In this document: piece by piece, positions 1 through 64,000 of the stretch
Position numbering within the stretch: the stretch's first letter is position 1
How the letters are laid out: each line of letters begins with the position of its first letter
Assembly (NCBI RefSeq): GCF_017599345.1
Contig: NZ_JAGFVL010000063.1
Coordinates: 62,001-126,000, forward strand
Length of the DNA: 64,000 nucleotides
Origin: Gracilibacillus suaedae
GTDB taxonomy: Bacteria; Bacillota; Bacilli; Bacillales; Amphibacillaceae
Reading direction: 5' to 3'
Translations under genes and position numbers: made by a program
The notes under the pieces: model-generated
Databases searched by the model: none
Told to the model about the DNA's origin: nothing
Seen by the model: the letters and a program-made list of their open reading frames with translations, nothing else

Positions 1-2
1 CA

Positions 3-1304
3 GAGGAAAAAATTTTAGAAGCATTAAATAGCGCTGGAGCTCGGCCGGAACGTTTACCAGTATCAATAGTAGTAGCCATTGTTGAGAAGATTGAAGCGTT
101 TCTTTATACGATTGAAGAGATTAAGCAGTTTTCTATTGCTGGTAGTATGCGACGTTTTCGGGAGACGGTCAAAGATCTGGATTTTATCATTGCAACTGAT
201 GAACCGGAAATTGTACGTGAAAAGTTATTACGTTTTGAAGACCTCATTGACACAATTGCCGCTGGAGATACGAAGGTTTCGATTGTTGTGGAAGGGCGTT
301 TCGATATAAGTGTAGATTTCCGCTTAGTTACAGAAAAAGAGTTCCCGACAACACTACATCATTTTACTGGTTCGAAAGACCATAACGTCTTGATGAGACA
401 GCTGGCAAAAGCACAAGGTAAAAAAATTAGTGAATATGGTGTAGAGGATGTAGATACAGGTGAAGTTGAAACATTTGATACGGAAGCAGCATTTTATGAA
501 AGTTTTGGACTTCACTACATCCCTCCAGAGATCCGTGAAGGAAAAGATGAAATAGAACTAGCGAAAGCAGAGATAGACTTAGTGGATGAAGCAGCGATTC
601 GCGGAGATCTGCATATGCACACCACGTGGAGTGATGGTGCACAATCTTTAGAAGAGATGGTGATCCGTGCAAAAGAAAAAGGCTATGAATTTATTGCCAT
701 CACTGATCATTCCAAATATCTTCGTGTTGCAAATGGCTTAAACGAGGAGCGCTTACGATTACAGCGGAAAGAAATCGATCAAGTACAAGCAAAACATCCA
801 GATATTCATATTTTTGCTGGTATTGAAATGGATATTTTACCTGATGGACGCTTGGATTTTGATGATGACTTTCTACAAAAACTTGATTTTGTGATCGCGT
901 CGATCCACTCTAGTTTTCAGCAATCACAAGAAAAGATTCATGAACGTTTACTAAATGCGTTAGAGAATCCGAATGTCGATATGATTGCTCATCCTACAGG
1001 AAGACTTCTAGGCAGAAGAGACGGATATCCAGTTGATGTAGAATGGTTGATCGAAAAAGCAAAAGAAACCAACACCATATTAGAATTAAATGCGAACCCA
1101 AATCGTCTTGATTTAGCAGCTAAGTGGGTGGAGCTTGCCCAACAACAAGGTGTTCCTATTGCGATCAATACGGATGCCCACAGCTATGCTATGTTAGAAG
1201 ACATGACAACAGGGGTAGGAACGGCCAGAAGAGGTAAACTAAAAAAACAAACCGTCGTAAATACATGGACGAAAGAACAATTAATCGAATTTTTAACGAA
1301 ATAA
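3..1304 (+). CDS. polX: PolX-type DNA polymerase/3'-5' exonuclease, C-terminal part
   Basis: The reading frame is open from base 3, so the true start lies before the window; 433 residues are visible of a family usually about 570 long. The first part is the end of the family X polymerase core. From about base 600 a PHP phosphoesterase domain follows, with metal ligands in GDLHMHTTWSDG, AITDHS, GIEMDIL, IAHPTGR and NTDAHSY. PolX enzymes fill gaps in base excision repair and their PHP domain gives 3'-5' exonuclease activity. It sits 19 bases upstream of mutS2, the same order as in B. subtilis, and is probably co-transcribed. Confidence 0.93.
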   Translation, partial: EEKILEALNSAGARPERLPVSIVVAIVEKIEAFLYTIEEIKQFSIAGSMRRFRETVKDLDFIIATDEPEIVREKLLRFEDLIDTIAAGDTKVSIVVEGRFDISVDFRLVTEKEFPTTLHHFTGSKDHNVLMRQLAKAQGKKISEYGVEDVDTGEVETFDTEAAFYESFGLHYIPPEIREGKDEIELAKAEIDLVDEAAIRGDLHMHTTWSDGAQSLEEMVIRAKEKGYEFIAITDHSKYLRVANGLNEERLRLQRKEIDQVQAKHPDIHIFAGIEMDILPDGRLDFDDDFLQKLDFVIASIHSSFQQSQEKIHERLLNALENPNVDMIAHPTGRLLGRRDGYPVDVEWLIEKAKETNTILELNANPNRLDLAAKWVELAQQQGVPIAINTDAHSYAMLEDMTTGVGTARRGKLKKQTVVNTWTKEQLIEFLTK

Positions 1305-1323
1305 ACAATAAGGAGGTCCGTTT

Positions 1324-3672
1324 ATGAACGAAAGAATTCTTCATGTTTTAGAATTTCATAAAATTATCGATCAACTAGCTGAAAAAGCTGCTTCGTCTCT
1401 AGGTATCGAAAAAATACGTAACTTGAAGCCATCAACGGATCTCGATCAAGTTGTGAATTGGCAAGAGGAAACAGATGAAGCCTATCATGTCATTCGCTTA
1501 AAAGGCAATGTCCCACTCGGTGGCATTTCCGATATCAAACCTAGTGTACAAAGAGCTGTTATTGGAGGGATATTGACTACCCATGAATGTCTGGATGTCG
1601 CTAGTACCATTTATGGTGGTAAACAGTTAAAGCTTTTTATTGATAAATTAGAAGATATCGAAATACCAATTATTCAGAGCTTAGCAGATGAAATTGTCCC
1701 CTTAAATGAACTAGAACGAGAAATCAAAAGCTGTATTGATGATCATGGACATATGATGGATGGAGCAAGTGATAAATTACGGGGATTACGATCTAAAATT
1801 CGTACTAATGAAAATAAGGTGAGAGATCGTTTAGATAATGTTACAAAAACGAAAGCAAAAATGCTGTCAGATGCCATTATTACAATTCGTAATGATCGTT
1901 ATGTGCTGCCAGTAAAACAAGAGTATCGCTCTGCTGTTGGCGGTATTGTTCATGATCAATCTGCATCAGGGCAGACATTGTTTATGGAGCCACAATCAGT
2001 TGTGGAATTAAATAATCAACTACAAGCAGCACGAGTCGAAGAAAAAAGAGAAATGGAACGAATTTTAAAAGATTTGTCACAAAGAATTGCTGCTGATGAA
2101 GGATTCTTAATACAAAATGTTGAAGCACTTGCTAAGATTGATTTTATTTTTGCGAGAGCAAAATTAAGTCATCAAATGAAAGCGAGCAGGCCAGCTATGA
2201 ATGATCGTGGGGTCATCAAGATGAAACAGGCGCGCCATCCGCTGATTCCCGCAGAAGAAGTCGTAGCAAATGATGTGGAATTAGGTGTAGACTTCACGGC
2301 AATTGTCATAACAGGTCCCAATACGGGTGGTAAGACCGTTACCTTAAAAATGGTAGGACTCTGTACCTTAATGGCCCAATCGGGATTACAGATTCCCGCA
2401 CTAGACGGTTGTGAGTTAGCCGTGTTTTCGGATGTATTCGCAGACATAGGTGATGAACAGTCGATTGAGCAAAGCTTAAGTACTTTTTCCTCGCATATGA
2501 CGAACATTGTAGACATCTTGAATACTTTCGACGAAAAATCATTGCTATTATTTGATGAGCTTGGTGCTGGTACAGACCCGCAAGAAGGGGCAGCATTAGC
2601 CATGTCTATTCTTGATCATGTCATGAGCAAACAAGCTCGGGTTATCGCAACTACCCACTATCCGGAATTGAAAGCATATGGATACAACCGCGAAGGCGTG
2701 ACAAATGCATCTGTTGAATTTGATATTCAAACATTAAAGCCAACTTATCGCCTGCTAATTGGTGTGCCAGGACGGAGTAATGCCTTTGAAATTTCCAAGC
2801 GTCTAGGCCTAAATGAAGCCATTATTGAAGATGCTAGAGGACATATCGGAACGGATTCGAAAAGTGTGGAAAATATGATCGCTTCTCTAGAGGATTCGCG
2901 TCGAAAGGCGGAAACCGATTATGACGATGCACAAGCTATTTTAGAAGGAGCAGAACAGTTAAAACGTGATCTGGAAAAACAATGGCAACAGTTCGAAAAA
3001 GAGCGAGAAGCATTATATAAGAAAGCAGAAGAAAAGGCAGAAAAAGCAGTCGCTAAAGCACGAGAAGAAGCTGAAACCATTGTATCTGAGCTGCGCAATA
3101 TGCAGACAGAGGCAGAATTAAAAGAGCATGAATGGATCGAAGCGAAGAAATTATTAAACGAAGCAAGGCCTGAGTTAACGAAAAAACAGGAAAAACATGC
3201 ACCGTCCATTGATGAAGACAAAGCAAAAACGTTGAAGCCTGGTGATGAAGTACGATTATTAACACTGGATCAAAAAGGAACCATTATAGAACAGACAGGT
3301 AAAAATGAATTCCAGGTCCAAATTGGTATCATGAAGATGAAGGCAAAACGAAAAGATCTTTTATTTATTAGAAGAGAAGAGCCGAAAATGGAAAAACCAT
3401 TAGCAACAGTCAGAGGTTCTGCATACCATGTCAAACCAGAGTTAGACTTGCGTGGGGAACGGTTTGAAGATGCTGTACAACAACTAGAGAAATATATTGA
3501 CGATGCCTTGCTTGCAGGTTATAACAAAGTATCGATCATCCATGGGAAAGGAACTGGAGCACTAAGAAAAGGAGTTAAAAACTTTGCCCGGAACCATTCT
3601 AAAGTTGCCAGTGCGCGAGATGGTGATATGGGTGAAGGTGGTCTTGGTGTCACAGTAATGGAATTAAAATAG
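1324..3672 (+). CDS. mutS2: MutS2 family ATPase with Smr domain
   Basis: 782 residues, normal length for the family. Walker A GPNTGGKT lies near residue 330, with [16 protein letters not shown] (Walker B) and STFSSHM after it. A long charged coiled coil covers about 510-640. The C-terminal Smr nuclease domain carries [11 protein letters not shown] and [13 protein letters not shown]. MutS2 suppresses homologous recombination and, in Bacillus, acts on collided ribosomes. A strong AGGAGG precedes the ATG. It is followed 14 bases later by a DUF350 gene, forming an apparent operon. Confidence 0.96.
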
Positions 3673-3686
3673 AAGGAGGCCATGAC

Positions 3687-4094
3687 ATGTCTGATTTTTG
3701 GGAAAATATCTTTGTCGAAACCGCAGCCCGTTATAGTGTAGCAGTGTTATGTTTAGTTTTATTTCTTGTTATATTTGAATTAGTCACTTCTTATAAAAAT
3801 TGGGAAGAAATTAAACGGGGTAACTTCAGTGTTGCGATGGCAACAGGTGGGAAAATTTTTGGGATTGCTAATGTTATCCGCTATTCCATACAACATAATG
3901 ATACGATTTTAGAAAGTATTGCATGGGGTGGATATGGGTTTCTGTTACTGTTGTTTGGATACTTTATTTTTGAATTTTTAACACCCACCTATAAAATCGA
4001 TCAGGAAATTGCCAACGATAATCGAGCTGTAGGCTTTATATCGCTAGTGATTTCCGTTGGATTATCTTATGTTATTGGGTCAAGCATTCAGTAA
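3687..4094 (+). CDS. DUF350-type membrane protein (YshE-like)
   Basis: 135 residues with about four hydrophobic segments (roughly 16-36, 52-66, 80-98, 113-132). A conserved-looking NVIRYSIQHND sits in a loop. The composition and position directly after mutS2 match B. subtilis yshE, a DUF350 protein of unknown role. AAGGAGG lies just upstream of the ATG and the gene is tightly spaced with mutS2, so it is probably part of that operon. Confidence 0.8.
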   Translation: MSDFWENIFVETAARYSVAVLCLVLFLVIFELVTSYKNWEEIKRGNFSVAMATGGKIFGIANVIRYSIQHNDTILESIAWGGYGFLLLLFGYFIFEFLTPTYKIDQEIANDNRAVGFISLVISVGLSYVIGSSIQ

Positions 4095-4106
4095 AGGAGT
4101 GGCGTC

Positions 4107-4187
4107 GTGAAAACATTAGCCTATGTTTTACTTGTTATAGCAGTCATCTTTTTAGCTGTAGGAATCTATTATGTCATGACTGTATAG
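4107..4187 (+). CDS. 26-residue single-pass membrane mini-protein
   Basis: GTG start with a good RBS (AAAGGAG, seven bases upstream). The predicted peptide begins MKTLAYVLLV and is almost entirely one transmembrane helix ending YYVMTV. It lies 12 bases after the DUF350 gene and reads as the last gene of the same operon. No family is recognised. The RBS and spacing are the main support. Confidence 0.5.
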   Translation: MKTLAYVLLVIAVIFLAVGIYYVMTV

Positions 4188-4292
4188 CATTATTTTGGCA
4201 ACATATAATAACGATAAGCAAAGTATTAGGCTGATTATTTTGTCAATGTTATACTTGTAAAGAAATCGGAATAATGAAGGAGGAATTTCATA

Positions 4293-4607
4293 ATGGCAAT
4301 TGTAGCAGCTAGCGATAGCACTTTTAGTAATGAAACTAGTGAGGGATTAGTATTAGCTGATTTTTGGGCTACTTGGTGTGGACCATGTAAAATGATTGCA
4401 CCAGTTCTAGAAGAAATAGATGGTGAAATGAGTGATCAAGTTAAAATCGTAAAACTTGATGTAGATGAAAACCAAGAAACAGCTGGAAAATACGGTGTAA
4501 TGAGTATTCCAACACTTCTTCTTTTCAAAGATGGAGAAGTAGTTGACCAAGTAGTTGGTTATCAACCAAAAGAAGCACTTGTAGAACTCATCAACAAACA
4601 TGCTTAA
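4293..4607 (+). CDS. trxA: Thioredoxin
   Basis: 104 residues, the usual size. The active site WCGPC is at residues 28-32 and the cis-proline loop reads SIPTLLLF. It is the general cytosolic disulfide reductase. The RBS is AAGGAGGA. It is a separate transcription unit with its own terminator. The order trxA-uvrC is the same neighbourhood as in B. subtilis. Confidence 0.97.
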
Positions 4608-4619
4608 TAAAACAAGATT

Positions 4620-4660
4620 ATCCCTTATTATAGAGTACCTATAATAAGGGATTCTTTACG
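4620..4660 (+). terminator. Intrinsic terminator of trxA
   Basis: Perfect 14-bp arms at 4620-4633 and 4639-4652 around a 5-base loop, followed by TCTTTA. It sits 13 bases after the trxA stop codon. Confidence 0.85.
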
Positions 4661-4747
4661 TCAAGCGTCTTTTTTTGTACTATAATAATATTTAAACCGA
4701 AAAACAAAGACTAGAGAGAATCAACTTGAAATACAGGGGGTGAAATG

Positions 4748-6526
4748 GTGAACGACCATATTAAGGAGAAATTAGCAGTGTTGCCAGCGCAACCTGGTTG
4801 TTATTTAATGAAGGATAAGCATGGAACGATTATTTATGTTGGCAAGTCAAAGATCCTTCGTAACCGGATCCGTTCTTATTTTATTGGGGCTAATGATCAA
4901 AAAACACAGCGTCTTGTCCGTGAGATAAGAGACTTTGAGTATATTGTCACGAGTTCAGAGATTGAAGCATTGATTTTGGAAATGAACTTAATTAAAAAAT
5001 ACGATCCAAAATACAATGTACTATTGAAAGATGACAAATCCTATCCTTTTTTAAAAATTACCAATGAACGACATCCGCGTTTAATTATTACGAGAAAAGT
5101 CAAAAAGGATAAGGGGAAATATTTCGGACCGTATCCTAACGTGTTGGCAGCAAAGGAAACGAAAAAATTGTTAGATCGTTTATATCCATTGCGCAAATGC
5201 AATAATCAAAAAGGACGTCATTGTCTCTACTATCATATGGGGCAATGCTTAGCATGTTCTGACCATCCGCCTTCTCAAGAAGAATATCGAACCATTACCC
5301 AAGAAGTCACGAGTTTTTTAAATGGTGGACATAGAAAAATAAAAGCGGAATTAAAAGAAAAAATGCTAGTAGCTTCTGAGGATCTAAATTTCGAGAGAGC
5401 TAAAGAATTTCGTGATTTGATCCAGCATATTGAGTCAGTCATGGAACAACAAAAAATGACGATGAAGGATCAGGTCGACAGAGACGTCTTTAACTTCAGC
5501 TATGATAAGGGCTGGATGTGTGTACAAGTATTCTTTATCCGTCAAGGTAAATTAATTGAACGTGATGTATCATTATTTCCGTTTTATGATGAAGCAGAGG
5601 AAACCTTCCTAAGTTTTATCGGCAGTTTTTACATGCATCACCATCATCCAAAACCAAAGCAAATTCTCGTACCGATTCCAACGGATGTCAATCTGCTAAA
5701 GCAATTATTAGATGTAGATGTGCATATTCCTATGAGAGGTCGAAAGAAGGAATTGGTAGAATTAGCGAAGAAAAATGCAGAAATTGCTTTACAGGAAAAA
5801 TTCAGCTTAATTGAACGAGATGAAGAACGTACTATACGTGCTGTCGAAACATTAGGTGAAAAACTCCATATTGAGACACCACATCGGATTGAATCCTTTG
5901 ATAACTCGAATATTCAAGGGACAGATCCGGTATCAGCGATGGTCGTTTTTATTGATGGTAAACCCGCAAAAAAAGAATATCGAAAATATAAAATTAAACA
6001 AGTGGATGGTCCTGATGACTATGAAACTATGCGTGAGGTTATCCGCAGGCGATATACGAGAGTACTAAAAGAAGGAGCACCACTGCCTGATTTAATTCTT
6101 GTCGATGGTGCTAAAGGCCAGATGTCAGCTGCTATAGACGTATTGGAGAATGAATTAGGTCTAGATATTCCACTATGTGGCTTAGCAAAAGATGATAAAC
6201 ACCGGACAAGTGAATTATTGTATGGAGATCCCCCAGAAGTAGTCGAATTAGATCGGCGTTCACAGGAATTTTATTTTATTCAACGGATACAAGATGAAGT
6301 ACACCGATTTGCAATCACCTTCCACCGTCAGCTCAGAGGAAAAAGTGCTTTCCATTCTAAATTGGATGAAATTGATGGTGTAGGAGCCCAACGGAAGAAA
6401 TTATTACTTACTCATTTTAAATCAATTAAGGATATCGAACAGGCATCTGTTGACTCGATTGTAAAACTGGGAATACCAAAACCTGTTGCAGAGAATATTT
6501 TAGAACATCTTCAGGAAGATGAATAA
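4748..6526 (+). CDS. uvrC: Excinuclease ABC subunit C
   Basis: 592 residues. The N-terminal GIY-YIG nuclease reads PGCYLMKD then IIYVGKSK. A UvrB-binding UVR motif ([15 protein letters not shown]) lies near residue 215. The RNase H-like 5' nuclease domain has [15 protein letters not shown], and the C-terminus carries HhH motifs. It makes the dual incision in nucleotide excision repair. I chose the GTG at 4748 over the ATG one codon earlier, because the GGGGG RBS is then seven bases away and the start aligns with the B. subtilis N-terminus as I remember it. Confidence 0.96.
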
Positions 6527-6548
6527 AACCCCGTTCCTAAAATCAAAT

Positions 6549-6583
6549 GTCGGCATTGGCCACGTCCTGTGGCCAATGCCGAC
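6549..6583. terminator. Long perfect hairpin between convergent uvrC and yslB
   Basis: 15-bp perfect arms (6549-6563 and 6569-6583) with a 5-base loop, and a weaker outer pairing of CCCC with GGGG. There is no T-tract on either side. It may still end transcripts from both convergent genes. Confidence 0.55.
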
Positions 6584-6601
6584 TAATAGGAATAAGGGGC
6601 A

Positions 6602-7027
6602 TTAATTATGTAGGACGTGAAAAATAACATGGTCTTTATTGACTTCAGGCACACACTCACAGTTTTTGTCCGTTAAATGGAACATTGTTTCTGCTAAAAA
6701 CCCCGCTTCCAGTTGAAAATCAATTTCTTTTAAAGTTTGCAGTCGTGCTTTAACCAAGCTACCACCCAATTCATATATAAAACCACGCCGCTTTTCGTGA
6801 GCTAAAGCTAACTCTCCCCAGCCAACATGTTGAAAAAATTCCTGTATTTCTTCTGTTGTTGCACATTCCGCTTGTCTGGCCAAATTTTTACCCATGACAT
6901 ATAAAATAAGATCGGATTCCTGTCCCAACATATCAGGTAGTCCGACATAGCGAAGTAAATCATAGCCACTGCTTGTTGTTTGAAGGTTGGCAAGTACTGT
7001 AGCGATGTTTGTCTTTTTATTTGTCAC
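6602..7027 (-). CDS. yslB: YslB-like DUF2507 protein
   Basis: 141 residues with GTG start and RBS AGAGGGG eight bases upstream. The sequence (TSSGYDLLRYVGLPDMLG, FFQHVGWGELALAHEKR) matches the YslB/DUF2507 family, small proteins of unknown function beside uvrC and sdh in Bacillaceae. It is transcribed towards uvrC, away from sdhC. Cysteines cluster near the C-terminus (KNCECVPE). Confidence 0.8.
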   Translation of the reverse strand: MTNKKTNIATVLANLQTTSSGYDLLRYVGLPDMLGQESDLILYVMGKNLARQAECATTEEIQEFFQHVGWGELALAHEKRRGFIYELGGSLVKARLQTLKEIDFQLEAGFLAETMFHLTDKNCECVPEVNKDHVIFHVLHN

Positions 7028-7176
7028 TTCATTGTCCCCTCTCTTACCTCAATCAAAACCTAACGCTTTACAACTATTATCACCTTTTTTACTGTTTTCT
7101 GCAATCGTTCAAAAGTAACTTTCTCTGTTTTTCCATTTATAATCGACAAATATTTGAAGAAAAAGAATTCGTTTTC

Positions 7177-7205
7177 TTGACGCTTTTTCCTGATAGAAGT
7201 ACAAT
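7177..7205 (+). promoter_or_regulatory. Predicted sigma-A promoter of sdhCAB
   Basis: TTGACG, 17-base spacer, TACAAT. It is the best vegetative promoter in the 342-base gap between yslB and sdhC, leaving a leader of about 160 bases before sdhC. The remainder of this gap holds no gene that I can support. Confidence 0.6.
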
Positions 7206-7291
7206 AGTTGTGGTACCAATATACGAAATTCTTTGGATGGGATGTCTCGTCAGAGGTAGGAAATGAAAGATAGAATCCGTACAACGAGATG

Positions 7292-7303
7292 TAAAGCGCT
7301 TTA
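7292..7303. promoter_or_regulatory. Palindrome resembling a CcpA cre site
   Basis: A perfect 12-bp palindrome TAAAGCGCTTTA whose core AAAGCGCTTT matches the centre of cre sites. It lies in the sdhC leader downstream of the predicted promoter, where bound CcpA could act as a roadblock. Carbon control of sdh is plausible, but the outer cre positions do not match, so this is tentative. Confidence 0.35.
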
Positions 7304-7369
7304 AAATTTTAGCGCAAAAAAAGAGTCGTATGTTGAATTTATGATGAACTAGAGGGGGGTACACAAAAG

Positions 7370-7978
7370 GTGGAGAATAGGGAATTTTTTTATCGCAGGT
7401 TACATTCACTATTAGGGGTTGTGCCAATCGGGATCTTTTTAATTCAGCACTTGGTTGTCAACCATTTTGCAGTTTATGGTCCTGAGAGCTTTAATAAAGC
7501 GGCACACTTTATGCATGATTTACCATTCCGTATAGTGCTTGAAATCTTTATTATTTTTCTTCCTATAATATTCCACGCAGTATTGGGTGTGTATATCGTA
7601 TTTGTTGCCAAAAACAATGTCAGCCGTTATGGTTTCTTCCGTAACTGGATGTTCTATCTGCAACGTATCACAGGTATCATTACACTCGTATTTATTGTGT
7701 GGCACGTTTGGGAGACACGAGTTCAAATTGGAATGGGTACAGAAGAGTTAGATTATAGCTTAATGGAAAACATTTTGGCTAATCCTGTCATGTTCTGGTT
7801 TTATGTACTTGGTGTAGTTTCCACTACATTCCACTTCGCAAATGGATTGTGGAGCTTTTTAGTAAGCTGGGGTATTACCGTTACACCACGTTCACAAAAA
7901 ATTGCTACATATGCAACACTTTTAGTTTTCTTAGCAGTAACATATATCGGTATTCGCGCATTGTTCGCGTTTGTTTAA
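7370..7978 (+). CDS. sdhC: Succinate dehydrogenase cytochrome b558 subunit
   Basis: 202 residues, GTG start behind AGAGGGGGG. Five membrane segments with the heme-ligand-type histidines of the Bacillus b558 subunit (RLHSLLGVVPIGIFLIQHLVVNHF, FHAVLGVY, LVFIVWHVWE, FHFANGLW). It anchors complex II in the membrane and passes electrons to menaquinone. First gene of sdhCAB. Confidence 0.95.
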   Translation: MENREFFYRRLHSLLGVVPIGIFLIQHLVVNHFAVYGPESFNKAAHFMHDLPFRIVLEIFIIFLPIIFHAVLGVYIVFVAKNNVSRYGFFRNWMFYLQRITGIITLVFIVWHVWETRVQIGMGTEELDYSLMENILANPVMFWFYVLGVVSTTFHFANGLWSFLVSWGITVTPRSQKIATYATLLVFLAVTYIGIRALFAFV

Positions 7979-8010
7979 TAAGTAGTAGGGAGTAAAGGGA
8001 GTGAGTATAA

Positions 8011-9762
8011 ATGAGTGATCGCAATATTGTTATTGTTGGTGGTGGTCTGGCAGGTTTAATGGCCACAATTAAAGCAGCAGAAGCAGGCGTACACGTTGAT
8101 TTGTTATCAATTGTACCTGTAAAAAGGTCTCACTCTGTTTGTGCACAAGGTGGAATTAACGGTGCAGTAAATACGAAAGGGGAAGGAGATTCTCCTTGGG
8201 AACACTTTGACGATACAGTTTATGGTGGTGACTTTTTAGCCAATCAACCGCCGGTAAAAGCAATGTGTGAAGCTGCACCAGGAATTATACATATGCTCGA
8301 TCGTATGGGAGTTATGTTTAACCGTACGCCAGAAGGATTACTTGACTTCCGTCGTTTCGGTGGTACACAACATCACCGTACAGCATATGCCGGTGCGACA
8401 ACAGGGCAGCAGTTATTGTATGCATTAGACGAACAGGTTCGTCGTTATGAAGTACAAGGACTTGTAACGAAATATGAAGGATGGGAATTCATTTCGGCTA
8501 TTATTGATGATGAGGGTGTTGGACGAGGTATCATCGGCCAAAACATCAAATCTCATGAACTAAAAGCATTTAAAGCGGATGCCACTATTTTAGCGTCTGG
8601 TGGACCTGGTATTATCTTTGGGAAATCTACCAACTCTGTTATTAATACTGGCTCAGCCGCTGCAGCTCTTTACTTACAAGGTGGAATTTATGCAAATGGT
8701 GAGTTCATTCAAATTCACCCAACTGCAATCCCGGGTGATGATAAGCTTCGTCTTATGAGTGAATCTGCTCGTGGTGAAGGTGGTCGAGTATGGACTTATA
8801 AAGATGGAGAGCCATGGTATTTCTTAGAAGAGAAATATCCTGCATATGGTAACCTTGTACCACGTGATATTGCAACACGTGAAATTTTCGATGTCTGTGT
8901 CAACCAAAAATTAGGTATCAATGGTGAAAACATGGTTTACTTGGATCTATCACACAAAGATCCAAAGGAATTAGATGTAAAACTTGGTGGTATCATTGAA
9001 ATTTACGAGAAGTTCGTTGGGGAAGACCCTCGTAAAGTACCGATGAAAATATTTCCAGCAGTACATTACTCCATGGGTGGTCTGTGGGTTGATTATGATC
9101 AAATGACTAATATTCCTGGTATTTTTGCTGCTGGTGAGTGTGATTACACACAACACGGTGCCAATCGTCTAGGTGCTAACTCATTACTATCATCTATTTA
9201 TGGTGGTATGGTTGCCGGACCTAATGCGATTAAATATATGGATGGCCTGGAAAAAACAGTTGAAGACGTATCATCCACTTTATTTGATAACCAATTAAAA
9301 GAAGAGAAAGACCAATTTGAAGCGTTATTGAATATGCGTGGTGACGAGAATGCGTATCAGATCCACAAAGAGCTTGGGGAATGGATGACAGATAACGTAA
9401 CCGTTGTACGTGACAACGAAAAACTATTAAAAACAGACGAAAAAATCCAGGAATTATTAGAACGATGGGAAAACATCAATATGGACGATACGTCACGTTG
9501 GAATAACTCGGGTGTTATGTTTACTCGTCAATTGAAAAATATGCTTCATTTAGCACGCGTTATTACGCAAGGGGCATATAACCGTAATGAAAGCCGTGGA
9601 GCTCATTACAAACCAGAATTCCCTGATCGTAATGATGAAGAATGGTTAAAGACAACGAAAGCATCTTTTGACAAACAAAATAAAGCACCGAAATTCGAAT
9701 ATGAAGATGTAGATGTGTCATTAATCAAGCCAAGAAAACGTGACTACAGTAAGAAAAAATAA
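8011..9762 (+). CDS. sdhA: Succinate dehydrogenase flavoprotein subunit
   Basis: 583 residues. The FAD-binding motif VIVGGGLAGLMA is at the N-terminus, HSVCAQGGINGA is the flavin-linkage region, and HPTAIPG, SESARGEGG and HYSMGGLWVD are the active-site segments. It oxidises succinate to fumarate in the TCA cycle. It lies 32 bases after sdhC and 15 bases before sdhB, in one operon. Confidence 0.97.
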   Translation: MSDRNIVIVGGGLAGLMATIKAAEAGVHVDLLSIVPVKRSHSVCAQGGINGAVNTKGEGDSPWEHFDDTVYGGDFLANQPPVKAMCEAAPGIIHMLDRMGVMFNRTPEGLLDFRRFGGTQHHRTAYAGATTGQQLLYALDEQVRRYEVQGLVTKYEGWEFISAIIDDEGVGRGIIGQNIKSHELKAFKADATILASGGPGIIFGKSTNSVINTGSAAAALYLQGGIYANGEFIQIHPTAIPGDDKLRLMSESARGEGGRVWTYKDGEPWYFLEEKYPAYGNLVPRDIATREIFDVCVNQKLGINGENMVYLDLSHKDPKELDVKLGGIIEIYEKFVGEDPRKVPMKIFPAVHYSMGGLWVDYDQMTNIPGIFAAGECDYTQHGANRLGANSLLSSIYGGMVAGPNAIKYMDGLEKTVEDVSSTLFDNQLKEEKDQFEALLNMRGDENAYQIHKELGEWMTDNVTVVRDNEKLLKTDEKIQELLERWENINMDDTSRWNNSGVMFTRQLKNMLHLARVITQGAYNRNESRGAHYKPEFPDRNDEEWLKTTKASFDKQNKAPKFEYEDVDVSLIKPRKRDYSKKK

Positions 9763-9777
9763 AGGGGGTAGCGCGAA

Positions 9778-10539
9778 ATGGCAGAGGAGAAATTAACACT
9801 AATAGTAACTCGTCAAGATAGTCCAGATTCAGCTCCCTATGAGGAGACTTTCAAGGTAAATTACCGTAAAAATATGAATATCATCTCCGCATTAATGGAA
9901 ACACAAAAAAATCCAGTCAATGCAAACGGAGAGTCTGTAGCACCAGTTCAATGGGAATCAAATTGTTTAGAAGAAGTATGTGGTGCTTGTTCGATGGTAA
10001 TTAATGGGGAACCACGACAAGCTTGTTCAACGCTTGTAGATAAATTGGAACAACCTATCCGTATCGCACCGATGTCGACATTCCCGGTTGTTCGTGACTT
10101 AGTCGTTGATCGTAGTCGTATGTTTGACTCCTTAAAAAAGGTAAAAGCATGGATTCCAATCGACGGAACACACGATCTTGGCCCTGGACCAAGAATGCCA
10201 GAAAAGAAACGTCAATGGGCATACGAATTATCCAAATGTATGACATGTGGTGTTTGTTTAGAAGCATGTCCAAACGTGAACAGCAAGTCCGATTTCATCG
10301 GACCTGCACCGCTGTCACAAGTACGTCTGTTCAATTCTCATCCAACTGGTGAGATGAACAAGAGTGAACGTTTAGAAGCACTAATGGAAGATGGCGGTCT
10401 AGCAGGATGCGGTAACTCACAAAACTGCGTACAAGTTTGTCCAAAAGGTATTCCTTTAACAACTTCCATCGCAGCACTAAACCGCGATACCAACATCCAA
10501 TCATTCAAAAACTTCTTCGGAAGTGACAACGCACACTAA
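9778..10539 (+). CDS. sdhB: Succinate dehydrogenase iron-sulfur subunit
   Basis: 253 residues. The [2Fe-2S] loop CLEEVCGACSMVINGE is in the N-terminal half. The second domain has CMTCGVCLEACP and CVQVCPKG cluster motifs. It carries electrons from SdhA to SdhC. Last gene of the operon, ended by a strong terminator. Confidence 0.97.
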   Translation: MAEEKLTLIVTRQDSPDSAPYEETFKVNYRKNMNIISALMETQKNPVNANGESVAPVQWESNCLEEVCGACSMVINGEPRQACSTLVDKLEQPIRIAPMSTFPVVRDLVVDRSRMFDSLKKVKAWIPIDGTHDLGPGPRMPEKKRQWAYELSKCMTCGVCLEACPNVNSKSDFIGPAPLSQVRLFNSHPTGEMNKSERLEALMEDGGLAGCGNSQNCVQVCPKGIPLTTSIAALNRDTNIQSFKNFFGSDNAH

Positions 10540-10550
10540 TATCATTGTTC

Positions 10551-10582
10551 AAAACCCTTCTCCAGAGATGGAGAAGGGTTTT
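10551..10582 (+). terminator. Intrinsic terminator of sdhCAB
   Basis: Perfect 13-bp arms AAAACCCTTCTCC and GGAGAAGGGTTTT with a 6-base loop, 11 bases after sdhB. Confidence 0.92.
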
Positions 10583-10604
10583 CTGTTGCTTTTAGGAGCT
10601 GTGA

Positions 10605-10747
10605 AGTTGCCAGTAAAGCCCCCGGAGTTGCCAGTAAAATCAAAAAGTTGCCAGTAAAGTCCCCGGAGTTGCCAATAAAATCAAAAAGTTGCCAGTAGCC
10701 CCCGGAGTTGCCAGTAAAACCATAAACTTGCTAGTAAAAATCCTTTA
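10605..10747. repeat. Tandem 20-bp repeat built on AGTTGCCAGTAAA
   Basis: Seven consecutive units of about 20 bp share AGTTGCCAGTAAA with few changes. The spacers alternate between a C-rich type (GCCCCCGG or similar) and an A-rich type (ATCAAAA), so the higher-order period is 40 bp. The array decays at its right end (ACTTGCTAGTAAA). It contains no ORF and lies between the sdh terminator and the gerE promoter. The rest of 10583-11011 holds only the predicted gerE promoter. Confidence 0.85.
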
Positions 10748-10919
10748 GTTAATAATAAATGGGCTACAGTTGATTGCAAAGTTCAAGTGTCAATCATAAG
10801 TTATTATGTACCAGTAGAAGGTGTGAGGGAATAAAGATAACGATCTAGATGTCGCATGTACCTTTTTAAGCTAATAACTATCCATAAAAACTTGTAGCCA
10901 ATTTAGACGTTTGTAGAGC

Positions 10920-10947
10920 ACAACTTCACTGTGGTTGACATATTATA
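10920..10947 (+). promoter_or_regulatory. Predicted sigma-K promoter of gerE
   Basis: AC, 17 bases, then CATATTATA, an exact fit to the sigma-K pattern AC-N16/17-CATANNNTA. It lies about 65 bases upstream of the gerE start. In B. subtilis gerE is transcribed by sigma-K in the mother cell, so the element did not disturb the promoter half. Confidence 0.7.
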
Positions 10948-11011
10948 AGATTGACTAAGTAATTACCCTCTTATTTTCAACGCCCTAAAGTTAGCAAGGA
11001 GGGGTTCACAT

Positions 11012-11182
11012 TTGAAAGATAATGACTACAAGCCGAAGCAATTACTAACGAAAAGGGAAAGAGAAGTATTTGAGCTACTAGTACAGGATAAAACAACAAA
11101 GGAAATCGCCGAAGAGTTATTTATTTCGCAAAAAACTGTGAGGAATCATATCTCAAATGTAATGCATAATGATTGCAAGTAA
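11012..11182 (+). pseudogene. gerE: gerE 5' portion, interrupted by the mobile element
   Basis: TTG start behind AAGGAGGGG. The first 49 residues match GerE, a LuxR-type HTH regulator of late mother-cell coat genes: LLTKREREVFELLVQDKTTK, EIAEELFIS, KTVRNHISN. After the 13-bp core at 11147 the frame leaves GerE and ends after seven foreign residues (VMHNDCK). The missing 25 codons are intact at 31412-31489. Joined at the shared core, the gene encodes 74 residues, the size of B. subtilis GerE. It is better seen as a reversibly split gene than as a dead one. Confidence 0.93.
11147..11159 (+). repeat. Attachment core, left copy (attL)
   Basis: CATATCTCAAATG, identical to 31400-31412 and located inside codons 46-50 of gerE. 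The next bases are TA here and CC in the right copy, then ATGCA in both. Confidence 0.88.
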
Positions 11183-11212
11183 AAAAACCTGGAATATTAA
11201 TCAATTCCAGGT
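11181..11212 (-). terminator. Terminator for the leftmost minus-strand cassette
   Basis: ACCTGGAAT and ATTCCAGGT pair (11187-11195 with 11204-11212). On the minus strand the hairpin is followed by a run of seven Ts. It lies ten bases beyond the end of the 242-residue gene and shields the gerE fragment. Confidence 0.8.
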
Positions 11213-11221
11213 ATAAAATGA

Positions 11222-11950
11222 TTAGTAATATTTTTTGAAATATTCCTTTATTTCATCTTTATTCTCTATATTGGAAGCTTCAACATAGGCATTCAAACTT
11301 TCTATAAATTCTTCTCGAGTGATATTTGCATCCGCGATAATTGTATTTAAAATAAAATCGATTCTCATCTCGTTTGCTTTGATATACACACTTTTTTCCA
11401 CAGTCTCTATATCATTATATAAATTTGAAATATAATATAGTCTTATAGTATTTCCGATTAGACTAATTGCATAGAAAATCACAAAGAATAGAAAATACGT
11501 AAGAACTGAAAAAATAAGATATAAATTGAATTTACCAACTAGCTGTATTTGTGAATATAAACTTAAATGCATAATTAAGAAAAGTAGAATTCCTATACCA
11601 GTATTGAAGGCGAGAAATTCAAAGCTGATAAGAATTTTATTAATAAAATCTTTATCTTCCCCAATTTCTTTAATTTTTTTAAGGGTATTTTTGTTAAAGA
11701 CACTGATTATAATTGCTACTCCAGCTAAAATAATCCCTAGAAGCCCTAAAAGTGCTTGAACAATATAAATTGTTAAATTTTGAAACGCAATAATATAATT
11801 ATTAAAGTTATCGTAAATATCAATATACATTGAAAATATCAGTAAAGATAATGTTGCTAATAGAGCAGCCTTACATTCAAACCTTTTAAAACTAATGTAA
11901 TCCTTCCATTTTTTATTAGCTGCGAAACGATCTAGAATCTTTTGTTTCAT
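11222..11950 (-). CDS. Four-TM membrane protein of a two-gene cassette, function unknown
   Basis: 242 residues. Hydrophobic segments are near 27-45, 55-85, 113-133 and 143-168, followed by a soluble C-terminal tail of about 70 residues rich in acidic and Asn residues. It lies 8 bases after the 313-residue gene, with an AGGAGG-type RBS, so the two are co-transcribed. A soluble protein paired with a membrane protein at the edge of a prophage-like element is a frequent layout of anti-phage systems. I do not recognise a named family. Confidence 0.7.
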   Translation of the reverse strand: MKQKILDRFAANKKWKDYISFKRFECKAALLATLSLLIFSMYIDIYDNFNNYIIAFQNLTIYIVQALLGLLGIILAGVAIIISVFNKNTLKKIKEIGEDKDFINKILISFEFLAFNTGIGILLFLIMHLSLYSQIQLVGKFNLYLIFSVLTYFLFFVIFYAISLIGNTIRLYYISNLYNDIETVEKSVYIKANEMRIDFILNTIIADANITREEFIESLNAYVEASNIENKDEIKEYFKKYY

Positions 11951-11958
11951 AATACCTC

Positions 11959-12900
11959 CTAAGTAAAGTAAGTTAAAAGTGCATTAACTTTATCTTTGCA
12001 TGCAAGAGCAAAATCACGTTGACTTGACGGTTTTTCAGTGAGCGTATCCTTTACAGGTCTGCTGTCTTCAGTTGTAAAAGTTCTTCCGTTTTTACTTGTT
12101 GCACTAAGATGAATGTATCCTCGTTGAATTGCAGTTTCACTTGATATAGATGAATGAACATTATCTACCCGATCTAATTCTTGATTTACCATTTTTGAGT
12201 TTAATTTAAGCCCCTGTGGAGCCTTAGAGTTAAATAAAATGCTTCTTTGAGTGATATTTCCTTCCTTTATACTTTCAAGATATTCCTCTCCGTTTTCTTG
12301 TATATTGTCTAATATTTCATCATCAGGATTTGGTGGAGTAATATCTATTTTTAAAGATTCAATGTTACCTATCTTTTTAAGTTGCTTTTTAATATCATTT
12401 AATTCTAGACCTTCCCTCCACAAAGAAACCTTAAAATAATATTCTTCATCTTCTGTAAACATACTTCTGTTAATAAGTTCCTTAAATACATCATTGAATT
12501 CCTTGAATCCAAATCGGTTAGTAGTGTGAAAACAAACTATCTCTTTAAGAATATCAAAATAGAAATCAATAACCTCTGTATGACTTGTTGGTTTATTTAT
12601 CATTTCACCAGTTTCTTCATCTAAATCATTTATAAAAATTGTCATCTTCTTTACTATTTTACCTGTTATAGTGTAGTCTAAATCAGAAAATTTCAAAATA
12701 GAATAAAATTTGTAAACAGTAGTATCGTGGTATTCCTTGCCACTTTCATCAAAACCGACAGTTTCATTTCCATATAATATACCATCTTTAATATTTATGT
12801 ATAGTTTTTCAAATATTTTTTGCATTTCTTTTCTGTCATTATAAACATTGAATATATGAGAATTGATATTTATTTTAGAAAAATATAGAGTTATTGACAT
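11959..12900 (-). CDS. Soluble protein of unknown function, partner of the membrane protein
   Basis: 313 residues, no membrane segment or signal peptide. The N-terminal half looks alpha/beta with strand-like segments (SITLYFSKININSHIF, DTTVYKFYSILKF, TGKIVKKMTIFIND) and an FYFDILKEIVCFHTTNRFG motif. The C-terminal third is charged and ends in a helical region. It somewhat resembles uncharacterised DUF4747-like or Kiwa KwaB-like proteins in layout, but I cannot assign it. First gene of a minus-strand pair next to attL, probably accessory or defence cargo. Confidence 0.65.
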   Translation of the reverse strand: MSITLYFSKININSHIFNVYNDRKEMQKIFEKLYINIKDGILYGNETVGFDESGKEYHDTTVYKFYSILKFSDLDYTITGKIVKKMTIFINDLDEETGEMINKPTSHTEVIDFYFDILKEIVCFHTTNRFGFKEFNDVFKELINRSMFTEDEEYYFKVSLWREGLELNDIKKQLKKIGNIESLKIDITPPNPDDEILDNIQENGEEYLESIKEGNITQRSILFNSKAPQGLKLNSKMVNQELDRVDNVHSSISSETAIQRGYIHLSATSKNGRTFTTEDSRPVKDTLTEKPSSQRDFALACKDKVNALLTYFT

Positions 12901-12991
12901 ATAAAATAATCCTCTCCTACAAAATTATTAACTATGATACAATTTTACTATAAATAGAAGAAGTTTACATTAAATATTTGGAAATATTTAA

Positions 12992-13486
12992 TTAATTATG
13001 AAATAGTGTGGAATTAATAACTACCATGTTTCTTGCTATACCGTTCAATCTCTCTTTAACAATGTATAGATCTAAATTGAAAGCCTCAGCCATTTCGTTT
13101 ACAATATATTCGCTTTTTAAATCAAATAATTTTAGCATATGGAACGGAATAGCTGCATAAAGTGTAAATCGTTTTGCATCCCATTCTTGGAGATCACGAA
13201 ATGCTTTAGGCATGATTAGTTGCGATCCACAGTGTCTTAGAATATGACAGAGCTCATGAAAGAATTGTTCGTGTTGTTCCTCGGTTGTTAACCTAGAATC
13301 AATACTGATGATTTTACTTCTACCATATGTAAAAGAATAAGAACGTTTCTCCCTAAATCCTAGCTGAATTTCAAATGATCTAGCAATCTTGTGAATATCC
13401 ATTTGTGAAGGGGTAGTAATTCCTTTCTTTAAATAATGATTAGCTATCCATTTTTCTAGATCGAATGGCTTATATGTGTAGGACAT
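12992..13486 (-). CDS. ImmA/IrrE-type metalloprotease
   Basis: 164 residues from the ATG at 13486, which has CGGAGGTGAT just upstream; a longer frame exists but lacks an RBS. The zinc motif HELCHILRH (HExxH) is central, with the pattern KIISIDSRLTTEEQHEQFFHELCH typical of ImmA. In ICEBs1, ImmA cleaves the ImmR repressor to trigger excision. Here the gene is separated from the XRE repressor operon by a terminator and has its own LexA-box promoter, an unusual arrangement. Confidence 0.88.
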   Translation of the reverse strand: MSYTYKPFDLEKWIANHYLKKGITTPSQMDIHKIARSFEIQLGFREKRSYSFTYGRSKIISIDSRLTTEEQHEQFFHELCHILRHCGSQLIMPKAFRDLQEWDAKRFTLYAAIPFHMLKLFDLKSEYIVNEMAEAFNLDLYIVKERLNGIARNMVVINSTLFHN

Positions 13487-13504
13487 TTTAATCACCTCCG
13501 TTAC

Positions 13505-13533
13505 ATTATACGAACAAACGTTCTTTTTATCAA
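13505..13533 (-). promoter_or_regulatory. SOS-controlled promoter of immA
   Basis: On the minus strand TTGATA, 17 bases, TATAAT. The spacer contains a LexA/DinR-type box at 13511-13524 (plus strand CGAACAAACGTTCT), matching 13 of 14 positions of the Bacillus consensus. LexA bound here would cover the promoter directly. The RBS follows within about 10 bases of the expected start, so the leader is very short. Confidence 0.78.
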
Positions 13534-13534
13534 G

Positions 13535-13565
13535 ACAAAAAAGAAACAGCAAAATTTACTGTTTC
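13535..13565 (-). terminator. Terminator between the Mrr-like gene and immA
   Basis: GAAACAG and CTGTTTC arms (13543-13549, 13559-13565). On the minus strand the hairpin is followed by TTTTTTG. It separates the repressor operon from the immA unit. Confidence 0.75.
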
Positions 13566-13578
13566 AAAAGATTTTGGA

Positions 13579-14271
13579 TTATATGTATTTTTTCTTCTTA
13601 GCTTCTTTTGTTCTCCATGGATCAAGATTCGATTTTACCCAATGAATGCTATTAGTTGTAATTCCTCTGTCACCAGCTTCAACCATTGCAGGGTTTGTAA
13701 AAGTAGATGATGTTATAAATCTAGCTAGCATACATTGTTTATTTTTCTTTGCCGAATCCAATTCTCTAATTGGTTTTACATCAATTTGATTACCTGAATT
13801 AATATAATGTTTTATTTGTACAGCTTCATCTGCTTGATCTTCTTTAGAATATATAATTAAATCTACTCCTCCGTCAGCACCTTCACCAGTTCTTCTTGGT
13901 TTGCAACCTTTTGCTTTAAAATAAAGGTAGCATACTTCTTCAAACTCCCGCCATGATATTTGTTCAATAGGCAATGTAAGGATTTCTTTTTCTGATCTAA
14001 ATAAATTATGTGGAATGTCTTTTTTATGTATGGTTTTCTTGCCTTTACTATTGGACTTGTTAATTGGAGTTTTCTTTTTCTTTGTTTGTTTTTTTATAGG
14101 GATTTGTCTTATTATTAATCCTCCAATTACTGCAGCTACTATTGGAACTGCAAAAACATATATGTAACTCGGAATTACAGAAGTTAACGTATCCCATAGC
14201 AGAAAGTAACCAATTAATATAATAGAACAACTTATAAGTCCATAAATTGTGTCTCTATCACTTTTTTTCAA
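13579..14271 (-). CDS. Membrane-anchored Mrr-like restriction endonuclease
   Basis: 230 residues. Two hydrophobic segments (about 10-28 and 33-53) are followed by a Lys-rich linker and a C-terminal nuclease domain. The catalytic pattern is GEGADGGVDLIIYS then EAVQIKHY, the GVDL...QxK form of the PD-(D/E)XK fold found in Mrr_cat proteins. It may cut foreign or modified DNA at the membrane. It is the second gene of the XRE repressor operon, only 3 bases after it, so expression is probably tied to lysogeny. Confidence 0.82.
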   Translation of the reverse strand: MKKSDRDTIYGLISCSIILIGYFLLWDTLTSVIPSYIYVFAVPIVAAVIGGLIIRQIPIKKQTKKKKTPINKSNSKGKKTIHKKDIPHNLFRSEKEILTLPIEQISWREFEEVCYLYFKAKGCKPRRTGEGADGGVDLIIYSKEDQADEAVQIKHYINSGNQIDVKPIRELDSAKKNKQCMLARFITSSTFTNPAMVEAGDRGITTNSIHWVKSNLDPWRTKEAKKKKYI

Positions 14272-14274
14272 ACT

Positions 14275-14607
14275 TTAATCACCTCTCTCCTGTTGCGCTT
14301 TCCACTTCACATAATCGATATGACGTTTGATGTCGTCAATTTCTTCTTGTGTTAAGCCTTCCATATCAAAAAAGAATAAACTTTCTTCATTCTCCTCTTT
14401 TTTATGTTTTTTTCCATCTACAAGATAGCTAATAGAAACATCAAAATACTCACTAATTTTAGTTAATAATTCAAACGAAGGTTCTCTCTCATTTCTTTCA
14501 TACATTCCTACTGCACTTTTACTAATATTCAAATGCTGAGCTAAATCTTTTTGATATAAGTTTTTAGACTGTCTCAATTTTTTCAATCGGTCACCGAATT
14601 TTTCCAT
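14275..14607 (-). CDS. XRE-family repressor (ImmR/cI-like)
   Basis: 110 residues. The N-terminal HTH reads RLKKLRQSKNLYQKDLAQHL then NISKSAVGMYERNEREPSFE, followed by a hinge and a C-terminal region (MEGLTQEEIDDIKRHIDYVK) common in SinR/ImmR-type phage repressors. It faces the second XRE gene across an operator-rich intergenic region. It is the likely lysogeny repressor and the probable target of the ImmA protease. Confidence 0.85.
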   Translation of the reverse strand: MEKFGDRLKKLRQSKNLYQKDLAQHLNISKSAVGMYERNEREPSFELLTKISEYFDVSISYLVDGKKHKKEENEESLFFFDMEGLTQEEIDDIKRHIDYVKWKAQQERGD

Positions 14608-14633
14608 TTTATCACCTTCTTAATTAAAGAATA

Positions 14634-14728
14634 ACACAAAATGTGTGCTTTTTTATTTAATCGCACGAAAAGTGTTTACAAAACACGAATTGTAGTTTAT
14701 TATTAAAAATATAGAACACATTACGTGG
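14634..14728. promoter_or_regulatory. Operator array between divergent XRE genes
   Basis: Four related palindromic sites in the 135-base divergent region: 14634-14646 (ACACAAAATGTGT, perfect arms), 14664-14674 (CACGAAAAGTG), 14683-14695 (weaker, ACACGAATTGT core) and 14716-14728 (ACACATTACGTGG). Their spacing of about 20-33 bp resembles a lambdoid-type genetic switch. Confidence 0.65.
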
Positions 14729-14742
14729 ACAGGAGGTATCTT

Positions 14743-14964
14743 ATGAACAAAGCATTAATTGCAAAGCGTTTAATTGATTTAAGGGGAAATCTTACTCGTG
14801 ATGAAGTAGCAAAGGATCTTCGAATAAGTATTAGTGCGCTTCAGATGTACGAAAATGGACAACGTGTACCAAAAGATGAAATTAAAATTAGAATTTCTAA
14901 TTATTATGAAGTTTCAGTTCAAACAATTTTTTTTGAAAATCAAGAACACGAAATGTGCTCTTGA
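14743..14964 (+). CDS. Small XRE-family regulator (Cro/Xis-like)
   Basis: 73 residues from the ATG with CAGGAGGT seven bases upstream; an in-frame GTG 18 bases earlier overlaps that RBS and is less likely. The HTH region reads LRGNLTRDEVAKDLRISISA then LQMYENGQRVPKDE. It diverges from the repressor operon. A fifth palindrome of the operator family (14946-14958) lies at the end of its own coding sequence. Confidence 0.8.
   Translation: MNKALIAKRLIDLRGNLTRDEVAKDLRISISALQMYENGQRVPKDEIKIRISNYYEVSVQTIFFENQEHEMCS
14946..14958. promoter_or_regulatory. Fifth operator copy at the end of the XRE gene
   Basis: ACACGAAATGTGC within a longer imperfect dyad (about 14942-14962). It matches the divergent-region sites and could control the downstream replication operon. 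Confidence 0.5.
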
Positions 14965-15099
14965 ATTGATGTGAGTGAAGTACATTTCTAGTCAGTAGTA
15001 GTATAGCTAATTTACTACATTTTTAAATTTCTACCAATAACAAAAATATGGTTAGTCCACATATTACTGCTGCATATGTTAAGAACAGGGGTGATGCAA

Positions 15100-15258
15100 A
15101 TGGCAAAGCAAACAACCAAGAGAAAAGTCACTTATAAGATCAGAAAGGTTACTTATGGCGATATGCCAAGAGAGGAAGCATTTGAAAAAGCTTTAAAGCC
15201 GTATTTTACACCAGAAGTTATTCCAGATAATCCACGTGAAAAGGTGATGAATGCTTAA
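15100..15258 (+). CDS. Small basic protein, unknown
   Basis: 52 residues from the ATG at 15100, with AGGGGTG seven bases upstream. The N-terminal half is basic (AKQTTKRKVTYKIRKV), then comes a helix and PYFTPEVIPDNPRE. It starts a run of small early genes before the primase. No family is recognised. Confidence 0.6.
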   Translation: MAKQTTKRKVTYKIRKVTYGDMPREEAFEKALKPYFTPEVIPDNPREKVMNA

Positions 15259-15431
15259 TGCTAGAATTTCAAAAATATTTATATACTGTAGTTGCCGAAG
15301 TTGATGAATGGACGATAGAGAAAACTTTTGAATCAGATGTGACCTTACCGAAAAATGAAGTTGCGAGAAGAGGTTTTGATTTATTCGGTCTAAACGCAAA
15401 GCTAATCGGCTATAAAATGAAAACAATTTAA
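15258..15431 (+). CDS. 57-residue protein, unknown
   Basis: The ATG overlaps the previous stop codon by one base (TAATG), a sign of translational coupling. The product starts MLEFQKYLYTVVAEVDEW and ends KLIGYKMKTI. No family is recognised. Confidence 0.55.
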   Translation: MLEFQKYLYTVVAEVDEWTIEKTFESDVTLPKNEVARRGFDLFGLNAKLIGYKMKTI

Positions 15432-15448
15432 CTAAAGCGGTGAAATAT

Positions 15449-15556
15449 ATGAAATTAGAAAACTGTCAGAAAAAACAACATTTAATAAATTTAGTGAAAG
15501 ATTTAAAGAAGCAAGGAGTCAAAATCGATTTTGCAGTGAAGTTTATCGAAAAGTAG
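15449..15556 (+). CDS. 35-residue basic peptide, unknown
   Basis: Begins MKLENCQKKQHLINLV and ends DFAVKFIEK, helical and basic. An AAAGCGGTG sequence lies just upstream. It follows the 57-residue gene by 17 bases in the same direction. A still smaller frame after it (TTG start near 15566, about 18 codons) has weaker support. Confidence 0.4.
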   Translation: MKLENCQKKQHLINLVKDLKKQGVKIDFAVKFIEK

Positions 15557-15702
15557 GTGAGAGGGTTGAATGATAAAGAAATAAAAAAAGTAGCAAGTGC
15601 GGACACACTTACTACAAGGTAAATTAGTCACTATTACTTTATCATTCTTCTCCTATTTTTAAAAGTCTTTTTACTAGTTTTTTACAAAGAAAGGGGAAAA
15701 AC

Positions 15703-17913
15703 ATGAGTTTAGCAATTGCACCATTGAATGTAACAAGTCTATCAACACTCTTTCCATCAGCAGAAAAACCATTCAAAGTCATTAAGCTGATTGGTTATTC
15801 CTATATAAATAAAAAACAAGAATATAGCGTTGCAAAACGTCCCTTTATGAAGAAATGGCAAGATTTGAATGTGCCAGGTTTAGATGAACATGAAACAACT
15901 CAATGGCTTAATCAAAAAGGATGGACAGGCTTAGTTATTCCAGATGGATATGATGTGATTGATATAGACGATCCACAGGAAGGACAAGCTATCTTCGAAG
16001 CACTTAATGCAGCTGATTTTCAATTTCATGCGATTAAAACTGTTAGAGGTTATCAGTTCTTTTTTAAGTCTACAGGTAAAGTGAGAGGTCAAGATGCAAA
16101 GGTACTAATGGCAGGTGGCTTTGTAGGTGATTATCGCCTTTCTGGTAGGGGACAAGTTGTTTTACCTAGTGAAAATACAGAAGGTCGTGAGTGGGTACAT
16201 ATTGCCAGTGGTGAGTTAGACGAAATGCCAATCTTTTTTGAAAGATTAAAAAAGTTAAGTAATGAAAACGATCGTCCATTCTATTTTCCAGTTAATGAAG
16301 GTTCACGTAATAACACACTTTATAGTCATTGCTGCCGATTGATTGAATTTGGGTATTCGCAAAAAGATGTATTATACATTGTTAGTTTTTTAAATCGATA
16401 CTTCTTTATTCCATCTATCGATCAATCAGAATTTACAGATACATTACGCAGCGCATTTCAATTTGAACCATCCGGAACGAACTATCAAACTAATGGAGCA
16501 GCACCTCCAAAAGACTATCCATTACAGGCTGTAACTAATGAGAATAAGCCACGATTTAATCTAACGGAGATGGGGAATGCTGAACGGTTGGTTTATCGGA
16601 ATGGTGAAGATTTAAAATATTGTGTTGAGTTTGAAGAATGGTTGATCTGGAATGGATCTACATGGATTGAAGATCGAAAGAGAAGGATAGAACGTATTGC
16701 TATTAAGACATTTCGTGAAATGTATGGAGAAATTCAAGACTTAACAGATACGGATGAACGGAAAAACCTATGGAAATGGGCGCAAAGCAGTGAGCGCAGT
16801 TCTGTTTTTCTTAATAGTATCGCTAGAGCACAAGCAATGTTGCCAGTATCACAGGAAGAATTGAACAAAGACAAATTTAAATTAAATTGTGCTAATGGTG
16901 TTGTGGATCTAAAAACGGGGCAACTACTTAATCATGAGCGAGATATGTTAATAACGAAAAATACACACATTACTTATGATCAGAACGCTGAATGTCCGAA
17001 CTGGTTAGCTTTTTTACAAAGCATTTTCAAAAAGGAAAATGACGAGATCAAATTTGAATTGATTGACTTTATTCAAAAATCAATAGGATATGCCTTAACT
17101 GGAGACACAAGCGAACAAGTAGCCTTTTTCTTGTGGGGAACAGGTCGAAATGGCAAAAGTACGCTAATTAACATTGTAAAGGACTTACTTGGAGATTACA
17201 GCAAGCAAACAAATGCCGATACGTTTACTACTCGTATTAATGAGGGGGGCATTAATAACGATATAGCTAGGCTGCATGGCTCACGTTTTGTATCCGCAGT
17301 AGAAAGTGAGGATGGTCAAAAGTTATCGGAAGCCCTAATTAAGCAATTAACTGGTGGTGAACCGATCACAGCACGTTTTCTAAGAAAAGAGTTTTTTGAG
17401 TTTATGCCTGAATTCAAGATTTTCTTTACAACCAACCACAAGCCAATTGTAAAAGGTGATGATGAAGGGATTTGGAGAAGAATTAGGCTGATACCTTTTG
17501 ATCGTACTATTCCTAAAGAAGAAGTGGACAAGGATTTACCAGAGAAATTACATGATGAACTTCCAGGCATTTTAAAATGGGCTGTTGATGGCTGTTTGAA
17601 ATGGCAACAGGAAGGGTTAGGAGAACCAGAAGAAGTTAAGAACGCAACAGACGAATATAAAGAGGAAATGGATCTCTTAGCTAGTTTTTTAAATGAATGT
17701 TGTGTAATTAATTCAGAAGCTAAAGTCCAGGCTAATGAATTGCACAAAGAGTATTTAACTTGGGCTGAATCAGTAGGGGAGTATCCCATGAAAAAGCGTT
17801 CGTTTAATAATCGTTTAGTCATGAAAGGTTTTCAGAAACGTAAGTCTACAGGTAATAAATTGTATTTTTTTGGTGTTGGTTTACGTTCTGATTTTGATGA
17901 AGATATCATCTAA
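15703..17913 (+). CDS. Primase-polymerase/SF3 helicase replication protein (phage P4/D5 type)
   Basis: 736 residues. The N-terminal prim-pol domain has the catalytic DVIDIDDP near residues 83-90 and TVRGYQFFFKS. A D5_N-like region follows (about 330-440). The SF3 helicase has Walker A GTGRNGKST near residue 480 and FFTTNHKP as the sensor region. The C-terminal winged-helix part is near 640-730. Such proteins prime and unwind a circular replicon from a cognate origin. Inoviruses normally use a rolling-circle Rep, so this is an unexpected replication module here. Confidence 0.92.
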   Translation: MSLAIAPLNVTSLSTLFPSAEKPFKVIKLIGYSYINKKQEYSVAKRPFMKKWQDLNVPGLDEHETTQWLNQKGWTGLVIPDGYDVIDIDDPQEGQAIFEALNAADFQFHAIKTVRGYQFFFKSTGKVRGQDAKVLMAGGFVGDYRLSGRGQVVLPSENTEGREWVHIASGELDEMPIFFERLKKLSNENDRPFYFPVNEGSRNNTLYSHCCRLIEFGYSQKDVLYIVSFLNRYFFIPSIDQSEFTDTLRSAFQFEPSGTNYQTNGAAPPKDYPLQAVTNENKPRFNLTEMGNAERLVYRNGEDLKYCVEFEEWLIWNGSTWIEDRKRRIERIAIKTFREMYGEIQDLTDTDERKNLWKWAQSSERSSVFLNSIARAQAMLPVSQEELNKDKFKLNCANGVVDLKTGQLLNHERDMLITKNTHITYDQNAECPNWLAFLQSIFKKENDEIKFELIDFIQKSIGYALTGDTSEQVAFFLWGTGRNGKSTLINIVKDLLGDYSKQTNADTFTTRINEGGINNDIARLHGSRFVSAVESEDGQKLSEALIKQLTGGEPITARFLRKEFFEFMPEFKIFFTTNHKPIVKGDDEGIWRRIRLIPFDRTIPKEEVDKDLPEKLHDELPGILKWAVDGCLKWQQEGLGEPEEVKNATDEYKEEMDLLASFLNECCVINSEAKVQANELHKEYLTWAESVGEYPMKKRSFNNRLVMKGFQKRKSTGNKLYFFGVGLRSDFDEDII

Positions 17914-17914
17914 A

Positions 17915-18027
17915 GTTACTTAGTTACCTAAAGTTATCTATTTTACGATAACCACCAATAGAAAAATCTATTAGAGAGTAACAACAAATTAAGTAACTAT
18001 TGGTAACTAAGTAACTCAAAAGTAACT
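17915..18027. repeat. Iteron-like repeats and inverted repeat, candidate origin
   Basis: A perfect 14-bp inverted repeat GTTACTTAGTTACC (17915-17928) and GGTAACTAAGTAAC (18002-18015) brackets an AT-rich stretch. GTAACT occurs several more times in direct orientation (17994-18027), and AAAGTTATCT gives a degenerate left copy. The position right after the primase/helicase gene fits a replication origin bound by that protein. It could also be an operator for the next gene. Confidence 0.6.
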
Positions 18028-18042
18028 AGAGGAGGTAAATAT

Positions 18043-18462
18043 ATGTTAAATACCCTCTTAGATGAACTATATGTAAATAATATACAAATAATACTACATG
18101 ACAATAAAAAATTAAAACTAATATATAACAAAAATAATAACATAGAAAAATTAAAACAAAAAATAAAACATAATAAATTAAAAATAATCACTAGATTACA
18201 AGAGAACAAAAAAGCATATGACATTGGTTTCAATATCTATGGTCATGGCGATCTTTATGAGTTTCGCTATGGCTATGGCTCTTATTTATATATAGAAAGG
18301 CATGAGAATGAATTGGTTAGCGTCTATAGGCTTAATTACTTTAAAGGGGGTGTAAAACCCTACAAGGCTAAAATTATCCGCGAAAACTGTTCTTTTGAAC
18401 GAGGTTTTAATGATGCAGCTGGATTTATCCAATGGCTAAAGAAAAGACGAAAAATAGGTTAG
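18043..18462 (+). CDS. Unknown protein with TubC-like N-terminal domain
   Basis: 139 residues behind AGAGGAGGT. Residues 1-55 (LLDELYVNNIQIILHDNKKL, KLKQKIKHNKLKIITRL) resemble a TubC_N-type docking domain. The rest is basic and aromatic (YEFRYGYGSYLYIERHENEL). It lies directly after the candidate origin, suggesting a role in replication, but this is inference. Confidence 0.6.
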   Translation: MLNTLLDELYVNNIQIILHDNKKLKLIYNKNNNIEKLKQKIKHNKLKIITRLQENKKAYDIGFNIYGHGDLYEFRYGYGSYLYIERHENELVSVYRLNYFKGGVKPYKAKIIRENCSFERGFNDAAGFIQWLKKRRKIG

Positions 18463-18474
18463 GAGTGATTCAAG

Positions 18475-18774
18475 ATGTTTCTTGGTAGAGTGCGAGCAAA
18501 AGGAAAAACGTATTTATATTTGAAAAAGTATTGTATAAGAGAAAACTATGAAGCAAATGCAACGATTATTTACGCATTTGGAAGAATAGATAATGCTTTA
18601 AGCAAGATGTATGAATGGAAAAATGACTTTTCTAGCTTTCCATTAGAATTAAAACAACAAGGTTGCACCAAAAAAGATTTATTAAATTGGATTGACACGT
18701 TAGAATCTGGCATACATAAAAGGTCAGGGAGATCATTTATTCATCAACAAAATATCTATGAATTCACAAAGTGA
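18475..18774 (+). CDS. Unknown 99-residue basic protein
   Basis: Preceded by TAGGAGTG and 12 bases after the previous gene, so part of that operon. The protein (MFLGRVRAKGKTYLYLKKYC, SALSKMYEWKND-like middle) is basic and looks mixed alpha/beta. No family is recognised. It ends the early or replication unit. The 286 bases that follow hold a terminator and a pair of TTTTATCATA direct repeats but no gene. Confidence 0.6.
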   Translation: MFLGRVRAKGKTYLYLKKYCIRENYEANATIIYAFGRIDNALSKMYEWKNDFSSFPLELKQQGCTKKDLLNWIDTLESGIHKRSGRSFIHQQNIYEFTK

Positions 18775-18894
18775 TTTCCATTCAATTCAAATGAAACCGT
18801 GCTGTTTATTAATATAAATATATATATTAATTTTTGCACGCCTTTTTGAATGAGTCACCAAGATAATGCACCTTATATTTTTGTTAAATGAAAT

Positions 18895-18927
18895 AAAAAT
18901 CGCTTCTGAGTTTGGAGCGATTTTTTT
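18895..18927 (+). terminator. Intrinsic terminator after the replication module
   Basis: AAAAATCGCT and AGCGATTTTT pair around an 11-base loop, then a run of Ts. It separates the replication genes from the structural module. Confidence 0.85.
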
Positions 18928-19060
18928 GTTTTGAAAAATATTTTTAGAAAAAGTTTTATCATACATATGTTTGGTTTTATCATATGTAATGCTTAAAAAT
19001 CGTGATAACTTTGAATGTAGTTAAAGCAATTTAATCTCATTGCTTTAGGAAGGTGAACGC

Positions 19061-19282
19061 ATGAATAACGAAGAATCCCAAGATGACCAAATAATAGATT
19101 CTATGTCTAGTGATCCACAAGTAGTAGTTCCAGTAGATACACGTGAAATGACGTTGTTTGAAACAGATTCAGGTGTTATTCATATCATTCATGAAATCAC
19201 ACTAGGCGAATTAATAACGTCGACATTAATTATTTTGCTACTGATATTTATGTTAATTAGTCACGTTATCAGGAGGTTTTAA
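19061..19282 (+). CDS. Single-TM mini-protein, first gene of the filamentous module
   Basis: 73 residues. An acidic N-terminal half (NNEESQDDQIIDSMSSD) is followed by one C-terminal TM helix (LITSTLIILLLIFMLISHV) and a basic tail IRRF. This is the acidic-TM-basic layout of inovirus virion proteins. RBS is AGGAAGGTGA. Possible minor coat protein; no sequence family is recognised. Confidence 0.6.
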   Translation: MNNEESQDDQIIDSMSSDPQVVVPVDTREMTLFETDSGVIHIIHEITLGELITSTLIILLLIFMLISHVIRRF

Positions 19283-19284
19283 AG

Positions 19285-19422
19285 GTGTTTGAGGTCGTAG
19301 ACTATTCCGTTTTAGAAATAGTATTGGTTTACATAGCTTTTTTATCAGCTTGCCTTTTGATCTTCCCGATTGTTCGTCTAGTATTAACAGCATTTGAAAG
19401 GGGATCTGGTCTATGGAGGTAG
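19285..19422 (+). CDS. 45-residue single-TM mini-protein
   Basis: GTG start behind AGGAGG. One central hydrophobic helix (IVLVYIAFLSACLLIFPIV) and a basic end (FERGSGLWR). Its stop overlaps the start of the next gene. The size and layout resemble pVII/pIX-type minor coat proteins of filamentous phages. Confidence 0.5.
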   Translation: MFEVVDYSVLEIVLVYIAFLSACLLIFPIVRLVLTAFERGSGLWR

Positions 19423-19553
19423 GCGGTTTAATGGCGCAAGCCTTCAAGGTTTTACTAGGAAACCCGGACATAATGGCTGTTATTATAAGTTGGGCTGTCT
19501 TTGTTGCTCTCCTTTTCACAGCCGTTAGTATATATAAATTTATTAAAGGTTAA
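19413..19553 (+). CDS. 46-residue single-TM mini-protein
   Basis: The ATG lies inside the end of the preceding gene. The hydrophobic helix is IMAVIISWAVFVALLFTAV, with tail YKFIKG. A second ATG six codons on is possible. Same layout as its neighbours. Confidence 0.5.
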   Translation: MEVGGLMAQAFKVLLGNPDIMAVIISWAVFVALLFTAVSIYKFIKG

Positions 19554-19569
19554 AGGAGGTAACAAACTA

Positions 19570-19725
19570 ATGCAAGGTGTTTGGGATTGGTCGTTTTTTT
19601 GGGACGCTTTCGAGTTTTTTATGAAAACAGTAGCGCCGTTCCTTATGTTAATTGTGGCGGTGGTGGCAGTTGGTTTATTGCTGTTAGTAGTTATTAGAGC
19701 CGTCAGAAACGGAAGGGATTCATAA
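19570..19725 (+). CDS. 51-residue single-TM mini-protein
   Basis: ATG at 19570 behind AAAGGAGGTAACAA; the longer frame upstream is the previous gene's region. Trp/Phe-rich N-terminus (VWDWSFFWDAFEFF), TM helix (PFLMLIVAVVAVGLLLLVV), then RAVRNGRDS. Its stop overlaps the next ATG. Confidence 0.55.
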   Translation: MQGVWDWSFFWDAFEFFMKTVAPFLMLIVAVVAVGLLLLVVIRAVRNGRDS

Positions 19726-19934
19726 TGTTTTATAGCATTACCTTTTGGACTAATGAGAGCATGTCAGAGTTTTGGGGATACGTTAAGATGTTGCTCGAAA
19801 CTATTCAACCAGGCATTATGCTAACCGTTGCAATTGTTTTAGCCGGTGCATTGGTCGGGGTTGTCGTAAGGTCTTTCAAAAAGACCGAAGATGACGAAAA
19901 CAACGATCGAGATTATGAAATAAGGCGCTATTAA
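19725..19934 (+). CDS. 69-residue single-TM mini-protein
   Basis: The ATG overlaps the previous stop (TAATG). The layout parallels the 51-residue neighbour (FWGYVKMLLETIQPGIMLTV), with a TM helix and a longer charged tail (RSFKKTEDDENNDRDYE). This suggests the two are diverged paralogs. Confidence 0.55.
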   Translation: MFYSITFWTNESMSEFWGYVKMLLETIQPGIMLTVAIVLAGALVGVVVRSFKKTEDDENNDRDYEIRRY

Positions 19935-20000
19935 TCGTTAATAATCGGGGTTTACCCGGTATTATATAATTTTAAATTTTAATAAGGGAGGAATTTTATA

Positions 20001-20177
20001 ATGAGTATCGATTGGTCAGGTCTTTCATTACCGTTTGATGTAGGTGATTTAATTGCAAGTGGTAACGGACTATTGGGAATGATCGGGGGCTTTGTATTAG
20101 TTGCACTAGCTTTCATCTTTGTTCCAAAAGTTATTACACTTATTCGTCAGTCATTTTCAGCAGCAAGAGGTAAATAA
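20001..20177 (+). CDS. Major coat-like protein, copy 1
   Basis: 58 residues behind GGGAGG. N-terminal amphipathic acidic part (SIDWSGLSLPFDVGDLIASG), one TM helix (GMIGGFVLVALAFIFVP), and a basic C-terminus (KVITLIRQSFSAARGK). This is the architecture of inovirus pVIII without a cleaved leader. Two further paralogs follow. A TATAAT with a GGG/CCC mini-hairpin lies 30 bases upstream, consistent with a dedicated strong promoter. Confidence 0.72.
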   Translation: MSIDWSGLSLPFDVGDLIASGNGLLGMIGGFVLVALAFIFVPKVITLIRQSFSAARGK

Positions 20178-20215
20178 TCCTTTAATTCTATTTTAAGAAA
20201 GTGAGGTAATACAAC

Positions 20216-20407
20216 ATGGAAGAAGGAACTACAGGCATTGATTGGTCGGGTCTTTCCTTACCGTTTGATGTAGGAGATTTAATCACAAGTGGTAACGGAC
20301 TATTAGGAATGATCGGGGGCTTTGTGTTAGTTGCACTAGCTTTCATATTCGTTCCGAAAGTTATTACACTTATTCGTCAATCATTTTCAGCAGCAAGAGG
20401 TAAATAG
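20216..20407 (+). CDS. Major coat-like protein, copy 2
   Basis: 63 residues. From the IDWSGLSLPFDVGDLI segment on it is nearly identical to copy 1 (one difference, Ala to Thr), with a different N-terminal start MEEGTTG. Its near identity at protein level and its own RBS (AAGTGAGG) point to recent duplication or dosage use. A strong terminator follows it. Confidence 0.72.
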   Translation: MEEGTTGIDWSGLSLPFDVGDLITSGNGLLGMIGGFVLVALAFIFVPKVITLIRQSFSAARGK

Positions 20408-20424
20408 TTTTAAGAGTGGATGGC

Positions 20425-20469
20425 AAAAAGCCGGGTAGATAGTTTTAAATGCTATCCTCCCGGCTTTTT
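20425..20469 (+). terminator. Terminator after the second coat gene
   Basis: AAAAAGCCGGG and CCCGGCTTTTT arms with additional inner pairing (TAGATAG with CTATCCT). It lies within the structural operon between coat copies 2 and 3, so it should leave the coat genes in excess over downstream genes, as after gene VIII in Ff phages. Confidence 0.85.
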
Positions 20470-20492
20470 GCTTTGGAAGGAGGTTTAATGTA

Positions 20493-20774
20493 ATGGGAAT
20501 TGATTGGTCAGGTCTTTCGTTACCTTTTGATGTGGGGGAACTAATAACAAGTGGTAGCGGTCTTTTGGGGTTTGTAGGTGCTTTTGTGTTGGTTGGTTTA
20601 GCATTTGTTTTTATTCCCCTAGTTATTGAAATGATTTTCGTTAGTATTAGGACATTTCAAGATAACAAAATAAATAAGGATAGCCCTAGACATAAAAGAA
20701 GATATTCAGAGGCTATATATACAAATGTGTTTGAAGATAGAATTTATTCAGCAAAAAAGAGGTTTCGGAGGTAA
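20493..20774 (+). CDS. Coat-like protein copy 3 with extended basic tail
   Basis: 93 residues. The first 50 match copies 1 and 2 (GIDWSGLSLPFDVGELITSG, TM helix), but after the TM it continues with a 40-residue tail rich in Lys and Arg (SPRHKRRYSEA, AKKRFRR). The tail could contact DNA or the assembly ATPase. Being beyond the terminator, it should be made in lower amount, so a minor virion protein is likely. Confidence 0.68.
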   Translation: MGIDWSGLSLPFDVGELITSGSGLLGFVGAFVLVGLAFVFIPLVIEMIFVSIRTFQDNKINKDSPRHKRRYSEAIYTNVFEDRIYSAKKRFRR

Positions 20775-20780
20775 TAGATC

Positions 20781-21839
20781 ATGAAAAAGATTTTACCTTT
20801 GTTTCTATTAATATTTATAGCTTTACCAGTTAATGTTTTTGCTGCCGGAATAACTAGCAGCGAATACAACAGCAGCGAGGATATTTATTATGTGTACCTG
20901 GACTTATCCGGGGTTTCCTCATTCAATATTACACACAATGATACCGGAGCAAGTTTTGATTATGACGTTGTTCCAGGCGGTGACTATACAACGCTAACTT
21001 GCAACGGTTCATATACTTATACGTTTTACGATTCATCCGAAAATGTGGTGGCAACGGAAAGCGTAGGGGCTTCATTAATCCAAAATGAGAATGCGGATTG
21101 TGAAGGTGACGAGGACGACGGTAGCAACAATGATGGAAGTGGCAGTAATTGTGGGTGCATATTCAATACACCAGGATGGCAAGAATACCTGGATAAAATA
21201 GACGACGTTATAGGAGCGATTCCCCCGGCTCCCAATTGGGGAAATGTAGCCGATACGTTTAGGGATTCGATTGTGCCGAGTTTAATAGGCGGTATAGAGA
21301 ACATGCTAGGAAGCCCGCCCGGACAAATGTCTGCTCCTGGTTATCCGTCAGACATGGACGACGGTAATTTACAAGAGCCAACCGGACAAGAAAACTCAGG
21401 GCTTGAAGGTTTCGACGATAGCGATATTAAAGACCAAGCGCCGGACGTAGATTTCAGAGAAGACGATAGTGGAGGGTTTGATATTGACAATCCTATAGAC
21501 GCTATGCCGGAGCAAGAAGTATTTGAGCCGGAAGAACCCGACAACCCAAGACCAGGAGAACCGGAAGAGCCGGAGAACCCAACACCAACACCTGAGGAAC
21601 CGGAAAACCCGATACCAGGAGAACCGGAAGAACCCGAAAACCCAGCACCAACACCAAGCGAACCGGACAACCCGGCTCCTGTACCGGAAGAAGGAGGCAA
21701 CCCAACACCGATACCGGAGGAAGGGGAAAACGAAGCCCCAACACCAGGAGAAACAGAAGGAAACTTCCCAATGCCTGGAGATAGTGATGGGGGTTATCCA
21801 ATGCCGGGAGGAAATAACGGGGACTTTCCTATGCCGTAA
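20781..21839 (+). CDS. Secreted Pro/Glu-rich repeat protein, candidate virion or surface protein
   Basis: 352 residues. A signal peptide (KKILPLFLLIFIALPVNVFA) is followed by a beta-rich domain, an Asp/Gly linker, CGCIF and a helical region. From about residue 245 come repeats of the form EPEEPENPTP, PIPGEPEEPENPAP and others. The end carries three PMPG-type motifs. There is no C-terminal TM or LPXTG. It lies 6 bases after coat copy 3. Possible pIII-like spike or wall-spanning protein; function unproven. Confidence 0.6.
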   Translation: MKKILPLFLLIFIALPVNVFAAGITSSEYNSSEDIYYVYLDLSGVSSFNITHNDTGASFDYDVVPGGDYTTLTCNGSYTYTFYDSSENVVATESVGASLIQNENADCEGDEDDGSNNDGSGSNCGCIFNTPGWQEYLDKIDDVIGAIPPAPNWGNVADTFRDSIVPSLIGGIENMLGSPPGQMSAPGYPSDMDDGNLQEPTGQENSGLEGFDDSDIKDQAPDVDFREDDSGGFDIDNPIDAMPEQEVFEPEEPDNPRPGEPEEPENPTPTPEEPENPIPGEPEEPENPAPTPSEPDNPAPVPEEGGNPTPIPEEGENEAPTPGETEGNFPMPGDSDGGYPMPGGNNGDFPMP

Positions 21840-21856
21840 AAGAAAGGAGCGAACCT

Positions 21857-23281
21857 ATGAGAAAAATAATGTTTATGCTTGCGGTGGCATTAACACTATC
21901 ACTTATTCCATTAAGCAACGTATTTGCAAGCACCTATGACTATCATGATGGCTTGCTAGACGATAGCGAAAACATTGCAGACACCGACCTTCCAAAAGGC
22001 GGGTATGATAACGACCTAAACACCGGAACAGGTACAACATACGGCGGTAAATGGTTTATTGAATTTGTCAACCCGGTTGATATTATTGCTTATTATATCG
22101 AAGGTACTGGTGGTAATGGTGCGTGGCGGTTTTACTTTCATGACGGAACAGAAATAGTTTTGAATGATTATGCAAAGTATGGTTATTTTGAATTTGATCA
22201 AGTCTTTAGTGGGGTTGAACGAATAGAGATTGAACACGATGGTAGCTCTTATAACCTGATTAAAGAAGTTGATTTCTTTTCTGCTCCTACGGACGATTTA
22301 ACACCACCAGGAGAGGTTAGTAATTTAACAATAAATGAAGGATACAACAGCTTAGATTTAAGTTGGTCAAACCCTAATGATGATGATTTTTCCGGTGTTA
22401 ATATTTATCAAGATGATGTGTTGATCAAGGAAGGATTAAAAGATAATCAATCCTATAAATTAAATGATTTAGGAGATAACACAACCTATCAATTTAAAAT
22501 TACTACTGTAGACATATTCGGGAATGAATCAGAAGGAAAAACAATAGAAGGAACAACGCTAGAAATTGTGGATAGTGACGGCGACGGCATACCCGATCAT
22601 GAAGACGAATACCCGGACGACCCGGAAAACACACCACCACCGGAAAACGCCGAAGAAGTGCCGGAAGTAGAAAACTTAGAAATTGAAGCAACACCGGAAA
22701 GGGTAGACTTGTCCTGGAACAACCCACCAAAATATTTTGGAAAAGCGACGATCTACCGGAAAACGACCGGAACCGTTACAAGTTTCAATATAAATGATCT
22801 GAATCCTTTTGCAGCACAAACGGTTTATGCTGCCGAAGATTACGAACCGTTATTTGAGACAAATGGAACAACCTTTGCCGATCTTAGCGTAAACGAAAAC
22901 GATCAATACGAGTATAAAGTGACTAACACCTATGAAGGCATAGAAAGTAGTGGGGTAACGGTGCAAACAACTATCCCGGAACCTCCACTTGTTGACACTT
23001 CCGATATGACGCTGCCTTTTGGTGTAGAGGGATTAATAGAAAGTGGTAACGGCTTATTACTATTGATCGGGGGCTTTGTGTTATTGGCATTAGCTTTTAT
23101 CTTTGTACCGAAAGTAATAGCAGCTATAAGGCAATCCTTTTCCGGTAGTAATGGAGCAGCACAAACAGCAGCACCAGGAACCAGGTTAACCGAAAGACAA
23201 CAAAAGATAGTGACCGGTCAGAAACAACGAGAACCGAGAGCGCCACGTATACCGAGGGAACCGAGACAAGGGAGGACATAA
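21857..23281 (+). CDS. Adhesin with FN3-like domains fused to a coat-protein-like module
   Basis: 474 residues. Signal peptide (to about residue 25), a beta-sandwich domain (about 30-145), an FN3-like domain (about 150-235), a Ca-binding thrombospondin-3-like loop DSDGDGIPDHEDEYPDDPEN, and a second FN3-like domain. Around residues 380-430 a coat-like module appears: TLPFGVEGLIESGNGLL, then GGFVLLALAFIFVPKVI and IRQSFSGSNG, closely matching the major coat proteins. A basic Pro/Arg-rich tail ends it. It is best explained as a receptor-binding tip protein anchored by its coat domain. Confidence 0.75.
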   Translation: MRKIMFMLAVALTLSLIPLSNVFASTYDYHDGLLDDSENIADTDLPKGGYDNDLNTGTGTTYGGKWFIEFVNPVDIIAYYIEGTGGNGAWRFYFHDGTEIVLNDYAKYGYFEFDQVFSGVERIEIEHDGSSYNLIKEVDFFSAPTDDLTPPGEVSNLTINEGYNSLDLSWSNPNDDDFSGVNIYQDDVLIKEGLKDNQSYKLNDLGDNTTYQFKITTVDIFGNESEGKTIEGTTLEIVDSDGDGIPDHEDEYPDDPENTPPPENAEEVPEVENLEIEATPERVDLSWNNPPKYFGKATIYRKTTGTVTSFNINDLNPFAAQTVYAAEDYEPLFETNGTTFADLSVNENDQYEYKVTNTYEGIESSGVTVQTTIPEPPLVDTSDMTLPFGVEGLIESGNGLLLLIGGFVLLALAFIFVPKVIAAIRQSFSGSNGAAQTAAPGTRLTERQQKIVTGQKQREPRAPRIPREPRQGRT

Positions 23282-23283
23282 CT

Positions 23284-23442
23284 ATGAATAGCGATTTATT
23301 ACAAGCGACAATAGAAGTGGTTTTTATGGGGCATATGATGTATGTTGCCCCCTTTCTTCTCCTTATGATGTCGATTTTGTTTATTGATAGGATTGTAGAC
23401 TTTATTAAATCGATCGTAGCAAGCAAAAGGACAGGTTACTAA
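23284..23442 (+). CDS. 52-residue single-TM protein
   Basis: It starts two bases after the adhesin stop and its stop overlaps the next ATG. One hydrophobic helix (YVAPFLLLMMSILFIDRIV) and a basic end (SIVASKRTGY). Probably a minor coat or assembly component. Confidence 0.5.
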   Translation: MNSDLLQATIEVVFMGHMMYVAPFLLLMMSILFIDRIVDFIKSIVASKRTGY

Positions 23443-23891
23443 TGGGGATTATAGGTGATGTTTTATCCTGGATAGGTAATTTAATATGGGGCGCTATTCA
23501 ATGGCTGTTAGAGGGCATAGGAAACTTTATTCAAACGCTAATAGATATTATCGTAGCCTTTTTCCAAGTTATTTATGATCTTATCCAGGGCTTGCTTTAT
23601 TTGCTCTATATGATTGGTGTAATAGCCGTTAAGTTGTTTCAAGTGTTACTAGAAGCCGGAGGGCTATTGTGGTCGCTTGCGGTTGGCTTTGCTCGAACAT
23701 TAGGAAGTTTAGCTTATAGTCCACAATCTAGTGGCGGTCATGGTTATTCCGATATGGTGGGGCGATTATTTGATAATCTCACACCGTTACAGCTTGAGCC
23801 GATAGCTTACATTTTATTATTTGCTATATGGTTTACTACAGCAATCGGAGCAATGAAATTAATCTCAAGTATACGAGTTGGGGGCGATTAG
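23442..23891 (+). CDS. Multi-TM membrane protein, pVI-like candidate
   Basis: 149 residues. A long amphipathic and hydrophobic N-terminal half (GIIGDVLSWIGNLIWGAIQW and onwards to about residue 85), a short hydrophilic loop (PQSSGGHGYSDMVGRLFD), and a TM at 120-142. Size and position between the tip protein and the ATPase fit a pVI-type minor coat protein. Overlaps the previous gene by one base. Confidence 0.55.
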   Translation: MGIIGDVLSWIGNLIWGAIQWLLEGIGNFIQTLIDIIVAFFQVIYDLIQGLLYLLYMIGVIAVKLFQVLLEAGGLLWSLAVGFARTLGSLAYSPQSSGGHGYSDMVGRLFDNLTPLQLEPIAYILLFAIWFTTAIGAMKLISSIRVGGD

Positions 23892-24173
23892 ATGGACGTA
23901 TTAGAAACCATTAAAAGCTTTATAGATAAGATATTCCAACCCCCTATAGGCTTTCTTGATCTTGCTATTGAAAGAATCCAGAGCGTTCAGTTAGTGACAG
24001 CCCAGGGCATAGATATAGGTTCATATTTTGCAGTATTTGGAGACTTGCCTGGTGTATGGCAAATGGTAGTCTCTTCTATTTTGCTCTCCACTGTGCTGTT
24101 AGGCACACTATTAATCTTTAGGTCAGTTATGAGAATGTACTATAGCGTGAAAGAAGGTGTTAAGTGGTGGTAG
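23892..24173 (+). CDS. 93-residue membrane protein
   Basis: It begins immediately after the preceding stop codon. The N-terminal half is amphipathic (LETIKSFIDKIFQPPIGFLD) and the C-terminal TM is VVSSILLSTVLLGTLLIF, followed by a basic tail (RSVMRMYYSVKEGVKWW). Similar layout to coat proteins; unrecognised. Confidence 0.5.
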   Translation: MDVLETIKSFIDKIFQPPIGFLDLAIERIQSVQLVTAQGIDIGSYFAVFGDLPGVWQMVVSSILLSTVLLGTLLIFRSVMRMYYSVKEGVKWW

Positions 24174-24295
24174 GCGTGTTGGAGCCTATTTTTATAGCGT
24201 TGAAATTTGCGGTTATTTGCATGTTTGTTTATCTAATGTTTGTTATCTGCGTCAAATTGACTTATCAAATCAAAAAAATAAAGGAGCGAAAATAA
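24164..24295 (+). CDS. 43-residue single-TM mini-protein
   Basis: GTG start (24164 or 24167) overlapping the end of the previous gene. One TM helix (FAVICMFVYLMFVICVKL) and the basic tail YQIKKIKERK. The next ATG starts one base after its stop. Confidence 0.45.
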   Translation: MVVGVLEPIFIALKFAVICMFVYLMFVICVKLTYQIKKIKERK

Positions 24296-24433
24296 ATGGT
24301 AGACGCATTTTTCTATATGTTTGTTGTTGGAGCCGGGACAAGTGCCGGGGTTGCAAGTGTTGTCTTTGTCTCCTGGAAGGTATACCAACGATCAGCCAAT
24401 AAACAACCAAAAAGAAAACGAAAGGTAGTGTAA
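24296..24433 (+). CDS. 45-residue single-TM mini-protein
   Basis: Behind AAGGAGCG. The hydrophobic part is YMFVVGAGTSAGVASVVFV, followed by a strongly basic tail (NKQPKRKRKVV). The basic tail could contact packaged DNA. Unrecognised. Confidence 0.5.
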   Translation: MVDAFFYMFVVGAGTSAGVASVVFVSWKVYQRSANKQPKRKRKVV

Positions 24434-24436
24434 TAA

Positions 24437-24829
24437 ATGGGATTATTTAACCGGAATAAGACGGAAGACGAATTTAACCTTGAAACGGATGACTTACTAA
24501 TAGTTTTCGATAACGATAAGAAAACGAGTGATATTAAGCATGTAACAGATATTACAGACGATTCCGTTATTTGTATGGGGTATTATAAAGTGCCCCTGGC
24601 AGATTGTGAGATTACAGTAGGCGAAATGGGGCGCAATTTCTTTTATCGTGCTCCTTCTCGATCTGTCGAAGAAACAGAACGACTTGCACAATTAGAAATG
24701 AATACCGTACTTAGTCAGATTACAGCATATCAGCCCCCGGCTTTACCTAGTAGCCTAGATTGGACGAAAGGATTATTAATAGCTTTGATCTTTATTGCAT
24801 TTATCATTATTGCAGTTGTAGCAACTTAA
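24437..24829 (+). CDS. Tail-anchored membrane protein
   Basis: 130 residues. A soluble acidic domain (about 1-105, with DDLLIVFDNDKKTSD) precedes one C-terminal TM helix (GLLIALIFIAFIIIAVVAT). It faces the cytoplasm if inserted tail-first. It may be a membrane partner of the nearby ATPase, which itself lacks a TM helix; this is inference. Confidence 0.55.
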   Translation: MGLFNRNKTEDEFNLETDDLLIVFDNDKKTSDIKHVTDITDDSVICMGYYKVPLADCEITVGEMGRNFFYRAPSRSVEETERLAQLEMNTVLSQITAYQPPALPSSLDWTKGLLIALIFIAFIIIAVVAT

Positions 24830-24847
24830 TAACCAGGAGGGAAAAAC

Positions 24848-25036
24848 ATGGACGAGACACAAAAGTTATATTGCATGATCTATGAACTAAAAGGAATTGT
24901 AAATAGTTTAAGTGACGCTGCAAGTTATGATGAACAATTTGATAACCCACTTTTGGAAAATGTGCAGTGCCAAGTAAACGAGATTGTAAATCACATAGAA
25001 AAACCGAGTAAAAGCGTGTTGCTAGAAGGCTCTTAG
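24848..25036 (+). CDS. 62-residue soluble protein, unknown
   Basis: RBS AGGAGGG. Helical and acidic (MDETQKLYCMIYELKGIV), two Cys. It lies in the assembly operon between the tail-anchored protein and the pre-ATPase gene. No family is recognised. Confidence 0.5.
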   Translation: MDETQKLYCMIYELKGIVNSLSDAASYDEQFDNPLLENVQCQVNEIVNHIEKPSKSVLLEGS

Positions 25037-25075
25037 GCTTAACGAAATCGAAATAGAAAGGTAGTTGGTCACTCA

Positions 25076-25444
25076 ATGCAAAATACAGAGCAACAAAATG
25101 CACATTCAAATGCCGATAAGCTGCAATCTGTTATAAGTGATGATCTTTTCCCCCAGGTGCAGCACATATCAGACGTAAAACAAGTAATCGAGGAAATGCA
25201 AGGCAAGTCACAGAACTTACGAGAACCGCAAGTCAAGGCTTTGCTTTTCCTGGAACGATTAGGACAAAACGAATATTTACACAAAGAAGGCAGCCCCTAT
25301 AAAGAACTAATTGAATATATCAAGAAACAAGGTAAGACAGACGTTGCAAACCCGGAATATTACCTGGATACGATCGAGGCATTAATACCGAAACCACCGA
25401 AACCGATCGTAATGGCTCCGGATGGAAAGGGGGCAAAACGATAA
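25076..25444 (+). CDS. 122-residue soluble protein upstream of the ATPase
   Basis: Helical protein ending in a Pro/Lys-rich tail (IPKPPKPIVMAPDGKGAKR). Its stop overlaps the ATPase start by one base (TAATG), so the two are translationally coupled. Possibly an adaptor for the ATPase. No family is recognised. Confidence 0.55.
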   Translation: MQNTEQQNAHSNADKLQSVISDDLFPQVQHISDVKQVIEEMQGKSQNLREPQVKALLFLERLGQNEYLHKEGSPYKELIEYIKKQGKTDVANPEYYLDTIEALIPKPPKPIVMAPDGKGAKR

Positions 25445-26070
25445 TGGCGCACCACTTTTTCATACAAGGACCACTTGGGGGCGGTAAAACCTTTTTAATG
25501 TCGCTCCTGGCACATCATTGGAAAGCGAAAACGGAAGCCCAGGGCGGTCATGTGGAATTGTTTAGCAACTATGAACTTGCAGACAGTTACCCCATGACAC
25601 ACTATACAGACTGGTACAAGGTAGCCGAAGCGCAAGGCTCTATATGTTGTTGGGACGAAGCGCAAATGGCTTTCAGTAATCGTAAGTGGAGCAAATACGG
25701 TCAAGGAATAGCCACAGAAACTATGATGTTTACTAGAAAAATGCAATCAGTGCAGTTTTATTGCAGCCCTTCTATAAACAACGTAGATAGCCGTATAAGG
25801 CAGATTGTAGAAGTGTTGATTACAACTAGAAAGATTGGAGATAAAGGATTCTCATTGCATTTCATGGACTATCAAACCAGGGAATTTTTACACAAACAAT
25901 TTATACCTATGTGGAAGGCTAAAAGATTTTTTAAATTAAATTTATATGATTCCTGGAACATGGTGCAAGGTTTTCCTTTGCCTAGCACTGAAAGAGAAGG
26001 AAAAGAATTTTTTGAAACGTTAAACGACATTCACGACGAAGCAAGGGGGAAAATACGTGTTAGAAGTTAA
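25444..26070 (+). CDS. Zot/pI-type filamentous phage assembly ATPase
   Basis: 208 residues. Walker A GPLGGGKTF is at residues 9-17, and the Walker B region SICCWDEAQMAF is near 74-85. The spacing, and the following FTRKMQSVQFYCSPSINNVD, fit the Zot/pI family of FtsK-like NTPases that drive extrusion of inovirus particles and serve as the hallmark gene of inoviruses. Unlike Ff pI it shows no C-terminal TM segment, so it may need a separate membrane anchor. Confidence 0.85.
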   Translation: MAHHFFIQGPLGGGKTFLMSLLAHHWKAKTEAQGGHVELFSNYELADSYPMTHYTDWYKVAEAQGSICCWDEAQMAFSNRKWSKYGQGIATETMMFTRKMQSVQFYCSPSINNVDSRIRQIVEVLITTRKIGDKGFSLHFMDYQTREFLHKQFIPMWKAKRFFKLNLYDSWNMVQGFPLPSTEREGKEFFETLNDIHDEARGKIRVRS

Positions 26071-26401
26071 AGAGATTAGCATAGTTCCGAAAGGTTACAA
26101 GAAAAAAGACCCTAGAACGCTTCCGTATTTATACCCGGAGACATTAAATGTTGTTGCTTATGCTAGAAGTTTACAGCGGTTTACGTTTTATCAGACTTTA
26201 GAAGTAGCCGAGGATTTAGCAAAGCGCCAGGGTTTTATCTTGCTTCCGTTTGGTTGTATCCATTGGCAACGAGCCAAAAATTACGGTGCAGATCGAAAAA
26301 TTAAAATTGGCAGAAGATCATTTTTTCTTATGAAGCCGGATGAACTTACAAAAGGCGAGAAACGAAAATTAGTGATGTATATAGAAGATTTAAAAGCATA
26401 A
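26057..26401 (+). CDS. 114-residue basic protein, unknown
   Basis: GTG start overlapping the end of the ATPase gene by 14 bases, behind GGGGGA. The protein is rich in Lys, Arg and aromatics (VVAYARSLQRFTFYQTLEVA, KIKIGRRSFFLMKPDEL). Possibly DNA-binding. No family is recognised. Confidence 0.55.
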   Translation: MLEVKEISIVPKGYKKKDPRTLPYLYPETLNVVAYARSLQRFTFYQTLEVAEDLAKRQGFILLPFGCIHWQRAKNYGADRKIKIGRRSFFLMKPDELTKGEKRKLVMYIEDLKA

Positions 26402-26416
26402 GGAGGATCTTTATAG

Positions 26417-26794
26417 ATGTTATTAAGACTAGATCAAGGCGAGACAGCCTTATTATTGGCTCATATGGCTATGACAAGAAAAAGTGCTAGAAACACTTTC
26501 AAAAGAAACCATAAGAATGAAAAGAAAGAGTTGTTGCAATCTTTTGACGAGGTAAAAGCAAACCTGGAGCACGTCATAGAGAATTCAGAAGCAGCAAGCG
26601 ACCAAGTGTACGATTTTTATTTTAACGTAAGAGAAATAAAGATGATCTATTCTTTTCTCGCCAGTTATATTCCTTTGATATCCGATACAGTCAAGAAAGC
26701 TGGAGTAAAGGACGGAGACAAGGAACAAATAGAAGCACTAGAAAAGATCAAAGAGCAAACTTACAAGCTGTTAGAAGGTGCTAGCGTTGTATAA
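26417..26794 (+). CDS. 125-residue helical protein, unknown
   Basis: Behind AAGGAGGA. Predicted mostly helical (MLLRLDQGETALLLAHMAMT, then a long charged coil). It overlaps the start of the lytic transglycosylase gene by 17 bases. No family is recognised. Confidence 0.5.
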   Translation: MLLRLDQGETALLLAHMAMTRKSARNTFKRNHKNEKKELLQSFDEVKANLEHVIENSEAASDQVYDFYFNVREIKMIYSFLASYIPLISDTVKKAGVKDGDKEQIEALEKIKEQTYKLLEGASVV

Positions 26795-27440
26795 AACATT
26801 TCTTCTTTCTATTATCGGTTTTTTGTTGTATGTTTTCCCAGTTGCTGCTACTGATCTACACGACCAGGAACAAAAATATAAAAGAGAACTGGAAGAGATT
26901 GAAAAGCAAATAGACCAGACGAAAGACAAAGAGGAATCAATAGAGTTAACCAGGAAAAAAAGCGAAATAGCAGCTTATAAAAGGGCTTATAGTAAAGCAA
27001 TAGAATATACGCAAGAAAACACGTTTACAGCCGTTTATAATCCCAATACTAGCCAGGATCTGCAATACATTGATTTATACAAGCAAGCAGCAGCACAATA
27101 CAACATAGATTGGACTTTACTTGCTGCTGTTCACGACCAGGAGACTAACTTTTCTAGTCATGCAACTATGATAAGCAGCGCCGGGGCATTAGGGCATATG
27201 CAATTTATGCCTGGAACGTGGGAGCATTACGGTGTAGACGCAAACAGAAACGGTAAAAGAGATCCTTTTGAGATAGAGGACGCTATTTTTTCGGCTGCCA
27301 ATTACTTAGCAGCAACCGGAGCAGCCAAAGGAGATATAAAGAGTGCATTGTGGGCTTACAATCACTCTACACAGTATGGTTTAGAAGTGATGTCGAAACA
27401 AGAATACTATAAAAACAATTACCAGGAGGAAAGAGAATGA
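26778..27440 (+). CDS. Secreted lytic transglycosylase (SLT domain)
   Basis: 220 residues. Signal peptide or anchor (about 1-22), a coiled coil (about 28-75), then an SLT-type domain with LLAAVHDQETNFSSHATM (catalytic Glu near residue 119), SSAGALGHMQFMPGTWEHYG and WAYNHSTQYG. It would cut peptidoglycan outside the membrane, opening a path for particle export or entry through the Gram-positive wall. DPFEIEDAIFSAANYLA is typical of the family. Confidence 0.85.
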   Translation: MLALYKTFLLSIIGFLLYVFPVAATDLHDQEQKYKRELEEIEKQIDQTKDKEESIELTRKKSEIAAYKRAYSKAIEYTQENTFTAVYNPNTSQDLQYIDLYKQAAAQYNIDWTLLAAVHDQETNFSSHATMISSAGALGHMQFMPGTWEHYGVDANRNGKRDPFEIEDAIFSAANYLAATGAAKGDIKSALWAYNHSTQYGLEVMSKQEYYKNNYQEERE

Positions 27441-27580
27441 CTATAGGTAAAATAAGAACGATCTTATACAAGCTAGCAAAGTTTTTAGGAGATGTTAATG
27501 CAATACGAAGAGGAAAAGTAAAACAGCGTATCAAAAATAGAGTTGTTGGTAAGTTTGCAGCAAAAAGATTATTTAAATAG
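27437..27580 (+). CDS. 47-residue strongly basic protein
   Basis: The ATG overlaps the preceding stop (ATGA) with AGGAGGAAAG upstream. Many Lys and Arg residues (IRRGKVKQRIKNRVVGKFAA). It may bind nucleic acid, for example as packaging or recombination accessory protein. Last gene before a terminator. Confidence 0.55.
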   Translation: MTIGKIRTILYKLAKFLGDVNAIRRGKVKQRIKNRVVGKFAAKRLFK

Positions 27581-27604
27581 GGCTAGAATTAGCCTTTTCT
27601 TTTT
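27581..27604 (+). terminator. Terminator of the filamentous module
   Basis: Short stem GGCTA/TAGCC followed by TTTTCTTTTTT, directly after the last stop codon. The gap to the resolvase then contains GTGTCATAA twice (27613-27621 and 27690-27698), a possible resolvase operator or res half-site. Confidence 0.7.
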
Positions 27605-27710
27605 TATTAGTGGTGTCATAACTTACAAGTATTGAACCAATTATAAAGTGGTTAATAGATCGGTATTCTAAGAGGTATCAAAACTTAGTGTCATAAGTGG
27701 GGGGATAAAA

Positions 27711-28250
27711 ATGAAATACGGATACGCGAGAGTATCTACTGTTCATCAAGATTTAGAAGGTCAGATCCAAAAGCTAAATGAAGAAGGTTGCGAGAAAATA
27801 TATAAGGATAAATTTACTGGAACTAAAAGGGATCGTCCGGCATTTAGTGAATTGCTCCAGGTCTTAATTAAAAATGATACCTTAGTTGTTACGAAATTAG
27901 ATCGGTTTGCTAGGTCTACAGTAGATGGAATCAGTACGATTAAACAGTTATTTGAGAAAGGTGTTAAGGTACATGTGTTAAATATGGGATTGGTGGAGGA
28001 TACCCCAACAGGAAGGCTTATTTTTAATGTGATGAGTGCTTTTGCAGAGTTTGAAAGAGATATGATTGTTGAACGTACACAAGAAGGAAAACAGGTCGCT
28101 AAGCAACGTGATGATTTTCGGGAAGGTCGCCCAAAAAAGTACAGCAAGAAACAAATTGAACATGCTCTTATGTTAAAGAAATCTTACTCATACAAACAAG
28201 TTGAGGAAATGACCGGTATAAGTAAGAGTACATTAATACGGTCTAAATAA
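27711..28250 (+). CDS. Small serine recombinase (resolvase/invertase type)
   Basis: 179 residues. Catalytic Ser9 lies in [11 protein letters not shown], with [13 protein letters not shown] and [26 protein letters not shown]-terminal HTH follows ([20 protein letters not shown]). Proteins of this type resolve multimers or invert segments. Having it next to a large serine integrase suggests separate roles: dimer resolution of the circular form versus integration and excision. Confidence 0.93.
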
Positions 28251-28253
28251 TTT

Positions 28254-28282
28254 TTGAATAAAAGGAACAAATGTTCTATAAT
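28254..28282 (+). promoter_or_regulatory. SOS-type promoter of the large serine recombinase
   Basis: TTGAAT, 17 bases, TATAAT. The spacer holds GGAACAAATGTTCT (28264-28277), a LexA-type dyad GAAC-N4-GTTC matching 12 of 14 consensus positions. The layout copies the immA promoter, with the box abutting the -10. I see no convincing sigma-E or sigma-K promoter in the gap. Confidence 0.68.
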
Positions 28283-28330
28283 TATTTTGTTATCACATTA
28301 ATATGATATGTATAAAGCGAGGTGTTATAA

Positions 28331-29842
28331 GTGGAGAAGGATGAACAACTTACAACTTATCGTGAATACCCTTATTTAGTTTATGCCAGGGTATCTACAG
28401 ATAAAGACGAGCAAAAGGATTCATTAACCAATCAAGTTGATATTTGCCGCTACTGGTTAGAACAAAATCATTTTGAATGGAATGACAGATCCATTTTAGA
28501 AGATAAAGCAAAGTCAGGTACAATGTTTCTCGAACGAACAGCTATGCAGCTAATACTAAAAAAAGCACGAAACAGAGAAATTAAAATGGTTGTGTTTAAA
28601 TCAATACATAGGCTTGCCAGAGATTTAAAAGACGCACTAGAAATCAAAGAGGTTCTATTAGGTCATGGTGTACGTGTTGTAACTATTGAAGAAGGCTATG
28701 ATAGCGAATTTGAAGGCAAAAATGATATGAAATTTGAAATGTTCTCTATGTTTGCAGCACAATATCCTAAAACACAATCGGTATCAATCAGTGCTGCACT
28801 TGCTGCCAAAGTAAGAAAAGGGCATCATATCGGTAAAATTCCATACGGTTATGACCGAGTTGATCAGAAACTAGTTATAAAAGAAGACGAAGCAGCAGTT
28901 ATAAGGAAAATTTTTGACTGGTACAATAACAAAGGGTATGGACAGAAAACAATTACAAATAAGTTAAACGAAGGAGTAGAAAATGGATCAATATTACCTC
29001 CGAAATCAGGTGGAGCATGGCAGCTTACAACTGTTCAAAGAATATTGAAAAATCGTACATTTTGTGGCGATTTTATTTTAAATCAATATACCAACATAAA
29101 AGTGGACGGAAGGAAAAAGCAAATAAAAAATCCAGAATCAAAATGGACTGTAATTAAAGATCATCATCCTGCTATTGTATCCAGAGAAGAATTTGAGAAA
29201 GCGAATAATAAAGAAGTTCTGAATAAAAGGCAAAAAGTAACACCATGGAATGAGTTTAGGGGGCTTCTCAAATGTGGCCATTGTGGTAGTAATATGGTTA
29301 TAATGCAAAGTTGGAAAAAGAAGAAGGACGGATCAAAAACTCACTGGAAGTATCTAAAATGCAGCAAATATAGACGATCCAATAAATGTGTGAATCATCC
29401 ACCTATTACGTATGAGAGCTTTCGTGAATTAGTGCTACATAAATTAAAAGAAGAAACAGAAATAGCAAGCTTTAATCTAGAAAATAACTTAACAATAAAC
29501 GATCAAGCAAGAATTAAAAAGCTAGAAAAAGAAATTGATAACTTTAAACAAAAAATAGATAGGTTATTAGATATTTATTTAGAAGGCATTTTAAATAAAT
29601 ATGAGTATGAAAGTAAAAGAGAATTGATAGAGAAAAAAATAGAAAGATTAGAAGACGATTTATTTTTGTTAAACACTAAAGAGAAACGGGAAATGAATAT
29701 TGAAACAATTAAAGAAGCAATAGAGCAGTTGAATAATAAAAATCAAGATTTGTATAATGTTTTCAATACATTAATTGAAAATGGGACTATATATAAAGAT
29801 GGATTAATTGAATTAAAATTTAGCTTCAATAGTTTAAAGTAA
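28331..29842 (+). CDS. Large serine recombinase, probable integrase/excisionase
   Basis: 503 residues, GTG start behind GCGAGGTG. Resolvase domain with catalytic Ser22 in VYARVSTDKDEQKDSL, a recombinase domain (GHHIGKIPYGYDR, TVQRILKNRTFCGDF), a zinc ribbon (LKCGHCGSNM and YLKCSKYRRSNKC), and a coiled coil near 400-460. It belongs to the phiC31/SpoIVCA class. It lies 1.6 kb from the right attachment core and is the obvious candidate for cutting at CATATCTCAAATG in gerE. Confidence 0.94.
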   Translation: MEKDEQLTTYREYPYLVYARVSTDKDEQKDSLTNQVDICRYWLEQNHFEWNDRSILEDKAKSGTMFLERTAMQLILKKARNREIKMVVFKSIHRLARDLKDALEIKEVLLGHGVRVVTIEEGYDSEFEGKNDMKFEMFSMFAAQYPKTQSVSISAALAAKVRKGHHIGKIPYGYDRVDQKLVIKEDEAAVIRKIFDWYNNKGYGQKTITNKLNEGVENGSILPPKSGGAWQLTTVQRILKNRTFCGDFILNQYTNIKVDGRKKQIKNPESKWTVIKDHHPAIVSREEFEKANNKEVLNKRQKVTPWNEFRGLLKCGHCGSNMVIMQSWKKKKDGSKTHWKYLKCSKYRRSNKCVNHPPITYESFRELVLHKLKEETEIASFNLENNLTINDQARIKKLEKEIDNFKQKIDRLLDIYLEGILNKYEYESKRELIEKKIERLEDDLFLLNTKEKREMNIETIKEAIEQLNNKNQDLYNVFNTLIENGTIYKDGLIELKFSFNSLK

Positions 29843-29878
29843 ATAACGCTTGGACAAAAATTCAAGCGTTATTTTTCT
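29841..29878 (+). terminator. Terminator after the integrase
   Basis: Perfect 12-bp arms AAATAACGCTTG and CAAGCGTTATTT with a 10-base loop, then Ts. It separates integrase expression from the defence-like cargo. Confidence 0.9.
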
Positions 29879-29930
29879 TTGAATAATATGGTAATATTAG
29901 CTATATATTCTATAATAGGGGTGAGAAATA

Positions 29931-30683
29931 ATGAATTTTGTAAGTTATGACTATAAGGAAAGAAAAAAAAAGGTAGAAGAAATACTTGATAACACTGACA
30001 AAATAGAAGAGGTTGACAAGCTTCCATCTGAAGATAATTTTACCTACACAAATGGATATAAAGCTTGGGTAAGTGCTATATTTATTGATTTGAGAGATTC
30101 TACTAACTTATTTACTAAACATGAAGAACTAGACATAGCAAAAGTGATTCGTGGATTTACATCTGAAATAATAGAGATATTGAGAAAAGATACTAATAAT
30201 CAGTTGAAAGAAATTGGTATAAGGGGAGATTGCGTATTCGCAATTTATTCTACTCCAGTTTTAAACGACCTATATGATGTTTCGACTAGGGCTGTTTATG
30301 TCAATACATATATGAATATGTTAAATAAGTTATTAAAAAAAAGAAATCTTCCTACAATTAATGCTGGAATTGGATTGGGTTTAAATAAAATATTGGCAGT
30401 AAAAGCAGGAAGAAAATCTTCAGGAATAAATAATTTAGTATGGATTGGTGAAGCAGTTGCAAAAGCATCAAAACTTTCTGATTTAGGTAATAAAAATGGT
30501 ATTCGACCAATTGTTATGTCTGACATTTTTTTCACAAATTATATTGAAATTGAAAAAGAAAAAAATAGCAATAAAGATGTTGAAAATTGGTGGAAACAAG
30601 AATTTGATTTTAAAATAGGTAGTTATTATCATGGCAACATTATTGTAAATGAATTTAATGATTGGATTACTAATGAACTCTAA
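29931..30683 (+). CDS. Nucleotide cyclase-like protein, candidate Pycsar PycC
   Basis: 250 residues with a class III cyclase catalytic domain: metal-binding IFIDLRDSTNLFTKHE, then EIGIRGDCVFAIYS, and NAGIGLGLNKILAVKAG. Pycsar cyclases of this type make cCMP or cUMP on phage infection. It stands beside a three-TM protein of the Pycsar effector type, convergent with it. An ordinary adenylate cyclase is less likely given the small stand-alone form and the cargo position. Base composition is markedly AT-rich. Confidence 0.8.
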   Translation: MNFVSYDYKERKKKVEEILDNTDKIEEVDKLPSEDNFTYTNGYKAWVSAIFIDLRDSTNLFTKHEELDIAKVIRGFTSEIIEILRKDTNNQLKEIGIRGDCVFAIYSTPVLNDLYDVSTRAVYVNTYMNMLNKLLKKRNLPTINAGIGLGLNKILAVKAGRKSSGINNLVWIGEAVAKASKLSDLGNKNGIRPIVMSDIFFTNYIEIEKEKNSNKDVENWWKQEFDFKIGSYYHGNIIVNEFNDWITNEL

Positions 30684-30687
30684 ACTT

Positions 30688-31236
30688 TTATAGAAAATTT
30701 GAAAGTAAAATGAATAATAATAATAAAAAGATTGATAGAAAAAGAATGTTTAATACAAAATTGAATTTTTCAGATTTATAAGCCATTATACGGGAAATTT
30801 CATGAATTTGGGAAGAAAGTTCTTTTTGTAGTGTATCTTCTAAGTCACTTTCTATTTCTGGCAACTGTTTAATATGATCTAAATATTCGTTTTTCTTTAG
30901 TGTTGATATATGTTTATAATAAATAATTGAATTTTCTTCTTGTGTATAGCCTATCGCTTCCCGTGGTTTTATTACTTTGAAAATTACTATATAAACTTGA
31001 TAAGTTAATAAAATGGTAAGTGAAAACCCAACAAGGAATGTAAAAATCGATATAACTATCTTAAAATCGTTACTATAAGTAAAGGGATTTATAAAATCTA
31101 AGTTCTTTGCAAATTCAATAGTAGCTGTAAATAAAAAACCATATACAACTAATAGTGCACCAGCCTTTTGATCCATAAAACGTATAAGTTCCTGTATGTT
31201 AGTGTAATTATATATTAATATATCAAGCTTACTCAT
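30688..31236 (-). CDS. Three-TM protein, candidate Pycsar effector PycTM
   Basis: 182 residues from the ATG at 31236, behind TGGAGGTAAG; the start four codons upstream overlaps that RBS. The segment IQELIRFMDQKAGALLVVYG fits the start of the Pycsar TM effector domain. TM segments lie near 26-45, 60-88 and 157-180, with a charged helical region between the last two. Such effectors disrupt the membrane when they sense the cyclic pyrimidine signal. It is convergent with the cyclase, 4 bases between stops, so it has its own promoter. Confidence 0.75.
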   Translation of the reverse strand: MSKLDILIYNYTNIQELIRFMDQKAGALLVVYGFLFTATIEFAKNLDFINPFTYSNDFKIVISIFTFLVGFSLTILLTYQVYIVIFKVIKPREAIGYTQEENSIIYYKHISTLKKNEYLDHIKQLPEIESDLEDTLQKELSSQIHEISRIMAYKSEKFNFVLNILFLSIFLLLLFILLSNFL

Positions 31237-31399
31237 ACTTACCTCCATTCAGATCACAAAACTGACTTAATTATAGCATTAGTTCTAACTAATAAAAAGT
31301 TTAAATTAAAGATTGAAATTCATTTATACTTTAATTCACTATAATGATGGAAGAAAAGTGAGTTAGTCAAAAAATATTCTTTTTAGTTCGCAATAACAA

Positions 31400-31412
31400 C
31401 ATATCTCAAATG
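31400..31412 (+). repeat. Attachment core, right copy (attR)
   Basis: CATATCTCAAATG, identical to 11147-11159. It continues into the GerE frame (CCATGCAGAAG), while an in-frame stop codon lies two codons upstream on the element side. Confidence 0.88.
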
Positions 31413-31489
31413 CCATGCAGAAGCTGGGTGTAAAGGGGCGCTCACAAGCTGTAGTGGAGTTATTGCGAATGGGCGAGTTAGAGCTTTAG
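31400..31489 (+). pseudogene. gerE: gerE 3' portion, displaced by the element
   Basis: Encodes HISNAMQKLGVKGR then SQAVVELLRMGELEL and a stop: the last helix and end of GerE. It has no start codon or RBS and is preceded by a stop on the element side, so it cannot be expressed alone. Fusion to 11012-11146 through the shared core restores the full 74-codon frame with no base lost. All 25 unique codons are undamaged, implying that selection still acts on them. Confidence 0.92.
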
Positions 31490-31492
31490 ATG

Positions 31493-31529
31493 AAAACCAG
31501 TTATTCTACAAAGGAATAACTGGTTTTTC
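31493..31529 (+). terminator. gerE terminator
   Basis: AAAACCAGTTATTC and GAATAACTGGTTTT arms with a 7-base loop, then TTCT, directly after the gerE stop codon. Confidence 0.9.
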
Positions 31530-31657
31530 TGTTGGTGAAAAAGAGTGAAATATTGAAATTCTCCTCAACTGAATATTTTATAGGTAAAAAATACTAGAAA
31601 TAGAAAAAAGAAAATGATAAGATGAACTCAATAATTAAACAGGGATAGGAGTTTACT

Positions 31658-32515
31658 ATGCGTTTTTTATCAAAAATATTAGGCAAGAAAGAAAAACAGG
31701 GTAATAACGACAGAGTTCAGACAACTAAAAAAAATCCAACTCCAAATAGGAAGGATAAGGAAAAAGTAGCAGTCCGAAAAGGTGAAATTGGAGAGTATAA
31801 AATTAATATTCAGTTAGATCAACTTCCAAATGATTATAAGCATTTAGAAGATGTTATGGTGAAAAATTCTAAAGCAAAATCAGGGTATTCTCAAATTGAT
31901 CACGTAGTTGTTTCACCATACGGGATTTTTGTAATCGAAACAAAAAACTATCAAGGTACAGTATATGGTGGAAAAGACAGGAAAGTATGGTCAGTGAATG
32001 GTAAGTTTAAAATGATGAATCCTTTTATTCAAAATTATGGTCATATACAAGCATTGCAAACGTTTATTAATAAAAAATATCATTCATTGTTTATCTCAAT
32101 GGTCTCTTTTACAAAACGCTGCACTTTCAAAATTGAAGATATGGATCTAAGGAAGATTACTTCCAATGAATTACTTGTCTATGATGTTGAATTATCGGAT
32201 TATATTAGCAGAAAAGTTGCTATTAATAAACATCAAAATGTAGAACCTTTTTTAACAGAAGATGAAGTCCTACAGATTTTTGATCAAATAAACAATGTTA
32301 ATATAACCGATCCAACTCTCAGAAAGCAGCATGTAGAAACATTAAAGAATGGAAATATAACGGCAAATACAAAATCTTCGACATCATCGACGGAAAAGGC
32401 AAAGTGTATAATTTGTGAAAAAAACGTTTCAGAAAAAGTGAAAGCGTACTGTTTATCTAATAAAAAATTTAGTGGAAATATATATTGTTTTGAACATCAA
32501 AAAAATATAAAGTAA
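31658..32515 (+). CDS. NERD (nuclease-related) domain protein
   Basis: 285 residues, first gene outside the element. After a basic N-terminal 45 residues comes the NERD domain: GEIGEYKINIQLDQLPNDYK, SQIDHVVVSPYGIFVIETKN, YQGTVYGGKDRKVW. The C-terminus has a Cys/His cluster (KCIICEKN, YCFEH), perhaps a small zinc-binding unit. NERD proteins are thought to process DNA, but their role in Bacillaceae is unclear. Confidence 0.85.
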   Translation: MRFLSKILGKKEKQGNNDRVQTTKKNPTPNRKDKEKVAVRKGEIGEYKINIQLDQLPNDYKHLEDVMVKNSKAKSGYSQIDHVVVSPYGIFVIETKNYQGTVYGGKDRKVWSVNGKFKMMNPFIQNYGHIQALQTFINKKYHSLFISMVSFTKRCTFKIEDMDLRKITSNELLVYDVELSDYISRKVAINKHQNVEPFLTEDEVLQIFDQINNVNITDPTLRKQHVETLKNGNITANTKSSTSSTEKAKCIICEKNVSEKVKAYCLSNKKFSGNIYCFEHQKNIK

Positions 32516-32521
32516 GTGATT

Positions 32522-32548
32522 GGCGCTAAAGGATCTAAGCGTCTTTTT
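32522..32548 (+). terminator. Terminator after the NERD gene
   Basis: GGCGCT pairs with AGCGTC (one G-T pair) across a 9-base AAAGGATCT-type loop, followed by TTTTTT. Confidence 0.6.
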
Positions 32549-32555
32549 TCTGTGG

Positions 32556-33062
32556 TTAGGAATTGATTTGAGAAATAGTAGTTGGTATTTGTGGTTTATG
32601 ATAAATATTCCAAATCCACTTTATGACAAAATACATTAACATTATATTTGCAATGAACGCGAACATGTTAACTGAGTATGAATTGTTTATAGAAAGATGT
32701 TGTAAAAGGAAGCCAGAATTATTTTCACTGTATATTGTAATAAATGGAAATGGAACACCAAAAGTATAAGCATATTTTGTTGTATGAAGTAATGTGGGTG
32801 TTTGATCCGGTATTATCGTTGATAAAAATAAAAATACAGCAGCTGCTATTAATAGAATTAATTTATTTAATTGATGTCTTTTTATTACACGGAATAAAAA
32901 GAATCCCAATAATATAAATACAACAGAGTACAAGGAGATGTTCGTGAATATAGAATTGAATTTTAAAGCAATAGAACTTATTTGAATAAGAGTATCAATG
33001 CCAGTTAAAAGAAGAAAAATAAGGAGCAACTCAATTAATGATTTTATAATGTCTCGCAACAA
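32556..33062 (-). CDS. Four-TM membrane protein, unknown
   Basis: 168 residues with hydrophobic segments near 8-30, 38-58, 67-86 and 128-150. Between the last two is an extracytoplasmic-looking loop (DQTPTLLHTTKYAYTFGVPF). No family is recognised. It is convergent with the NERD gene. RBS GGAGGGGG lies upstream on the minus strand. Confidence 0.6.
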   Translation of the reverse strand: MLRDIIKSLIELLLIFLLLTGIDTLIQISSIALKFNSIFTNISLYSVVFILLGFFLFRVIKRHQLNKLILLIAAAVFLFLSTIIPDQTPTLLHTTKYAYTFGVPFPFITIYSENNSGFLLQHLSINNSYSVNMFAFIANIMLMYFVIKWIWNIYHKPQIPTTISQINS

Positions 33063-33313
33063 TCCCCCTCCTATTCTTTTTGAATAAAATGGTATAATTG
33101 TATTAAATTATAACAAATATTACTATTTTCATCAATCAAGTATGATAAGTTGTCCAAAGGAATGCTCATGTAAATGCAACGAGTTTGAGCTTGTACTGAA
33201 AACCGATTATTTCCCAAAAGAAATTATAAATAGAAAACGCAGGGACAAGCACTTGCCTGTCGGTAATCAGGGAAATTTTGCTATGTTGAATTACTCTGCT
33301 TTCGTGTGAAATA

Positions 33314-33353
33314 AAAACCAGTTATTCGCTCAAAACATAGAATAACTGGTTTC
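33314..33353. terminator. Hairpin with the same arms as the gerE terminator
   Basis: AAAACCAGTTATTC and GAATAACTGGTTT arms around a 13-base loop. The 14-base left arm is identical to that of the gerE terminator 1.8 kb away. It probably ends the minus-strand C45 peptidase gene that stops at 33359. The rest of 33063-33313 has no gene that I can support. Confidence 0.7.
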
Positions 33354-33358
33354 TTATT

Positions 33359-34423
33359 CTAATTTTTAAACCAATCCGCCTTTTCCATATGTAAAAACGG
33401 AATATCTGTATCAACATTTCCTTCGATTCGTACATTGGAAAAATCGGTTCCAGTTAACCACTCAGCAAAATCAAACTCAATCGGCTTTTGATCACCACCT
33501 AATGCAAGCCATGAAGTTAATGACCGAGGAAAGTAAGCCGATGTATGAATCGTTCCAGCCCAGCTGCGATATTGATTCGAAAACAACTCTTGATCAGAAT
33601 CGTTCAACATCCGGAAAGCTTCTAGTCCGGATAAATCATGATTCCGTTTGTTATTCATTGCATCTAATCTTTTGTTGGAATCATCTAAAAAATGGCGGTT
33701 TTCTTTAGTCATCATTTCAAAATGATTGGTACAAGTATTTCCTTGACGTACTTTTACACCTCGAGGTGACGTTTCTATAATCGAAGTCGTATTACTTTTT
33801 CCATCGTAGAGTACATAACTAAATGAACCACGATGCGGAAGTTCTTTTAATAAGGAAACTGCTTCTTCCACATTAGCGCATAATTCTAGAACAAGTCTTC
33901 CAACCATATGACAAACAAATCCGTCACCAGGACGTTTTCGGTTAATAAACGTATAGCCTAAAGTAAGTCCCTTTTCGTTCATTCCGTCCGATCTTCCTGA
34001 AACACGTTGACTGACACCGATTGTCGCATAACCATGATCTGTTGGTTGATATACTACGTAACGTCCATCATAGGTTTTCGGGTGATAATCATAATTACGG
34101 ATCATATAATCTTTTCCGACAAAAATAGAACAACCGGATTGCTGTACTTTCAAGCGATAGCCGCCAAACTCTAACAAAACGCGTTCCATTGGCCAGCCAA
34201 GTGCATCTCTTAACCCTTCCATTTCGTCCCAAATAGAGGAATTAAAACGTCTAAATATGGCTTTTGTTGCATTCTCGTCAATCCGAAATCGAGGAATTCT
34301 TACTTTCCATTGTCTATTTCGATTTTGCACAAGAAAAGAGTTTTTTAATTTTTGACCTTGCATATACCCTAGATCATAATGCGAACCACGAAATTGGATC
34401 ACATCTGTATAAATTTGTTTCAT
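33359..34423 (-). CDS. C45-family autoproteolytic acyltransferase/hydrolase
   Basis: 354 residues from the ATG at 34423, which has GAGGTG upstream; an 11-codon longer frame has no RBS. Motifs of the penicillin acyltransferase-like family include FRGSHYDLGYMQGQKL near the N-terminus, the nucleophile region SGCSIFVG, and MIRNYDYHP. In this family a Cys released by self-cleavage acts on amide substrates; the natural substrate here is unknown. Confidence 0.82.
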   Translation of the reverse strand: MKQIYTDVIQFRGSHYDLGYMQGQKLKNSFLVQNRNRQWKVRIPRFRIDENATKAIFRRFNSSIWDEMEGLRDALGWPMERVLLEFGGYRLKVQQSGCSIFVGKDYMIRNYDYHPKTYDGRYVVYQPTDHGYATIGVSQRVSGRSDGMNEKGLTLGYTFINRKRPGDGFVCHMVGRLVLELCANVEEAVSLLKELPHRGSFSYVLYDGKSNTTSIIETSPRGVKVRQGNTCTNHFEMMTKENRHFLDDSNKRLDAMNNKRNHDLSGLEAFRMLNDSDQELFSNQYRSWAGTIHTSAYFPRSLTSWLALGGDQKPIEFDFAEWLTGTDFSNVRIEGNVDTDIPFLHMEKADWFKN

Positions 34424-34562
34424 TTTATTGCACCTCAATAAGTATGTAAATTTCAATCAATACTTTTCATTATAATCTAATATAAGATTATTGAAAATAT
34501 AGAAGAACTGTATAATAATGGGGGAGACTATTCCAACAAAACTTAAGCTTAGGGGGGATTAG

Positions 34563-35012
34563 TTGCAGTTTACATTTAATCCTGATGTTAAATGGAAGAA
34601 ATACAGTGTCAATTGGTTTCTATATGTAATCGCGGTTGTTGTGACTGTGGTGAGCACATTTTCTAACATGTTAGAGATAGGCATTATCCAGTTAATTATC
34701 GTCCTTATCTTGCAATTGTTAATTATTTTATTCGGTATAACTCGGGTTATGTTTTATTATAAAATGCCAAATAAAGTATATTTACGGTTGGAAGAAGACT
34801 ATATCTCATTGTACCGACCAAATTTGTTAACCAGAATAAAAATTGAATTTCTTAACGTTGAGCGTATAGTGGAGATGGACGATATGTTTTTATTGGTGCA
34901 GAATAATGGTAAGGAAGAGCATATAAATAAAGCGTGGTTAACGGAAGAGGCGATCATGATGGTGAAAAAAGAATTAAAATTTATCTTGAGTGACAAGACG
35001 ATTTTCACGTGA
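34563..35012 (+). CDS. Two-TM protein with soluble C-terminal domain, unknown
   Basis: 149 residues, TTG start behind TAGGGGGGATTAG. TM segments near 15-37 and 41-62, then a beta-rich cytosolic domain (VYLRLEEDYISLYRPNLLTR, FLNVERIVEMDDMF) reminiscent of a bacterial PH-like domain. No named family is assigned. Confidence 0.6.
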   Translation: MQFTFNPDVKWKKYSVNWFLYVIAVVVTVVSTFSNMLEIGIIQLIIVLILQLLIILFGITRVMFYYKMPNKVYLRLEEDYISLYRPNLLTRIKIEFLNVERIVEMDDMFLLVQNNGKEEHINKAWLTEEAIMMVKKELKFILSDKTIFT

Positions 35013-35064
35013 AGAAAATGGAAACTATTTTAACCTGCAATGAATAAAAGGAGTTTGATGTGTA

Positions 35065-35535
35065 TTGAAAAATGAATTGTTATTCAGGAAAGCAGAAGAA
35101 AAAGATGTTGATAAAATTGTAAAAATGTTAGCGAATGATCCATTAGGTAAAACACGTGAAAATTATAGACATCCTCTACCAAATCGATATATTAAAGCGT
35201 TTGAAGCGATACAATCAGATCCAAATAACGAGCTAATTGTAGCTGTTTTGAAAGAAGATATTATTGGCGTATTACAAATTACATTTATACCTTACATAAC
35301 TCATCAAGGTGGATGGCGAGCAACGATTGAAGGGGTGCGGACTGATGAGTCTGTAAGAGGCAAAGGGATCGGAACGAAGATGATTACATGGGCAATTGAG
35401 CATGCCAAAACCCGAAATTGTCACTTGGTTCAGCTAACAACAGATAAAACAAGAACAGATGCTTTAAGGTTCTATGAAAACCTTGGTTTCAAAGCAACAC
35501 ATGAAGGCTTAAAATTAAAACTTAACAGTCGTTAA
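35065..35535 (+). CDS. GNAT-family N-acetyltransferase
   Basis: 156 residues, TTG start with AAAGGAG upstream. The acetyl-CoA-binding motif is VRGKGIGTKMI (pattern RxxGxG), preceded by EGVRTDE and followed by LTTDKTRTDALRFYENLGF. The substrate is unknown. Confidence 0.88.
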   Translation: MKNELLFRKAEEKDVDKIVKMLANDPLGKTRENYRHPLPNRYIKAFEAIQSDPNNELIVAVLKEDIIGVLQITFIPYITHQGGWRATIEGVRTDESVRGKGIGTKMITWAIEHAKTRNCHLVQLTTDKTRTDALRFYENLGFKATHEGLKLKLNSR

Positions 35536-35552
35536 AAGGAAGGTGAATACAA

Positions 35553-35720
35553 TTGAGTAATTGGCCATATGTCTTGTACGCTTTGGTGCTTGGAATCATA
35601 TCGATTGTAACAGGTGAAATAGTCACTTTTGTGATGTTAGGCTTAATTTTAATCAGCCTGCAAAATATCCACCGTGTACTGAAGGAATTAGTTAAAATAA
35701 ATCAAACGGATACTAAATAA
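35553..35720 (+). CDS. 55-residue membrane mini-protein
   Basis: TTG start behind AAGGAAGGTGA, 17 bases after the acetyltransferase. Hydrophobic segments (YVLYALVLGIISIV, VTFVMLGLILISLQNI) and a polar tail. Unrecognised; probably co-transcribed with the acetyltransferase. Confidence 0.5.
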   Translation: MSNWPYVLYALVLGIISIVTGEIVTFVMLGLILISLQNIHRVLKELVKINQTDTK

Positions 35721-35806
35721 CTACCTACATCATTTATCCGCTGTATATATGGGTTACCTTTTTTAGAAAAAAGATGATTTCCTTGCACATACTTTTTAAT
35801 TAGTCA

Positions 35807-36211
35807 TTAACTTATAACAAGTTTACATGCAGTGTAGGTATTATGTCGAATCTGATACCACTTTAATTGTGGTATGCCATATTTATAGGATATTATCACC
35901 ATATCAACTTCGTCATCTGGGTGATGTTTTAAATCAAATTGTGAAGGAACAGGTTTAGTTGAAGGGTGGGTATGGAAAATAGCTAAAACCTGTTCCTTCC
36001 TGTTTTGAATCTTCTTAACTGTTGAAGTAACGATTTCTTTAGGAACAAAAAAACGACTGCTTGATTTTACTTGATTTTGCAATGGCCAAAATGACGTTAC
36101 TTGTTTTTGAAAACCAGCTAATAGTCCACATGCTTCATAAGGTAGCTGACTTTCTCCTTCTACAATCAACGCTTGATAGAGGCTACTTGGTAAAGTAATT
36201 ATTTTTTCCAT
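35807..36211 (-). CDS. JAB/MPN (M67-like) metalloprotease
   Basis: 134 residues if started at MEKII (36211); a start seven codons upstream (36232) is also open. JAMM motif: the Glu in LPYEACGLLAGF, IFHTHPSTKPVPSQFDLKHH (HxH...S...D). Small stand-alone enzymes of this family cleave isopeptide or C-terminal bonds of ubiquitin-like carriers. It overlaps the coiled-coil gene upstream, so the two are co-transcribed, perhaps under sigma-K. Confidence 0.8.
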   Translation of the reverse strand: MEKIITLPSSLYQALIVEGESQLPYEACGLLAGFQKQVTSFWPLQNQVKSSSRFFVPKEIVTSTVKKIQNRKEQVLAIFHTHPSTKPVPSQFDLKHHPDDEVDMVIISYKYGIPQLKWYQIRHNTYTACKLVIS

Positions 36212-37257
36212 AATGATTTTGCTAATAACCATGTTTTTTTAATGCCGCTTGGAGTGCTATTTTCTTCTTGAGTAGTTTTTGTTTCTTGTTTGTGTGAAAC
36301 ACTTTTTGGTTCTGGCTCAACTGTGGCTGGTTCTGGTTTACTTGGTTTAGGCTCAACAATTGGCTCTTGTATTTTTGGCTCTTGAGAACCGGCTGATTCT
36401 TGCGCTTTTGGTTCAGAAGGAAGATTGGATACTCTTGTTTTTTGTTCTTCTACTTGCTGATCTTGTAGGAGGATGTTTTTCTCTTCAGTTTCGACTATAT
36501 TTTTATTCTCGTTTTCTTCTTTAACCTTTTCTTTATTTTTCGTTTCATTTTTTGGTTCCTTATTTGCTGTTTTCTTTTTGACAATGATATTTTTGTTTAG
36601 TTCGTATTTGGCATTGTGGAATATCTTCTTACCATTCTGGACAGTGATCATATTCGTATCAGCAGATGGACGGCGCCGTTTTGGGTTTGTCATCGTACTA
36701 TTACTTGGTGGTGGAGTTACATGGCTTTTGGGCTTTGCTGCTTTCAACATGTTATGCAATCGCCGGTATTCACTCGTATGTCTTCTTGTTCGCTGCTGTT
36801 GTTTTTCAGGTTGCGGCTGATTTTTAACTTGAGTAAATATATTTTGCTGCTCATCTATTTGTTTTTTTACTTCATGTAATTCTGTATCTGTATTTCCGAT
36901 TATTTGATCTACTTTTTCGAGTAATTCATTAATACGTATTTCTTTCACATCATCCTTTATACTGTGAACGTCTTTTTTTAATTGTTGGATCGAGTGGTTA
37001 ATTGCATGAATTTGAGCAGCTATTTTCTGTTCCTTCTGTGCATAACCTTGTATTTGCTTTTGATAGGTTTCTTCCATAGCCTTCATTTCTCCTTTATATT
37101 TAGCTAATTCTTTCTTCGTTGCTTCTAGCTCTTGCTGGGCTTCCATATATAAAACGGATTCACTTTGATTCCATGTTTCTATTGCTTTTTTATAAACTTC
37201 TAGATCACGATTTAATTTTTCAATTTCTTCATAATTATAGAGCCTATATTGATACAT
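36199..37257 (-). CDS. Coiled-coil protein of the spore-surface cluster
   Basis: 352 residues. A long coiled coil (about 5-150) contains a segment (IQQLKKDVHSIKDDVKEIRI) shared with the 120-residue protein at 40610-40972. Then comes a basic linker (TRRHTSEYRRLHNMLKAAK, also shared) and a low-complexity tail rich in Glu, Pro and Lys. There are no signal or TM segments. A near-consensus sigma-K promoter lies upstream and it diverges from a Cys-rich gene. Candidate spore-coat structural protein; no family is assigned. Confidence 0.65.
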   Translation of the reverse strand: MYQYRLYNYEEIEKLNRDLEVYKKAIETWNQSESVLYMEAQQELEATKKELAKYKGEMKAMEETYQKQIQGYAQKEQKIAAQIHAINHSIQQLKKDVHSIKDDVKEIRINELLEKVDQIIGNTDTELHEVKKQIDEQQNIFTQVKNQPQPEKQQQRTRRHTSEYRRLHNMLKAAKPKSHVTPPPSNSTMTNPKRRRPSADTNMITVQNGKKIFHNAKYELNKNIIVKKKTANKEPKNETKNKEKVKEENENKNIVETEEKNILLQDQQVEEQKTRVSNLPSEPKAQESAGSQEPKIQEPIVEPKPSKPEPATVEPEPKSVSHKQETKTTQEENSTPSGIKKTWLLAKSLWKK

Positions 37258-37286
37258 GACGATTCACCCTTTTTACTGCACATTAA

Positions 37287-37313
37287 TATAATATTGGTGA
37301 AACACCAATTCGT
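37287..37313 (-). promoter_or_regulatory. Predicted sigma-K promoter of the coiled-coil gene
   Basis: On the minus strand AC, 16 bases, AATATTATA: one mismatch from CATANNNTA. A perfect dyad ATTGGTG-AAA-CACCAAT (37293-37309) occupies the spacer and may be a regulator site. Confidence 0.5.
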
Positions 37314-37451
37314 GACAAATGTGCTGTTTTATTCAGATTTTATAACTGTTACTGATGAAACTCACACTTGTTTTGCGATTGCGGACTCTTTTTATCATAT
37401 GATATTCGCCTAACTTCCCAAATATCATGATATTTCCGCAAATTCACTAAA

Positions 37452-37479
37452 ACATTTTTTGGTGTGTTGTCATAGGCTA
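37452..37479 (+). promoter_or_regulatory. Predicted sigma-K promoter of the first Cys-rich gene
   Basis: AC, 17 bases, CATAGGCTA, an exact sigma-K pattern located 36 bases upstream of the start codon. Confidence 0.65.
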
Positions 37480-37514
37480 TATGGACAGTAATCTTATTTG
37501 GAGGTGTTTGCTCG

Positions 37515-38189
37515 ATGCAAATGGATAATCTTACAGGAGGGCAGGAGCTTCTGTGTATTAATACAGAGAAGGTATATGACTGGATCTTAAACGAAGCAAC
37601 TTTCGATTTGAATTTGCCAGACTTAGAATTACCGATCAACCCTGTTACAGGTGATCAGCTAGAATGTGATGATATTGACTTAGACACAGTAACTTGTGAA
37701 GTTGCTCCTGCTGAAACGGATCCAATCGTTGTATTGGACCGAGAAGATCAAGTATTTATCGTGGATGATGAAGAAGTAACATTACAAATTGTTAACATTC
37801 GTAAAAATTTCGAGGTAACTGTTTTCGTTAATTTGGTACCAGCACTTGGTGGTACTCAGGTAGAAGTTGGTACGGCAGAATTTACTCGTTGTGAGCAAGT
37901 CATTCTTTGTGCACCAGAAGGAACAGACATAGATGTATCGTATACAGATCTAGATTGCTTTGTGTGTACTGCTGCATGTGATGCAGGTACTACTACAGAA
38001 GCAGATGAATTAGATGTTACGGTAACTGTACGTCTATGCCAAAGTATCCAATCTACTTTTGATGTAACATTAGAACTTGTAGCAGAGTTCTGTCAACCAC
38101 GTGACATTTTACCATTCCCACCATGCCCAGCACCAACTATTCCAGCACAATGCCCTGTAGTTTTCCCTAGTAACGGGAATAACGGATAA
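37515..38189 (+). CDS. Cys-rich putative spore coat/exosporium protein, paralog A
   Basis: 224 residues, RBS GGAGGTG. It is acidic with more than ten Cys spread through the chain (LLCINTEKVYDWILNEATFD, TRCEQVILCAPEGTD, DCFVCTAACDAG) and ends in a Pro/Cys segment (PPCPAPTIPAQCPVVFP). Alternating strand-like stretches suggest a beta-sandwich with disulfide or metal cross-links. It is closely paralogous to 41114-42028 and has a sigma-K-type promoter. No signal peptide, as expected for proteins assembled from the mother-cell cytoplasm. Function is inferred. Confidence 0.65.
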   Translation: MQMDNLTGGQELLCINTEKVYDWILNEATFDLNLPDLELPINPVTGDQLECDDIDLDTVTCEVAPAETDPIVVLDREDQVFIVDDEEVTLQIVNIRKNFEVTVFVNLVPALGGTQVEVGTAEFTRCEQVILCAPEGTDIDVSYTDLDCFVCTAACDAGTTTEADELDVTVTVRLCQSIQSTFDVTLELVAEFCQPRDILPFPPCPAPTIPAQCPVVFPSNGNNG

Positions 38190-38206
38190 TTCAACGACAT
38201 AGGGAT

Positions 38207-38238
38207 AAAGAGAGGGAAAATCCTCTCTTTCTTTTTTT
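38207..38238 (+). terminator. Terminator after Cys-rich paralog A
   Basis: AAAGAGAGG and CCTCTCTTT arms with a 6-base loop, followed by CTTTTTTTTT. Confidence 0.88.
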
Positions 38239-38274
38239 TTCTCAACCAGAAAGGCATACGAAAGAGGTGTATTT

Positions 38275-38862
38275 ATGTCTGATCATCAGGAAATACAACA
38301 AAAATTAATTGACTGGCAAGAGGAGCAGTCATCTTATTTAGACCAAATAAAAGGTTTAATTCAAGATTTAGGTGTTACGGAACATTTAAAGATTATTTGC
38401 TATTTTACCTCTTCTTTTCAACTGGCACACCAAGAGGATAGAGAGAATTATGGCATAGGTTCCTTTCATGTTCAGAATGTTGGAAATAAAGCCTTAACTA
38501 ACCCACATATAGGACTGAAGATCACAGCCAACATTGACTTTCAATTTTCGGGAAAATACCTCTACCAAAATTCCAAACAAGCAAGAATGCTCTCAAATGC
38601 ATGGGAGCGAATTAATGAACCATCTGACAAAAATGAAATTTGGCTAAGGCCGACCCAACAACAGACAATTGAACCAGGTGAGACATTAACATTTTCCAAT
38701 TTCCAAATTAAATGGATTCCAACAGGTAAATACTCAGGAACGATCCAGGGATTCACTTATGGTAATGAGTTACCTGATGGTGTGAATGCATTGAATCAGA
38801 TTAACTTGAACGGTTCGGTAGCAGATCGGCAACAGGAGGGCGATCTACATGAAAAAAAGTAA
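38275..38862 (+). CDS. 195-residue protein of the spore-surface cluster
   Basis: RBS AAAGAGGTG. The N-terminal part is a helix (SDHQEIQQKLIDWQEEQSSY), then a beta-rich domain (SSFQLAHQED, GSFHVQNVGNKALTNPHIGL, TIEPGETLTFSNFQIKWIPT) resembling an immunoglobulin-like or CARDB-type fold. No signal peptide. It overlaps the following gene by 14 bases. Function unknown. Confidence 0.6.
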   Translation: MSDHQEIQQKLIDWQEEQSSYLDQIKGLIQDLGVTEHLKIICYFTSSFQLAHQEDRENYGIGSFHVQNVGNKALTNPHIGLKITANIDFQFSGKYLYQNSKQARMLSNAWERINEPSDKNEIWLRPTQQQTIEPGETLTFSNFQIKWIPTGKYSGTIQGFTYGNELPDGVNALNQINLNGSVADRQQEGDLHEKK

Positions 38863-39169
38863 AAGAGACCAACAATCATTCGATATCAACCAAATAATAA
38901 GCCAATATATGAAAGATTATATCGACCGTATCCATAAGGAGGATTATAAAAAGAATAATAGTTTTGTATATTTGGAAAACGAAACATTGCATATGCTGCT
39001 CATGTTTTTGTTTATGAATAATAACAGTAAACATATCGATAGTACTCATGTTAATTTATCAGAGCTGACGGAGATATTAGATCGTCATATTGAAGAAAAT
39101 CGTCAAGGTTATGAAGAATTGATTCAATTATTAAAAGATCGGGTACAAGGAAGTAGCGAAAATGACTAA
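38849..39169 (+). CDS. 106-residue helical protein of the same operon
   Basis: Begins MKKSKRDQQSFDINQIISQY, with helical repeats and an Asn-rich middle. RBS CAGGAGGGCG lies within the previous gene. It overlaps the next gene by 8 bases, so the three are translationally linked. No family is recognised. Confidence 0.55.
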   Translation: MKKSKRDQQSFDINQIISQYMKDYIDRIHKEDYKKNNSFVYLENETLHMLLMFLFMNNNSKHIDSTHVNLSELTEILDRHIEENRQGYEELIQLLKDRVQGSSEND

Positions 39170-40385
39170 TCGATGGTTATATTTACCGATAGAAGTGAAA
39201 GTGCGTGAATTGGATGCCAAATTACTTCTTTCTTATTACGCAGTACGCCAAGGCTATCAAGTAATTATTGGTGACCTTCTATTAGTAGCGAAAGCAGCAG
39301 CTAATAATCCGTCAGGCATTTATTTCGCAAAAGGTGGACCAAAAGGATTTCGGAAACGAATGGTCACCAATGCTATTGAACATGGCCAAACTGTTGTCGA
39401 ACTGGATGAAGAAGGATTATTAATTGAAAAAAATCAATATATACGTGACCGAATGAGAAAAGATACATTAAAGCTTGTAGAACAAGAATATTGCTGGGGT
39501 GAGCACCAAAAACAAATCATTAGTGATACATATCCTGATATGGCTGATAAATGTCATGTTGTAGGTAATCCACGACTTGATCTACTAAAGCCTAAATTTC
39601 GATCTCTGTATCAGGATGATGTAAAAAGCCTGCAACAACATTATGGAGATTTTATTTTAATCAACACCAGGTTCTCTTTATATAATACCGTAAAAGGCAA
39701 AAACAATACGTTCTTTGCCCAACATATCAAAGCACTTTATGAAGCTTTTTTAAAAATGATTCATCAGACTGCAAGAGATTTCCCTCATGTGAATTTAGTT
39801 ATTCGTCCTCACCCAGCTGAAAACTTTAATTCGTATCGTCGAGAGTTCCGAAATATATCAAATGTACATGTGGTTCATGAAGGCGTCATTATTAAATGGA
39901 TATTAGCAGCAAAACTCGTGATCCATAATGGTTGTACATCGGGTATTGAAGCATTTCTTCTGGATCAGCCAGTGATTGTCTATCAACCTTTTGAAACAAA
40001 TGAGATAGAGCTGCCAAATCTATTAGGTTTTAAGGCAACAAGTCTGACTGAGTTACGTGATAACATTGATCAGCTATTAGATCATCAAGCTGTTATTCCA
40101 GGTGATGATAGGTTGTATCATTATTGTAGCTGGGAAAAAAATAGTTATGCTGTTGATCATATTTTAGATTTATGTAATACGATTTCGTTGCCATCACCAC
40201 CTGATAGCCGTTCGAATCATAAGATTCAACAGAAAAAAAACCTTCGAAAGCAAAAGCGAAAATTTTCATTGTCTGTAGAAGAAATTACATCCTTTTATCA
40301 AAAGTTAGATGATATAGAGGATCAATCGCCAAAGCGGACGATCAAGCAAATTTCGCGAAATCTCTTCCATATTAAACCAATATGA
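39162..40385 (+). CDS. Surface carbohydrate biosynthesis protein (GT-B-like)
   Basis: 407 residues. Opening YLPIEVKVRELDAKLLLSYY and QGYQVIIGD, then VVGNPRLDLLKP, LVIRPHPAENF and HNGCTSGIEAFLLDQPVIVY match the 'surface carbohydrate biosynthesis' family related to CDP-glycerol/capsule transferases. It probably handles a nucleotide-activated sugar for spore-surface glycan. The C-terminal tail is basic and coiled (KIQQKKNLRKQKRKFSLSVE). Confidence 0.78.
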   Translation: MTNRWLYLPIEVKVRELDAKLLLSYYAVRQGYQVIIGDLLLVAKAAANNPSGIYFAKGGPKGFRKRMVTNAIEHGQTVVELDEEGLLIEKNQYIRDRMRKDTLKLVEQEYCWGEHQKQIISDTYPDMADKCHVVGNPRLDLLKPKFRSLYQDDVKSLQQHYGDFILINTRFSLYNTVKGKNNTFFAQHIKALYEAFLKMIHQTARDFPHVNLVIRPHPAENFNSYRREFRNISNVHVVHEGVIIKWILAAKLVIHNGCTSGIEAFLLDQPVIVYQPFETNEIELPNLLGFKATSLTELRDNIDQLLDHQAVIPGDDRLYHYCSWEKNSYAVDHILDLCNTISLPSPPDSRSNHKIQQKKNLRKQKRKFSLSVEEITSFYQKLDDIEDQSPKRTIKQISRNLFHIKPI

Positions 40386-40386
40386 A

Positions 40387-40515
40387 TTATTTCATACAGC
40401 AGCCGCCTTTGCTTCTTCTTATAGCTTTTCTTTTAATCTGAGAGGTGATCACGATTGGTTCATTTGATGATTTAAAATAATTGCCTACTTTTTTTGTGAT
40501 TTGTTTAGCTTTCAT
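40387..40515 (-). CDS. 42-residue basic Cys-containing peptide
   Basis: Minus-strand ATG behind AAAGGAGATGTCTTA. The product starts MKAKQITKKVGNYFKSS and ends RRSKGGCCMK. The CC pair and late-sporulation neighbourhood suggest a small coat component. There is no recognised family; support is the RBS and position. Confidence 0.5.
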   Translation of the reverse strand: MKAKQITKKVGNYFKSSNEPIVITSQIKRKAIRRSKGGCCMK

Positions 40516-40609
40516 TAAGACATCTCCTTTATTTATTGTCCATTTCAGTATATTGGTATGTTTTAAAAAAGGTTTGGACGAATGAAAGTGTTGGCGAAAA
40601 ACTAGGTAT

Positions 40610-40972
40610 TTATCGTTTATTACTGTGAATAGCTGTTATCTCAGTCGTTGGGTTATTCCACTTTCTATTTGTATGGTTAGAGCTATCTTTTTGAACTGAT
40701 TGGAGCATTCTTTGCAACTTACTGTATTCTGATGACTGATAATTTGTCTTTTTAGATGTTGCTGGTTTTCTCATCTCGGTTAAGCCTTTCTGTAGCTGAT
40801 CGACGTTCTGTTTGACACCATTCATTTCATTAATAAATAGCTCTAACCTATCAATCAATTTCGCTATTCGTAATTTCTCCACGTCCCCTTTAATGGACTG
40901 TACCTCTTGTTGTAGTTCCACAAGCACTTCGCTTAGGCTTTCGATATCTAATTGATCATTTTTTTCGTTCAT
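40610..40972 (-). CDS. 120-residue coiled-coil protein, short paralog of the 352-residue one
   Basis: A coiled coil (LVELQQEVQSIKGDVEKLRI, AKLIDRLELFINEMNG) followed by the linker YQSSEYSKLQRMLQSVQKDS, which aligns with the linker of the protein at 36199-37257. RBS AAAGGAGGTTT. A perfect sigma-K-type promoter lies upstream. It diverges from Cys-rich paralog B, so both paralog pairs have the same divergent layout. Confidence 0.65.
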   Translation of the reverse strand: MNEKNDQLDIESLSEVLVELQQEVQSIKGDVEKLRIAKLIDRLELFINEMNGVKQNVDQLQKGLTEMRKPATSKKTNYQSSEYSKLQRMLQSVQKDSSNHTNRKWNNPTTEITAIHSNKR

Positions 40973-41009
40973 TTTTTGAAACCTCCTTTTGTGATTATCG
41001 CCTAATATC

Positions 41010-41036
41010 TAATGTATGATGCTTTCGATAAACCGT
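41010..41036 (-). promoter_or_regulatory. Predicted sigma-K promoter of the short coiled-coil gene
   Basis: On the minus strand AC, 16 bases, CATACATTA, an exact match to the sigma-K pattern. Confidence 0.65.
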
Positions 41037-41048
41037 GAAATAACATTA

Positions 41049-41076
41049 ACGTTTTACCTATTAGTTTCATAGTCTA
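41049..41076 (+). promoter_or_regulatory. Predicted sigma-K promoter of Cys-rich paralog B
   Basis: AC, 17 bases, CATAGTCTA, an exact match, 38 bases before the start codon. Its -35 lies 13 bases from the -35 of the divergent promoter. Confidence 0.65.
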
Positions 41077-41113
41077 TAGGGAGATGACGATCATATGGAG
41101 GTGTGAAAGTGAA

Positions 41114-42028
41114 ATGGCAATTAACCACATAATGGGTGGGCAGGAGTTATTGTGTATCAATACCGAAAAAGTATATGACTGGGTTCTAAATGAGGCAACA
41201 TTTGATTTAAATATAGATGGATTGGAGTTGCCAATTAATACGGTGACTGGTGCCCAATTAGAATGCGACGATATTAACCTAAATACCATATCTTGTGAGG
41301 TTATTCCAGCGGAGGAAGATTCAATTGTTGTGTTAGATCGTGAAGATCAAGTATTTATAATAGACGGAGCAGAAGTCACTTTACAAGTTGTGAACATCCG
41401 TAAATGCTTTGATGTCATCGTGTATGCACAATTGATACCAGAGCTTGGTGGGGGAGCAATTGAAATTGGTACTGCTACTTTTTCGCGTTGTGAGCAAGTG
41501 ATACTTTGTGCACCAGAAGGAACAGATATTAATGTATCCTATACAGACTTAAATTGTTTTGTGTGTTCGGTAAATTGTGATACAGGTACAACGACGGAAA
41601 TCGATGAATTAAATGTGGCAATAACAGTTCGGATATGTCAAAGCATTCAATCAACACATGAGGTTACAATTGAGTTAGAAGCTGATTTTTGTCAGCCGCG
41701 TGATATGTTACCAGTTCCGCCTTGCCCAACACCAACGATCCCGGCACAATGCCCAGTTGTTTTTCCTGCAGTAGAGCCTGAAATAAGTAAAAAGAAAAAA
41801 CATGTACCAAGTAATAAAAATTCGCTCGGAATGATGAGCACAGAACCACAATCAGTAGAAGAAACGACACATACCATACAGGAATCAAACGAAATAACGG
41901 CTGTTGAAGACGAGTCAAATGAACTAACAAATCAGGAATTAACATTAAATGAAGAACTATTAAATGAAGCAACTCACTCAGAAGCCCCAACAAATGAAGA
42001 AGCAACAGAGACAAAAGGAGAGGAATAA
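41114..42028 (+). CDS. Cys-rich putative spore coat/exosporium protein, paralog B
   Basis: 304 residues from the ATG at 41114 (RBS TGGAGGTG); the frame is open 30 bases further upstream but without an RBS. Residues 1-220 closely match paralog A with most Cys conserved (GGQELLCINTEKVYDW, CEQVILCAPEGTD, CPTPTIPAQCPVVFP). It then adds an 80-residue tail rich in Glu, Asn and Thr, which may extend from the spore surface. Same sigma-K-type promoter layout as paralog A. Confidence 0.65.
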   Translation: MAINHIMGGQELLCINTEKVYDWVLNEATFDLNIDGLELPINTVTGAQLECDDINLNTISCEVIPAEEDSIVVLDREDQVFIIDGAEVTLQVVNIRKCFDVIVYAQLIPELGGGAIEIGTATFSRCEQVILCAPEGTDINVSYTDLNCFVCSVNCDTGTTTEIDELNVAITVRICQSIQSTHEVTIELEADFCQPRDMLPVPPCPTPTIPAQCPVVFPAVEPEISKKKKHVPSNKNSLGMMSTEPQSVEETTHTIQESNEITAVEDESNELTNQELTLNEELLNEATHSEAPTNEEATETKGEE

Positions 42029-42041
42029 CCCTCTCTTTTTT
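42014..42041 (+). terminator. Terminator overlapping the end of paralog B
   Basis: AAAGGAGAGG and CCTCTCTTT arms, then TTTT; the left arm includes the last codons of the gene. Confidence 0.8.
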
Positions 42042-42309
42042 GTTGTCTAGCCGTACTATGTCAATAGTAAATATATATTTAATTTTATGTTTTTAGGCAT
42101 GCCGAATAAGCTTGACCTTATGGAAAAAATTACATAATAGTTAAGCAACTTGCCGGGTTGCTTTATTTATATTTTTATTAGGTAACGTTACCGGATGATA
42201 CGCCCCTCGCATATTGTTCTATATTGATGCTCCCTGGCTAGTTCGGAAATATTACCAGGAAATTATAAATTTTTCGGATGTGGATAACATGTAGGCAACC
42301 TGTTTAGCC

Positions 42310-42446
42310 GCGTCCAGCTTCGAGTGCCAAAAACTAGGCGACTTCACGAATCGCCCTACGATAAAGAAGACTTGCCGATTGGTTAAACCAGAGGCTTAGT
42401 CGCACTTATACCTTTAGGTGAAAGTCATCATCGGTACGCTTTTCTC
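42310..42446. repeat. Interspersed repeat resembling bcr1-type elements
   Basis: GCGTCCAGCTTCGAGTGCC at one end, CTACGATAAAGAAGACTTGC in the middle and TACGCTTTTCTC at the other end resemble the roughly 150-bp non-coding repeat (bcr1-like) spread through Bacillaceae genomes. It contains no ORF. The 602-base gap 42029-42630 otherwise holds only a terminator and AT-rich sequence. Confidence 0.55.
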
Positions 42447-42630
42447 AGTGATTCCTTTATCTCAGTTGATTCTAAAGCCGCTACGTTTTTAAGCGGGCGC
42501 TCTTCTTCTAGCTATTATATAAATGGGTAGTTCTGAATAGGCTGCGGTCGTTACTGTTTTCCGACTATTCAATATACATATACAAGTACCATTTAATAAA
42601 GCCTTATGTAAATAGGAAAGAGGGACAGCT

Positions 42631-43596
42631 GTGTTTTTTAAAGATAGGACGATTTTAGTTGTTGGAGGTACTGGCACAATTGGAACAAGTATAATTGCAG
42701 AACTGTTAAAAGACCAACCAAAAAAAATTAAAATATTTAGTCGCGATGAATACAAGCAAAATGTCGTAAAAGAACAATTCAACCATCATAACACACTTGA
42801 ATTTGTAATCGGAGACGTTCGAGATGAAGATCGAGTAGAAGAGGTAATGACAAATGTAGACTATGTGCTGCAACTAGCTGCAATGAAAAGAGTTGATGCC
42901 TGTGAGCAAAATCCAATCGAAGCTGTTCAAACGAATATTATCGGAAACTACCATGTAATGAAAGCATCGATAGCAAACAAAGTGAAAAAAGTCATTTTCA
43001 CCAGTTCAGATAAGGCGATTTCTCCAACAAATGCATATGGTGCTACTAAACTAATTGGTGAACGTTTAATAACAGCAGCAGGAGAAAGTAACACCGTTTT
43101 TGCAAGTGTCCGTTTTGGTAATGTAATGGGATCAAGAGGTTCAGTTATACCACTTTTTCAGGAACAAATACGGTCACATCAGAAAATAACTGTAACCGAT
43201 CCTGATATGACAAGGTTTATGATGACTGTATCACAAGCAACTAAACTGACCATTAAGGCATTAAAGGAAGCAAAAGGAGGAGAAATATTTGTTTTGAAAA
43301 TGCCTGTTATTCGATTAGGAGATTTAGCTGAAATATTAATCAAACAATCGCAGCAACAAGTGACGACTGAAATTATTGGTTTAAAAGCAGGTGAAAAAAT
43401 GTATGAAGAACTTATGACATATGAAGAATCATTACACGCATGGGAATTTTCTAATATGTTTGTGATTCCGATAGATACAGGTGTCAGCTATGTCAATGCA
43501 AAAAAAACAAAACAAGGTACCTACAGTTCTGCAGATCAGCAGGTAATAAGTCAAGAGGAGCTTTATCAACTGTTAACTGGAGCAAATCTGATTTAA
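42631..43596 (+). CDS. pseB: UDP-GlcNAc 4,6-dehydratase (PseB-like)
   Basis: 321 residues, GTG start behind GAAAGAGGG. Rossmann motif VVGGTGTIGTSI, then TSSDKAISPTNAYGATKLIG with the catalytic Asp/Lys and YxxxK, and RFGNVMGSRGSVIPLF. The family makes the keto-sugar that opens pseudaminic acid synthesis; SpsM and CapD enzymes are close relatives. Co-transcribed with the downstream glycan genes. Confidence 0.82.
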   Translation: MFFKDRTILVVGGTGTIGTSIIAELLKDQPKKIKIFSRDEYKQNVVKEQFNHHNTLEFVIGDVRDEDRVEEVMTNVDYVLQLAAMKRVDACEQNPIEAVQTNIIGNYHVMKASIANKVKKVIFTSSDKAISPTNAYGATKLIGERLITAAGESNTVFASVRFGNVMGSRGSVIPLFQEQIRSHQKITVTDPDMTRFMMTVSQATKLTIKALKEAKGGEIFVLKMPVIRLGDLAEILIKQSQQQVTTEIIGLKAGEKMYEELMTYEESLHAWEFSNMFVIPIDTGVSYVNAKKTKQGTYSSADQQVISQEELYQLLTGANLI

Positions 43597-43608
43597 GAGG
43601 AGGAAATC

Positions 43609-45093
43609 ATGGACAAATTCCTAAAGAATTATTGGTCAATGTATCTCGATTTTCTTCATGATTTTGAATCCTTAACTTACCGAGATTATGAGATTGTTCA
43701 TTTTTGTCATTTGCCAGCTTATGTCTTGCCTAACGAAAATTTAATGAATCAACTGAAAGAGGGCTTCTATACAAAATATGCGAAACGAGAAGTGATGTCA
43801 TCGAAAGATATTCAAGATAAATTTAATGCTTTTACGGCAAAGCATAAAGCGAACCAACCTAGATCCGGTGGTAAAATTGCAATACATGTAGATAAATTAC
43901 TCCGGTTTCCTAACTTAAGTTTACAAAAAAAATTTTCACCGGCTAATACGATTATGATAACGAATGGATCCAATCAGAAAAATAAAAAACGTTCTGCAAA
44001 AAAGAAAATTCGTGCTCGACCACTCAACCAAACAGTAGTAATGACAAAACAAAGAAATAAGATAACTCAAATTCAACACATCCCGTTATATTATTTTGGT
44101 GAAATGGAAGTAAATGTAGAGTTAGAAATCAAACAAGTACAGCAAAAAGCGAGAGAGATATTAGCTAATCATAAAGACCATCCATTATACAGCAGATCTA
44201 CTTTTCAAAAATGGTTACTGCAAAATATTTCATCTGTCATCATCTATATGGAAAAGGTAGAAAAGTTGCTGGAACAGGTGAAAATCTCATGTATTGTTGT
44301 ATCGACTACGCATAGTTTCATCAGTCGGATTCTGGCGGTTGTTGGTTCAAGTAAAGGCATACCTTCGATTTGTATGCAGCATGGTATTATATCAAGCGAG
44401 CTAGGTTATATTCCCAAAATCGCTACCGTAGATGCGCTATATGGCCAATATGAGAAAGATTGGTATCAACAGCTTGGAATAGATGAAAATGCGCTCGAGA
44501 TCATTGGCCACCCCCGATTTGATCAAAAATACAGACAACCTAGAATAAAACGAAATTTATTTTATCAACAATTAGGTTTAAACCATAATCGAAAAACAAT
44601 TATGATTGCTGTCAGGGGAAATGATGATATTGCTCAATGGCAGAAATTAATTCAAACTCTAAATAATAAGCAAACGTTTAATATTCTCATTAAAAACTAT
44701 CCTAGTAAGCAACCACATCAATTAACGAAAGAGTTTTCTAATGTCTTTGATACGAAAGGTTTTGGAATCTACGACTTGTTCCCACATGTGAATGCTGTGA
44801 TAACTTATTCTTCAACGGTAGGCTTAGAAGCTATGTTAAGTAATAAGATAACTTTTGTGCTGAACAAAGAATTCCCTGGAGCAACTGGTTATTATCAAGG
44901 ACTAGGAGACCTTATGCAATATGAGCCTCAACAGTTAGCTGAGAAAGTGATTGCGTATTTTACAAAAGCTGACTCCCGGCATTACGCAGAGAAAAAGCGA
45001 ATAGAATTTCTTCACCATGCCTATCCAAGTACGCAGAAATCGATCGATCGTCTGAATGAATTAGTTAATCGGATAATAGTAAAGGAAGGATAA
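43609..45093 (+). CDS. GT-B-like surface polysaccharide transferase A
   Basis: 494 residues, RBS AGAGGAGG. The C-terminal half carries SICMQHGIISSELGYIPKI, IIGHPRFDQKY and ITYSSTVGLEAMLSNKITFV, typical of GT-B capsule or CDP-glycerol-like transferases. The N-terminal half is unusual (NYWSMYLDFLHDFESLTYRD). It is paralogous to the next gene. Probably transfers the pseudaminic acid-type sugar or a polyol phosphate; which one is unclear. Confidence 0.7.
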   Translation: MDKFLKNYWSMYLDFLHDFESLTYRDYEIVHFCHLPAYVLPNENLMNQLKEGFYTKYAKREVMSSKDIQDKFNAFTAKHKANQPRSGGKIAIHVDKLLRFPNLSLQKKFSPANTIMITNGSNQKNKKRSAKKKIRARPLNQTVVMTKQRNKITQIQHIPLYYFGEMEVNVELEIKQVQQKAREILANHKDHPLYSRSTFQKWLLQNISSVIIYMEKVEKLLEQVKISCIVVSTTHSFISRILAVVGSSKGIPSICMQHGIISSELGYIPKIATVDALYGQYEKDWYQQLGIDENALEIIGHPRFDQKYRQPRIKRNLFYQQLGLNHNRKTIMIAVRGNDDIAQWQKLIQTLNNKQTFNILIKNYPSKQPHQLTKEFSNVFDTKGFGIYDLFPHVNAVITYSSTVGLEAMLSNKITFVLNKEFPGATGYYQGLGDLMQYEPQQLAEKVIAYFTKADSRHYAEKKRIEFLHHAYPSTQKSIDRLNELVNRIIVKEG

Positions 45094-45096
45094 TGG

Positions 45097-46497
45097 ATGA
45101 ATATTTACAGGGAAAATTATTGGTCGCTATATTTAGACTTTGTCGAGGATTTTAAAGAAATAGTCTATCGAGGCTATCGACTATCTTATCTCGTTCATTT
45201 TCCTAGTCTTATCCGTCATCACACAGATATATGGGGGAGAATGTCAAAGCAATCTTTCAAACAAGTATTGCATCATGATGTAACAAACCGTGAGCAAGTG
45301 CAAGCTGTTTTCACCAATTATCTAGCAACATGGCAGACACCACAGAAGGTGAGAAATGGGCAGATCGCTTTCTTAGCAGATTCACTACTTCGAATACCAA
45401 CGGAAGCATATGAGAGATATTTCGAGAAAGACAAAACTATATTTATAAAAACCTATAAATATCCTCATGATCAAGCTCAATCAAATATCTACTATTTGCA
45501 GGATTTTTTATCACGTCATATAGATAAACCCAAAGCAAAAATTAAACAGCAAATACAAACGTTCTTGCAGCGATTCTCGGCTCACCATCTCTATCAGGAT
45601 CAGGTGTTTCAATATATGTTTCATAAAAAAATCAACTTTGTCATCGATCAAATAGATAGGATGGAAAAATTGATTAGAAAAACTACTATTTCTGTTGTAG
45701 TTATGTCAAGTCCGAATCATTTTGGCAGAGTGATGGCTTTTGTAGCGAAAAAGCATGGCATTCCTACAATCTGTATGCAACATGGCATTATTGGCAATGA
45801 GTTCGGTTATTTACCAAAAGTAGCAACAGTTGATGCTGTTTATGGTCAGTTTGAAAAAGATTGGTACGTGCAAAGCGGAGTTCCGAAAGGTGATGTAAAA
45901 ATAATCGGTCATCCAAGATTTGACCAAAGCTTACAAAAACCTGCTACTACTAAAGCGCAAATGATGGAACATTTAGACTTAGATAAACGAAAAAAAACAT
46001 TACTGCTGATTGTTCGAGGTCAACGCGATATAGAGGAGTGGAAAATGGTAGTAAATCAATTAGAAGAAACATTAAATCTTAATCTCATATTGCGAGATTT
46101 TCCGAATGATGAACGGCATCCATTATTACTCGATTATTCTACAATAAAATCTACCAAAAACCTTACACTTTACGATGTTCTTCCAAATGTTGATGCCGTT
46201 GTTTCTTATGCATCTACGGTTGCATTAGAAGCGATGCTTTTTGGAAAGCCAGTCTTTATTTTGCATACAAAGCTACCAAGTTATACGGGATATTACAACA
46301 AGGTACATTCGCAAGTCCATCACGATCCAATGAAATTAGCAGACATGATTCAATTGTATTTCAAACAGGCTAAATGGCAAAAATTTGTCCAAAAGAATCA
46401 AACTCAATTTCTTGCTTATGCCTATCCAGATCAAAGTTCTTCAAGTCAACGACTGCGAGATTTAGTGGACCAATTAAGGAGAGGAGATATAAAGTGA
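45097..46497 (+). CDS. GT-B-like surface polysaccharide transferase B
   Basis: 466 residues, three bases after gene A. It shares the opening NYWSLYLDFVEDFKEIVYRG, ICMQHGIIGNEFGYLPKVAT, IIGHPRFDQS and SYASTVALEAMLFGKPVFIL with gene A, indicating tandem duplication and divergence. The pair may alternate in building a two-sugar repeat. Its stop overlaps the methyltransferase start (GTGA). Confidence 0.7.
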   Translation: MNIYRENYWSLYLDFVEDFKEIVYRGYRLSYLVHFPSLIRHHTDIWGRMSKQSFKQVLHHDVTNREQVQAVFTNYLATWQTPQKVRNGQIAFLADSLLRIPTEAYERYFEKDKTIFIKTYKYPHDQAQSNIYYLQDFLSRHIDKPKAKIKQQIQTFLQRFSAHHLYQDQVFQYMFHKKINFVIDQIDRMEKLIRKTTISVVVMSSPNHFGRVMAFVAKKHGIPTICMQHGIIGNEFGYLPKVATVDAVYGQFEKDWYVQSGVPKGDVKIIGHPRFDQSLQKPATTKAQMMEHLDLDKRKKTLLLIVRGQRDIEEWKMVVNQLEETLNLNLILRDFPNDERHPLLLDYSTIKSTKNLTLYDVLPNVDAVVSYASTVALEAMLFGKPVFILHTKLPSYTGYYNKVHSQVHHDPMKLADMIQLYFKQAKWQKFVQKNQTQFLAYAYPDQSSSSQRLRDLVDQLRRGDIK

Positions 46498-47072
46498 AAA
46501 AATCATTAAGCGAAATTCATGAGTACTGGAAGCAAAATAGTCATCCAGAAAAGTACAATTTAAAAACAGAGCGAAGTAGCTTTTTATTAAGTTATGTTGA
46601 GAAGTATATACAACCAAACGAACGTATTTTGGAAATTGGATGTAATGTAGGGAGAAACTTGCATCATTTATTCGAAAATGATTATCAAGAGTTAACAGGT
46701 ATTGAAATTAGTCAGGAAGCAGTAGAAGAGCTCCATAGAGTTTATCCAAAACTAGCGGAAAATACAGATATTATTCATGCACCTGTTGAATCTGTTTTAA
46801 AGCATATGGAGAAAGATCATTATGACCTTGTTTTTACGATGGCAGTTCTGGAACATATTCATCCAGACAGTGAATGGATATTTAATCATATAGCTAGGAT
46901 AACTAAATCTTATTTGATCACACTTGAAGCGGAGACTGATGAACATTGGCGTATTTTTCCCCGTAATTATCGTGACATATTTGAAGGGTTAGGTTTTAAA
47001 CAAATGGAAGAATCAACCGGCGAAAGCATCAAACTACCCAATTATACACTGCGTATTTTCAAGAAGAAATAG
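46494..47072 (+). CDS. SAM-dependent methyltransferase
   Basis: 192 residues from the GTG at 46494 with GAGGAG upstream; a longer overlapping frame is a shadow. SAM-binding motif RILEIGCNVGRNLHHLF, then LTGIEISQEAVEEL and YDLVFTMAVLEHIHPDSE. In this context it likely methylates a glycan sugar. Confidence 0.8.
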   Translation: MKKSLSEIHEYWKQNSHPEKYNLKTERSSFLLSYVEKYIQPNERILEIGCNVGRNLHHLFENDYQELTGIEISQEAVEELHRVYPKLAENTDIIHAPVESVLKHMEKDHYDLVFTMAVLEHIHPDSEWIFNHIARITKSYLITLEAETDEHWRIFPRNYRDIFEGLGFKQMEESTGESIKLPNYTLRIFKKK

Positions 47073-47147
47073 TTTCATACGGTCTGAATGGATCCATTGA
47101 AGTAATGATGGAAGTTTGTAAATGAATTATTAATTTTATCCAGTTAT

Positions 47148-47476
47148 TCTAGAAACGGTAACAAATGTCGAGAAATGGCCAGAGTCATCGATTGATGTCA
47201 TTGACTTATCAGGTGGCTCAGGTAAATTAGATTTTTATAAGAATATTGATTTACACGTAGGACTTTCGATTACACGTATATATTTGGTTTTTGCGTAGTT
47301 TGCTTTTAGCTGAGGATGGACGATCAACAGGATATTTTCGAAACGATCAATGGACTGGAGTATTCTGTTTCTCCGATATCAGCAAGTGTTCTTTCGGAAT
47401 TTTTCCTATTGAAACGGATCAGTTGAAGTCAATTTTTCAACGAGAAGAACCAGCTAATGCGATGGATCAACGATAG
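47148..47476 (+). pseudogene. Degenerate coding remnant in the glycan cluster
   Basis: The 521-base gap between the methyltransferase and the epimerase contains protein-like stretches in shifting frames: SIDVIDLSGGSGKLDFYKNI ending in a stop near 47299, then LLAEDGRSTGYFRNDQWTGV ending near 47476. There is no RBS and stops interrupt it. I cannot name the parent gene. It looks like a decayed gene from a cluster rearrangement. Confidence 0.4.
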
Positions 47477-47593
47477 AAGAATTAACTTCAGTTTTTAAAG
47501 CAACTAAAAATTCCTTAGCAAAAATTGATGTTTTATGACAGTACAAAATGAAGCCAATGTTGGATATGATTCCTTAAATGTTGAAGGAAGGTG

Positions 47594-48544
47594 ATGAATT
47601 TGAATATTCTCGTTACAGGCGGAGCAGGCTTTATCGGTCGCTGGGTGGTAGCCAAACTAATAGAGGATCAACATCATGTGTGGGTGTTTGATGATTTGTC
47701 TAACGGCAGAAAGGAAAATGTAATGGAGTTTGAGCAACATCCACATTTTCATGGATTAATAGAAGGTGATATCAAAGATAAGCAGCTATTGGAGGAGCTG
47801 TTTAAGGAACAATTTGATATATGTTACCACTTAGGAGCAAGTATCAATGTGCAGGACAGTATTGATAATCCAGAAACGACTTTTCATAATGATGTGATAG
47901 GCACGTTTCACGTTTTGGAAGCATGCCGAAAATATTCCGTTAAAATCGTGTTTATGAGCACATGTATGGTTTATGATAAAGCGAGTGATGACAACGGTAT
48001 TAGTGAAACCAACCTGATAAAACCAGCTTCTCCATACGCGGGCTCTAAATTAGCTGCTGAGAATATGGTGTTATCTTATTATTACGCCTACAGTCTGCCA
48101 GTAACAGTGATTCGTCCGTTTAACACGTATGGCCCCTACCAAAAAACAGGTGGCGAAGGTGGGGTAGTTGCGATCTTTATAAAAAATAAATTAACTGGCA
48201 AGTCTTTATCCATTTTCGGAGATGGAACACAAACACGAGATTTACTCTACGTCGAAGATTGTGCTCGGTTTGTAGTGGAATCGGGTTATGCAGATGAAAC
48301 GAATGGCGAAATTATCAATGCAGGATTAGGAAAAGATATCAGTATCAATGAGCTGGCACTATTAATTACTAAAGATCAAAGCCGCATACAACATGTAACC
48401 CATATTCATCCGCAAAGCGAGATCCCAAAATTACTATGTAACTATGATAAGGCGAAGAAATTATTAGGTTGGCAGCCAATGTTCAGTTTGGAAGAGGGGA
48501 TTCAGAAAACAGAAGAATGGATTCAATCAACAAATCTTATTTAA
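47594..48544 (+). CDS. NAD-dependent sugar epimerase/dehydratase
   Basis: 316 residues, RBS AAGGAAGG; ATG 47594 chosen, and TTG 47600 has better spacing. Rossmann ILVTGGAGFIGRWVVAKL, catalytic STCMVY...YAGSKLAAENMV, IRPFNTYGPYQ, and RDLLYVEDCA fit the UDP-glucose 4-epimerase/GDP-mannose dehydratase class. It makes a second nucleotide sugar for the surface glycan. Confidence 0.82.
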   Translation: MNLNILVTGGAGFIGRWVVAKLIEDQHHVWVFDDLSNGRKENVMEFEQHPHFHGLIEGDIKDKQLLEELFKEQFDICYHLGASINVQDSIDNPETTFHNDVIGTFHVLEACRKYSVKIVFMSTCMVYDKASDDNGISETNLIKPASPYAGSKLAAENMVLSYYYAYSLPVTVIRPFNTYGPYQKTGGEGGVVAIFIKNKLTGKSLSIFGDGTQTRDLLYVEDCARFVVESGYADETNGEIINAGLGKDISINELALLITKDQSRIQHVTHIHPQSEIPKLLCNYDKAKKLLGWQPMFSLEEGIQKTEEWIQSTNLI

Positions 48545-48559
48545 AGGGAAGGATGATTT

Positions 48560-49762
48560 ATGTCTGAGCGTACGTTAGCAATCTATGGTGGAAAGCCAGT
48601 TAGAGAAAGTTATTTGCCCTATGGGACGCAATGGATAGATAGCTCTGATGCACAGGCAGTTCTAAAAGTTTTGAAGAGCGACTATCTTACAACTGGCCCA
48701 ACGATCGAGCTGTTTGAACAGAAGATTGCAGACTATGTTGGTGCTAAATATGCCGTTGCCTTTTCGAGTGGGACGGCTGCACTTCATGGAGCATGTTTTG
48801 CAGTAGGGATTCAACACAATGATCAAGTAATCACGACCCCCCTTACTTTTGCTGCTACAGCGAATACCATTCTCTATCAGGGTGGCAATGTGATATTTGC
48901 TGATGTTGATCCCAACACCTACAACATTTCTCCTCAGAAAATCGAGGCAGAAATTACAGAGAATACAAAAGCGATTATAACGGTGGACTTTACCGGTCAG
49001 CCAGTAGACTATGGCCGAATACGGGCGATTGCAGATAAGCATTCTATTCCGTTTATTTCAGATGCTGCTCATGCTCTTGGTGCAAGTTACCATAAACAAA
49101 AGGTAGGATCGTTAGCTGATATGACGATGTTTAGCTTTCATCCAGTAAAGCATATTACAGCAGGTGAAGGTGGCATGATTACGACGGATAATCCTGTTTA
49201 TTATCAAAAACTCAGAGATTTTAGAAACCATGGTATAACACGGGATCAGAAACGATTAGCGGTTTCAGATCAACCTTGGTACTATGAAATGCAGTCTCCA
49301 GGATTTAATTACCGAATGACAGATTTGCAAGCAGCTCTTGGGTTAAGTCAGGCGAATAAAATTGATAGCTTTTTAAAAAAAAGAAGAGCTATTGTATTGA
49401 AATATAATGAAGCTTTTCGTGAGGTTGATCAGATTACTTTACCTTACCAGTTAGCTGATACTAACTCGAGTTGGCACCTTTATGTCATGCAACTACAATT
49501 GGATAAACTAAAAGCGACCCGAACAGAAATTTTTCAAGCATTACAAAAAGAAAATATCGGTGTAAATGTTCATTATATTCCGGTATATTTTCACCCTTAT
49601 TATCAACAGTTAGGGTACCAAAAAGGCCTGTGCCCGCATGCAGAAACGTTGTATCAAGCCACGATAACTTTACCACTCTTTCCAAAAATGACTGACGAGG
49701 ATGTAGATGATGTGATTGCTGCTGTGATGAAAGTCCTATCTCATTACGAGGTGCCATTATGA
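48560..49762 (+). CDS. pseC: PLP-dependent sugar aminotransferase (PseC/SpsC type)
   Basis: 400 residues, RBS GGGAAGGATG. AVAFSSGTAALHGACFAVGI and the PLP-lysine segment FSFHPVKHITAGEGGMITTD define the DegT/DnrJ/EryC1 family. In a pse cluster the enzyme aminates the 4-keto sugar made by PseB. It overlaps pseF by 4 bases. Confidence 0.85.
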   Translation: MSERTLAIYGGKPVRESYLPYGTQWIDSSDAQAVLKVLKSDYLTTGPTIELFEQKIADYVGAKYAVAFSSGTAALHGACFAVGIQHNDQVITTPLTFAATANTILYQGGNVIFADVDPNTYNISPQKIEAEITENTKAIITVDFTGQPVDYGRIRAIADKHSIPFISDAAHALGASYHKQKVGSLADMTMFSFHPVKHITAGEGGMITTDNPVYYQKLRDFRNHGITRDQKRLAVSDQPWYYEMQSPGFNYRMTDLQAALGLSQANKIDSFLKKRRAIVLKYNEAFREVDQITLPYQLADTNSSWHLYVMQLQLDKLKATRTEIFQALQKENIGVNVHYIPVYFHPYYQQLGYQKGLCPHAETLYQATITLPLFPKMTDEDVDDVIAAVMKVLSHYEVPL

Positions 49763-50490
49763 AAATTGTAGCGATCATTCAAGCTAGAATGGGTTCTACC
49801 CGGCTACCAGGAAAGGTTTTACGAACAGTACTTGGAAAGCCAATGATCAAGTATCAGGTAGACCGGATTCGACATTCGTCTTATTTGGATGAAGTCGTGA
49901 TTGCGACAACTGACAACAGAAAAGATGATGTTATTGTAGATTTTTGCAAGTCAGAGAAGCTTCATTATTTCCGAGGATCGGAAAAAGATGTGTTGAGCCG
50001 TTATCATCAAGCAGCGAAAAAAACAGAAGCTGATGTAATTGTTCGTTTAACTGCTGATTGTCCGGTCATAGATGCGCAAACAATCGATCATGTTATCAAA
50101 GCTTTTGTAACAAATAAACATGTCGATTATGTTGCAAATGTTCTCGAGAGGACATATCCGAGAGGCTATGATATCGAAGTGTTTACGAGGCAAACATTAG
50201 AGAAAATAAACAAGGTAGCTTGCCGTAATAGTGATCGTGAACATGTTACTACCTATATCAGAGATCATCCAGAACAATTTGATATCGTTAATGTTCTTCA
50301 TCATGCTGATTATAGTAACTACCGTTTAACTGTCGACACCATAGAAGACTTTCGATTAATCAAAAAAATCATCCAATCACTAGAACCGAAAAATCAATAT
50401 TATATGTTAGAAGATATAATTAAATTATTAGAGAATCATCCAGATTGGCTAACAATCAATGCGAACATTAAGCAAAAGGGCTGGAGATAA
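49759..50490 (+). CDS. pseF: CMP-sugar cytidylyltransferase (PseF/SpsF type)
   Basis: 243 residues. The N-terminal nucleotide-binding motif IIQARMGSTRLPGKVLR and VIVRLTADCPVID are typical of SpsF-like cytidylyltransferases. It would activate the nonulosonic acid to its CMP form. Overlaps pseC and lies 3 bases before pseG. Confidence 0.83.
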   Translation: MKIVAIIQARMGSTRLPGKVLRTVLGKPMIKYQVDRIRHSSYLDEVVIATTDNRKDDVIVDFCKSEKLHYFRGSEKDVLSRYHQAAKKTEADVIVRLTADCPVIDAQTIDHVIKAFVTNKHVDYVANVLERTYPRGYDIEVFTRQTLEKINKVACRNSDREHVTTYIRDHPEQFDIVNVLHHADYSNYRLTVDTIEDFRLIKKIIQSLEPKNQYYMLEDIIKLLENHPDWLTINANIKQKGWR

Positions 50491-50493
50491 CTT

Positions 50494-51558
50494 ATGCGAA
50501 TCGGTATTCGTGCTGATGCATCTAATCAAATTGGTACTGGTCATGTCATGCGTTGTTTAGTATTAGCAGAACAGTTAAGAACACATGGTGTAGAGATTAT
50601 TTTCTTTTGTTACCATTTCCCAGGAAATTTAATTAGCCATATTGAAGCGAAAGGGTTCCCAGTCCATGTTTTATCCCATTCTACGACGATCGACAATTTG
50701 CGAGCAAATTGGAGAAAGGATGCAGAAGAAACGATTGAGTTCATTCGACAAAATCCTTGTTTTGATTACTTTGTAGTAGATCATTATGATTTAGATTATC
50801 GATGGGAGGCTGCAGTAAAAGCATTTGTAGACCAATTGATGGTAATTGATGATCTAGCAAACCGTAGACATTACTGTGACAGTTTGCTAGATCAAAATCT
50901 GCTTCCAAACAAAGAGAAACGCTATCAACAATTGGTTCCACCAAATACGGATCTGCTGTTGGGTCCCCGATACCTTTTATTAAGAGAAGAATTTGTGATG
51001 ACGAAACTACATGAGAGGAAAAGAAGTACCATAGGTCGTATTCTTGTTTCTTTTGGTGGGAGTGATCCAACTAATGAAACGTATAAAGCATTAAAGGCTA
51101 TCACGCAGCTTCGTGATGAGCGTTGGCAGATAGATGCAGTTACGGGGACGTCCAACCAACAAATCAAAGAGCTACGGCATTTTGTCGAGCAGCATGAAAA
51201 TATTCAGTTATATGAACAAACCAATCGTATTGCAGAATTAATGACGGAAGCGGATATCGCAATTGGTGCAGGAGGAACAACAACGTGGGAAAGATGTTAT
51301 ATGCAATTACCTGCCATCACCCTTGAGGTAACGGATAATCAATCTAAAATATTACATCATTTGCATACCAAAGGGTTTGTGTATCATTTAGGTAAAAATA
51401 GAGAGGTAAAACCTGTAGACATAAAAGAAGCATTAAGGCGATTAAGCGATACACCTGAACTATTACAGCGAATGACAGACCGGCTAGCAAACTTCAGAGA
51501 AAATGTTGATCATTGTTCTGTTTCACGTTTTATGCTGAAGGAGGGAACTGATGACTGA
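50494..51558 (+). CDS. pseG: UDP-sugar hydrolase (PseG/SpsG type)
   Basis: 354 residues. RADASNQIGTGHVMRCLVLA at the N-terminus and a GT-B C-terminal part with ILVSFGGSDPTNET and AIGAGGTTTWERCYMQLPAI are diagnostic for PseG. It removes UDP from the 2,4-diacetamido sugar. Overlaps pseH by 8 bases. Confidence 0.87.
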   Translation: MRIGIRADASNQIGTGHVMRCLVLAEQLRTHGVEIIFFCYHFPGNLISHIEAKGFPVHVLSHSTTIDNLRANWRKDAEETIEFIRQNPCFDYFVVDHYDLDYRWEAAVKAFVDQLMVIDDLANRRHYCDSLLDQNLLPNKEKRYQQLVPPNTDLLLGPRYLLLREEFVMTKLHERKRSTIGRILVSFGGSDPTNETYKALKAITQLRDERWQIDAVTGTSNQQIKELRHFVEQHENIQLYEQTNRIAELMTEADIAIGAGGTTTWERCYMQLPAITLEVTDNQSKILHHLHTKGFVYHLGKNREVKPVDIKEALRRLSDTPELLQRMTDRLANFRENVDHCSVSRFMLKEGTDD

Positions 51559-52063
51559 TAGTTTTTTGAGAAAACTGGAAGTAAATGATCTGGAACAAGT
51601 GTTAGCTTGGCGAAATAGTAAACATATTAAACAGTATATGTATACTGGTAAAGAGATTACTTGGCAGGAACATGTAAAGTGGTATGAGAAAGTGTCCACT
51701 GATCCTCATTATGATGTTTTCATTTATGTCCAACATGACAAACCACTTGGACTTGTACAATTTTTTGATAAACAGAAGCAGCATCAGCGGTGTTACTGGG
51801 GGTTCTATATTGGAGAACTAGATGCACCAAAAGGTTCCGGAACAAAAATGGCTTCTTTAGCATTTGCTCACATTTTTGATCAGGGTATACGAAAAGTTTG
51901 TGCGGAAGTAATGGAAACTAATAAACCAAGCTTTCACTTTCATCAAAAGCTTGGTTTTAAAATAGAAGGTATCTTACGTAAACATGTTAACAAAGAAGGT
52001 CAATATTATGATGTGTGGGCACTAGGTTTGCTTAAGGAAGATTGGAAAGGGGGAACCCAATGA
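51551..52063 (+). CDS. pseH: Sugar N-acetyltransferase (PseH-like GNAT)
   Basis: 170 residues. RKLEVNDLEQVLAWRNSKHI, WGFYIGELDAPKGSGTKMAS and ETNKPSFHFHQKLGFKIEGI fit the PseH/RimJ-like GNAT group. It acetylates the 4-amino group before PseG acts. Overlaps pseI by 4 bases (ATGA). Confidence 0.83.
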   Translation: MTDSFLRKLEVNDLEQVLAWRNSKHIKQYMYTGKEITWQEHVKWYEKVSTDPHYDVFIYVQHDKPLGLVQFFDKQKQHQRCYWGFYIGELDAPKGSGTKMASLAFAHIFDQGIRKVCAEVMETNKPSFHFHQKLGFKIEGILRKHVNKEGQYYDVWALGLLKEDWKGGTQ

Positions 52064-53109
52064 AGGAAGTAACGATCCACAATCGAAAAATTGGTACAGA
52101 ATATGAGCCGTTTGTCATTGCAGAAATGTCAGGGAATCATAACCAATCGTTAGAACGTGCTTTGGAAATAGTAGAAGCAGCTGCGAATGCTGGGGCAGAT
52201 GCACTCAAGATTCAAACCTATACTGCTGACACGATGACACTAGAAGTCGAAAAAGGTGACTTTGTTATTTCAGATCCAAATAGTCCATGGAAAAACAAAT
52301 CATTATATCATTTATATCAGGAAGCTTATACTCCTTGGGAATGGCATCAGTCGATTTTTGACCGGTGCCAAGAGTTAGGGATGATCGCGTTCAGCTCACC
52401 GTTTGATGCAACAGCTGTAGACTTTTTAGAAAGCTTACATGTGCCTTGTTATAAAATTGCTTCTTTTGAATGTACGGATATTCCGTTGATTCGTAAAGTC
52501 GCCAGAACCAAAAAACCGATGATTATTTCAACTGGTATGTGTAACGTGGCAGAAATTGAAGAAACAGTTCAAGCAGCCAAAGAAGAAGGCTGTAAGGAGC
52601 TCATTTTACTAAAATGCACAAGTACGTATCCAGCAACCCCTGAAAATAGTCATATTAAAACAATTCCACATATGAAAGAATTATTTCAATGTCCAATCGG
52701 CTTATCAGATCACACGTTAGGAAGCGGTGTTGCTGTCGCAAGTGTAGCATTGGGGGCTTCGGTAATCGAAAAACATTTTACCCTTTCCCGACAGGACGGA
52801 GGAGTAGACGCACAATTTTCATTGGAACCAGAGGAATTTCACTTACTAGTCCAAGAAACAAAAAGAGCCTGGCAGGCAATGGGGAAAGTCCAATACGGAC
52901 CGACGAAAGCAGAGGATCAATCTAAAAAATATCGAAGGTCCATTTATGTTACGGAACATGTCAGGAAAGGGGAACCATTAACCCGTCATAATATTCGCAT
53001 TATTCGTCCCGGATTTGGATTAGCTCCAAAATACTATGAAATGTGTCTGGGTAAAACCGTAAATCAGTCTATTGAAAAAGGGACCCCATTATCATGGGAT
53101 TTTATCTAG
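52060..53109 (+). CDS. pseI: Pseudaminic acid synthase (PseI/SpsE type)
   Basis: 349 residues from the ATG at 52060 (RBS AAAGGGGG); an earlier in-frame start lacks an RBS. NeuB barrel motifs: FVIAEMSGNHNQSLERALEI, DALKIQTYTADTM, ISTGMCNVAEIEE, GLSDHTLGSGVAVASVALGA, and a C-terminal SAF domain (SIYVTEHVRKGEPLTRHNIR). It condenses the hexose with PEP to form the nonulosonic acid. Legionaminic acid is a possible alternative product. Confidence 0.87.
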   Translation: MKEVTIHNRKIGTEYEPFVIAEMSGNHNQSLERALEIVEAAANAGADALKIQTYTADTMTLEVEKGDFVISDPNSPWKNKSLYHLYQEAYTPWEWHQSIFDRCQELGMIAFSSPFDATAVDFLESLHVPCYKIASFECTDIPLIRKVARTKKPMIISTGMCNVAEIEETVQAAKEEGCKELILLKCTSTYPATPENSHIKTIPHMKELFQCPIGLSDHTLGSGVAVASVALGASVIEKHFTLSRQDGGVDAQFSLEPEEFHLLVQETKRAWQAMGKVQYGPTKAEDQSKKYRRSIYVTEHVRKGEPLTRHNIRIIRPGFGLAPKYYEMCLGKTVNQSIEKGTPLSWDFI

Positions 53110-53117
53110 CAGTTTTT

Positions 53118-53150
53118 ACAAGGCTGTCTAATTAAGTTTGGCAGCCTTGT
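53118..53150 (+). terminator. Hairpin after the pse operon
   Basis: ACAAGGCTG and CAGCCTTGT arms with a 15-base loop, followed by AAAATTATT rather than Ts. It may end the operon weakly or act for the convergent gene. Confidence 0.55.
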
Positions 53151-53215
53151 AAAATTATTGCGGTTTAACTTCTAATCACATATATTATTTGGAGTGATTT
53201 TGTGTGAACGAGTGC

Positions 53216-53986
53216 TTATTCGATTTGTTTTCGCTTCGCCCATTCATAAATGATAGCATTACATTCGTGGAAATATTTGGTTGGCACTTGATGCTTAGAA
53301 CGATGAACATAGGCAACTTCAACATCTTTTAACCTTCTGCGAAAGATGTTTTGATAGGAATGTACGTAATGATCGTTCGCACCATAGATAATTAATAGTG
53401 GTACATTAATATTATGTAGTTGCTGCTCATTGTCATAATCCAAGCCTAATTGATATTGTTGTTGCAACATATCAGCGTTTGTTTTCTTTATTTCCAGTTC
53501 TATTTCTTTTGCTGCTTTTTTATCTGAAAAATGATTGAAAGCAAGTGCTTTTGCTAGTAATGGAATCCAATTGTTTCTAGCAACTGTTATGCCTATTTTA
53601 TATTCCGTACGAAGCATTAAGCTTTTCGGTGAATGGTAAGCTCCAATCATAATAAGTGCTAATGTATGCTCTGGATAAGCTATAGCGAATTGTTGTGCAA
53701 TTAAGCCACCGTTAGAATAACCACAAACAATGGCTTTAGAGATTTTATTTTCATCTAACACACTTTTCACGTCATCTACAAACTGAGAAAAAGTTAATTT
53801 TGTCTCTGAATAGCCACTACGGCAATCCCCTCTGTTATCAAAAGTAATAACGGTAAAGCTATGTTGAAGCAATGTTTGATAACGGAATGTTAAGTGGCCC
53901 ATTCCTGGCGGAGCGATAAATATGACTGCTGTTCCACTACCGACTTTTTGATAATAAATTGCAGGATGATTCGTTGTATAAGGCAT
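53216..53986 (-). CDS. Alpha/beta hydrolase
   Basis: 256 residues. Oxyanion region VIFIAPPGMGHL, nucleophile elbow GYSNGG (Ser near residue 95), acid in LLIIYGANDHYV, and His in HRSKHQVP. A generic esterase/lipase-fold enzyme; substrate unknown. Confidence 0.85.
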   Translation of the reverse strand: MPYTTNHPAIYYQKVGSGTAVIFIAPPGMGHLTFRYQTLLQHSFTVITFDNRGDCRSGYSETKLTFSQFVDDVKSVLDENKISKAIVCGYSNGGLIAQQFAIAYPEHTLALIMIGAYHSPKSLMLRTEYKIGITVARNNWIPLLAKALAFNHFSDKKAAKEIELEIKKTNADMLQQQYQLGLDYDNEQQLHNINVPLLIIYGANDHYVHSYQNIFRRRLKDVEVAYVHRSKHQVPTKYFHECNAIIYEWAKRKQIE

Positions 53987-54019
53987 AATACCATCTCCGA
54001 ATTAAAAGTATAGGAGGTA

Positions 54020-54220
54020 ATGATGATGAGTATGTTTCTAATAGTTGGAGTTTTAGCAATTATTCTTTTTTTATTCTTTCGAAAACCAATTGTCGAAAAA
54101 TTAGAATCTTTCGGAACGTTACAGTTCGACAGTGAAAAACATAAATGGTTAAACAGCACGTGTTTAATCGTGATTGGTACAGGTAATAATCGCTCCTATC
54201 AAAGGTTAACAACAAGGTAA
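54020..54220 (+). CDS. 66-residue membrane-anchored fragment, possibly truncated
   Basis: RBS TAGGAGGTAATG. One TM helix (SMFLIVGVLAIILFLFF), then a short tail (LESFGTLQFDSEKHKWLNST) that ends abruptly. It may be the start of a longer gene lost by rearrangement. The following 618 bases hold repeats and hairpins but no gene. Confidence 0.4.
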   Translation: MMMSMFLIVGVLAIILFLFFRKPIVEKLESFGTLQFDSEKHKWLNSTCLIVIGTGNNRSYQRLTTR

Positions 54221-54334
54221 TTGGGGTATGGTTCGGAGGGGATGGAATTAATCTTTGCAAACAATAGATAAGGCAAGATACCATGCTTGTAACATCCAAC
54301 ATATGCGTGTGATAGGCAATAATGTTAGTAGAGC

Positions 54335-54511
54335 GGACATTTAGTACGTTATTTTGTGAGATAATACCCATTTTTCGTTGGTGACGGACATTTAATCCTT
54401 TATTTAGTTATTTTTGGTTAAAATGAGTGTTATTTCCGATGAATAGCGGAATAGATGTCCTCGGGGGATTTAAAAACGGCACTTTTGATACAAATAGCGG
54501 AACGAATGTCC
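54335..54511. repeat. Four copies of an AATAGCGGAAC-ATGTCC repeat, two inverted
   Basis: Direct copies at 54442-54460 and 54493-54511 (AATAGCGGAACGAATGTCC). Inverted, more degenerate copies lie at 54335-54354 and 54386-54405 (GGACATTTAGTACGTTATTT). Together they form two tails facing each other. Confidence 0.6.
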
Positions 54512-54596
54512 ACCCTATGCTAGGTTTGATGAATCGTACAAAGTACTCATTCCATTCAACCCTTCGCAGTATATACTTTAAGCATATTATTTCGAA

Positions 54597-54627
54597 AGCG
54601 TTTAGTCTTGGCTAGACGCTTTTTTGT
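54597..54627 (+). terminator. Intrinsic terminator
   Basis: AAGCGTTTAG pairs with CTAGACGCTT across a short loop, then TTTTTTG. No clear gene precedes it, so it may be left from a lost gene. Confidence 0.7.
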
Positions 54628-54691
54628 CAACCTTAGAAGATTCCGTATAACATTTAATCGAGAAAAAATGTTATAGTAAACATATGTATTT

Positions 54692-54767
54692 TTATCACGG
54701 TGCTAATCGTCTGTTACCACACATGTCACTAAGTGGGGGATAACAGACGCTAACACCTTGATAAGTT
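54692..54767 (+). promoter_or_regulatory. Long imperfect hairpin upstream of the MarR gene
   Basis: CGTCTGTTA (54708-54716) pairs perfectly with TAACAGACG (54741-54749). The stem extends outward with TATCACGGTG against CACCTTGATA, about 28 paired positions in all. It lies about 70 bases before the ysmB start and may be a leader attenuator or an operator. Confidence 0.5.
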
Positions 54768-54838
54768 TCACTAATGATCATTGAGGGTCAAATCTCACTG
54801 CTCATAGTCTCACTTTATGTACGAAGGGGCGTTTTGAT

Positions 54839-55294
54839 TTGGGTAAAGAAGCAGAGCAAATTGCAGATATTGAAAGAGAATTAAGATTTTTATCAGGGAT
54901 CATCAAGCAAAAAGGTCGTGAAATATTAAATAATTATCCAATTACAACCCCACAATTCATTGCCTTACAATTTTTATTAGAGCAAGGTGATTTAACATTA
55001 GGTGAATTATCCAAAAAAATTAACCTCGCTTTTAGTACCACAACAGATTTAGTTGACCGTATGGAAAAGAACGATATAGTGGAACGAGTGAAAGATACTA
55101 AGGACCGGCGAGTGGTTCGTATCCACCTATTAGAAAAAGGAAGAAAAATTATCCAGGAAGTAATTGAAAAACGACAGAAATATTTAGGTGAGGTTTTAAC
55201 GAATGTTAAAGCAGAGGATATGGAACAGTTGTCAAGACTATTACATCTCCTTCACCAGGAAATGAGACAACAAACAGAAAATGCAAAATTGTAA
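54839..55294 (+). CDS. ysmB: MarR-family regulator (YsmB-like)
   Basis: 151 residues, TTG start behind GAAGGGGCG. Winged-helix motifs TTPQFIALQFLLEQGDLTLG, ELSKKINLAFSTTTDLVDRM and a wing with KDTKDRRVVRIHLLEKG. In B. subtilis ysmB lies between gerE and racE; here it still precedes racE but is about 23 kb from gerE. Ligand unknown. Confidence 0.85.
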   Translation: MGKEAEQIADIERELRFLSGIIKQKGREILNNYPITTPQFIALQFLLEQGDLTLGELSKKINLAFSTTTDLVDRMEKNDIVERVKDTKDRRVVRIHLLEKGRKIIQEVIEKRQKYLGEVLTNVKAEDMEQLSRLLHLLHQEMRQQTENAKL

Positions 55295-55307
55295 AGAGGC
55301 GATGATA

Positions 55308-56141
55308 GTGAAGCAACCGATTGGAGTTATTGACTCAGGCGTTGGCGGACTAACAGTGGCAAGTGAATTAATCCGTCAATTACCGAAAGAATCGATTATT
55401 TACTTGGGTGATACGAAAAGGTGTCCATATGGACCGCGCCCGAAGGAAGAAGTGATCCAGTATACTTGGGAAATGGTCCACTTTTTATTAGAAAGAGATA
55501 TTAAAATGTTAGTTATTGCTTGTAACACAGCAACGGCATTTACGTTAGAGCAGTTAAGAGAGGAACTGTCGATTCCGGTAGTAGGAGTGATTCAACCAGG
55601 TGCACGTGCTGCTATTACAAATTCCCGCACGGATGAAATAGGTGTGATAGGGACAGAGGGAACGATTACAAGTAGAGCATATGTCGATACATTAAGGCAA
55701 ATAAATAGGGAAATTGAAGTTCACGATTTAGCTTGCCCACGATTTGTTCCCTTAGTGGAAAAAGGAATGGTACAGGGAGAAGAAGCATGTCAAGTGGTGC
55801 AAGAAACGTTACAACCATTGAAAAAATTTTCTAATATGGATACACTTATATTGGGGTGTACGCATTACCCAATGATTAAAGCATTGATTCAAGAGGAGAT
55901 AGGATCAACCGTTACTGTGATATCGTCAGGGGAAGAAACCGCACGGGAAGTCAGTACCATTTTAGAATACCAAAATAAGCTTTATCAAGGTGAACAGCCA
56001 CCACAACATTATTTCTACACTACTGGTGATGTCGGTGTTTTTCATGAAATCGCATCACGGTGGTTAAATCAGAAAATAGATGCAGTCGATAAGATTGAAT
56101 TAAATACAGTTAAAAGTCTGGGAAAAGGTGCTATCTACTAG
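55308..56141 (+). CDS. racE: Glutamate racemase
   Basis: 277 residues from the GTG at 55308, eight bases after AAAGAGG; earlier in-frame ATGs are too close to that RBS or precede it. Catalytic cysteine segments VIACNTATAFT and LILGCTHYPMI, and the N-terminal IGVIDSGVGGLTVASEL. It makes D-glutamate for peptidoglycan. Slight spacing from ysmB suggests co-transcription. Confidence 0.95.
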   Translation: MKQPIGVIDSGVGGLTVASELIRQLPKESIIYLGDTKRCPYGPRPKEEVIQYTWEMVHFLLERDIKMLVIACNTATAFTLEQLREELSIPVVGVIQPGARAAITNSRTDEIGVIGTEGTITSRAYVDTLRQINREIEVHDLACPRFVPLVEKGMVQGEEACQVVQETLQPLKKFSNMDTLILGCTHYPMIKALIQEEIGSTVTVISSGEETAREVSTILEYQNKLYQGEQPPQHYFYTTGDVGVFHEIASRWLNQKIDAVDKIELNTVKSLGKGAIY

Positions 56142-56184
56142 CGATATTAAATGGTAACGTGTAAAAAATGTTCGCAAAATGCAG

Positions 56185-56236
56185 AAATAAACAGATAGAA
56201 AAGCCAATAACTTGGCATTCTATCTGTTTATTTTTG
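56185..56236 (+). terminator. Strong terminator after racE
   Basis: A long stem of AAATAAACAGATAGAA and TTCTATCTGTTTATTT, extended by AAGCCAA/TTGGCAT pairing, followed by TTGTC. The remainder of 56142-56481 has no gene I can support. Confidence 0.88.
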
Positions 56237-56481
56237 TCTATTTGAATCTCCATTCAACGAAGATTCTATACTACCAGAACAAAAGGGGAGTGGCAGCCGT
56301 ACAGTTGATAATGGTCACTAAAACAATAGCAAATCCACACTTAGTATTTAGTGAAAATAACTGGATGCGGGAGTTGTCCAGATTTTCTTATAATAATTGA
56401 TTTTTAGATTATTTTGGTTGGTCTATTTTAATAATAAGCTCGTATACATAGTAGTACAAACCATCGTAGGAGGTATCGGTT

Positions 56482-57636
56482 ATGAAAATCGATTTAGCTA
56501 AAAAGTATGCAGGGGTTGTATTATTATGTTTGCTTTTGTTAGTGGGTTGTGGTGTTTTTGAAGGAGAACAGACATTAGATCAAATAGATGCACCACCCGA
56601 AGATGCAGAATTAACAGATGACTTGGAAAACATGCCAGAAGGTGCAGATGATTCAGAAGCAAATCCAGAAGAGAGCGAAGGTGAAGCAGAAGGTGAAGGA
56701 GAAGATCCAGTGGAAGAAGGAGAGGCAGAAGGAGAAGATTCAGCGACGGCTACAGAATCAGTTACAAGAGTTTTATACTTGTTAGATCAAAATGGTTTAG
56801 TCGTGCCTCAAGAAGTACAAGTGCCAGCTCCAGAATCTAAAGAAGTGGCGAAGCAAGTATTAGAATATCTGGTACAGGATGGACCTGTCACGTCTCTATT
56901 ACCTAGTGGATTTCAGGCAGTTTTACCTGCAGGAACTGAAATTATTGACTTGAATTTAGAAGCTGATGGAACATTAGTGGTAAATGTTTCGGAAGAATTT
57001 ACAACATATGAGGCAGAGAATGAACAAAAAATTCTAGAAGCCATGACACATACATTAACACAGTTTGAAAATGTAAATAGTGTTAAGTTATGGATCGAAG
57101 GAGAAGCACAAGATTCCATGCCAGTAAATGGTACACCATTAACGGAAGGGTATTCTCGAGCTAACGGAATTAACATTCAACAAACTGACGGAGTTGATTT
57201 AATGGAAAGTAAGGCGACTACGCTTTACTTTCCAATGCAAGGTGATGAAATGGTCTACTTTGTTCCTATTACACAACATGTTCCAATGAATGAAGAGACC
57301 CCATATCAATCTATTGTACAAGCTTTAATGGATGGCCCTTCATTTGATTTACCATTACAGCATTTTGTTAATACGGGCTCACAACTTGCGTCAGAACCTG
57401 TTTTTGAAGATGGGGTCCTTTCATTAAATTTTAATGAAAATATATTAGCAAATAGTGCGAAAAGCGTGATCGCCGATGAGGTGATGCAATCGATTGTACT
57501 CACATTAACTGAACAAGAAGACATCGAGGCTGTTGAGGTTTCTGTTGAAAATCATCAAGAAGTGATAAGTGAAAGTGGACAACCATATTCAGAACCAGTA
57601 TCAAGAGATATGGTTACGCCAACTGAAAGTATTTAA
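56482..57636 (+). CDS. gerM: Spore germination lipoprotein GerM
   Basis: 384 residues. Lipobox LLVGC with Cys23, then a 70-residue linker very rich in Glu, Asp and Gly. Two GerMN domains follow (about 95-215 and 235-365), each with the EVAKQVLEYLVQDGP or PYQSIVQALMDGPS pattern. GerM is needed for sporulation and germination and links the engulfment complex. The acidic linker is longer than I would expect. Order racE-gerM-rph is conserved. Confidence 0.93.
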   Translation: MKIDLAKKYAGVVLLCLLLLVGCGVFEGEQTLDQIDAPPEDAELTDDLENMPEGADDSEANPEESEGEAEGEGEDPVEEGEAEGEDSATATESVTRVLYLLDQNGLVVPQEVQVPAPESKEVAKQVLEYLVQDGPVTSLLPSGFQAVLPAGTEIIDLNLEADGTLVVNVSEEFTTYEAENEQKILEAMTHTLTQFENVNSVKLWIEGEAQDSMPVNGTPLTEGYSRANGINIQQTDGVDLMESKATTLYFPMQGDEMVYFVPITQHVPMNEETPYQSIVQALMDGPSFDLPLQHFVNTGSQLASEPVFEDGVLSLNFNENILANSAKSVIADEVMQSIVLTLTEQEDIEAVEVSVENHQEVISESGQPYSEPVSRDMVTPTESI

Positions 57637-57681
57637 TCCATTCATTGAATCTACTTGTTTTATTATTCATTATTAAAAACT

Positions 57682-57724
57682 CGGCACCCGTTTCATTTTG
57701 ATTGGAGCGGGTGCTATCTTTTTA
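57682..57724 (+). terminator. Terminator after gerM
   Basis: GCACCCG and CGGGTGC arms around a 17-base loop, then ATCTTTTT. Confidence 0.75.
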
Positions 57725-57803
57725 GCTAAATTTCTTATGTATGAAAAACCCATGTACTGAGAAAATATGTTAAGATAGAACAGTATTGTAAGGAGGAAAT
57801 AGA

Positions 57804-58547
57804 ATGCGTGAAACAGGGAGAGACATAGATCAATTAAGATCAATTGATATTCAAACTAATTTTACTAAACATGCCGAAGGGTCCGTTTTAATTACTGTTG
57901 GTGATACGAAAGTGATATGTAATGCCAGTGTGGAGGATCGAGTTCCGCCATTTATGAGAGGATCAGGAAAAGGCTGGATTACGGCTGAGTATGCGATGTT
58001 ACCTCGAGCAACAGAAACGAGAAACATCCGAGAGTCATCAAAAGGTAAAGTCTCCGGACGAACCATGGAAATTCAACGTTTAATCGGACGATCACTACGT
58101 GCGGTTGTAAACTTAGATGCTATCGGAGAACGTACGATTTGGGTTGATTGTGACGTGATTCAGGCAGATGGCGGTACACGAACTGCATCGATTACTGGAG
58201 CATTTGTCGCGGTTGTACATGCATTAGGAAAATTATTAGAAGAAGAAAAAATTAAATCATTACCAATAACAGATTATCTTGCAGCTATCTCTGTCGGGGT
58301 ACTACCAGAGGGAACAGAAATTTTAGATCTAGAATATTCTGAGGATGCCCAAGCACATGTCGATATGAATGTGGTGATGACTGGTAAAGGTGAATTTGTG
58401 GAACTCCAAGGTACGGGAGAAGAAGCAACATTTACAAGTACACAACTAACGAAAATGTTAGCTCTTGCTGAAAAAGGTTTAAAAGAGATTTTTAAAATTC
58501 AAGCAGAGGCAATCAAACCTTATCAAGATAACACAGAACAATCCTAG
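57804..58547 (+). CDS. rph: Ribonuclease PH
   Basis: 247 residues, [50 protein letters not shown] and [20 protein letters not shown] are the phosphate-binding and catalytic segments of this phosphorolytic 3' exoribonuclease, which trims tRNA 3' ends. It lies 14 bases before the rdgB start. Confidence 0.97.
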
Positions 58548-58561
58548 GGGAGCTTTTTCAT

Positions 58562-59155
58562 ATGAAAGAATTAATAATCGCAACAAAAAACGAAGGAAAA
58601 ATGAAAGATTTTAAAAGCTTATTTGACCTGTTAGAAATAGAAGTATCTTCTTTATTAGATTTGTCAGAGCCAATTGATGATATTGAAGAAACAGGTACAA
58701 CCTTTGAAGAAAATGCGGCAATAAAAGCAGAAGCGATTTGTGAAAAATTCAATATACCGGTCATTGCAGATGACTCAGGAATAGAGATTGATGCACTTCA
58801 AGGTGCACCAGGTGTATATTCAGCCAGATATGCTGGTGAGGAGAAAGATGATAAAGCCAATCTGGAAAAAGTACTAACTGAAATGGAAAATGTACCACAA
58901 GCTGAACGTACAGGTCGTTTTGTGTGTGTATTAGCTATAGCCCAACCAGGAAAGCAAACGGTATTTAAACGTGGAGAATGTGAAGGAACGATTGGTTACC
59001 AAGCAATTGGTAAGAAAGGTTTTGGATATGATCCGATCTTTTACCCTACTGGCAGCTCTAAAACAATGGCAGAAATGACTCCAGAAGAAAAAAATCAAAT
59101 TAGTCACCGCAAAAAAGCGTTAGATAAAATGGAAAACTGGGTAAAGCAGTTGTAA
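58562..59155 (+). CDS. rdgB: XTP/dITP diphosphatase (RdgB/YsnA)
   Basis: 197 residues. IATKNEGKMKDF, ETGTTFEENAAIKAEA and IADDSGIEIDALQGAPGVYS are hallmark motifs, and GKKGFGYDPIFYP closes the active site. It removes deaminated purine nucleotides from the pool. Co-transcribed with rph. Confidence 0.95.
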   Translation: MKELIIATKNEGKMKDFKSLFDLLEIEVSSLLDLSEPIDDIEETGTTFEENAAIKAEAICEKFNIPVIADDSGIEIDALQGAPGVYSARYAGEEKDDKANLEKVLTEMENVPQAERTGRFVCVLAIAQPGKQTVFKRGECEGTIGYQAIGKKGFGYDPIFYPTGSSKTMAEMTPEEKNQISHRKKALDKMENWVKQL

Positions 59156-59168
59156 AAGGGGTGGAGAC

Positions 59169-59690
59169 ATGCCAAAAATTTTAATACTTAGTGATAGTCA
59201 CGGTTGGACAAGTGAAGTTTCTGAAATAAAAGCTCGGCATCAACATGAAGTCGATGCGATGGTCCACTGTGGTGACTCTGAATTAGAAGCAGACAGCGAA
59301 GAACTTGCAGATTTCCAAGTAGTTCAAGGAAACATGGATATGGATTTCCGTTTGCCAGAAGAAATTAATTTTCAAATAGGGAAATTACATTTTTTTGTTA
59401 CACATGGTCACTTATTTCAAATTAAATCAACGTTAATGCCAGCATCCTATCGTGCAGAAGAGTTAGGCGCCAATGTTATTTGTTTTGGTCACTCACATGT
59501 CGCTGGTGCTGAAAAAGTAAAGGATCAATTATTCATTAATCCAGGAAGTATTCGCCAACCGCGAAGTGCACACCCTGGATCATATGCAATCCTGACAGCA
59601 GATGAACAATTAGAAAATATTGATATCCGTTTTTACACAAAGGATCAGCAGGAGATTTCCAGTCTTGCCTATCAAACTTCATTAACATAA
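59169..59690 (+). CDS. ysnB: YfcE/YsnB-type metallophosphoesterase
   Basis: 173 residues, RBS AAAGGGGTGG. Metal-binding motifs ILSDSHGWT, VHCGDSE, GNMD, THGH and CFGHSHVAG. A small cytosolic phosphodiesterase with unknown natural substrate, last gene of the rph-rdgB-ysnB operon. Confidence 0.93.
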   Translation: MPKILILSDSHGWTSEVSEIKARHQHEVDAMVHCGDSELEADSEELADFQVVQGNMDMDFRLPEEINFQIGKLHFFVTHGHLFQIKSTLMPASYRAEELGANVICFGHSHVAGAEKVKDQLFINPGSIRQPRSAHPGSYAILTADEQLENIDIRFYTKDQQEISSLAYQTSLT

Positions 59691-59692
59691 AT

Positions 59693-59727
59693 AACAAGCC
59701 AGCAGATATTAATTCTGCTGGCTTGTT
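59693..59727 (+). terminator. Terminator after ysnB
   Basis: AACAAGCCAGCAGA and TCTGCTGGCTTGTT arms, perfect 14 bp, 7-base loop. Confidence 0.88.
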
Positions 59728-59760
59728 ACGAGTATGTAATAATAAATTTATAATTTTATG

Positions 59761-59789
59761 TTGACAATCATAGCTTAAGTTTATATAAT
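59761..59789 (+). promoter_or_regulatory. Strong sigma-A promoter of the tRNA unit
   Basis: TTGACA, 17 bases, TATAAT, a perfect consensus. The transcript would begin near 59796, run through a tRNA-Gly 5' half and then both intact tRNAs. Confidence 0.88.
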
Positions 59790-59835
59790 GGTACTTGTCC
59801 GTTAACGAGATACATAATAAAAATACATAGAAATC

Positions 59836-59865
59836 CGGGTGTAGTTTAGTGGTAAAACCTCAGCC
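59836..59865 (+). pseudogene. Orphan 5' half of tRNA-Gly
   Basis: Thirty bases, identical to positions 2-31 of the complete tRNA-Gly 155 bases downstream (starts CGGGTGTAGTTTAGTGG, ends CTCAGCC), then unrelated sequence. Acceptor 5' strand, D arm and part of the anticodon stem are present, while the anticodon and 3' half are missing. Confidence 0.85.
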
Positions 59866-59990
59866 ACGAGCAATACATCCACCGAATAATCTTCGAGTTG
59901 TTCCGAAGCATTTGCTTCTGTGAAATAGCTAGTAGATGCAGGAACATGGTAGTGCGTAGTTTAGAAAACATAGATATAACGTTACATAAT

Positions 59991-60064
59991 GCGGGTGTAG
60001 TTTAGTGGTAAAACCTCAGCCTTCCAAGCTGATGTCGAGGGTTCGATTCCCTTCACCCGCTCCA
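59991..60064 (+). tRNA. tRNA-Gly (anticodon TCC)
   Basis: GCGGGTG acceptor strand pairs with CACCCGC. Anticodon loop CTTCCAA, T arm GAGGGTTCGATTCCCTT, and encoded TCCA end. All arms pair. Confidence 0.96.
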
Positions 60065-60065
60065 T

Positions 60066-60139
60066 GTCCCAGTAGCTCAGCAGGATAGAGCAACAGCCTT
60101 CTAAGCTGTGGGTCGGGAGTTCGAATCTCTCCTGGGACG
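60066..60139 (+). tRNA. tRNA-Arg (anticodon TCT)
   Basis: GTCCCAG acceptor pairs with CTGGGAC. Anticodon loop CTTCTAA, T arm with GAGTTCGAATCTC. The 3' CCA is not encoded (GCTA follows). It lies one base after tRNA-Gly. Confidence 0.94.
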
Positions 60140-60144
60140 CTAGT

Positions 60145-60182
60145 AAAAGCCTTGCAACGACAGTCGTTGTGAGGTTTTTTTA
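60145..60182 (+). terminator. Terminator of the tRNA unit
   Basis: CCTTGCAACGAC and GTCGTTGTGAGG pair imperfectly around a short loop, then TTTTTT. Confidence 0.82.
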
Positions 60183-60270
60183 ATTTTTAGTAGCAAATAT
60201 TAAGTGGTGGGTGTTTCATTATTATGTTATAATATCCATCAAGGGAGCAAGTCTTCCTTCATTGTGTTCG

Positions 60271-60330
60271 GTCCTCATCACGATTAGTACGATCACTATT
60301 ACCCTAACGTAGTAACAATGTGAAGAGGAC
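60271..60330 (+). promoter_or_regulatory. Hairpin in the leader of the AarF-like gene
   Basis: GTCCTCATCAC and GTGAAGAGGAC arms (10 of 11 pair) separated by 38 bases. A TATAAT at 60228-60233 lies upstream, so the hairpin may be in the leader RNA. Function unknown. Confidence 0.35.
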
Positions 60331-60425
60331 TGTGTCGTTTTGTTTTAAGTGGAAAACTCCCCGTTTACAAAACACACTTTATAACTTAGACTATAATCAA
60401 CCAAAGTGGCTAGGTGAAATGAGAT

Positions 60426-62396
60426 ATGTTCTTTTTAAGTGTATTAATTGTGTGTTTCATAATATTCCTATTACTTTCTTCTTTATTTAACTCGAATCAT
60501 AAAGTAATCGTATCGTTAGTCGGTGCACTAGTTGTTAGTGTACTGGTTCAAGTTCTAGAAGATCAATTTTATTTGACCAGTATCATGATTGCTACTCTAA
60601 TTATTTATTTTATTATAGCGAACGTTAAGGTATTTAAAAATGAACAGCTTAAGCTAATGGTTGCTGTGCTATTTAGTACGTCCATCGTGACGCTCGTGCT
60701 AACTTTTACATACTTCAATCAAATTTCTAATATATCTGATCGTGATGAGACCTTGAGAGTTATGTTTATCTATTATCCGCTGTTAATTATATTTATCGCT
60801 TGCTATACATATATGCTTCTTACTCTCTTCAATTTTAAAGTATTACAAACACCTAACCCCCTTCTATATATCGTGAATAAAATTCGTGGTTTCATGCGCA
60901 TGATTCAACTTTTGTGGATTGCTTCACGAAAAGGTTTAAATCATTTGATTCAACAAGATCATGCGAAGCTGCCGCATGTAATTGCTGAAATTCTGGATAA
61001 CATGGGTGGGATTTTTGTTAAGTTTGCGCAAGTATTATCAACAAAAAAAGATATTTTACCTAGTAACTACATCGATGCGTTTTCTAATTTACATGACCAA
61101 GTACAACCTCTCCGAACAGATGAGCTTAAAACAATTATTGATAACAAAATTGGTAACATTGATGATATTTATGAATCATTTGATATGCGACCAATCGCTG
61201 CAGCTTCTATTGGACAAGTCCATCTAGCGACACTTAAGTTAACTGGAGAGAAAGTGGTAGTTAAGATTTTAAGACCTAATGTTAAACAAAAGATGACAGT
61301 GGATTTAAATTTATTAATTCAATTTGTGTCATGGCTTTCAGAACGCTCGTCTAAAATTAAAAGAATTGGTTTAATAGAACTCGCAAAAGGGTTTAAAAAG
61401 AATCTTATGGAAGAAACTGACTTCGATATCGAGGCCCTGAATACAAACCTGTTAAGAAAAGCATTTAAGGAATACGATATTCATATAAGAGTGCCTAAAA
61501 TCTATTCTGAGTATTCGAATAAGCATATATTAACGATGGAATATATAGAAGGAGATAGTTTTACAAAAGAAGTGACAACCGACGTTTCAGAAATGATCAT
61601 GCACGCTTTTTTAAATCAAATACTGATGATTGGTATCTTTCATGCTGATCCACATCCTGGGAACATCATGTTAACAAAAAGTGGAGAAATTGCGCTAATT
61701 GATTTCGGCTCAGTTGGTTATTTATCAGATGATGAACGAGATGGGATGTTAAGTTTCCTATTGGGTTATAGCAATAATGATACGAAAGAGATGACACATG
61801 GTTTGATGAGGATTTGTGAAGGAGAAGATTCACGCGATGAAGATACTATAGAACGACGTCTCAGTAGACTTTTATCAGAAGCATCTTTTTCACATGATCC
61901 AACTAGTGTGATGATGAAACGACTGATGTCAATGATAACCGAGATGGGACTATCATTAAAACCAACTGTTGCCGGTGCTTTTAGAGCAATCGTTACTTTA
62001 GATGGGACATTGTCATCTGTAGATGAAGAATACTCCTTAACAACAGTGAGTGAATCATACGCGAATCATATTGATAAAGGACAGTTGGCTGAGAAGCGTC
62101 TAAGTAAAGTCAAGGGACAGTTAGAGGACTATATCCCGAAATTATTAGAATTGCCTATTCTTAAGGGCGATAAAATCACGATAGTTCATGAGAAAAATCA
62201 TAACTTGAATGATTTTATAGGGATTTTAACAGTCAGCGTCTTTACAGTGATATGTCTGGTTGTCATGCTTACGAGCTTTTTCGTGCAAGGTGAGTTAATG
62301 CAATTTTTACTTGCTCCTTTATCTATGTTAGGCTTTGGAGTCGGTATGATAATAATTATCATGTCTGTGATTAGGTATCTGAAACCAAAAATATAA
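60426..62396 (+). CDS. AarF/ABC1/UbiB-like atypical kinase with membrane segments
   Basis: 656 residues. The N-terminal 145 residues contain about five TM helices, absent from standard UbiB. The kinase-like domain has the ABC1 signature LGGIFVKFAQVLSTKKDILP-like segment (starting at MGGIF), AAASIGQVH (the Ala-rich loop), VVVKILRP, FHADPHPGNIML and LIDFGSVGYL. Two TM helices close the C-terminus (about 597-650). The family supports quinone or lipid metabolism. The extra N-terminal membrane domain is a notable variation. Confidence 0.88.
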   Translation: MFFLSVLIVCFIIFLLLSSLFNSNHKVIVSLVGALVVSVLVQVLEDQFYLTSIMIATLIIYFIIANVKVFKNEQLKLMVAVLFSTSIVTLVLTFTYFNQISNISDRDETLRVMFIYYPLLIIFIACYTYMLLTLFNFKVLQTPNPLLYIVNKIRGFMRMIQLLWIASRKGLNHLIQQDHAKLPHVIAEILDNMGGIFVKFAQVLSTKKDILPSNYIDAFSNLHDQVQPLRTDELKTIIDNKIGNIDDIYESFDMRPIAAASIGQVHLATLKLTGEKVVVKILRPNVKQKMTVDLNLLIQFVSWLSERSSKIKRIGLIELAKGFKKNLMEETDFDIEALNTNLLRKAFKEYDIHIRVPKIYSEYSNKHILTMEYIEGDSFTKEVTTDVSEMIMHAFLNQILMIGIFHADPHPGNIMLTKSGEIALIDFGSVGYLSDDERDGMLSFLLGYSNNDTKEMTHGLMRICEGEDSRDEDTIERRLSRLLSEASFSHDPTSVMMKRLMSMITEMGLSLKPTVAGAFRAIVTLDGTLSSVDEEYSLTTVSESYANHIDKGQLAEKRLSKVKGQLEDYIPKLLELPILKGDKITIVHEKNHNLNDFIGILTVSVFTVICLVVMLTSFFVQGELMQFLLAPLSMLGFGVGMIIIIMSVIRYLKPKI

Positions 62397-62521
62397 GTGT
62401 GATGACAATCTTACACATAGTTGATAATTAATAAAAAACATTGTGGCAGTTACCTACTTTCATTTCAACTCCTCAAGAATAGTCAACACTTTTTTCCATA
62501 TAGCCTAATCTCGATAACTTG

Positions 62522-62767
62522 TTAACTAAAAAGGGCTAAGATGATATTTTTTAATTTTATTAGAATGAAATCAACGATCTTTGCCGGTGAAGTCGAATAT
62601 GGAAAAACAATGTAAATAATGGATGCTACCCAACCTATTATTGTTATGGTTGCGAATGCAACTTTTTCTTTTACCTTGGTTGATTCTATTTTAGGCCATT
62701 GATAAATAAATATTAACAGTACTACTGCTGTTATACTGAGTATGTAGATCCCTTTCATATTCTTCAC
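62522..62767 (-). CDS. Small membrane protein of the ger receptor operon
   Basis: 81 residues with two TM helices (KGIYILSITAVVLLIFIYQW, FATITIIGWVASIIYIVF). It starts 8 bases after the gerC-like gene, behind AGAGGTGAAG. Small two-TM proteins of this kind accompany germinant receptors in several spore formers. Confidence 0.65.
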   Translation of the reverse strand: MKNMKGIYILSITAVVLLIFIYQWPKIESTKVKEKVAFATITIIGWVASIIYIVFPYSTSPAKIVDFILIKLKNIILALFS

Positions 62768-62775
62768 CTCTTACA

Positions 62776-63930
62776 TTAAGGTATACTTCCTTGCCCTGTT
62801 CTTAAAACACTTGCCTTAATTTCAAATGTCACTTCTACAGAAGGAAATCTTTCTTTCCAATCTCGTTTTATTGACTTCCATTTGTCAGGGTGTTTTTGTC
62901 GGAATGTTTCACCAAAATCTATTATATCTACTTCCATCTCTTTTTGGACCATTTCTAGCGTGTCTGTTAGCCGCATTTCAATCTTTTGTGCTAACTCCTT
63001 TTCCAACATTTTATGTTTCTCCATATTTTTCAAGTCCCAATTTGTCTTATTCTGAATAACATCATCTATCGTTTCTACCTTTACCGTCATTTTTAATTGG
63101 TTGCCGTCTATTTTCGGGATCAGCTCTGTCCTTCCTTTAATTAATTTCATAGAAATAAGTCCATCTGCTTCTTCAGGTTTTACTGTAACGGTAGATTCTT
63201 TGATTTCATTCCTAAACCAGAGCACACCTCTAGTTAACCGATCGGTAATCGTTCCAATCATTCTTCCGTGTTCTAATATAGCTGAACGATTAATATACGC
63301 AATCGTTTCTAATGGTTGCTTTCCTTCTTCAGGAGGCAATATATCAATCATAGGAAGAATGGAAGCGCCTGATTCTCCCTTTAGCATTTCCATTAAGTCG
63401 AACAACGTCACCTTCATTAAAATTTCAGATTTAGCTAATTCTATTAGTACCTCGGACGAGCTTCTTTCCAAAGGAGGAAGTAATGCCATGATATCTTTTG
63501 CATTTCCTTCACTGATAAACACGTAACTTCTCAAACGTGGCTCAGGATGACGGATAAAGAAATCTAATTCTTCACGAATTCCTGTCTCAGCTAATTCCTT
63601 ATTGATCACTATCGCTTCCGTGTGACTCCAAAGAATTTCCCGTGGAAGTTTTGTATCAAGATCCTCAATGGCTTTTGGTATAGATACACCTTTTCCCGTT
63701 TGAAGAATCGTTTTATTTCCTCCCGCCTGATTACCCTCTCCTCCTGCTCCGTCCCCTTCATTACCACTCGGGGAGTGTATTTCAACTGTTACTTCTACTT
63801 CTCCACCTTTTGTTTGATCCAGACCGACTCCGGTTACAACCCACAGATCATTGGTTTCCTTCCGATCCCAACAACCAGTGAGCAAAAAAAAGATGATACC
63901 AATGAAATAAATTACTTTCGTACATCTCAC
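62776..63930 (-). CDS. Ger(x)C-family spore germinant receptor lipoprotein
   Basis: 384 residues, GTG start overlapping the previous gene's stop. Lipobox LLTGC (Cys20) followed by WDRKETNDL and VVTGVGLDQT. PREILWSHTEAIVINKELAE and the C-terminal LEMVQKEMEVDIIDFGETFR, KHPDKWKSIKRDWKERFPSV are characteristic of the C subunit. An unusual Gly/Asn-rich insert (GNEGDGAGGEGNQAGG) sits near residue 55. It forms a receptor with A and B subunits encoded upstream, outside the window. Confidence 0.92.
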   Translation of the reverse strand: MRCTKVIYFIGIIFFLLTGCWDRKETNDLWVVTGVGLDQTKGGEVEVTVEIHSPSGNEGDGAGGEGNQAGGNKTILQTGKGVSIPKAIEDLDTKLPREILWSHTEAIVINKELAETGIREELDFFIRHPEPRLRSYVFISEGNAKDIMALLPPLERSSSEVLIELAKSEILMKVTLFDLMEMLKGESGASILPMIDILPPEEGKQPLETIAYINRSAILEHGRMIGTITDRLTRGVLWFRNEIKESTVTVKPEEADGLISMKLIKGRTELIPKIDGNQLKMTVKVETIDDVIQNKTNWDLKNMEKHKMLEKELAQKIEMRLTDTLEMVQKEMEVDIIDFGETFRQKHPDKWKSIKRDWKERFPSVEVTFEIKASVLRTGQGSIP

Positions 63931-64000
63931 CGTTCTCGTCTCCCTTTCTGTTTGAAAATTCTCAGTTTTCGTATGTAGGCAACAAAGAAGAGAAACATTG
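63927..64000 (-). CDS. C-terminal end of the preceding ger operon gene
   Basis: The last 23 visible residues (MFLFFVAYIRKLRIF then KQKGRRER) read as a final TM helix plus basic tail, as in GerB-type permease subunits. The stop TGA overlaps the gerC GTG. The rest lies beyond the window, so the subunit identity is inferred from operon order. Confidence 0.5.
   Translation of the reverse strand, partial: MFLFFVAYIRKLRIFKQKGRRER

Follow-up and report, generated by a model that had tools for sequence, protein, structure and literature searches.

How can a spore former keep its gerE gene when the reading frame lies in two pieces? In the 64,000-nucleotide stretch of the Gracilibacillus suaedae genome analysed here (the window), a 20,253-bp element interrupts gerE after codon 49: codons 1-49, beginning with a TTG start codon at 11012, lie to the left of the element (11012-11159, forward strand), codons 50-74 and the stop codon to its right (31413-31489, forward strand). 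In place, the left piece reads on in frame beyond the junction and ends at 56 residues, within the element-side arm of the left attachment site, attL (TAATGCATAATGATTGCAAG, 11160-11182, forward strand). Joining the two parts at the repeat that borders the element yields 74 uninterrupted codons, whose product is 98.6% identical to the intact GerE of seven congeneric species (L035-L041). The signals around the gene are also in place: a CACA-N16-CATATTATA motif (10919-10947, forward strand), similar in the intact species of the genus, which by its fit to the consensus we take to be a sigma-K-like promoter; an AAGGAGG and a conserved leader, the same as in the intact relatives; and, judged by eye, a stem followed by T's past the stop codon. 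The initial annotation, which had described a gene split by about 20.25 kb, restored to 74 codons by joining, and equipped with a sigma-K promoter, ribosome-binding site and terminator, is thus borne out; the search of relatives that it had proposed found the intact genes just mentioned, and no second gerE turned up in the 4.65-Mb host genome. Other matches to the 5' part of gerE in this genome reach at most 52% identity, and for the complete protein the next-best hit is a 237-codon frame at 50% identity; these are taken to be LuxR-type HTH proteins. The sigK gene is uninterrupted.

As in elements of the skin and gin kind, a sporulation gene is split at a direct repeat, exact joining gives back the full frame (74 codons), and the element carries its own site-specific recombinase (28331-29842). 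With one mismatch allowed, the repeat, CATATCTCAAATG, has just two occurrences in the window, at 11147 and 31400, as had been annotated; 0.23 matches are expected by chance, and two or more were obtained in 2 of 100 shuffles. Its copies form the cores of attL (11147-11159) and of the right site, attR (31386-31412, forward strand; element arm TTCGCAATAACAA, core 31400-31412). The 13-bp repeat as a whole was rejected as the exchange site in favour of the AA of CAAA: its identity exceeds what the exchange point needs, since attL and attR of other species share little beyond CAAA. The palindromy of the element arms, which were compared in 21 elements, predicts exchange at this AA, at 11156-11157 and 31409-31410. 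The rebuilt attP is palindromic, with a mean of 17.8 of 25 pairs against 7.0 (s.d. 2.2) in shuffled sequence and 8.5 in attB; a like contrast between attG and attB is reported for gin (PMC5595907). In the window's attR, the left half-core departs from what is usual for attP.

The element is an inovirus-like (filamentous-phage-like) prophage carrying a Pycsar defence pair. The reverse strand encodes an ImmA/IrrE-like peptidase of family M78 (12992-13552; Pfam PF06114), a membrane protein with a Mrr-type nuclease domain (13579-14271; PF04471) and a Cro/CI-type repressor (14275-14607; PF01381). On the forward strand follow a Prim-Pol/D5 primase-helicase (15703-17913; PF09250, PF08706; PHROG 1829), two small coat-like membrane proteins of 63 and 93 residues (20216-20774), recognised by the look of their sequences and by homologues in viral contigs, an fn3 protein whose C-terminal segment is coat-like, presumably of the adsorption type (21857-23281), a Zot/pI-type filamentous phage assembly ATPase (25444-26070), a lytic transglycosylase (26778-27440; Pfam SLT) and a small serine resolvase (27711-28250; PF00239). 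The Pycsar cargo comprises the cyclase PycC (29931-30683, forward strand; PADLOC PycC E 4e-95) and the membrane effector PycTM (30688-31248, reverse strand; PADLOC PycTM E 1.9e-21). For the ATPase, the Pfam Zot match (E 0.004) is below the cut-off, and the structure model, of moderate confidence (mean pLDDT 71), best matches an Inoviridae Zot-domain protein and 2r2a, a fold match to the assembly ATPase typical of inovirus-like phages. The coat candidates are membrane peptides of coat size without family match (for the 93-residue one, none in the profile scans), within a block common to viral contigs. A rolling-circle replication protein is absent from the element proteins scanned, a set that leaves several small ORFs aside and whose sole replication protein is the Prim-Pol/D5 protein. 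All or part of the block from coat to ATPase recurs in inovirus-like contigs of IMG/VR, with an ATPase 70-79% identical in seven of them, and in the Moorella phage MCACPph1, where the ATPase is 34% identical; unlike the window element, the seven contigs carry no gerE half, and at E 1e-4 MCACPph1 yields no match to the window integrase.

The recombinase is a large serine integrase of 503 residues (28331-29842, forward strand; Pfam Resolvase, Recombinase and Zn ribbon; PHROG 95). Upstream lies TTGAAT-N17-TATAAT (28254-28282, forward strand), by its consensus presumably a vegetative (sigma-A)-type promoter, with a LexA-like motif, GAACAAATGTTC, at 28265-28276, which by itself is not above chance; DNA damage may thus also, or alone, trigger excision. 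In many genera, gerE elements of 4-52 kb carry an integrase of this family, and gerE is split, with no intact copy, in 20 of 22 integrase-bearing genomes. A gerE half lies within about 7 kb of the integrase relative at 15 of 18 named loci; of the other three, one combines an intact gerE and a decayed copy, and two have no gerE in the stretch examined. Order-wide, the integrase occurs in at least 13 of 397 genomes (three candidates scored per genome) and an intact gerE in at least 350. Of the 47 genomes in which no GerE match reached E<=1e-29, ten were checked: four are split by another integrase family, two have a divergent, near-complete GerE, and four only other HTH proteins. A second, unrelated integrase family also uses the gerE site.

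What could turn such an integrase from insertion to excision is suggested by a short open reading frame of 52 codons (15100-15258, forward strand), a strong candidate for a recombination directionality factor by its co-occurrence with the integrase. Its family (A2; 36-53 residues) is present in 21 of the 22 integrase-bearing genomes, in none of the four split by the other integrase family and in one of 20 others. Neither Pfam nor NCBIfam has a match for it; two relatives weakly match PHROG 14553/14915, of unknown function, the window protein scores E 0.081 to PHROG 14849, and SprB has no match to the profile of the family. Such small proteins are not exclusive to gerE elements: one genome (G005) holds an intact-looking relative of 40 open codons, whose surroundings are phage-like and gave no integrase match within the 16 kb read; the intact gerE of that genome lies about 110 kb away. 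Upstream of the window frame lies GGTTAGTCC-N14-CATATGTTA (15050-15081, forward strand), a candidate sporulation promoter conforming to the consensus GGKTMGTCC-N14-CATAnnnT; GTCC is present in 15 of 15 such boxes, and the 14-base spacing is identical in 14. Its -10 half resembles the one read by a mother-cell sigma factor, and we infer that the box is a mother-cell promoter; its -35 half is not known to fit any sporulation sigma factor. As a SpoIIID or GerE site this half fits the consensus incompletely (by eye), and no regulator is named for it. Second matches to the box in the host genome number zero for a stricter and one for a looser pattern.

The displaced exons bear on whether the split genes still function. 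The 25 displaced codons, described in the initial annotation as undecayed, are intact here, and an open frame is kept by 26 of 26 displaced 3' halves of split genes, whereas scars next to an intact gerE are decayed in four of four; such scars are the natural control against which to judge whether split genes are kept functional. In S. shoreicorticis (L022), a surplus second 3' copy, adjoining an open half, is decayed. The comparison of loci covered gerE matches from 62-65% identity upwards, so that more decayed scars may exist, and took one of two frames at the same place in L009. The 26 cases leave out the assembly G368 and two viral contigs in which the 3' half is open (L158, L164); they include G145 (6% contamination), which also holds an intact gerE and whose fragment differs and is probably a contaminant. 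Excision is evident in G368, where attL, attR and a restored gerE occur together, and in a circular record of B. altitudinis, where attP reads across the record start; neither indicates its timing. No such junction or circle is seen in the window's own assembly by a search with gerE, which has no other match there. Part of the missing exon decay might be explained by recent insertion.

We consider it likely (probability about 0.8) that this filamentous prophage excises precisely from gerE in the mother cell of a sporulating culture. The large serine integrase would insert the prophage at one fixed point of gerE, within the HTH at the AA that codons 48-49 contain, at no cost, since gerE would be off in growing cells. 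In the sporulating mother cell, the 52-residue protein would be made from its own dedicated promoter and switch the integrase to excision; gerE would be rejoined before sigma-K transcribes it, and the rearranged chromosome would be lost as the mother cell dies. The precise excision that rebuilds gerE appears well supported, by the conserved integrase, att arms, candidate factor and box, by the undecayed displaced exons, by the decayed exons beside intact gerE and by the excised forms of relatives. Its timing in sporulation is likely, and excision in Gracilibacillus suaedae itself is argued by comparison; of the skin-like switch proposed in the initial annotation, the rebuilding of gerE therefore stands on comparative evidence and the sporulation timing is a deduction.

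That gerE can be switched in this way is not new. In Bacillus cereus ATCC10987, gerE holds the gin element, which was shown by experiment to excise in sporulating cells, while vegetative cells and cells treated with mitomycin C gave no excision (PMC5595907); the same source also refers to a prophage, as yet unverified, in the gerE of B. glycinifermentans. The initial annotation had taken gerE for a further target gene, a place already held by gin; the novelty lies in the type of element and in how widespread its family is. Gin (GirC/GirX) and the window element use the same gene and the same, predicted exchange point: gin sits at a 9-bp CATCTCAAA at gerE nt 138-146, with AA exchange predicted by its authors (PMC5595907), and insertion at nt 138-146 with predicted AA exchange is also found here. 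Both have a large serine recombinase (about 58 kDa, tagged, in gin), a symmetric attP and an asymmetric attB, and the 52-residue candidate would be the counterpart of the 42-residue factor of gin. In contrast, gin lacks phage genes and encodes three recombinases, while the window element, in another host genus, is an inovirus-like prophage with Pycsar cargo, one large recombinase and one small resolvase. The window integrase may belong to the GirC family; since a second, unrelated gerE integrase family exists, the shared site alone does not prove this kinship. None of the 18 integrase loci is titled B. cereus or B. toyonensis, and a search for gin sequences found 0 of 16 in a family of large-genome Bacilli that is probably not the B. 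cereus group. SPbeta in spsM (SprA/SprB), likewise phage-carried and excised in the mother cell (PMC4191935), differs in its target and in its class of phage; in the sporulation promoter of sprB, a good sigma-E/K -10 is paired with a poor -35 (PMC4191935), and by eye the sprB upstream region lacks the box of the window element. According to PMC10747680 and PMC5595907, skin in sigK, vfbin in spoVFB and yin in yabG are likewise excising elements that interrupt sporulation genes, each a different gene, and yin yields excised circles at all time points.

The timing is where the main competitor lies, namely an ordinary temperate phage that uses gerE as its attB and excises randomly or on DNA damage, so that sporulation lacks gerE function or draws it from rare excised cells. 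The many phage genes of the element, the sigma-A-type integrase promoter and its LexA-like motif would all suit such a phage, and the excised forms of relatives say nothing on timing. Against it, the integrase, the small protein and the box persist in elements of 4.1-5.3 kb that contain no recognised phage genes, the displaced exons are conserved, and gin provides a precedent at the identical site; we regard it as improbable, but as the most serious of the alternatives.

A recent or dead insertion, by which the strain would have lost gerE to an element unable to leave, could point to the lack of an excised form in its own genome and to the unusual left half-core of attR, but the element has an intact integrase and small protein, the att arms and the gerE parts are undamaged on both sides, and three further Gracilibacillus species as well as other genera share the split state; this is very unlikely. 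An assembly artefact is practically negligible: the genome is a draft of 64 contigs, but both junctions lie within one contig of 149.8 kb and like junctions occur in 20 of 22 integrase-bearing genomes.

With mother-cell excision as the preferred reading, a single case in B. cereus becomes a family across many genera of spore formers, filamentous phages join the carriers of a gerE switch, the short conserved factor with its fixed promoter-like box is the likely clock, and the choice of late sporulation regulators as attachment sites by phages becomes testable. The balance tips slightly towards a broader proposal, in which gerE houses a portable module of long standing for sporulation-timed excision, kept with its host genera through speciation. 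The module would consist of the integrase, the 36-53-residue factor with its mother-cell promoter and a palindromic attP, and its carriers would be filamentous phages, tailed phages and 4-5-kb islands; it would cost the host nothing while it works, and on failure gerE would be repaired, leaving a decaying scar, or the host would be stuck. The second, unrelated integrase family would then have converged on the gerE site. Strict vertical inheritance was rejected: the phage segments of the elements are mosaic, and tree and dS values agree with it in part. The integrase sequences nevertheless suggest vertical descent of the gerE elements: their tree groups the members of five host groups together (truncated G008 row left out), and in three genomes of one genus (G073, G212 and G217) the dS values are 0.06, 0.65 and 0.62 for sdhB and 0.12, 0.45 and 0.50 for the integrase.

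In the window, gerE is divided into a 5' part, which runs from a TTG start at 11012 through codons 1-49, and a 3' part with codons 50-74 (31413-31489); the repeat CATATCTCAAATG stands at 11147 and 31400, with no further copy within the window. Unjoined, the 5' part reaches a stop after 56 residues, within the HTH; joined at CATATCTCAAATG, the two parts give 74 codons with 98.6% identity to the intact GerE of seven same-genus species, so that the division at identical repeats and the restored 74-codon GerE proposed in the initial annotation are both borne out. A second intact gerE, which that annotation had named as one part of what would weigh against its proposal, was not found across the genome (4.65 Mb, 64 contigs); sigK of this genome is without interruption. 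The element is a likely sporulation switch (probability about 0.8), with a timing that we infer.

A split gerE is already known from gin, an element of B. cereus ATCC10987, and the element in the window would be a different form of that switch. The gin report places the split at nt 138-146 of gerE, describes excision in sporulating cells and not in mitomycin-C-treated cells, with a requirement for the recombinase GirC and the 42-aa GirX, and refers to a B. glycinifermentans prophage in gerE as unverified (PMC5595907). Among the papers listed by a search of the open literature (subscription papers and preprints being outside it), none besides PMC5595907 reports a split gerE, none describes a sporulation gene occupied by a filamentous phage, and none surveys the gerE-element family.

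Measured from AA to AA, the element spans 20,253 bp, with a GC content of 0.344 versus 0.388 and 0.361 in the flanks. It encodes two recombinases, one a small resolvase and the other a large serine integrase (28331-29842, 503 aa); a repressor, an ImmA-like peptidase and an Mrr-like nuclease; and a Prim-Pol/D5 primase (the replication protein, 15703-17913), small coat-like membrane proteins, an fn3 protein, an ATPase and a transglycosylase. Of the element proteins scanned, none was seen to be a rolling-circle initiator. The structure model of the ATPase (mean pLDDT 71) has as its top match an Inoviridae Zot-domain protein in a viral library and, in the PDB, 2r2a, a Zot domain from Neisseria; on this model it may be read as a phage assembly ATPase, Zot being the name of the fold, with no toxin role implied. 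The block from the coat genes to the ATPase also occurs, whole or in part, in seven IMG/VR contigs. The interval from integrase to attR contains a Pycsar pair, the PycC cyclase and the PycTM membrane effector (29931-31248), arranged convergently and not as an operon. In genome G009, an intact gerE is followed some 9 kb further downstream by a D5 primase and its neighbor, of the same phage kind (locus L071, 10004-12667).

The integrase marks a wider family at gerE. A gerE half is found near 15 of its 18 named relatives; in Sporolactobacillus laevolacticus gerE is intact and accompanied by a decayed copy, and for the other two no gerE is seen in the stretch examined. The integrase occurs at E<=1e-90 in 11 of 159 host-family genomes and in at least 13 of 397 genomes of an even sample of the order, of which at least 350 have GerE at E<=1e-29. 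In 20 of 22 integrase-bearing genomes gerE is split without an intact copy; the remaining two (G368 and G145) have both. Where one contig spans both gerE halves, elements measure 4,079 to 51,881 bp. The payload is inovirus-like in the window and in four genomes (G010, G014, G046, G052), and of the tailed-phage type in B. altitudinis, whose 'plasmid' NZ_CP124832.1 (L104, 1-40956) is a tailed phage encoding AimR; no phage genes were recognized in the small islands of G098, G143 and G389. In islands of 4.1-5.3 kb (L018, L084, L085), the integrase and the candidate factor are accompanied by a handful of cargo genes, by the look of the sequence a lipoprotein, a phospholipase-D-like protein and an FAD oxidoreductase. 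The integrase of Caldibacillus phage CBP1 belongs to the same family (55% identity). The integrase tree keeps together each of five host groups, which are our own: three genera by label, two Amphibacillus species grouped despite differing genus labels, and Bacillus g88, to which B. altitudinis was added by name.

The arms on the element side are conserved (TTTGCAAT... and ...ATTGCAAA). Across 21 elements the rebuilt 50-bp attP is palindromic, with a mean of 17.8 of 25 pairs versus 7.0 (sd 2.2) when shuffled, and attB is not (8.5 of 25). The center of the palindrome is the AA of CAAA, the same center that the authors of gin predicted (PMC5595907). The attP of the window has the lowest symmetry of the 21 (12 of 25 pairs), probably because the half-core of its attR is identical to gerE, which probably also accounts for a repeat as long as 13 bp.

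In four further genomes (G238, G248, G297, G305), the split of gerE is due to a second integrase family, whose members have 27-30% identity to the integrase of the window and 44-55% among themselves. Its elements (L150, L152, L153, L156) occupy the same gerE site and lack the small protein; from arms read by eye, they appear to exchange at the same AA. This unrelated family of large serine integrases has probably converged on the same gerE site.

Excised forms are seen in relatives. The G368 assembly has attL at the start and attR at the end of contig C6, and a restored gerE at the start of C25, its contigs breaking at the core; judged by these contigs, the sample presumably held integrated and excised DNA together. 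The circular record of B. altitudinis starts exactly at the exchange point and reads across its ends as TTTGTAAAAGGTATGCATAACA|AATGCTAAGCATACCTTTTACAAA, a near match to the attP that the attR and attL of its relative G451 predict; by its sequence, the record looks like an excised circle of the gerE type whose attP falls at the record start. The IMG/VR contig L159 carries a whole attP-like palindrome. None of these forms carries timing information.

The displaced 3' halves are open to the normal stop in 26 of 26 cases, with few substitutions (20 from genomes without intact gerE, one from G145, and five from named loci, for which gerE elsewhere in the genome was outside the search). Displaced copies beside an intact gerE are damaged in four of four cases (G016, G011, G012, S. 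laevolacticus), the damage being four substitutions, stops, or shifts of frame. S. shoreicorticis has a fifth such surplus copy past the half that is open, and this copy contains a stop. The split of 26:0 versus 0:4 arises in 1 of 27,405 random labelings, with relatedness and age uncontrolled. The halves of G098 and G143 differ by 16 synonymous and no nonsynonymous changes. These decayed 3' copies adjoin an intact gerE at L073 5602-5688, L074 2255-2335, L078 17919-18005 and L026 about 15170, and an open 3' half at L022 about 15906; they are remnants of former elements. Another escape from split gerE is found in G050: the right flank has a complete gerE together with its promoter region (L146, 787-1008), and the 5' half with attL remains at the left (L147, 8920-9072).

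A small protein family (consensus GKExYGxxPxEEAFxKALEPYF), represented in the window by a 52-aa protein (15100-15258), recurs across elements sharing little beyond the integrase and is a candidate directionality factor on the strength of its distribution. In a profile search of 46 genomes it occurs in 21 of 22 with the integrase (all except G145), in none of the four split by the second family, and in one of 20 with neither; its gene lies between the gerE halves in 16 of 16 cases with both on one contig. The one exception, G005, combines an intact gerE with a 40-codon relative that lies elsewhere, in a phage-like region (minus strand, C10:160407-160523; frame from 7472 of reversed locus L195), with no integrase match in 16 kb; the family is therefore not exclusive to gerE elements. 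All 15 members examined have GG[TG][TC][ACT]GTCC 47-51 nt ahead of the start codon, and in 13 of them exactly 14 bases separate it from CATA; G368 has AATA instead, and G143 a 13-base spacer. Among the 22 genomes with the integrase, 17 have GGKYHGTCC-N14-CATA ahead of the gene, with 18 other matches in 45 genomes versus 21 for the reversed control. The -10 half of the box fits the sigma-E/sigma-K consensus, and the -35 half does not. It resembles in this good -10 and poor -35 the sprB promoter of SPbeta, whose -10 is reported as perfect and whose -35 as imperfect, with a helper factor suggested by the authors (PMC4191935).

The integrase promoter reads TTGAAT-N17-TATAAT, with a LexA-like GAAC-N4-GTTC within the spacer; the window holds two such motifs versus 0.85 expected, which is not significant, and similar ones are seen by eye before the integrases of several relatives.
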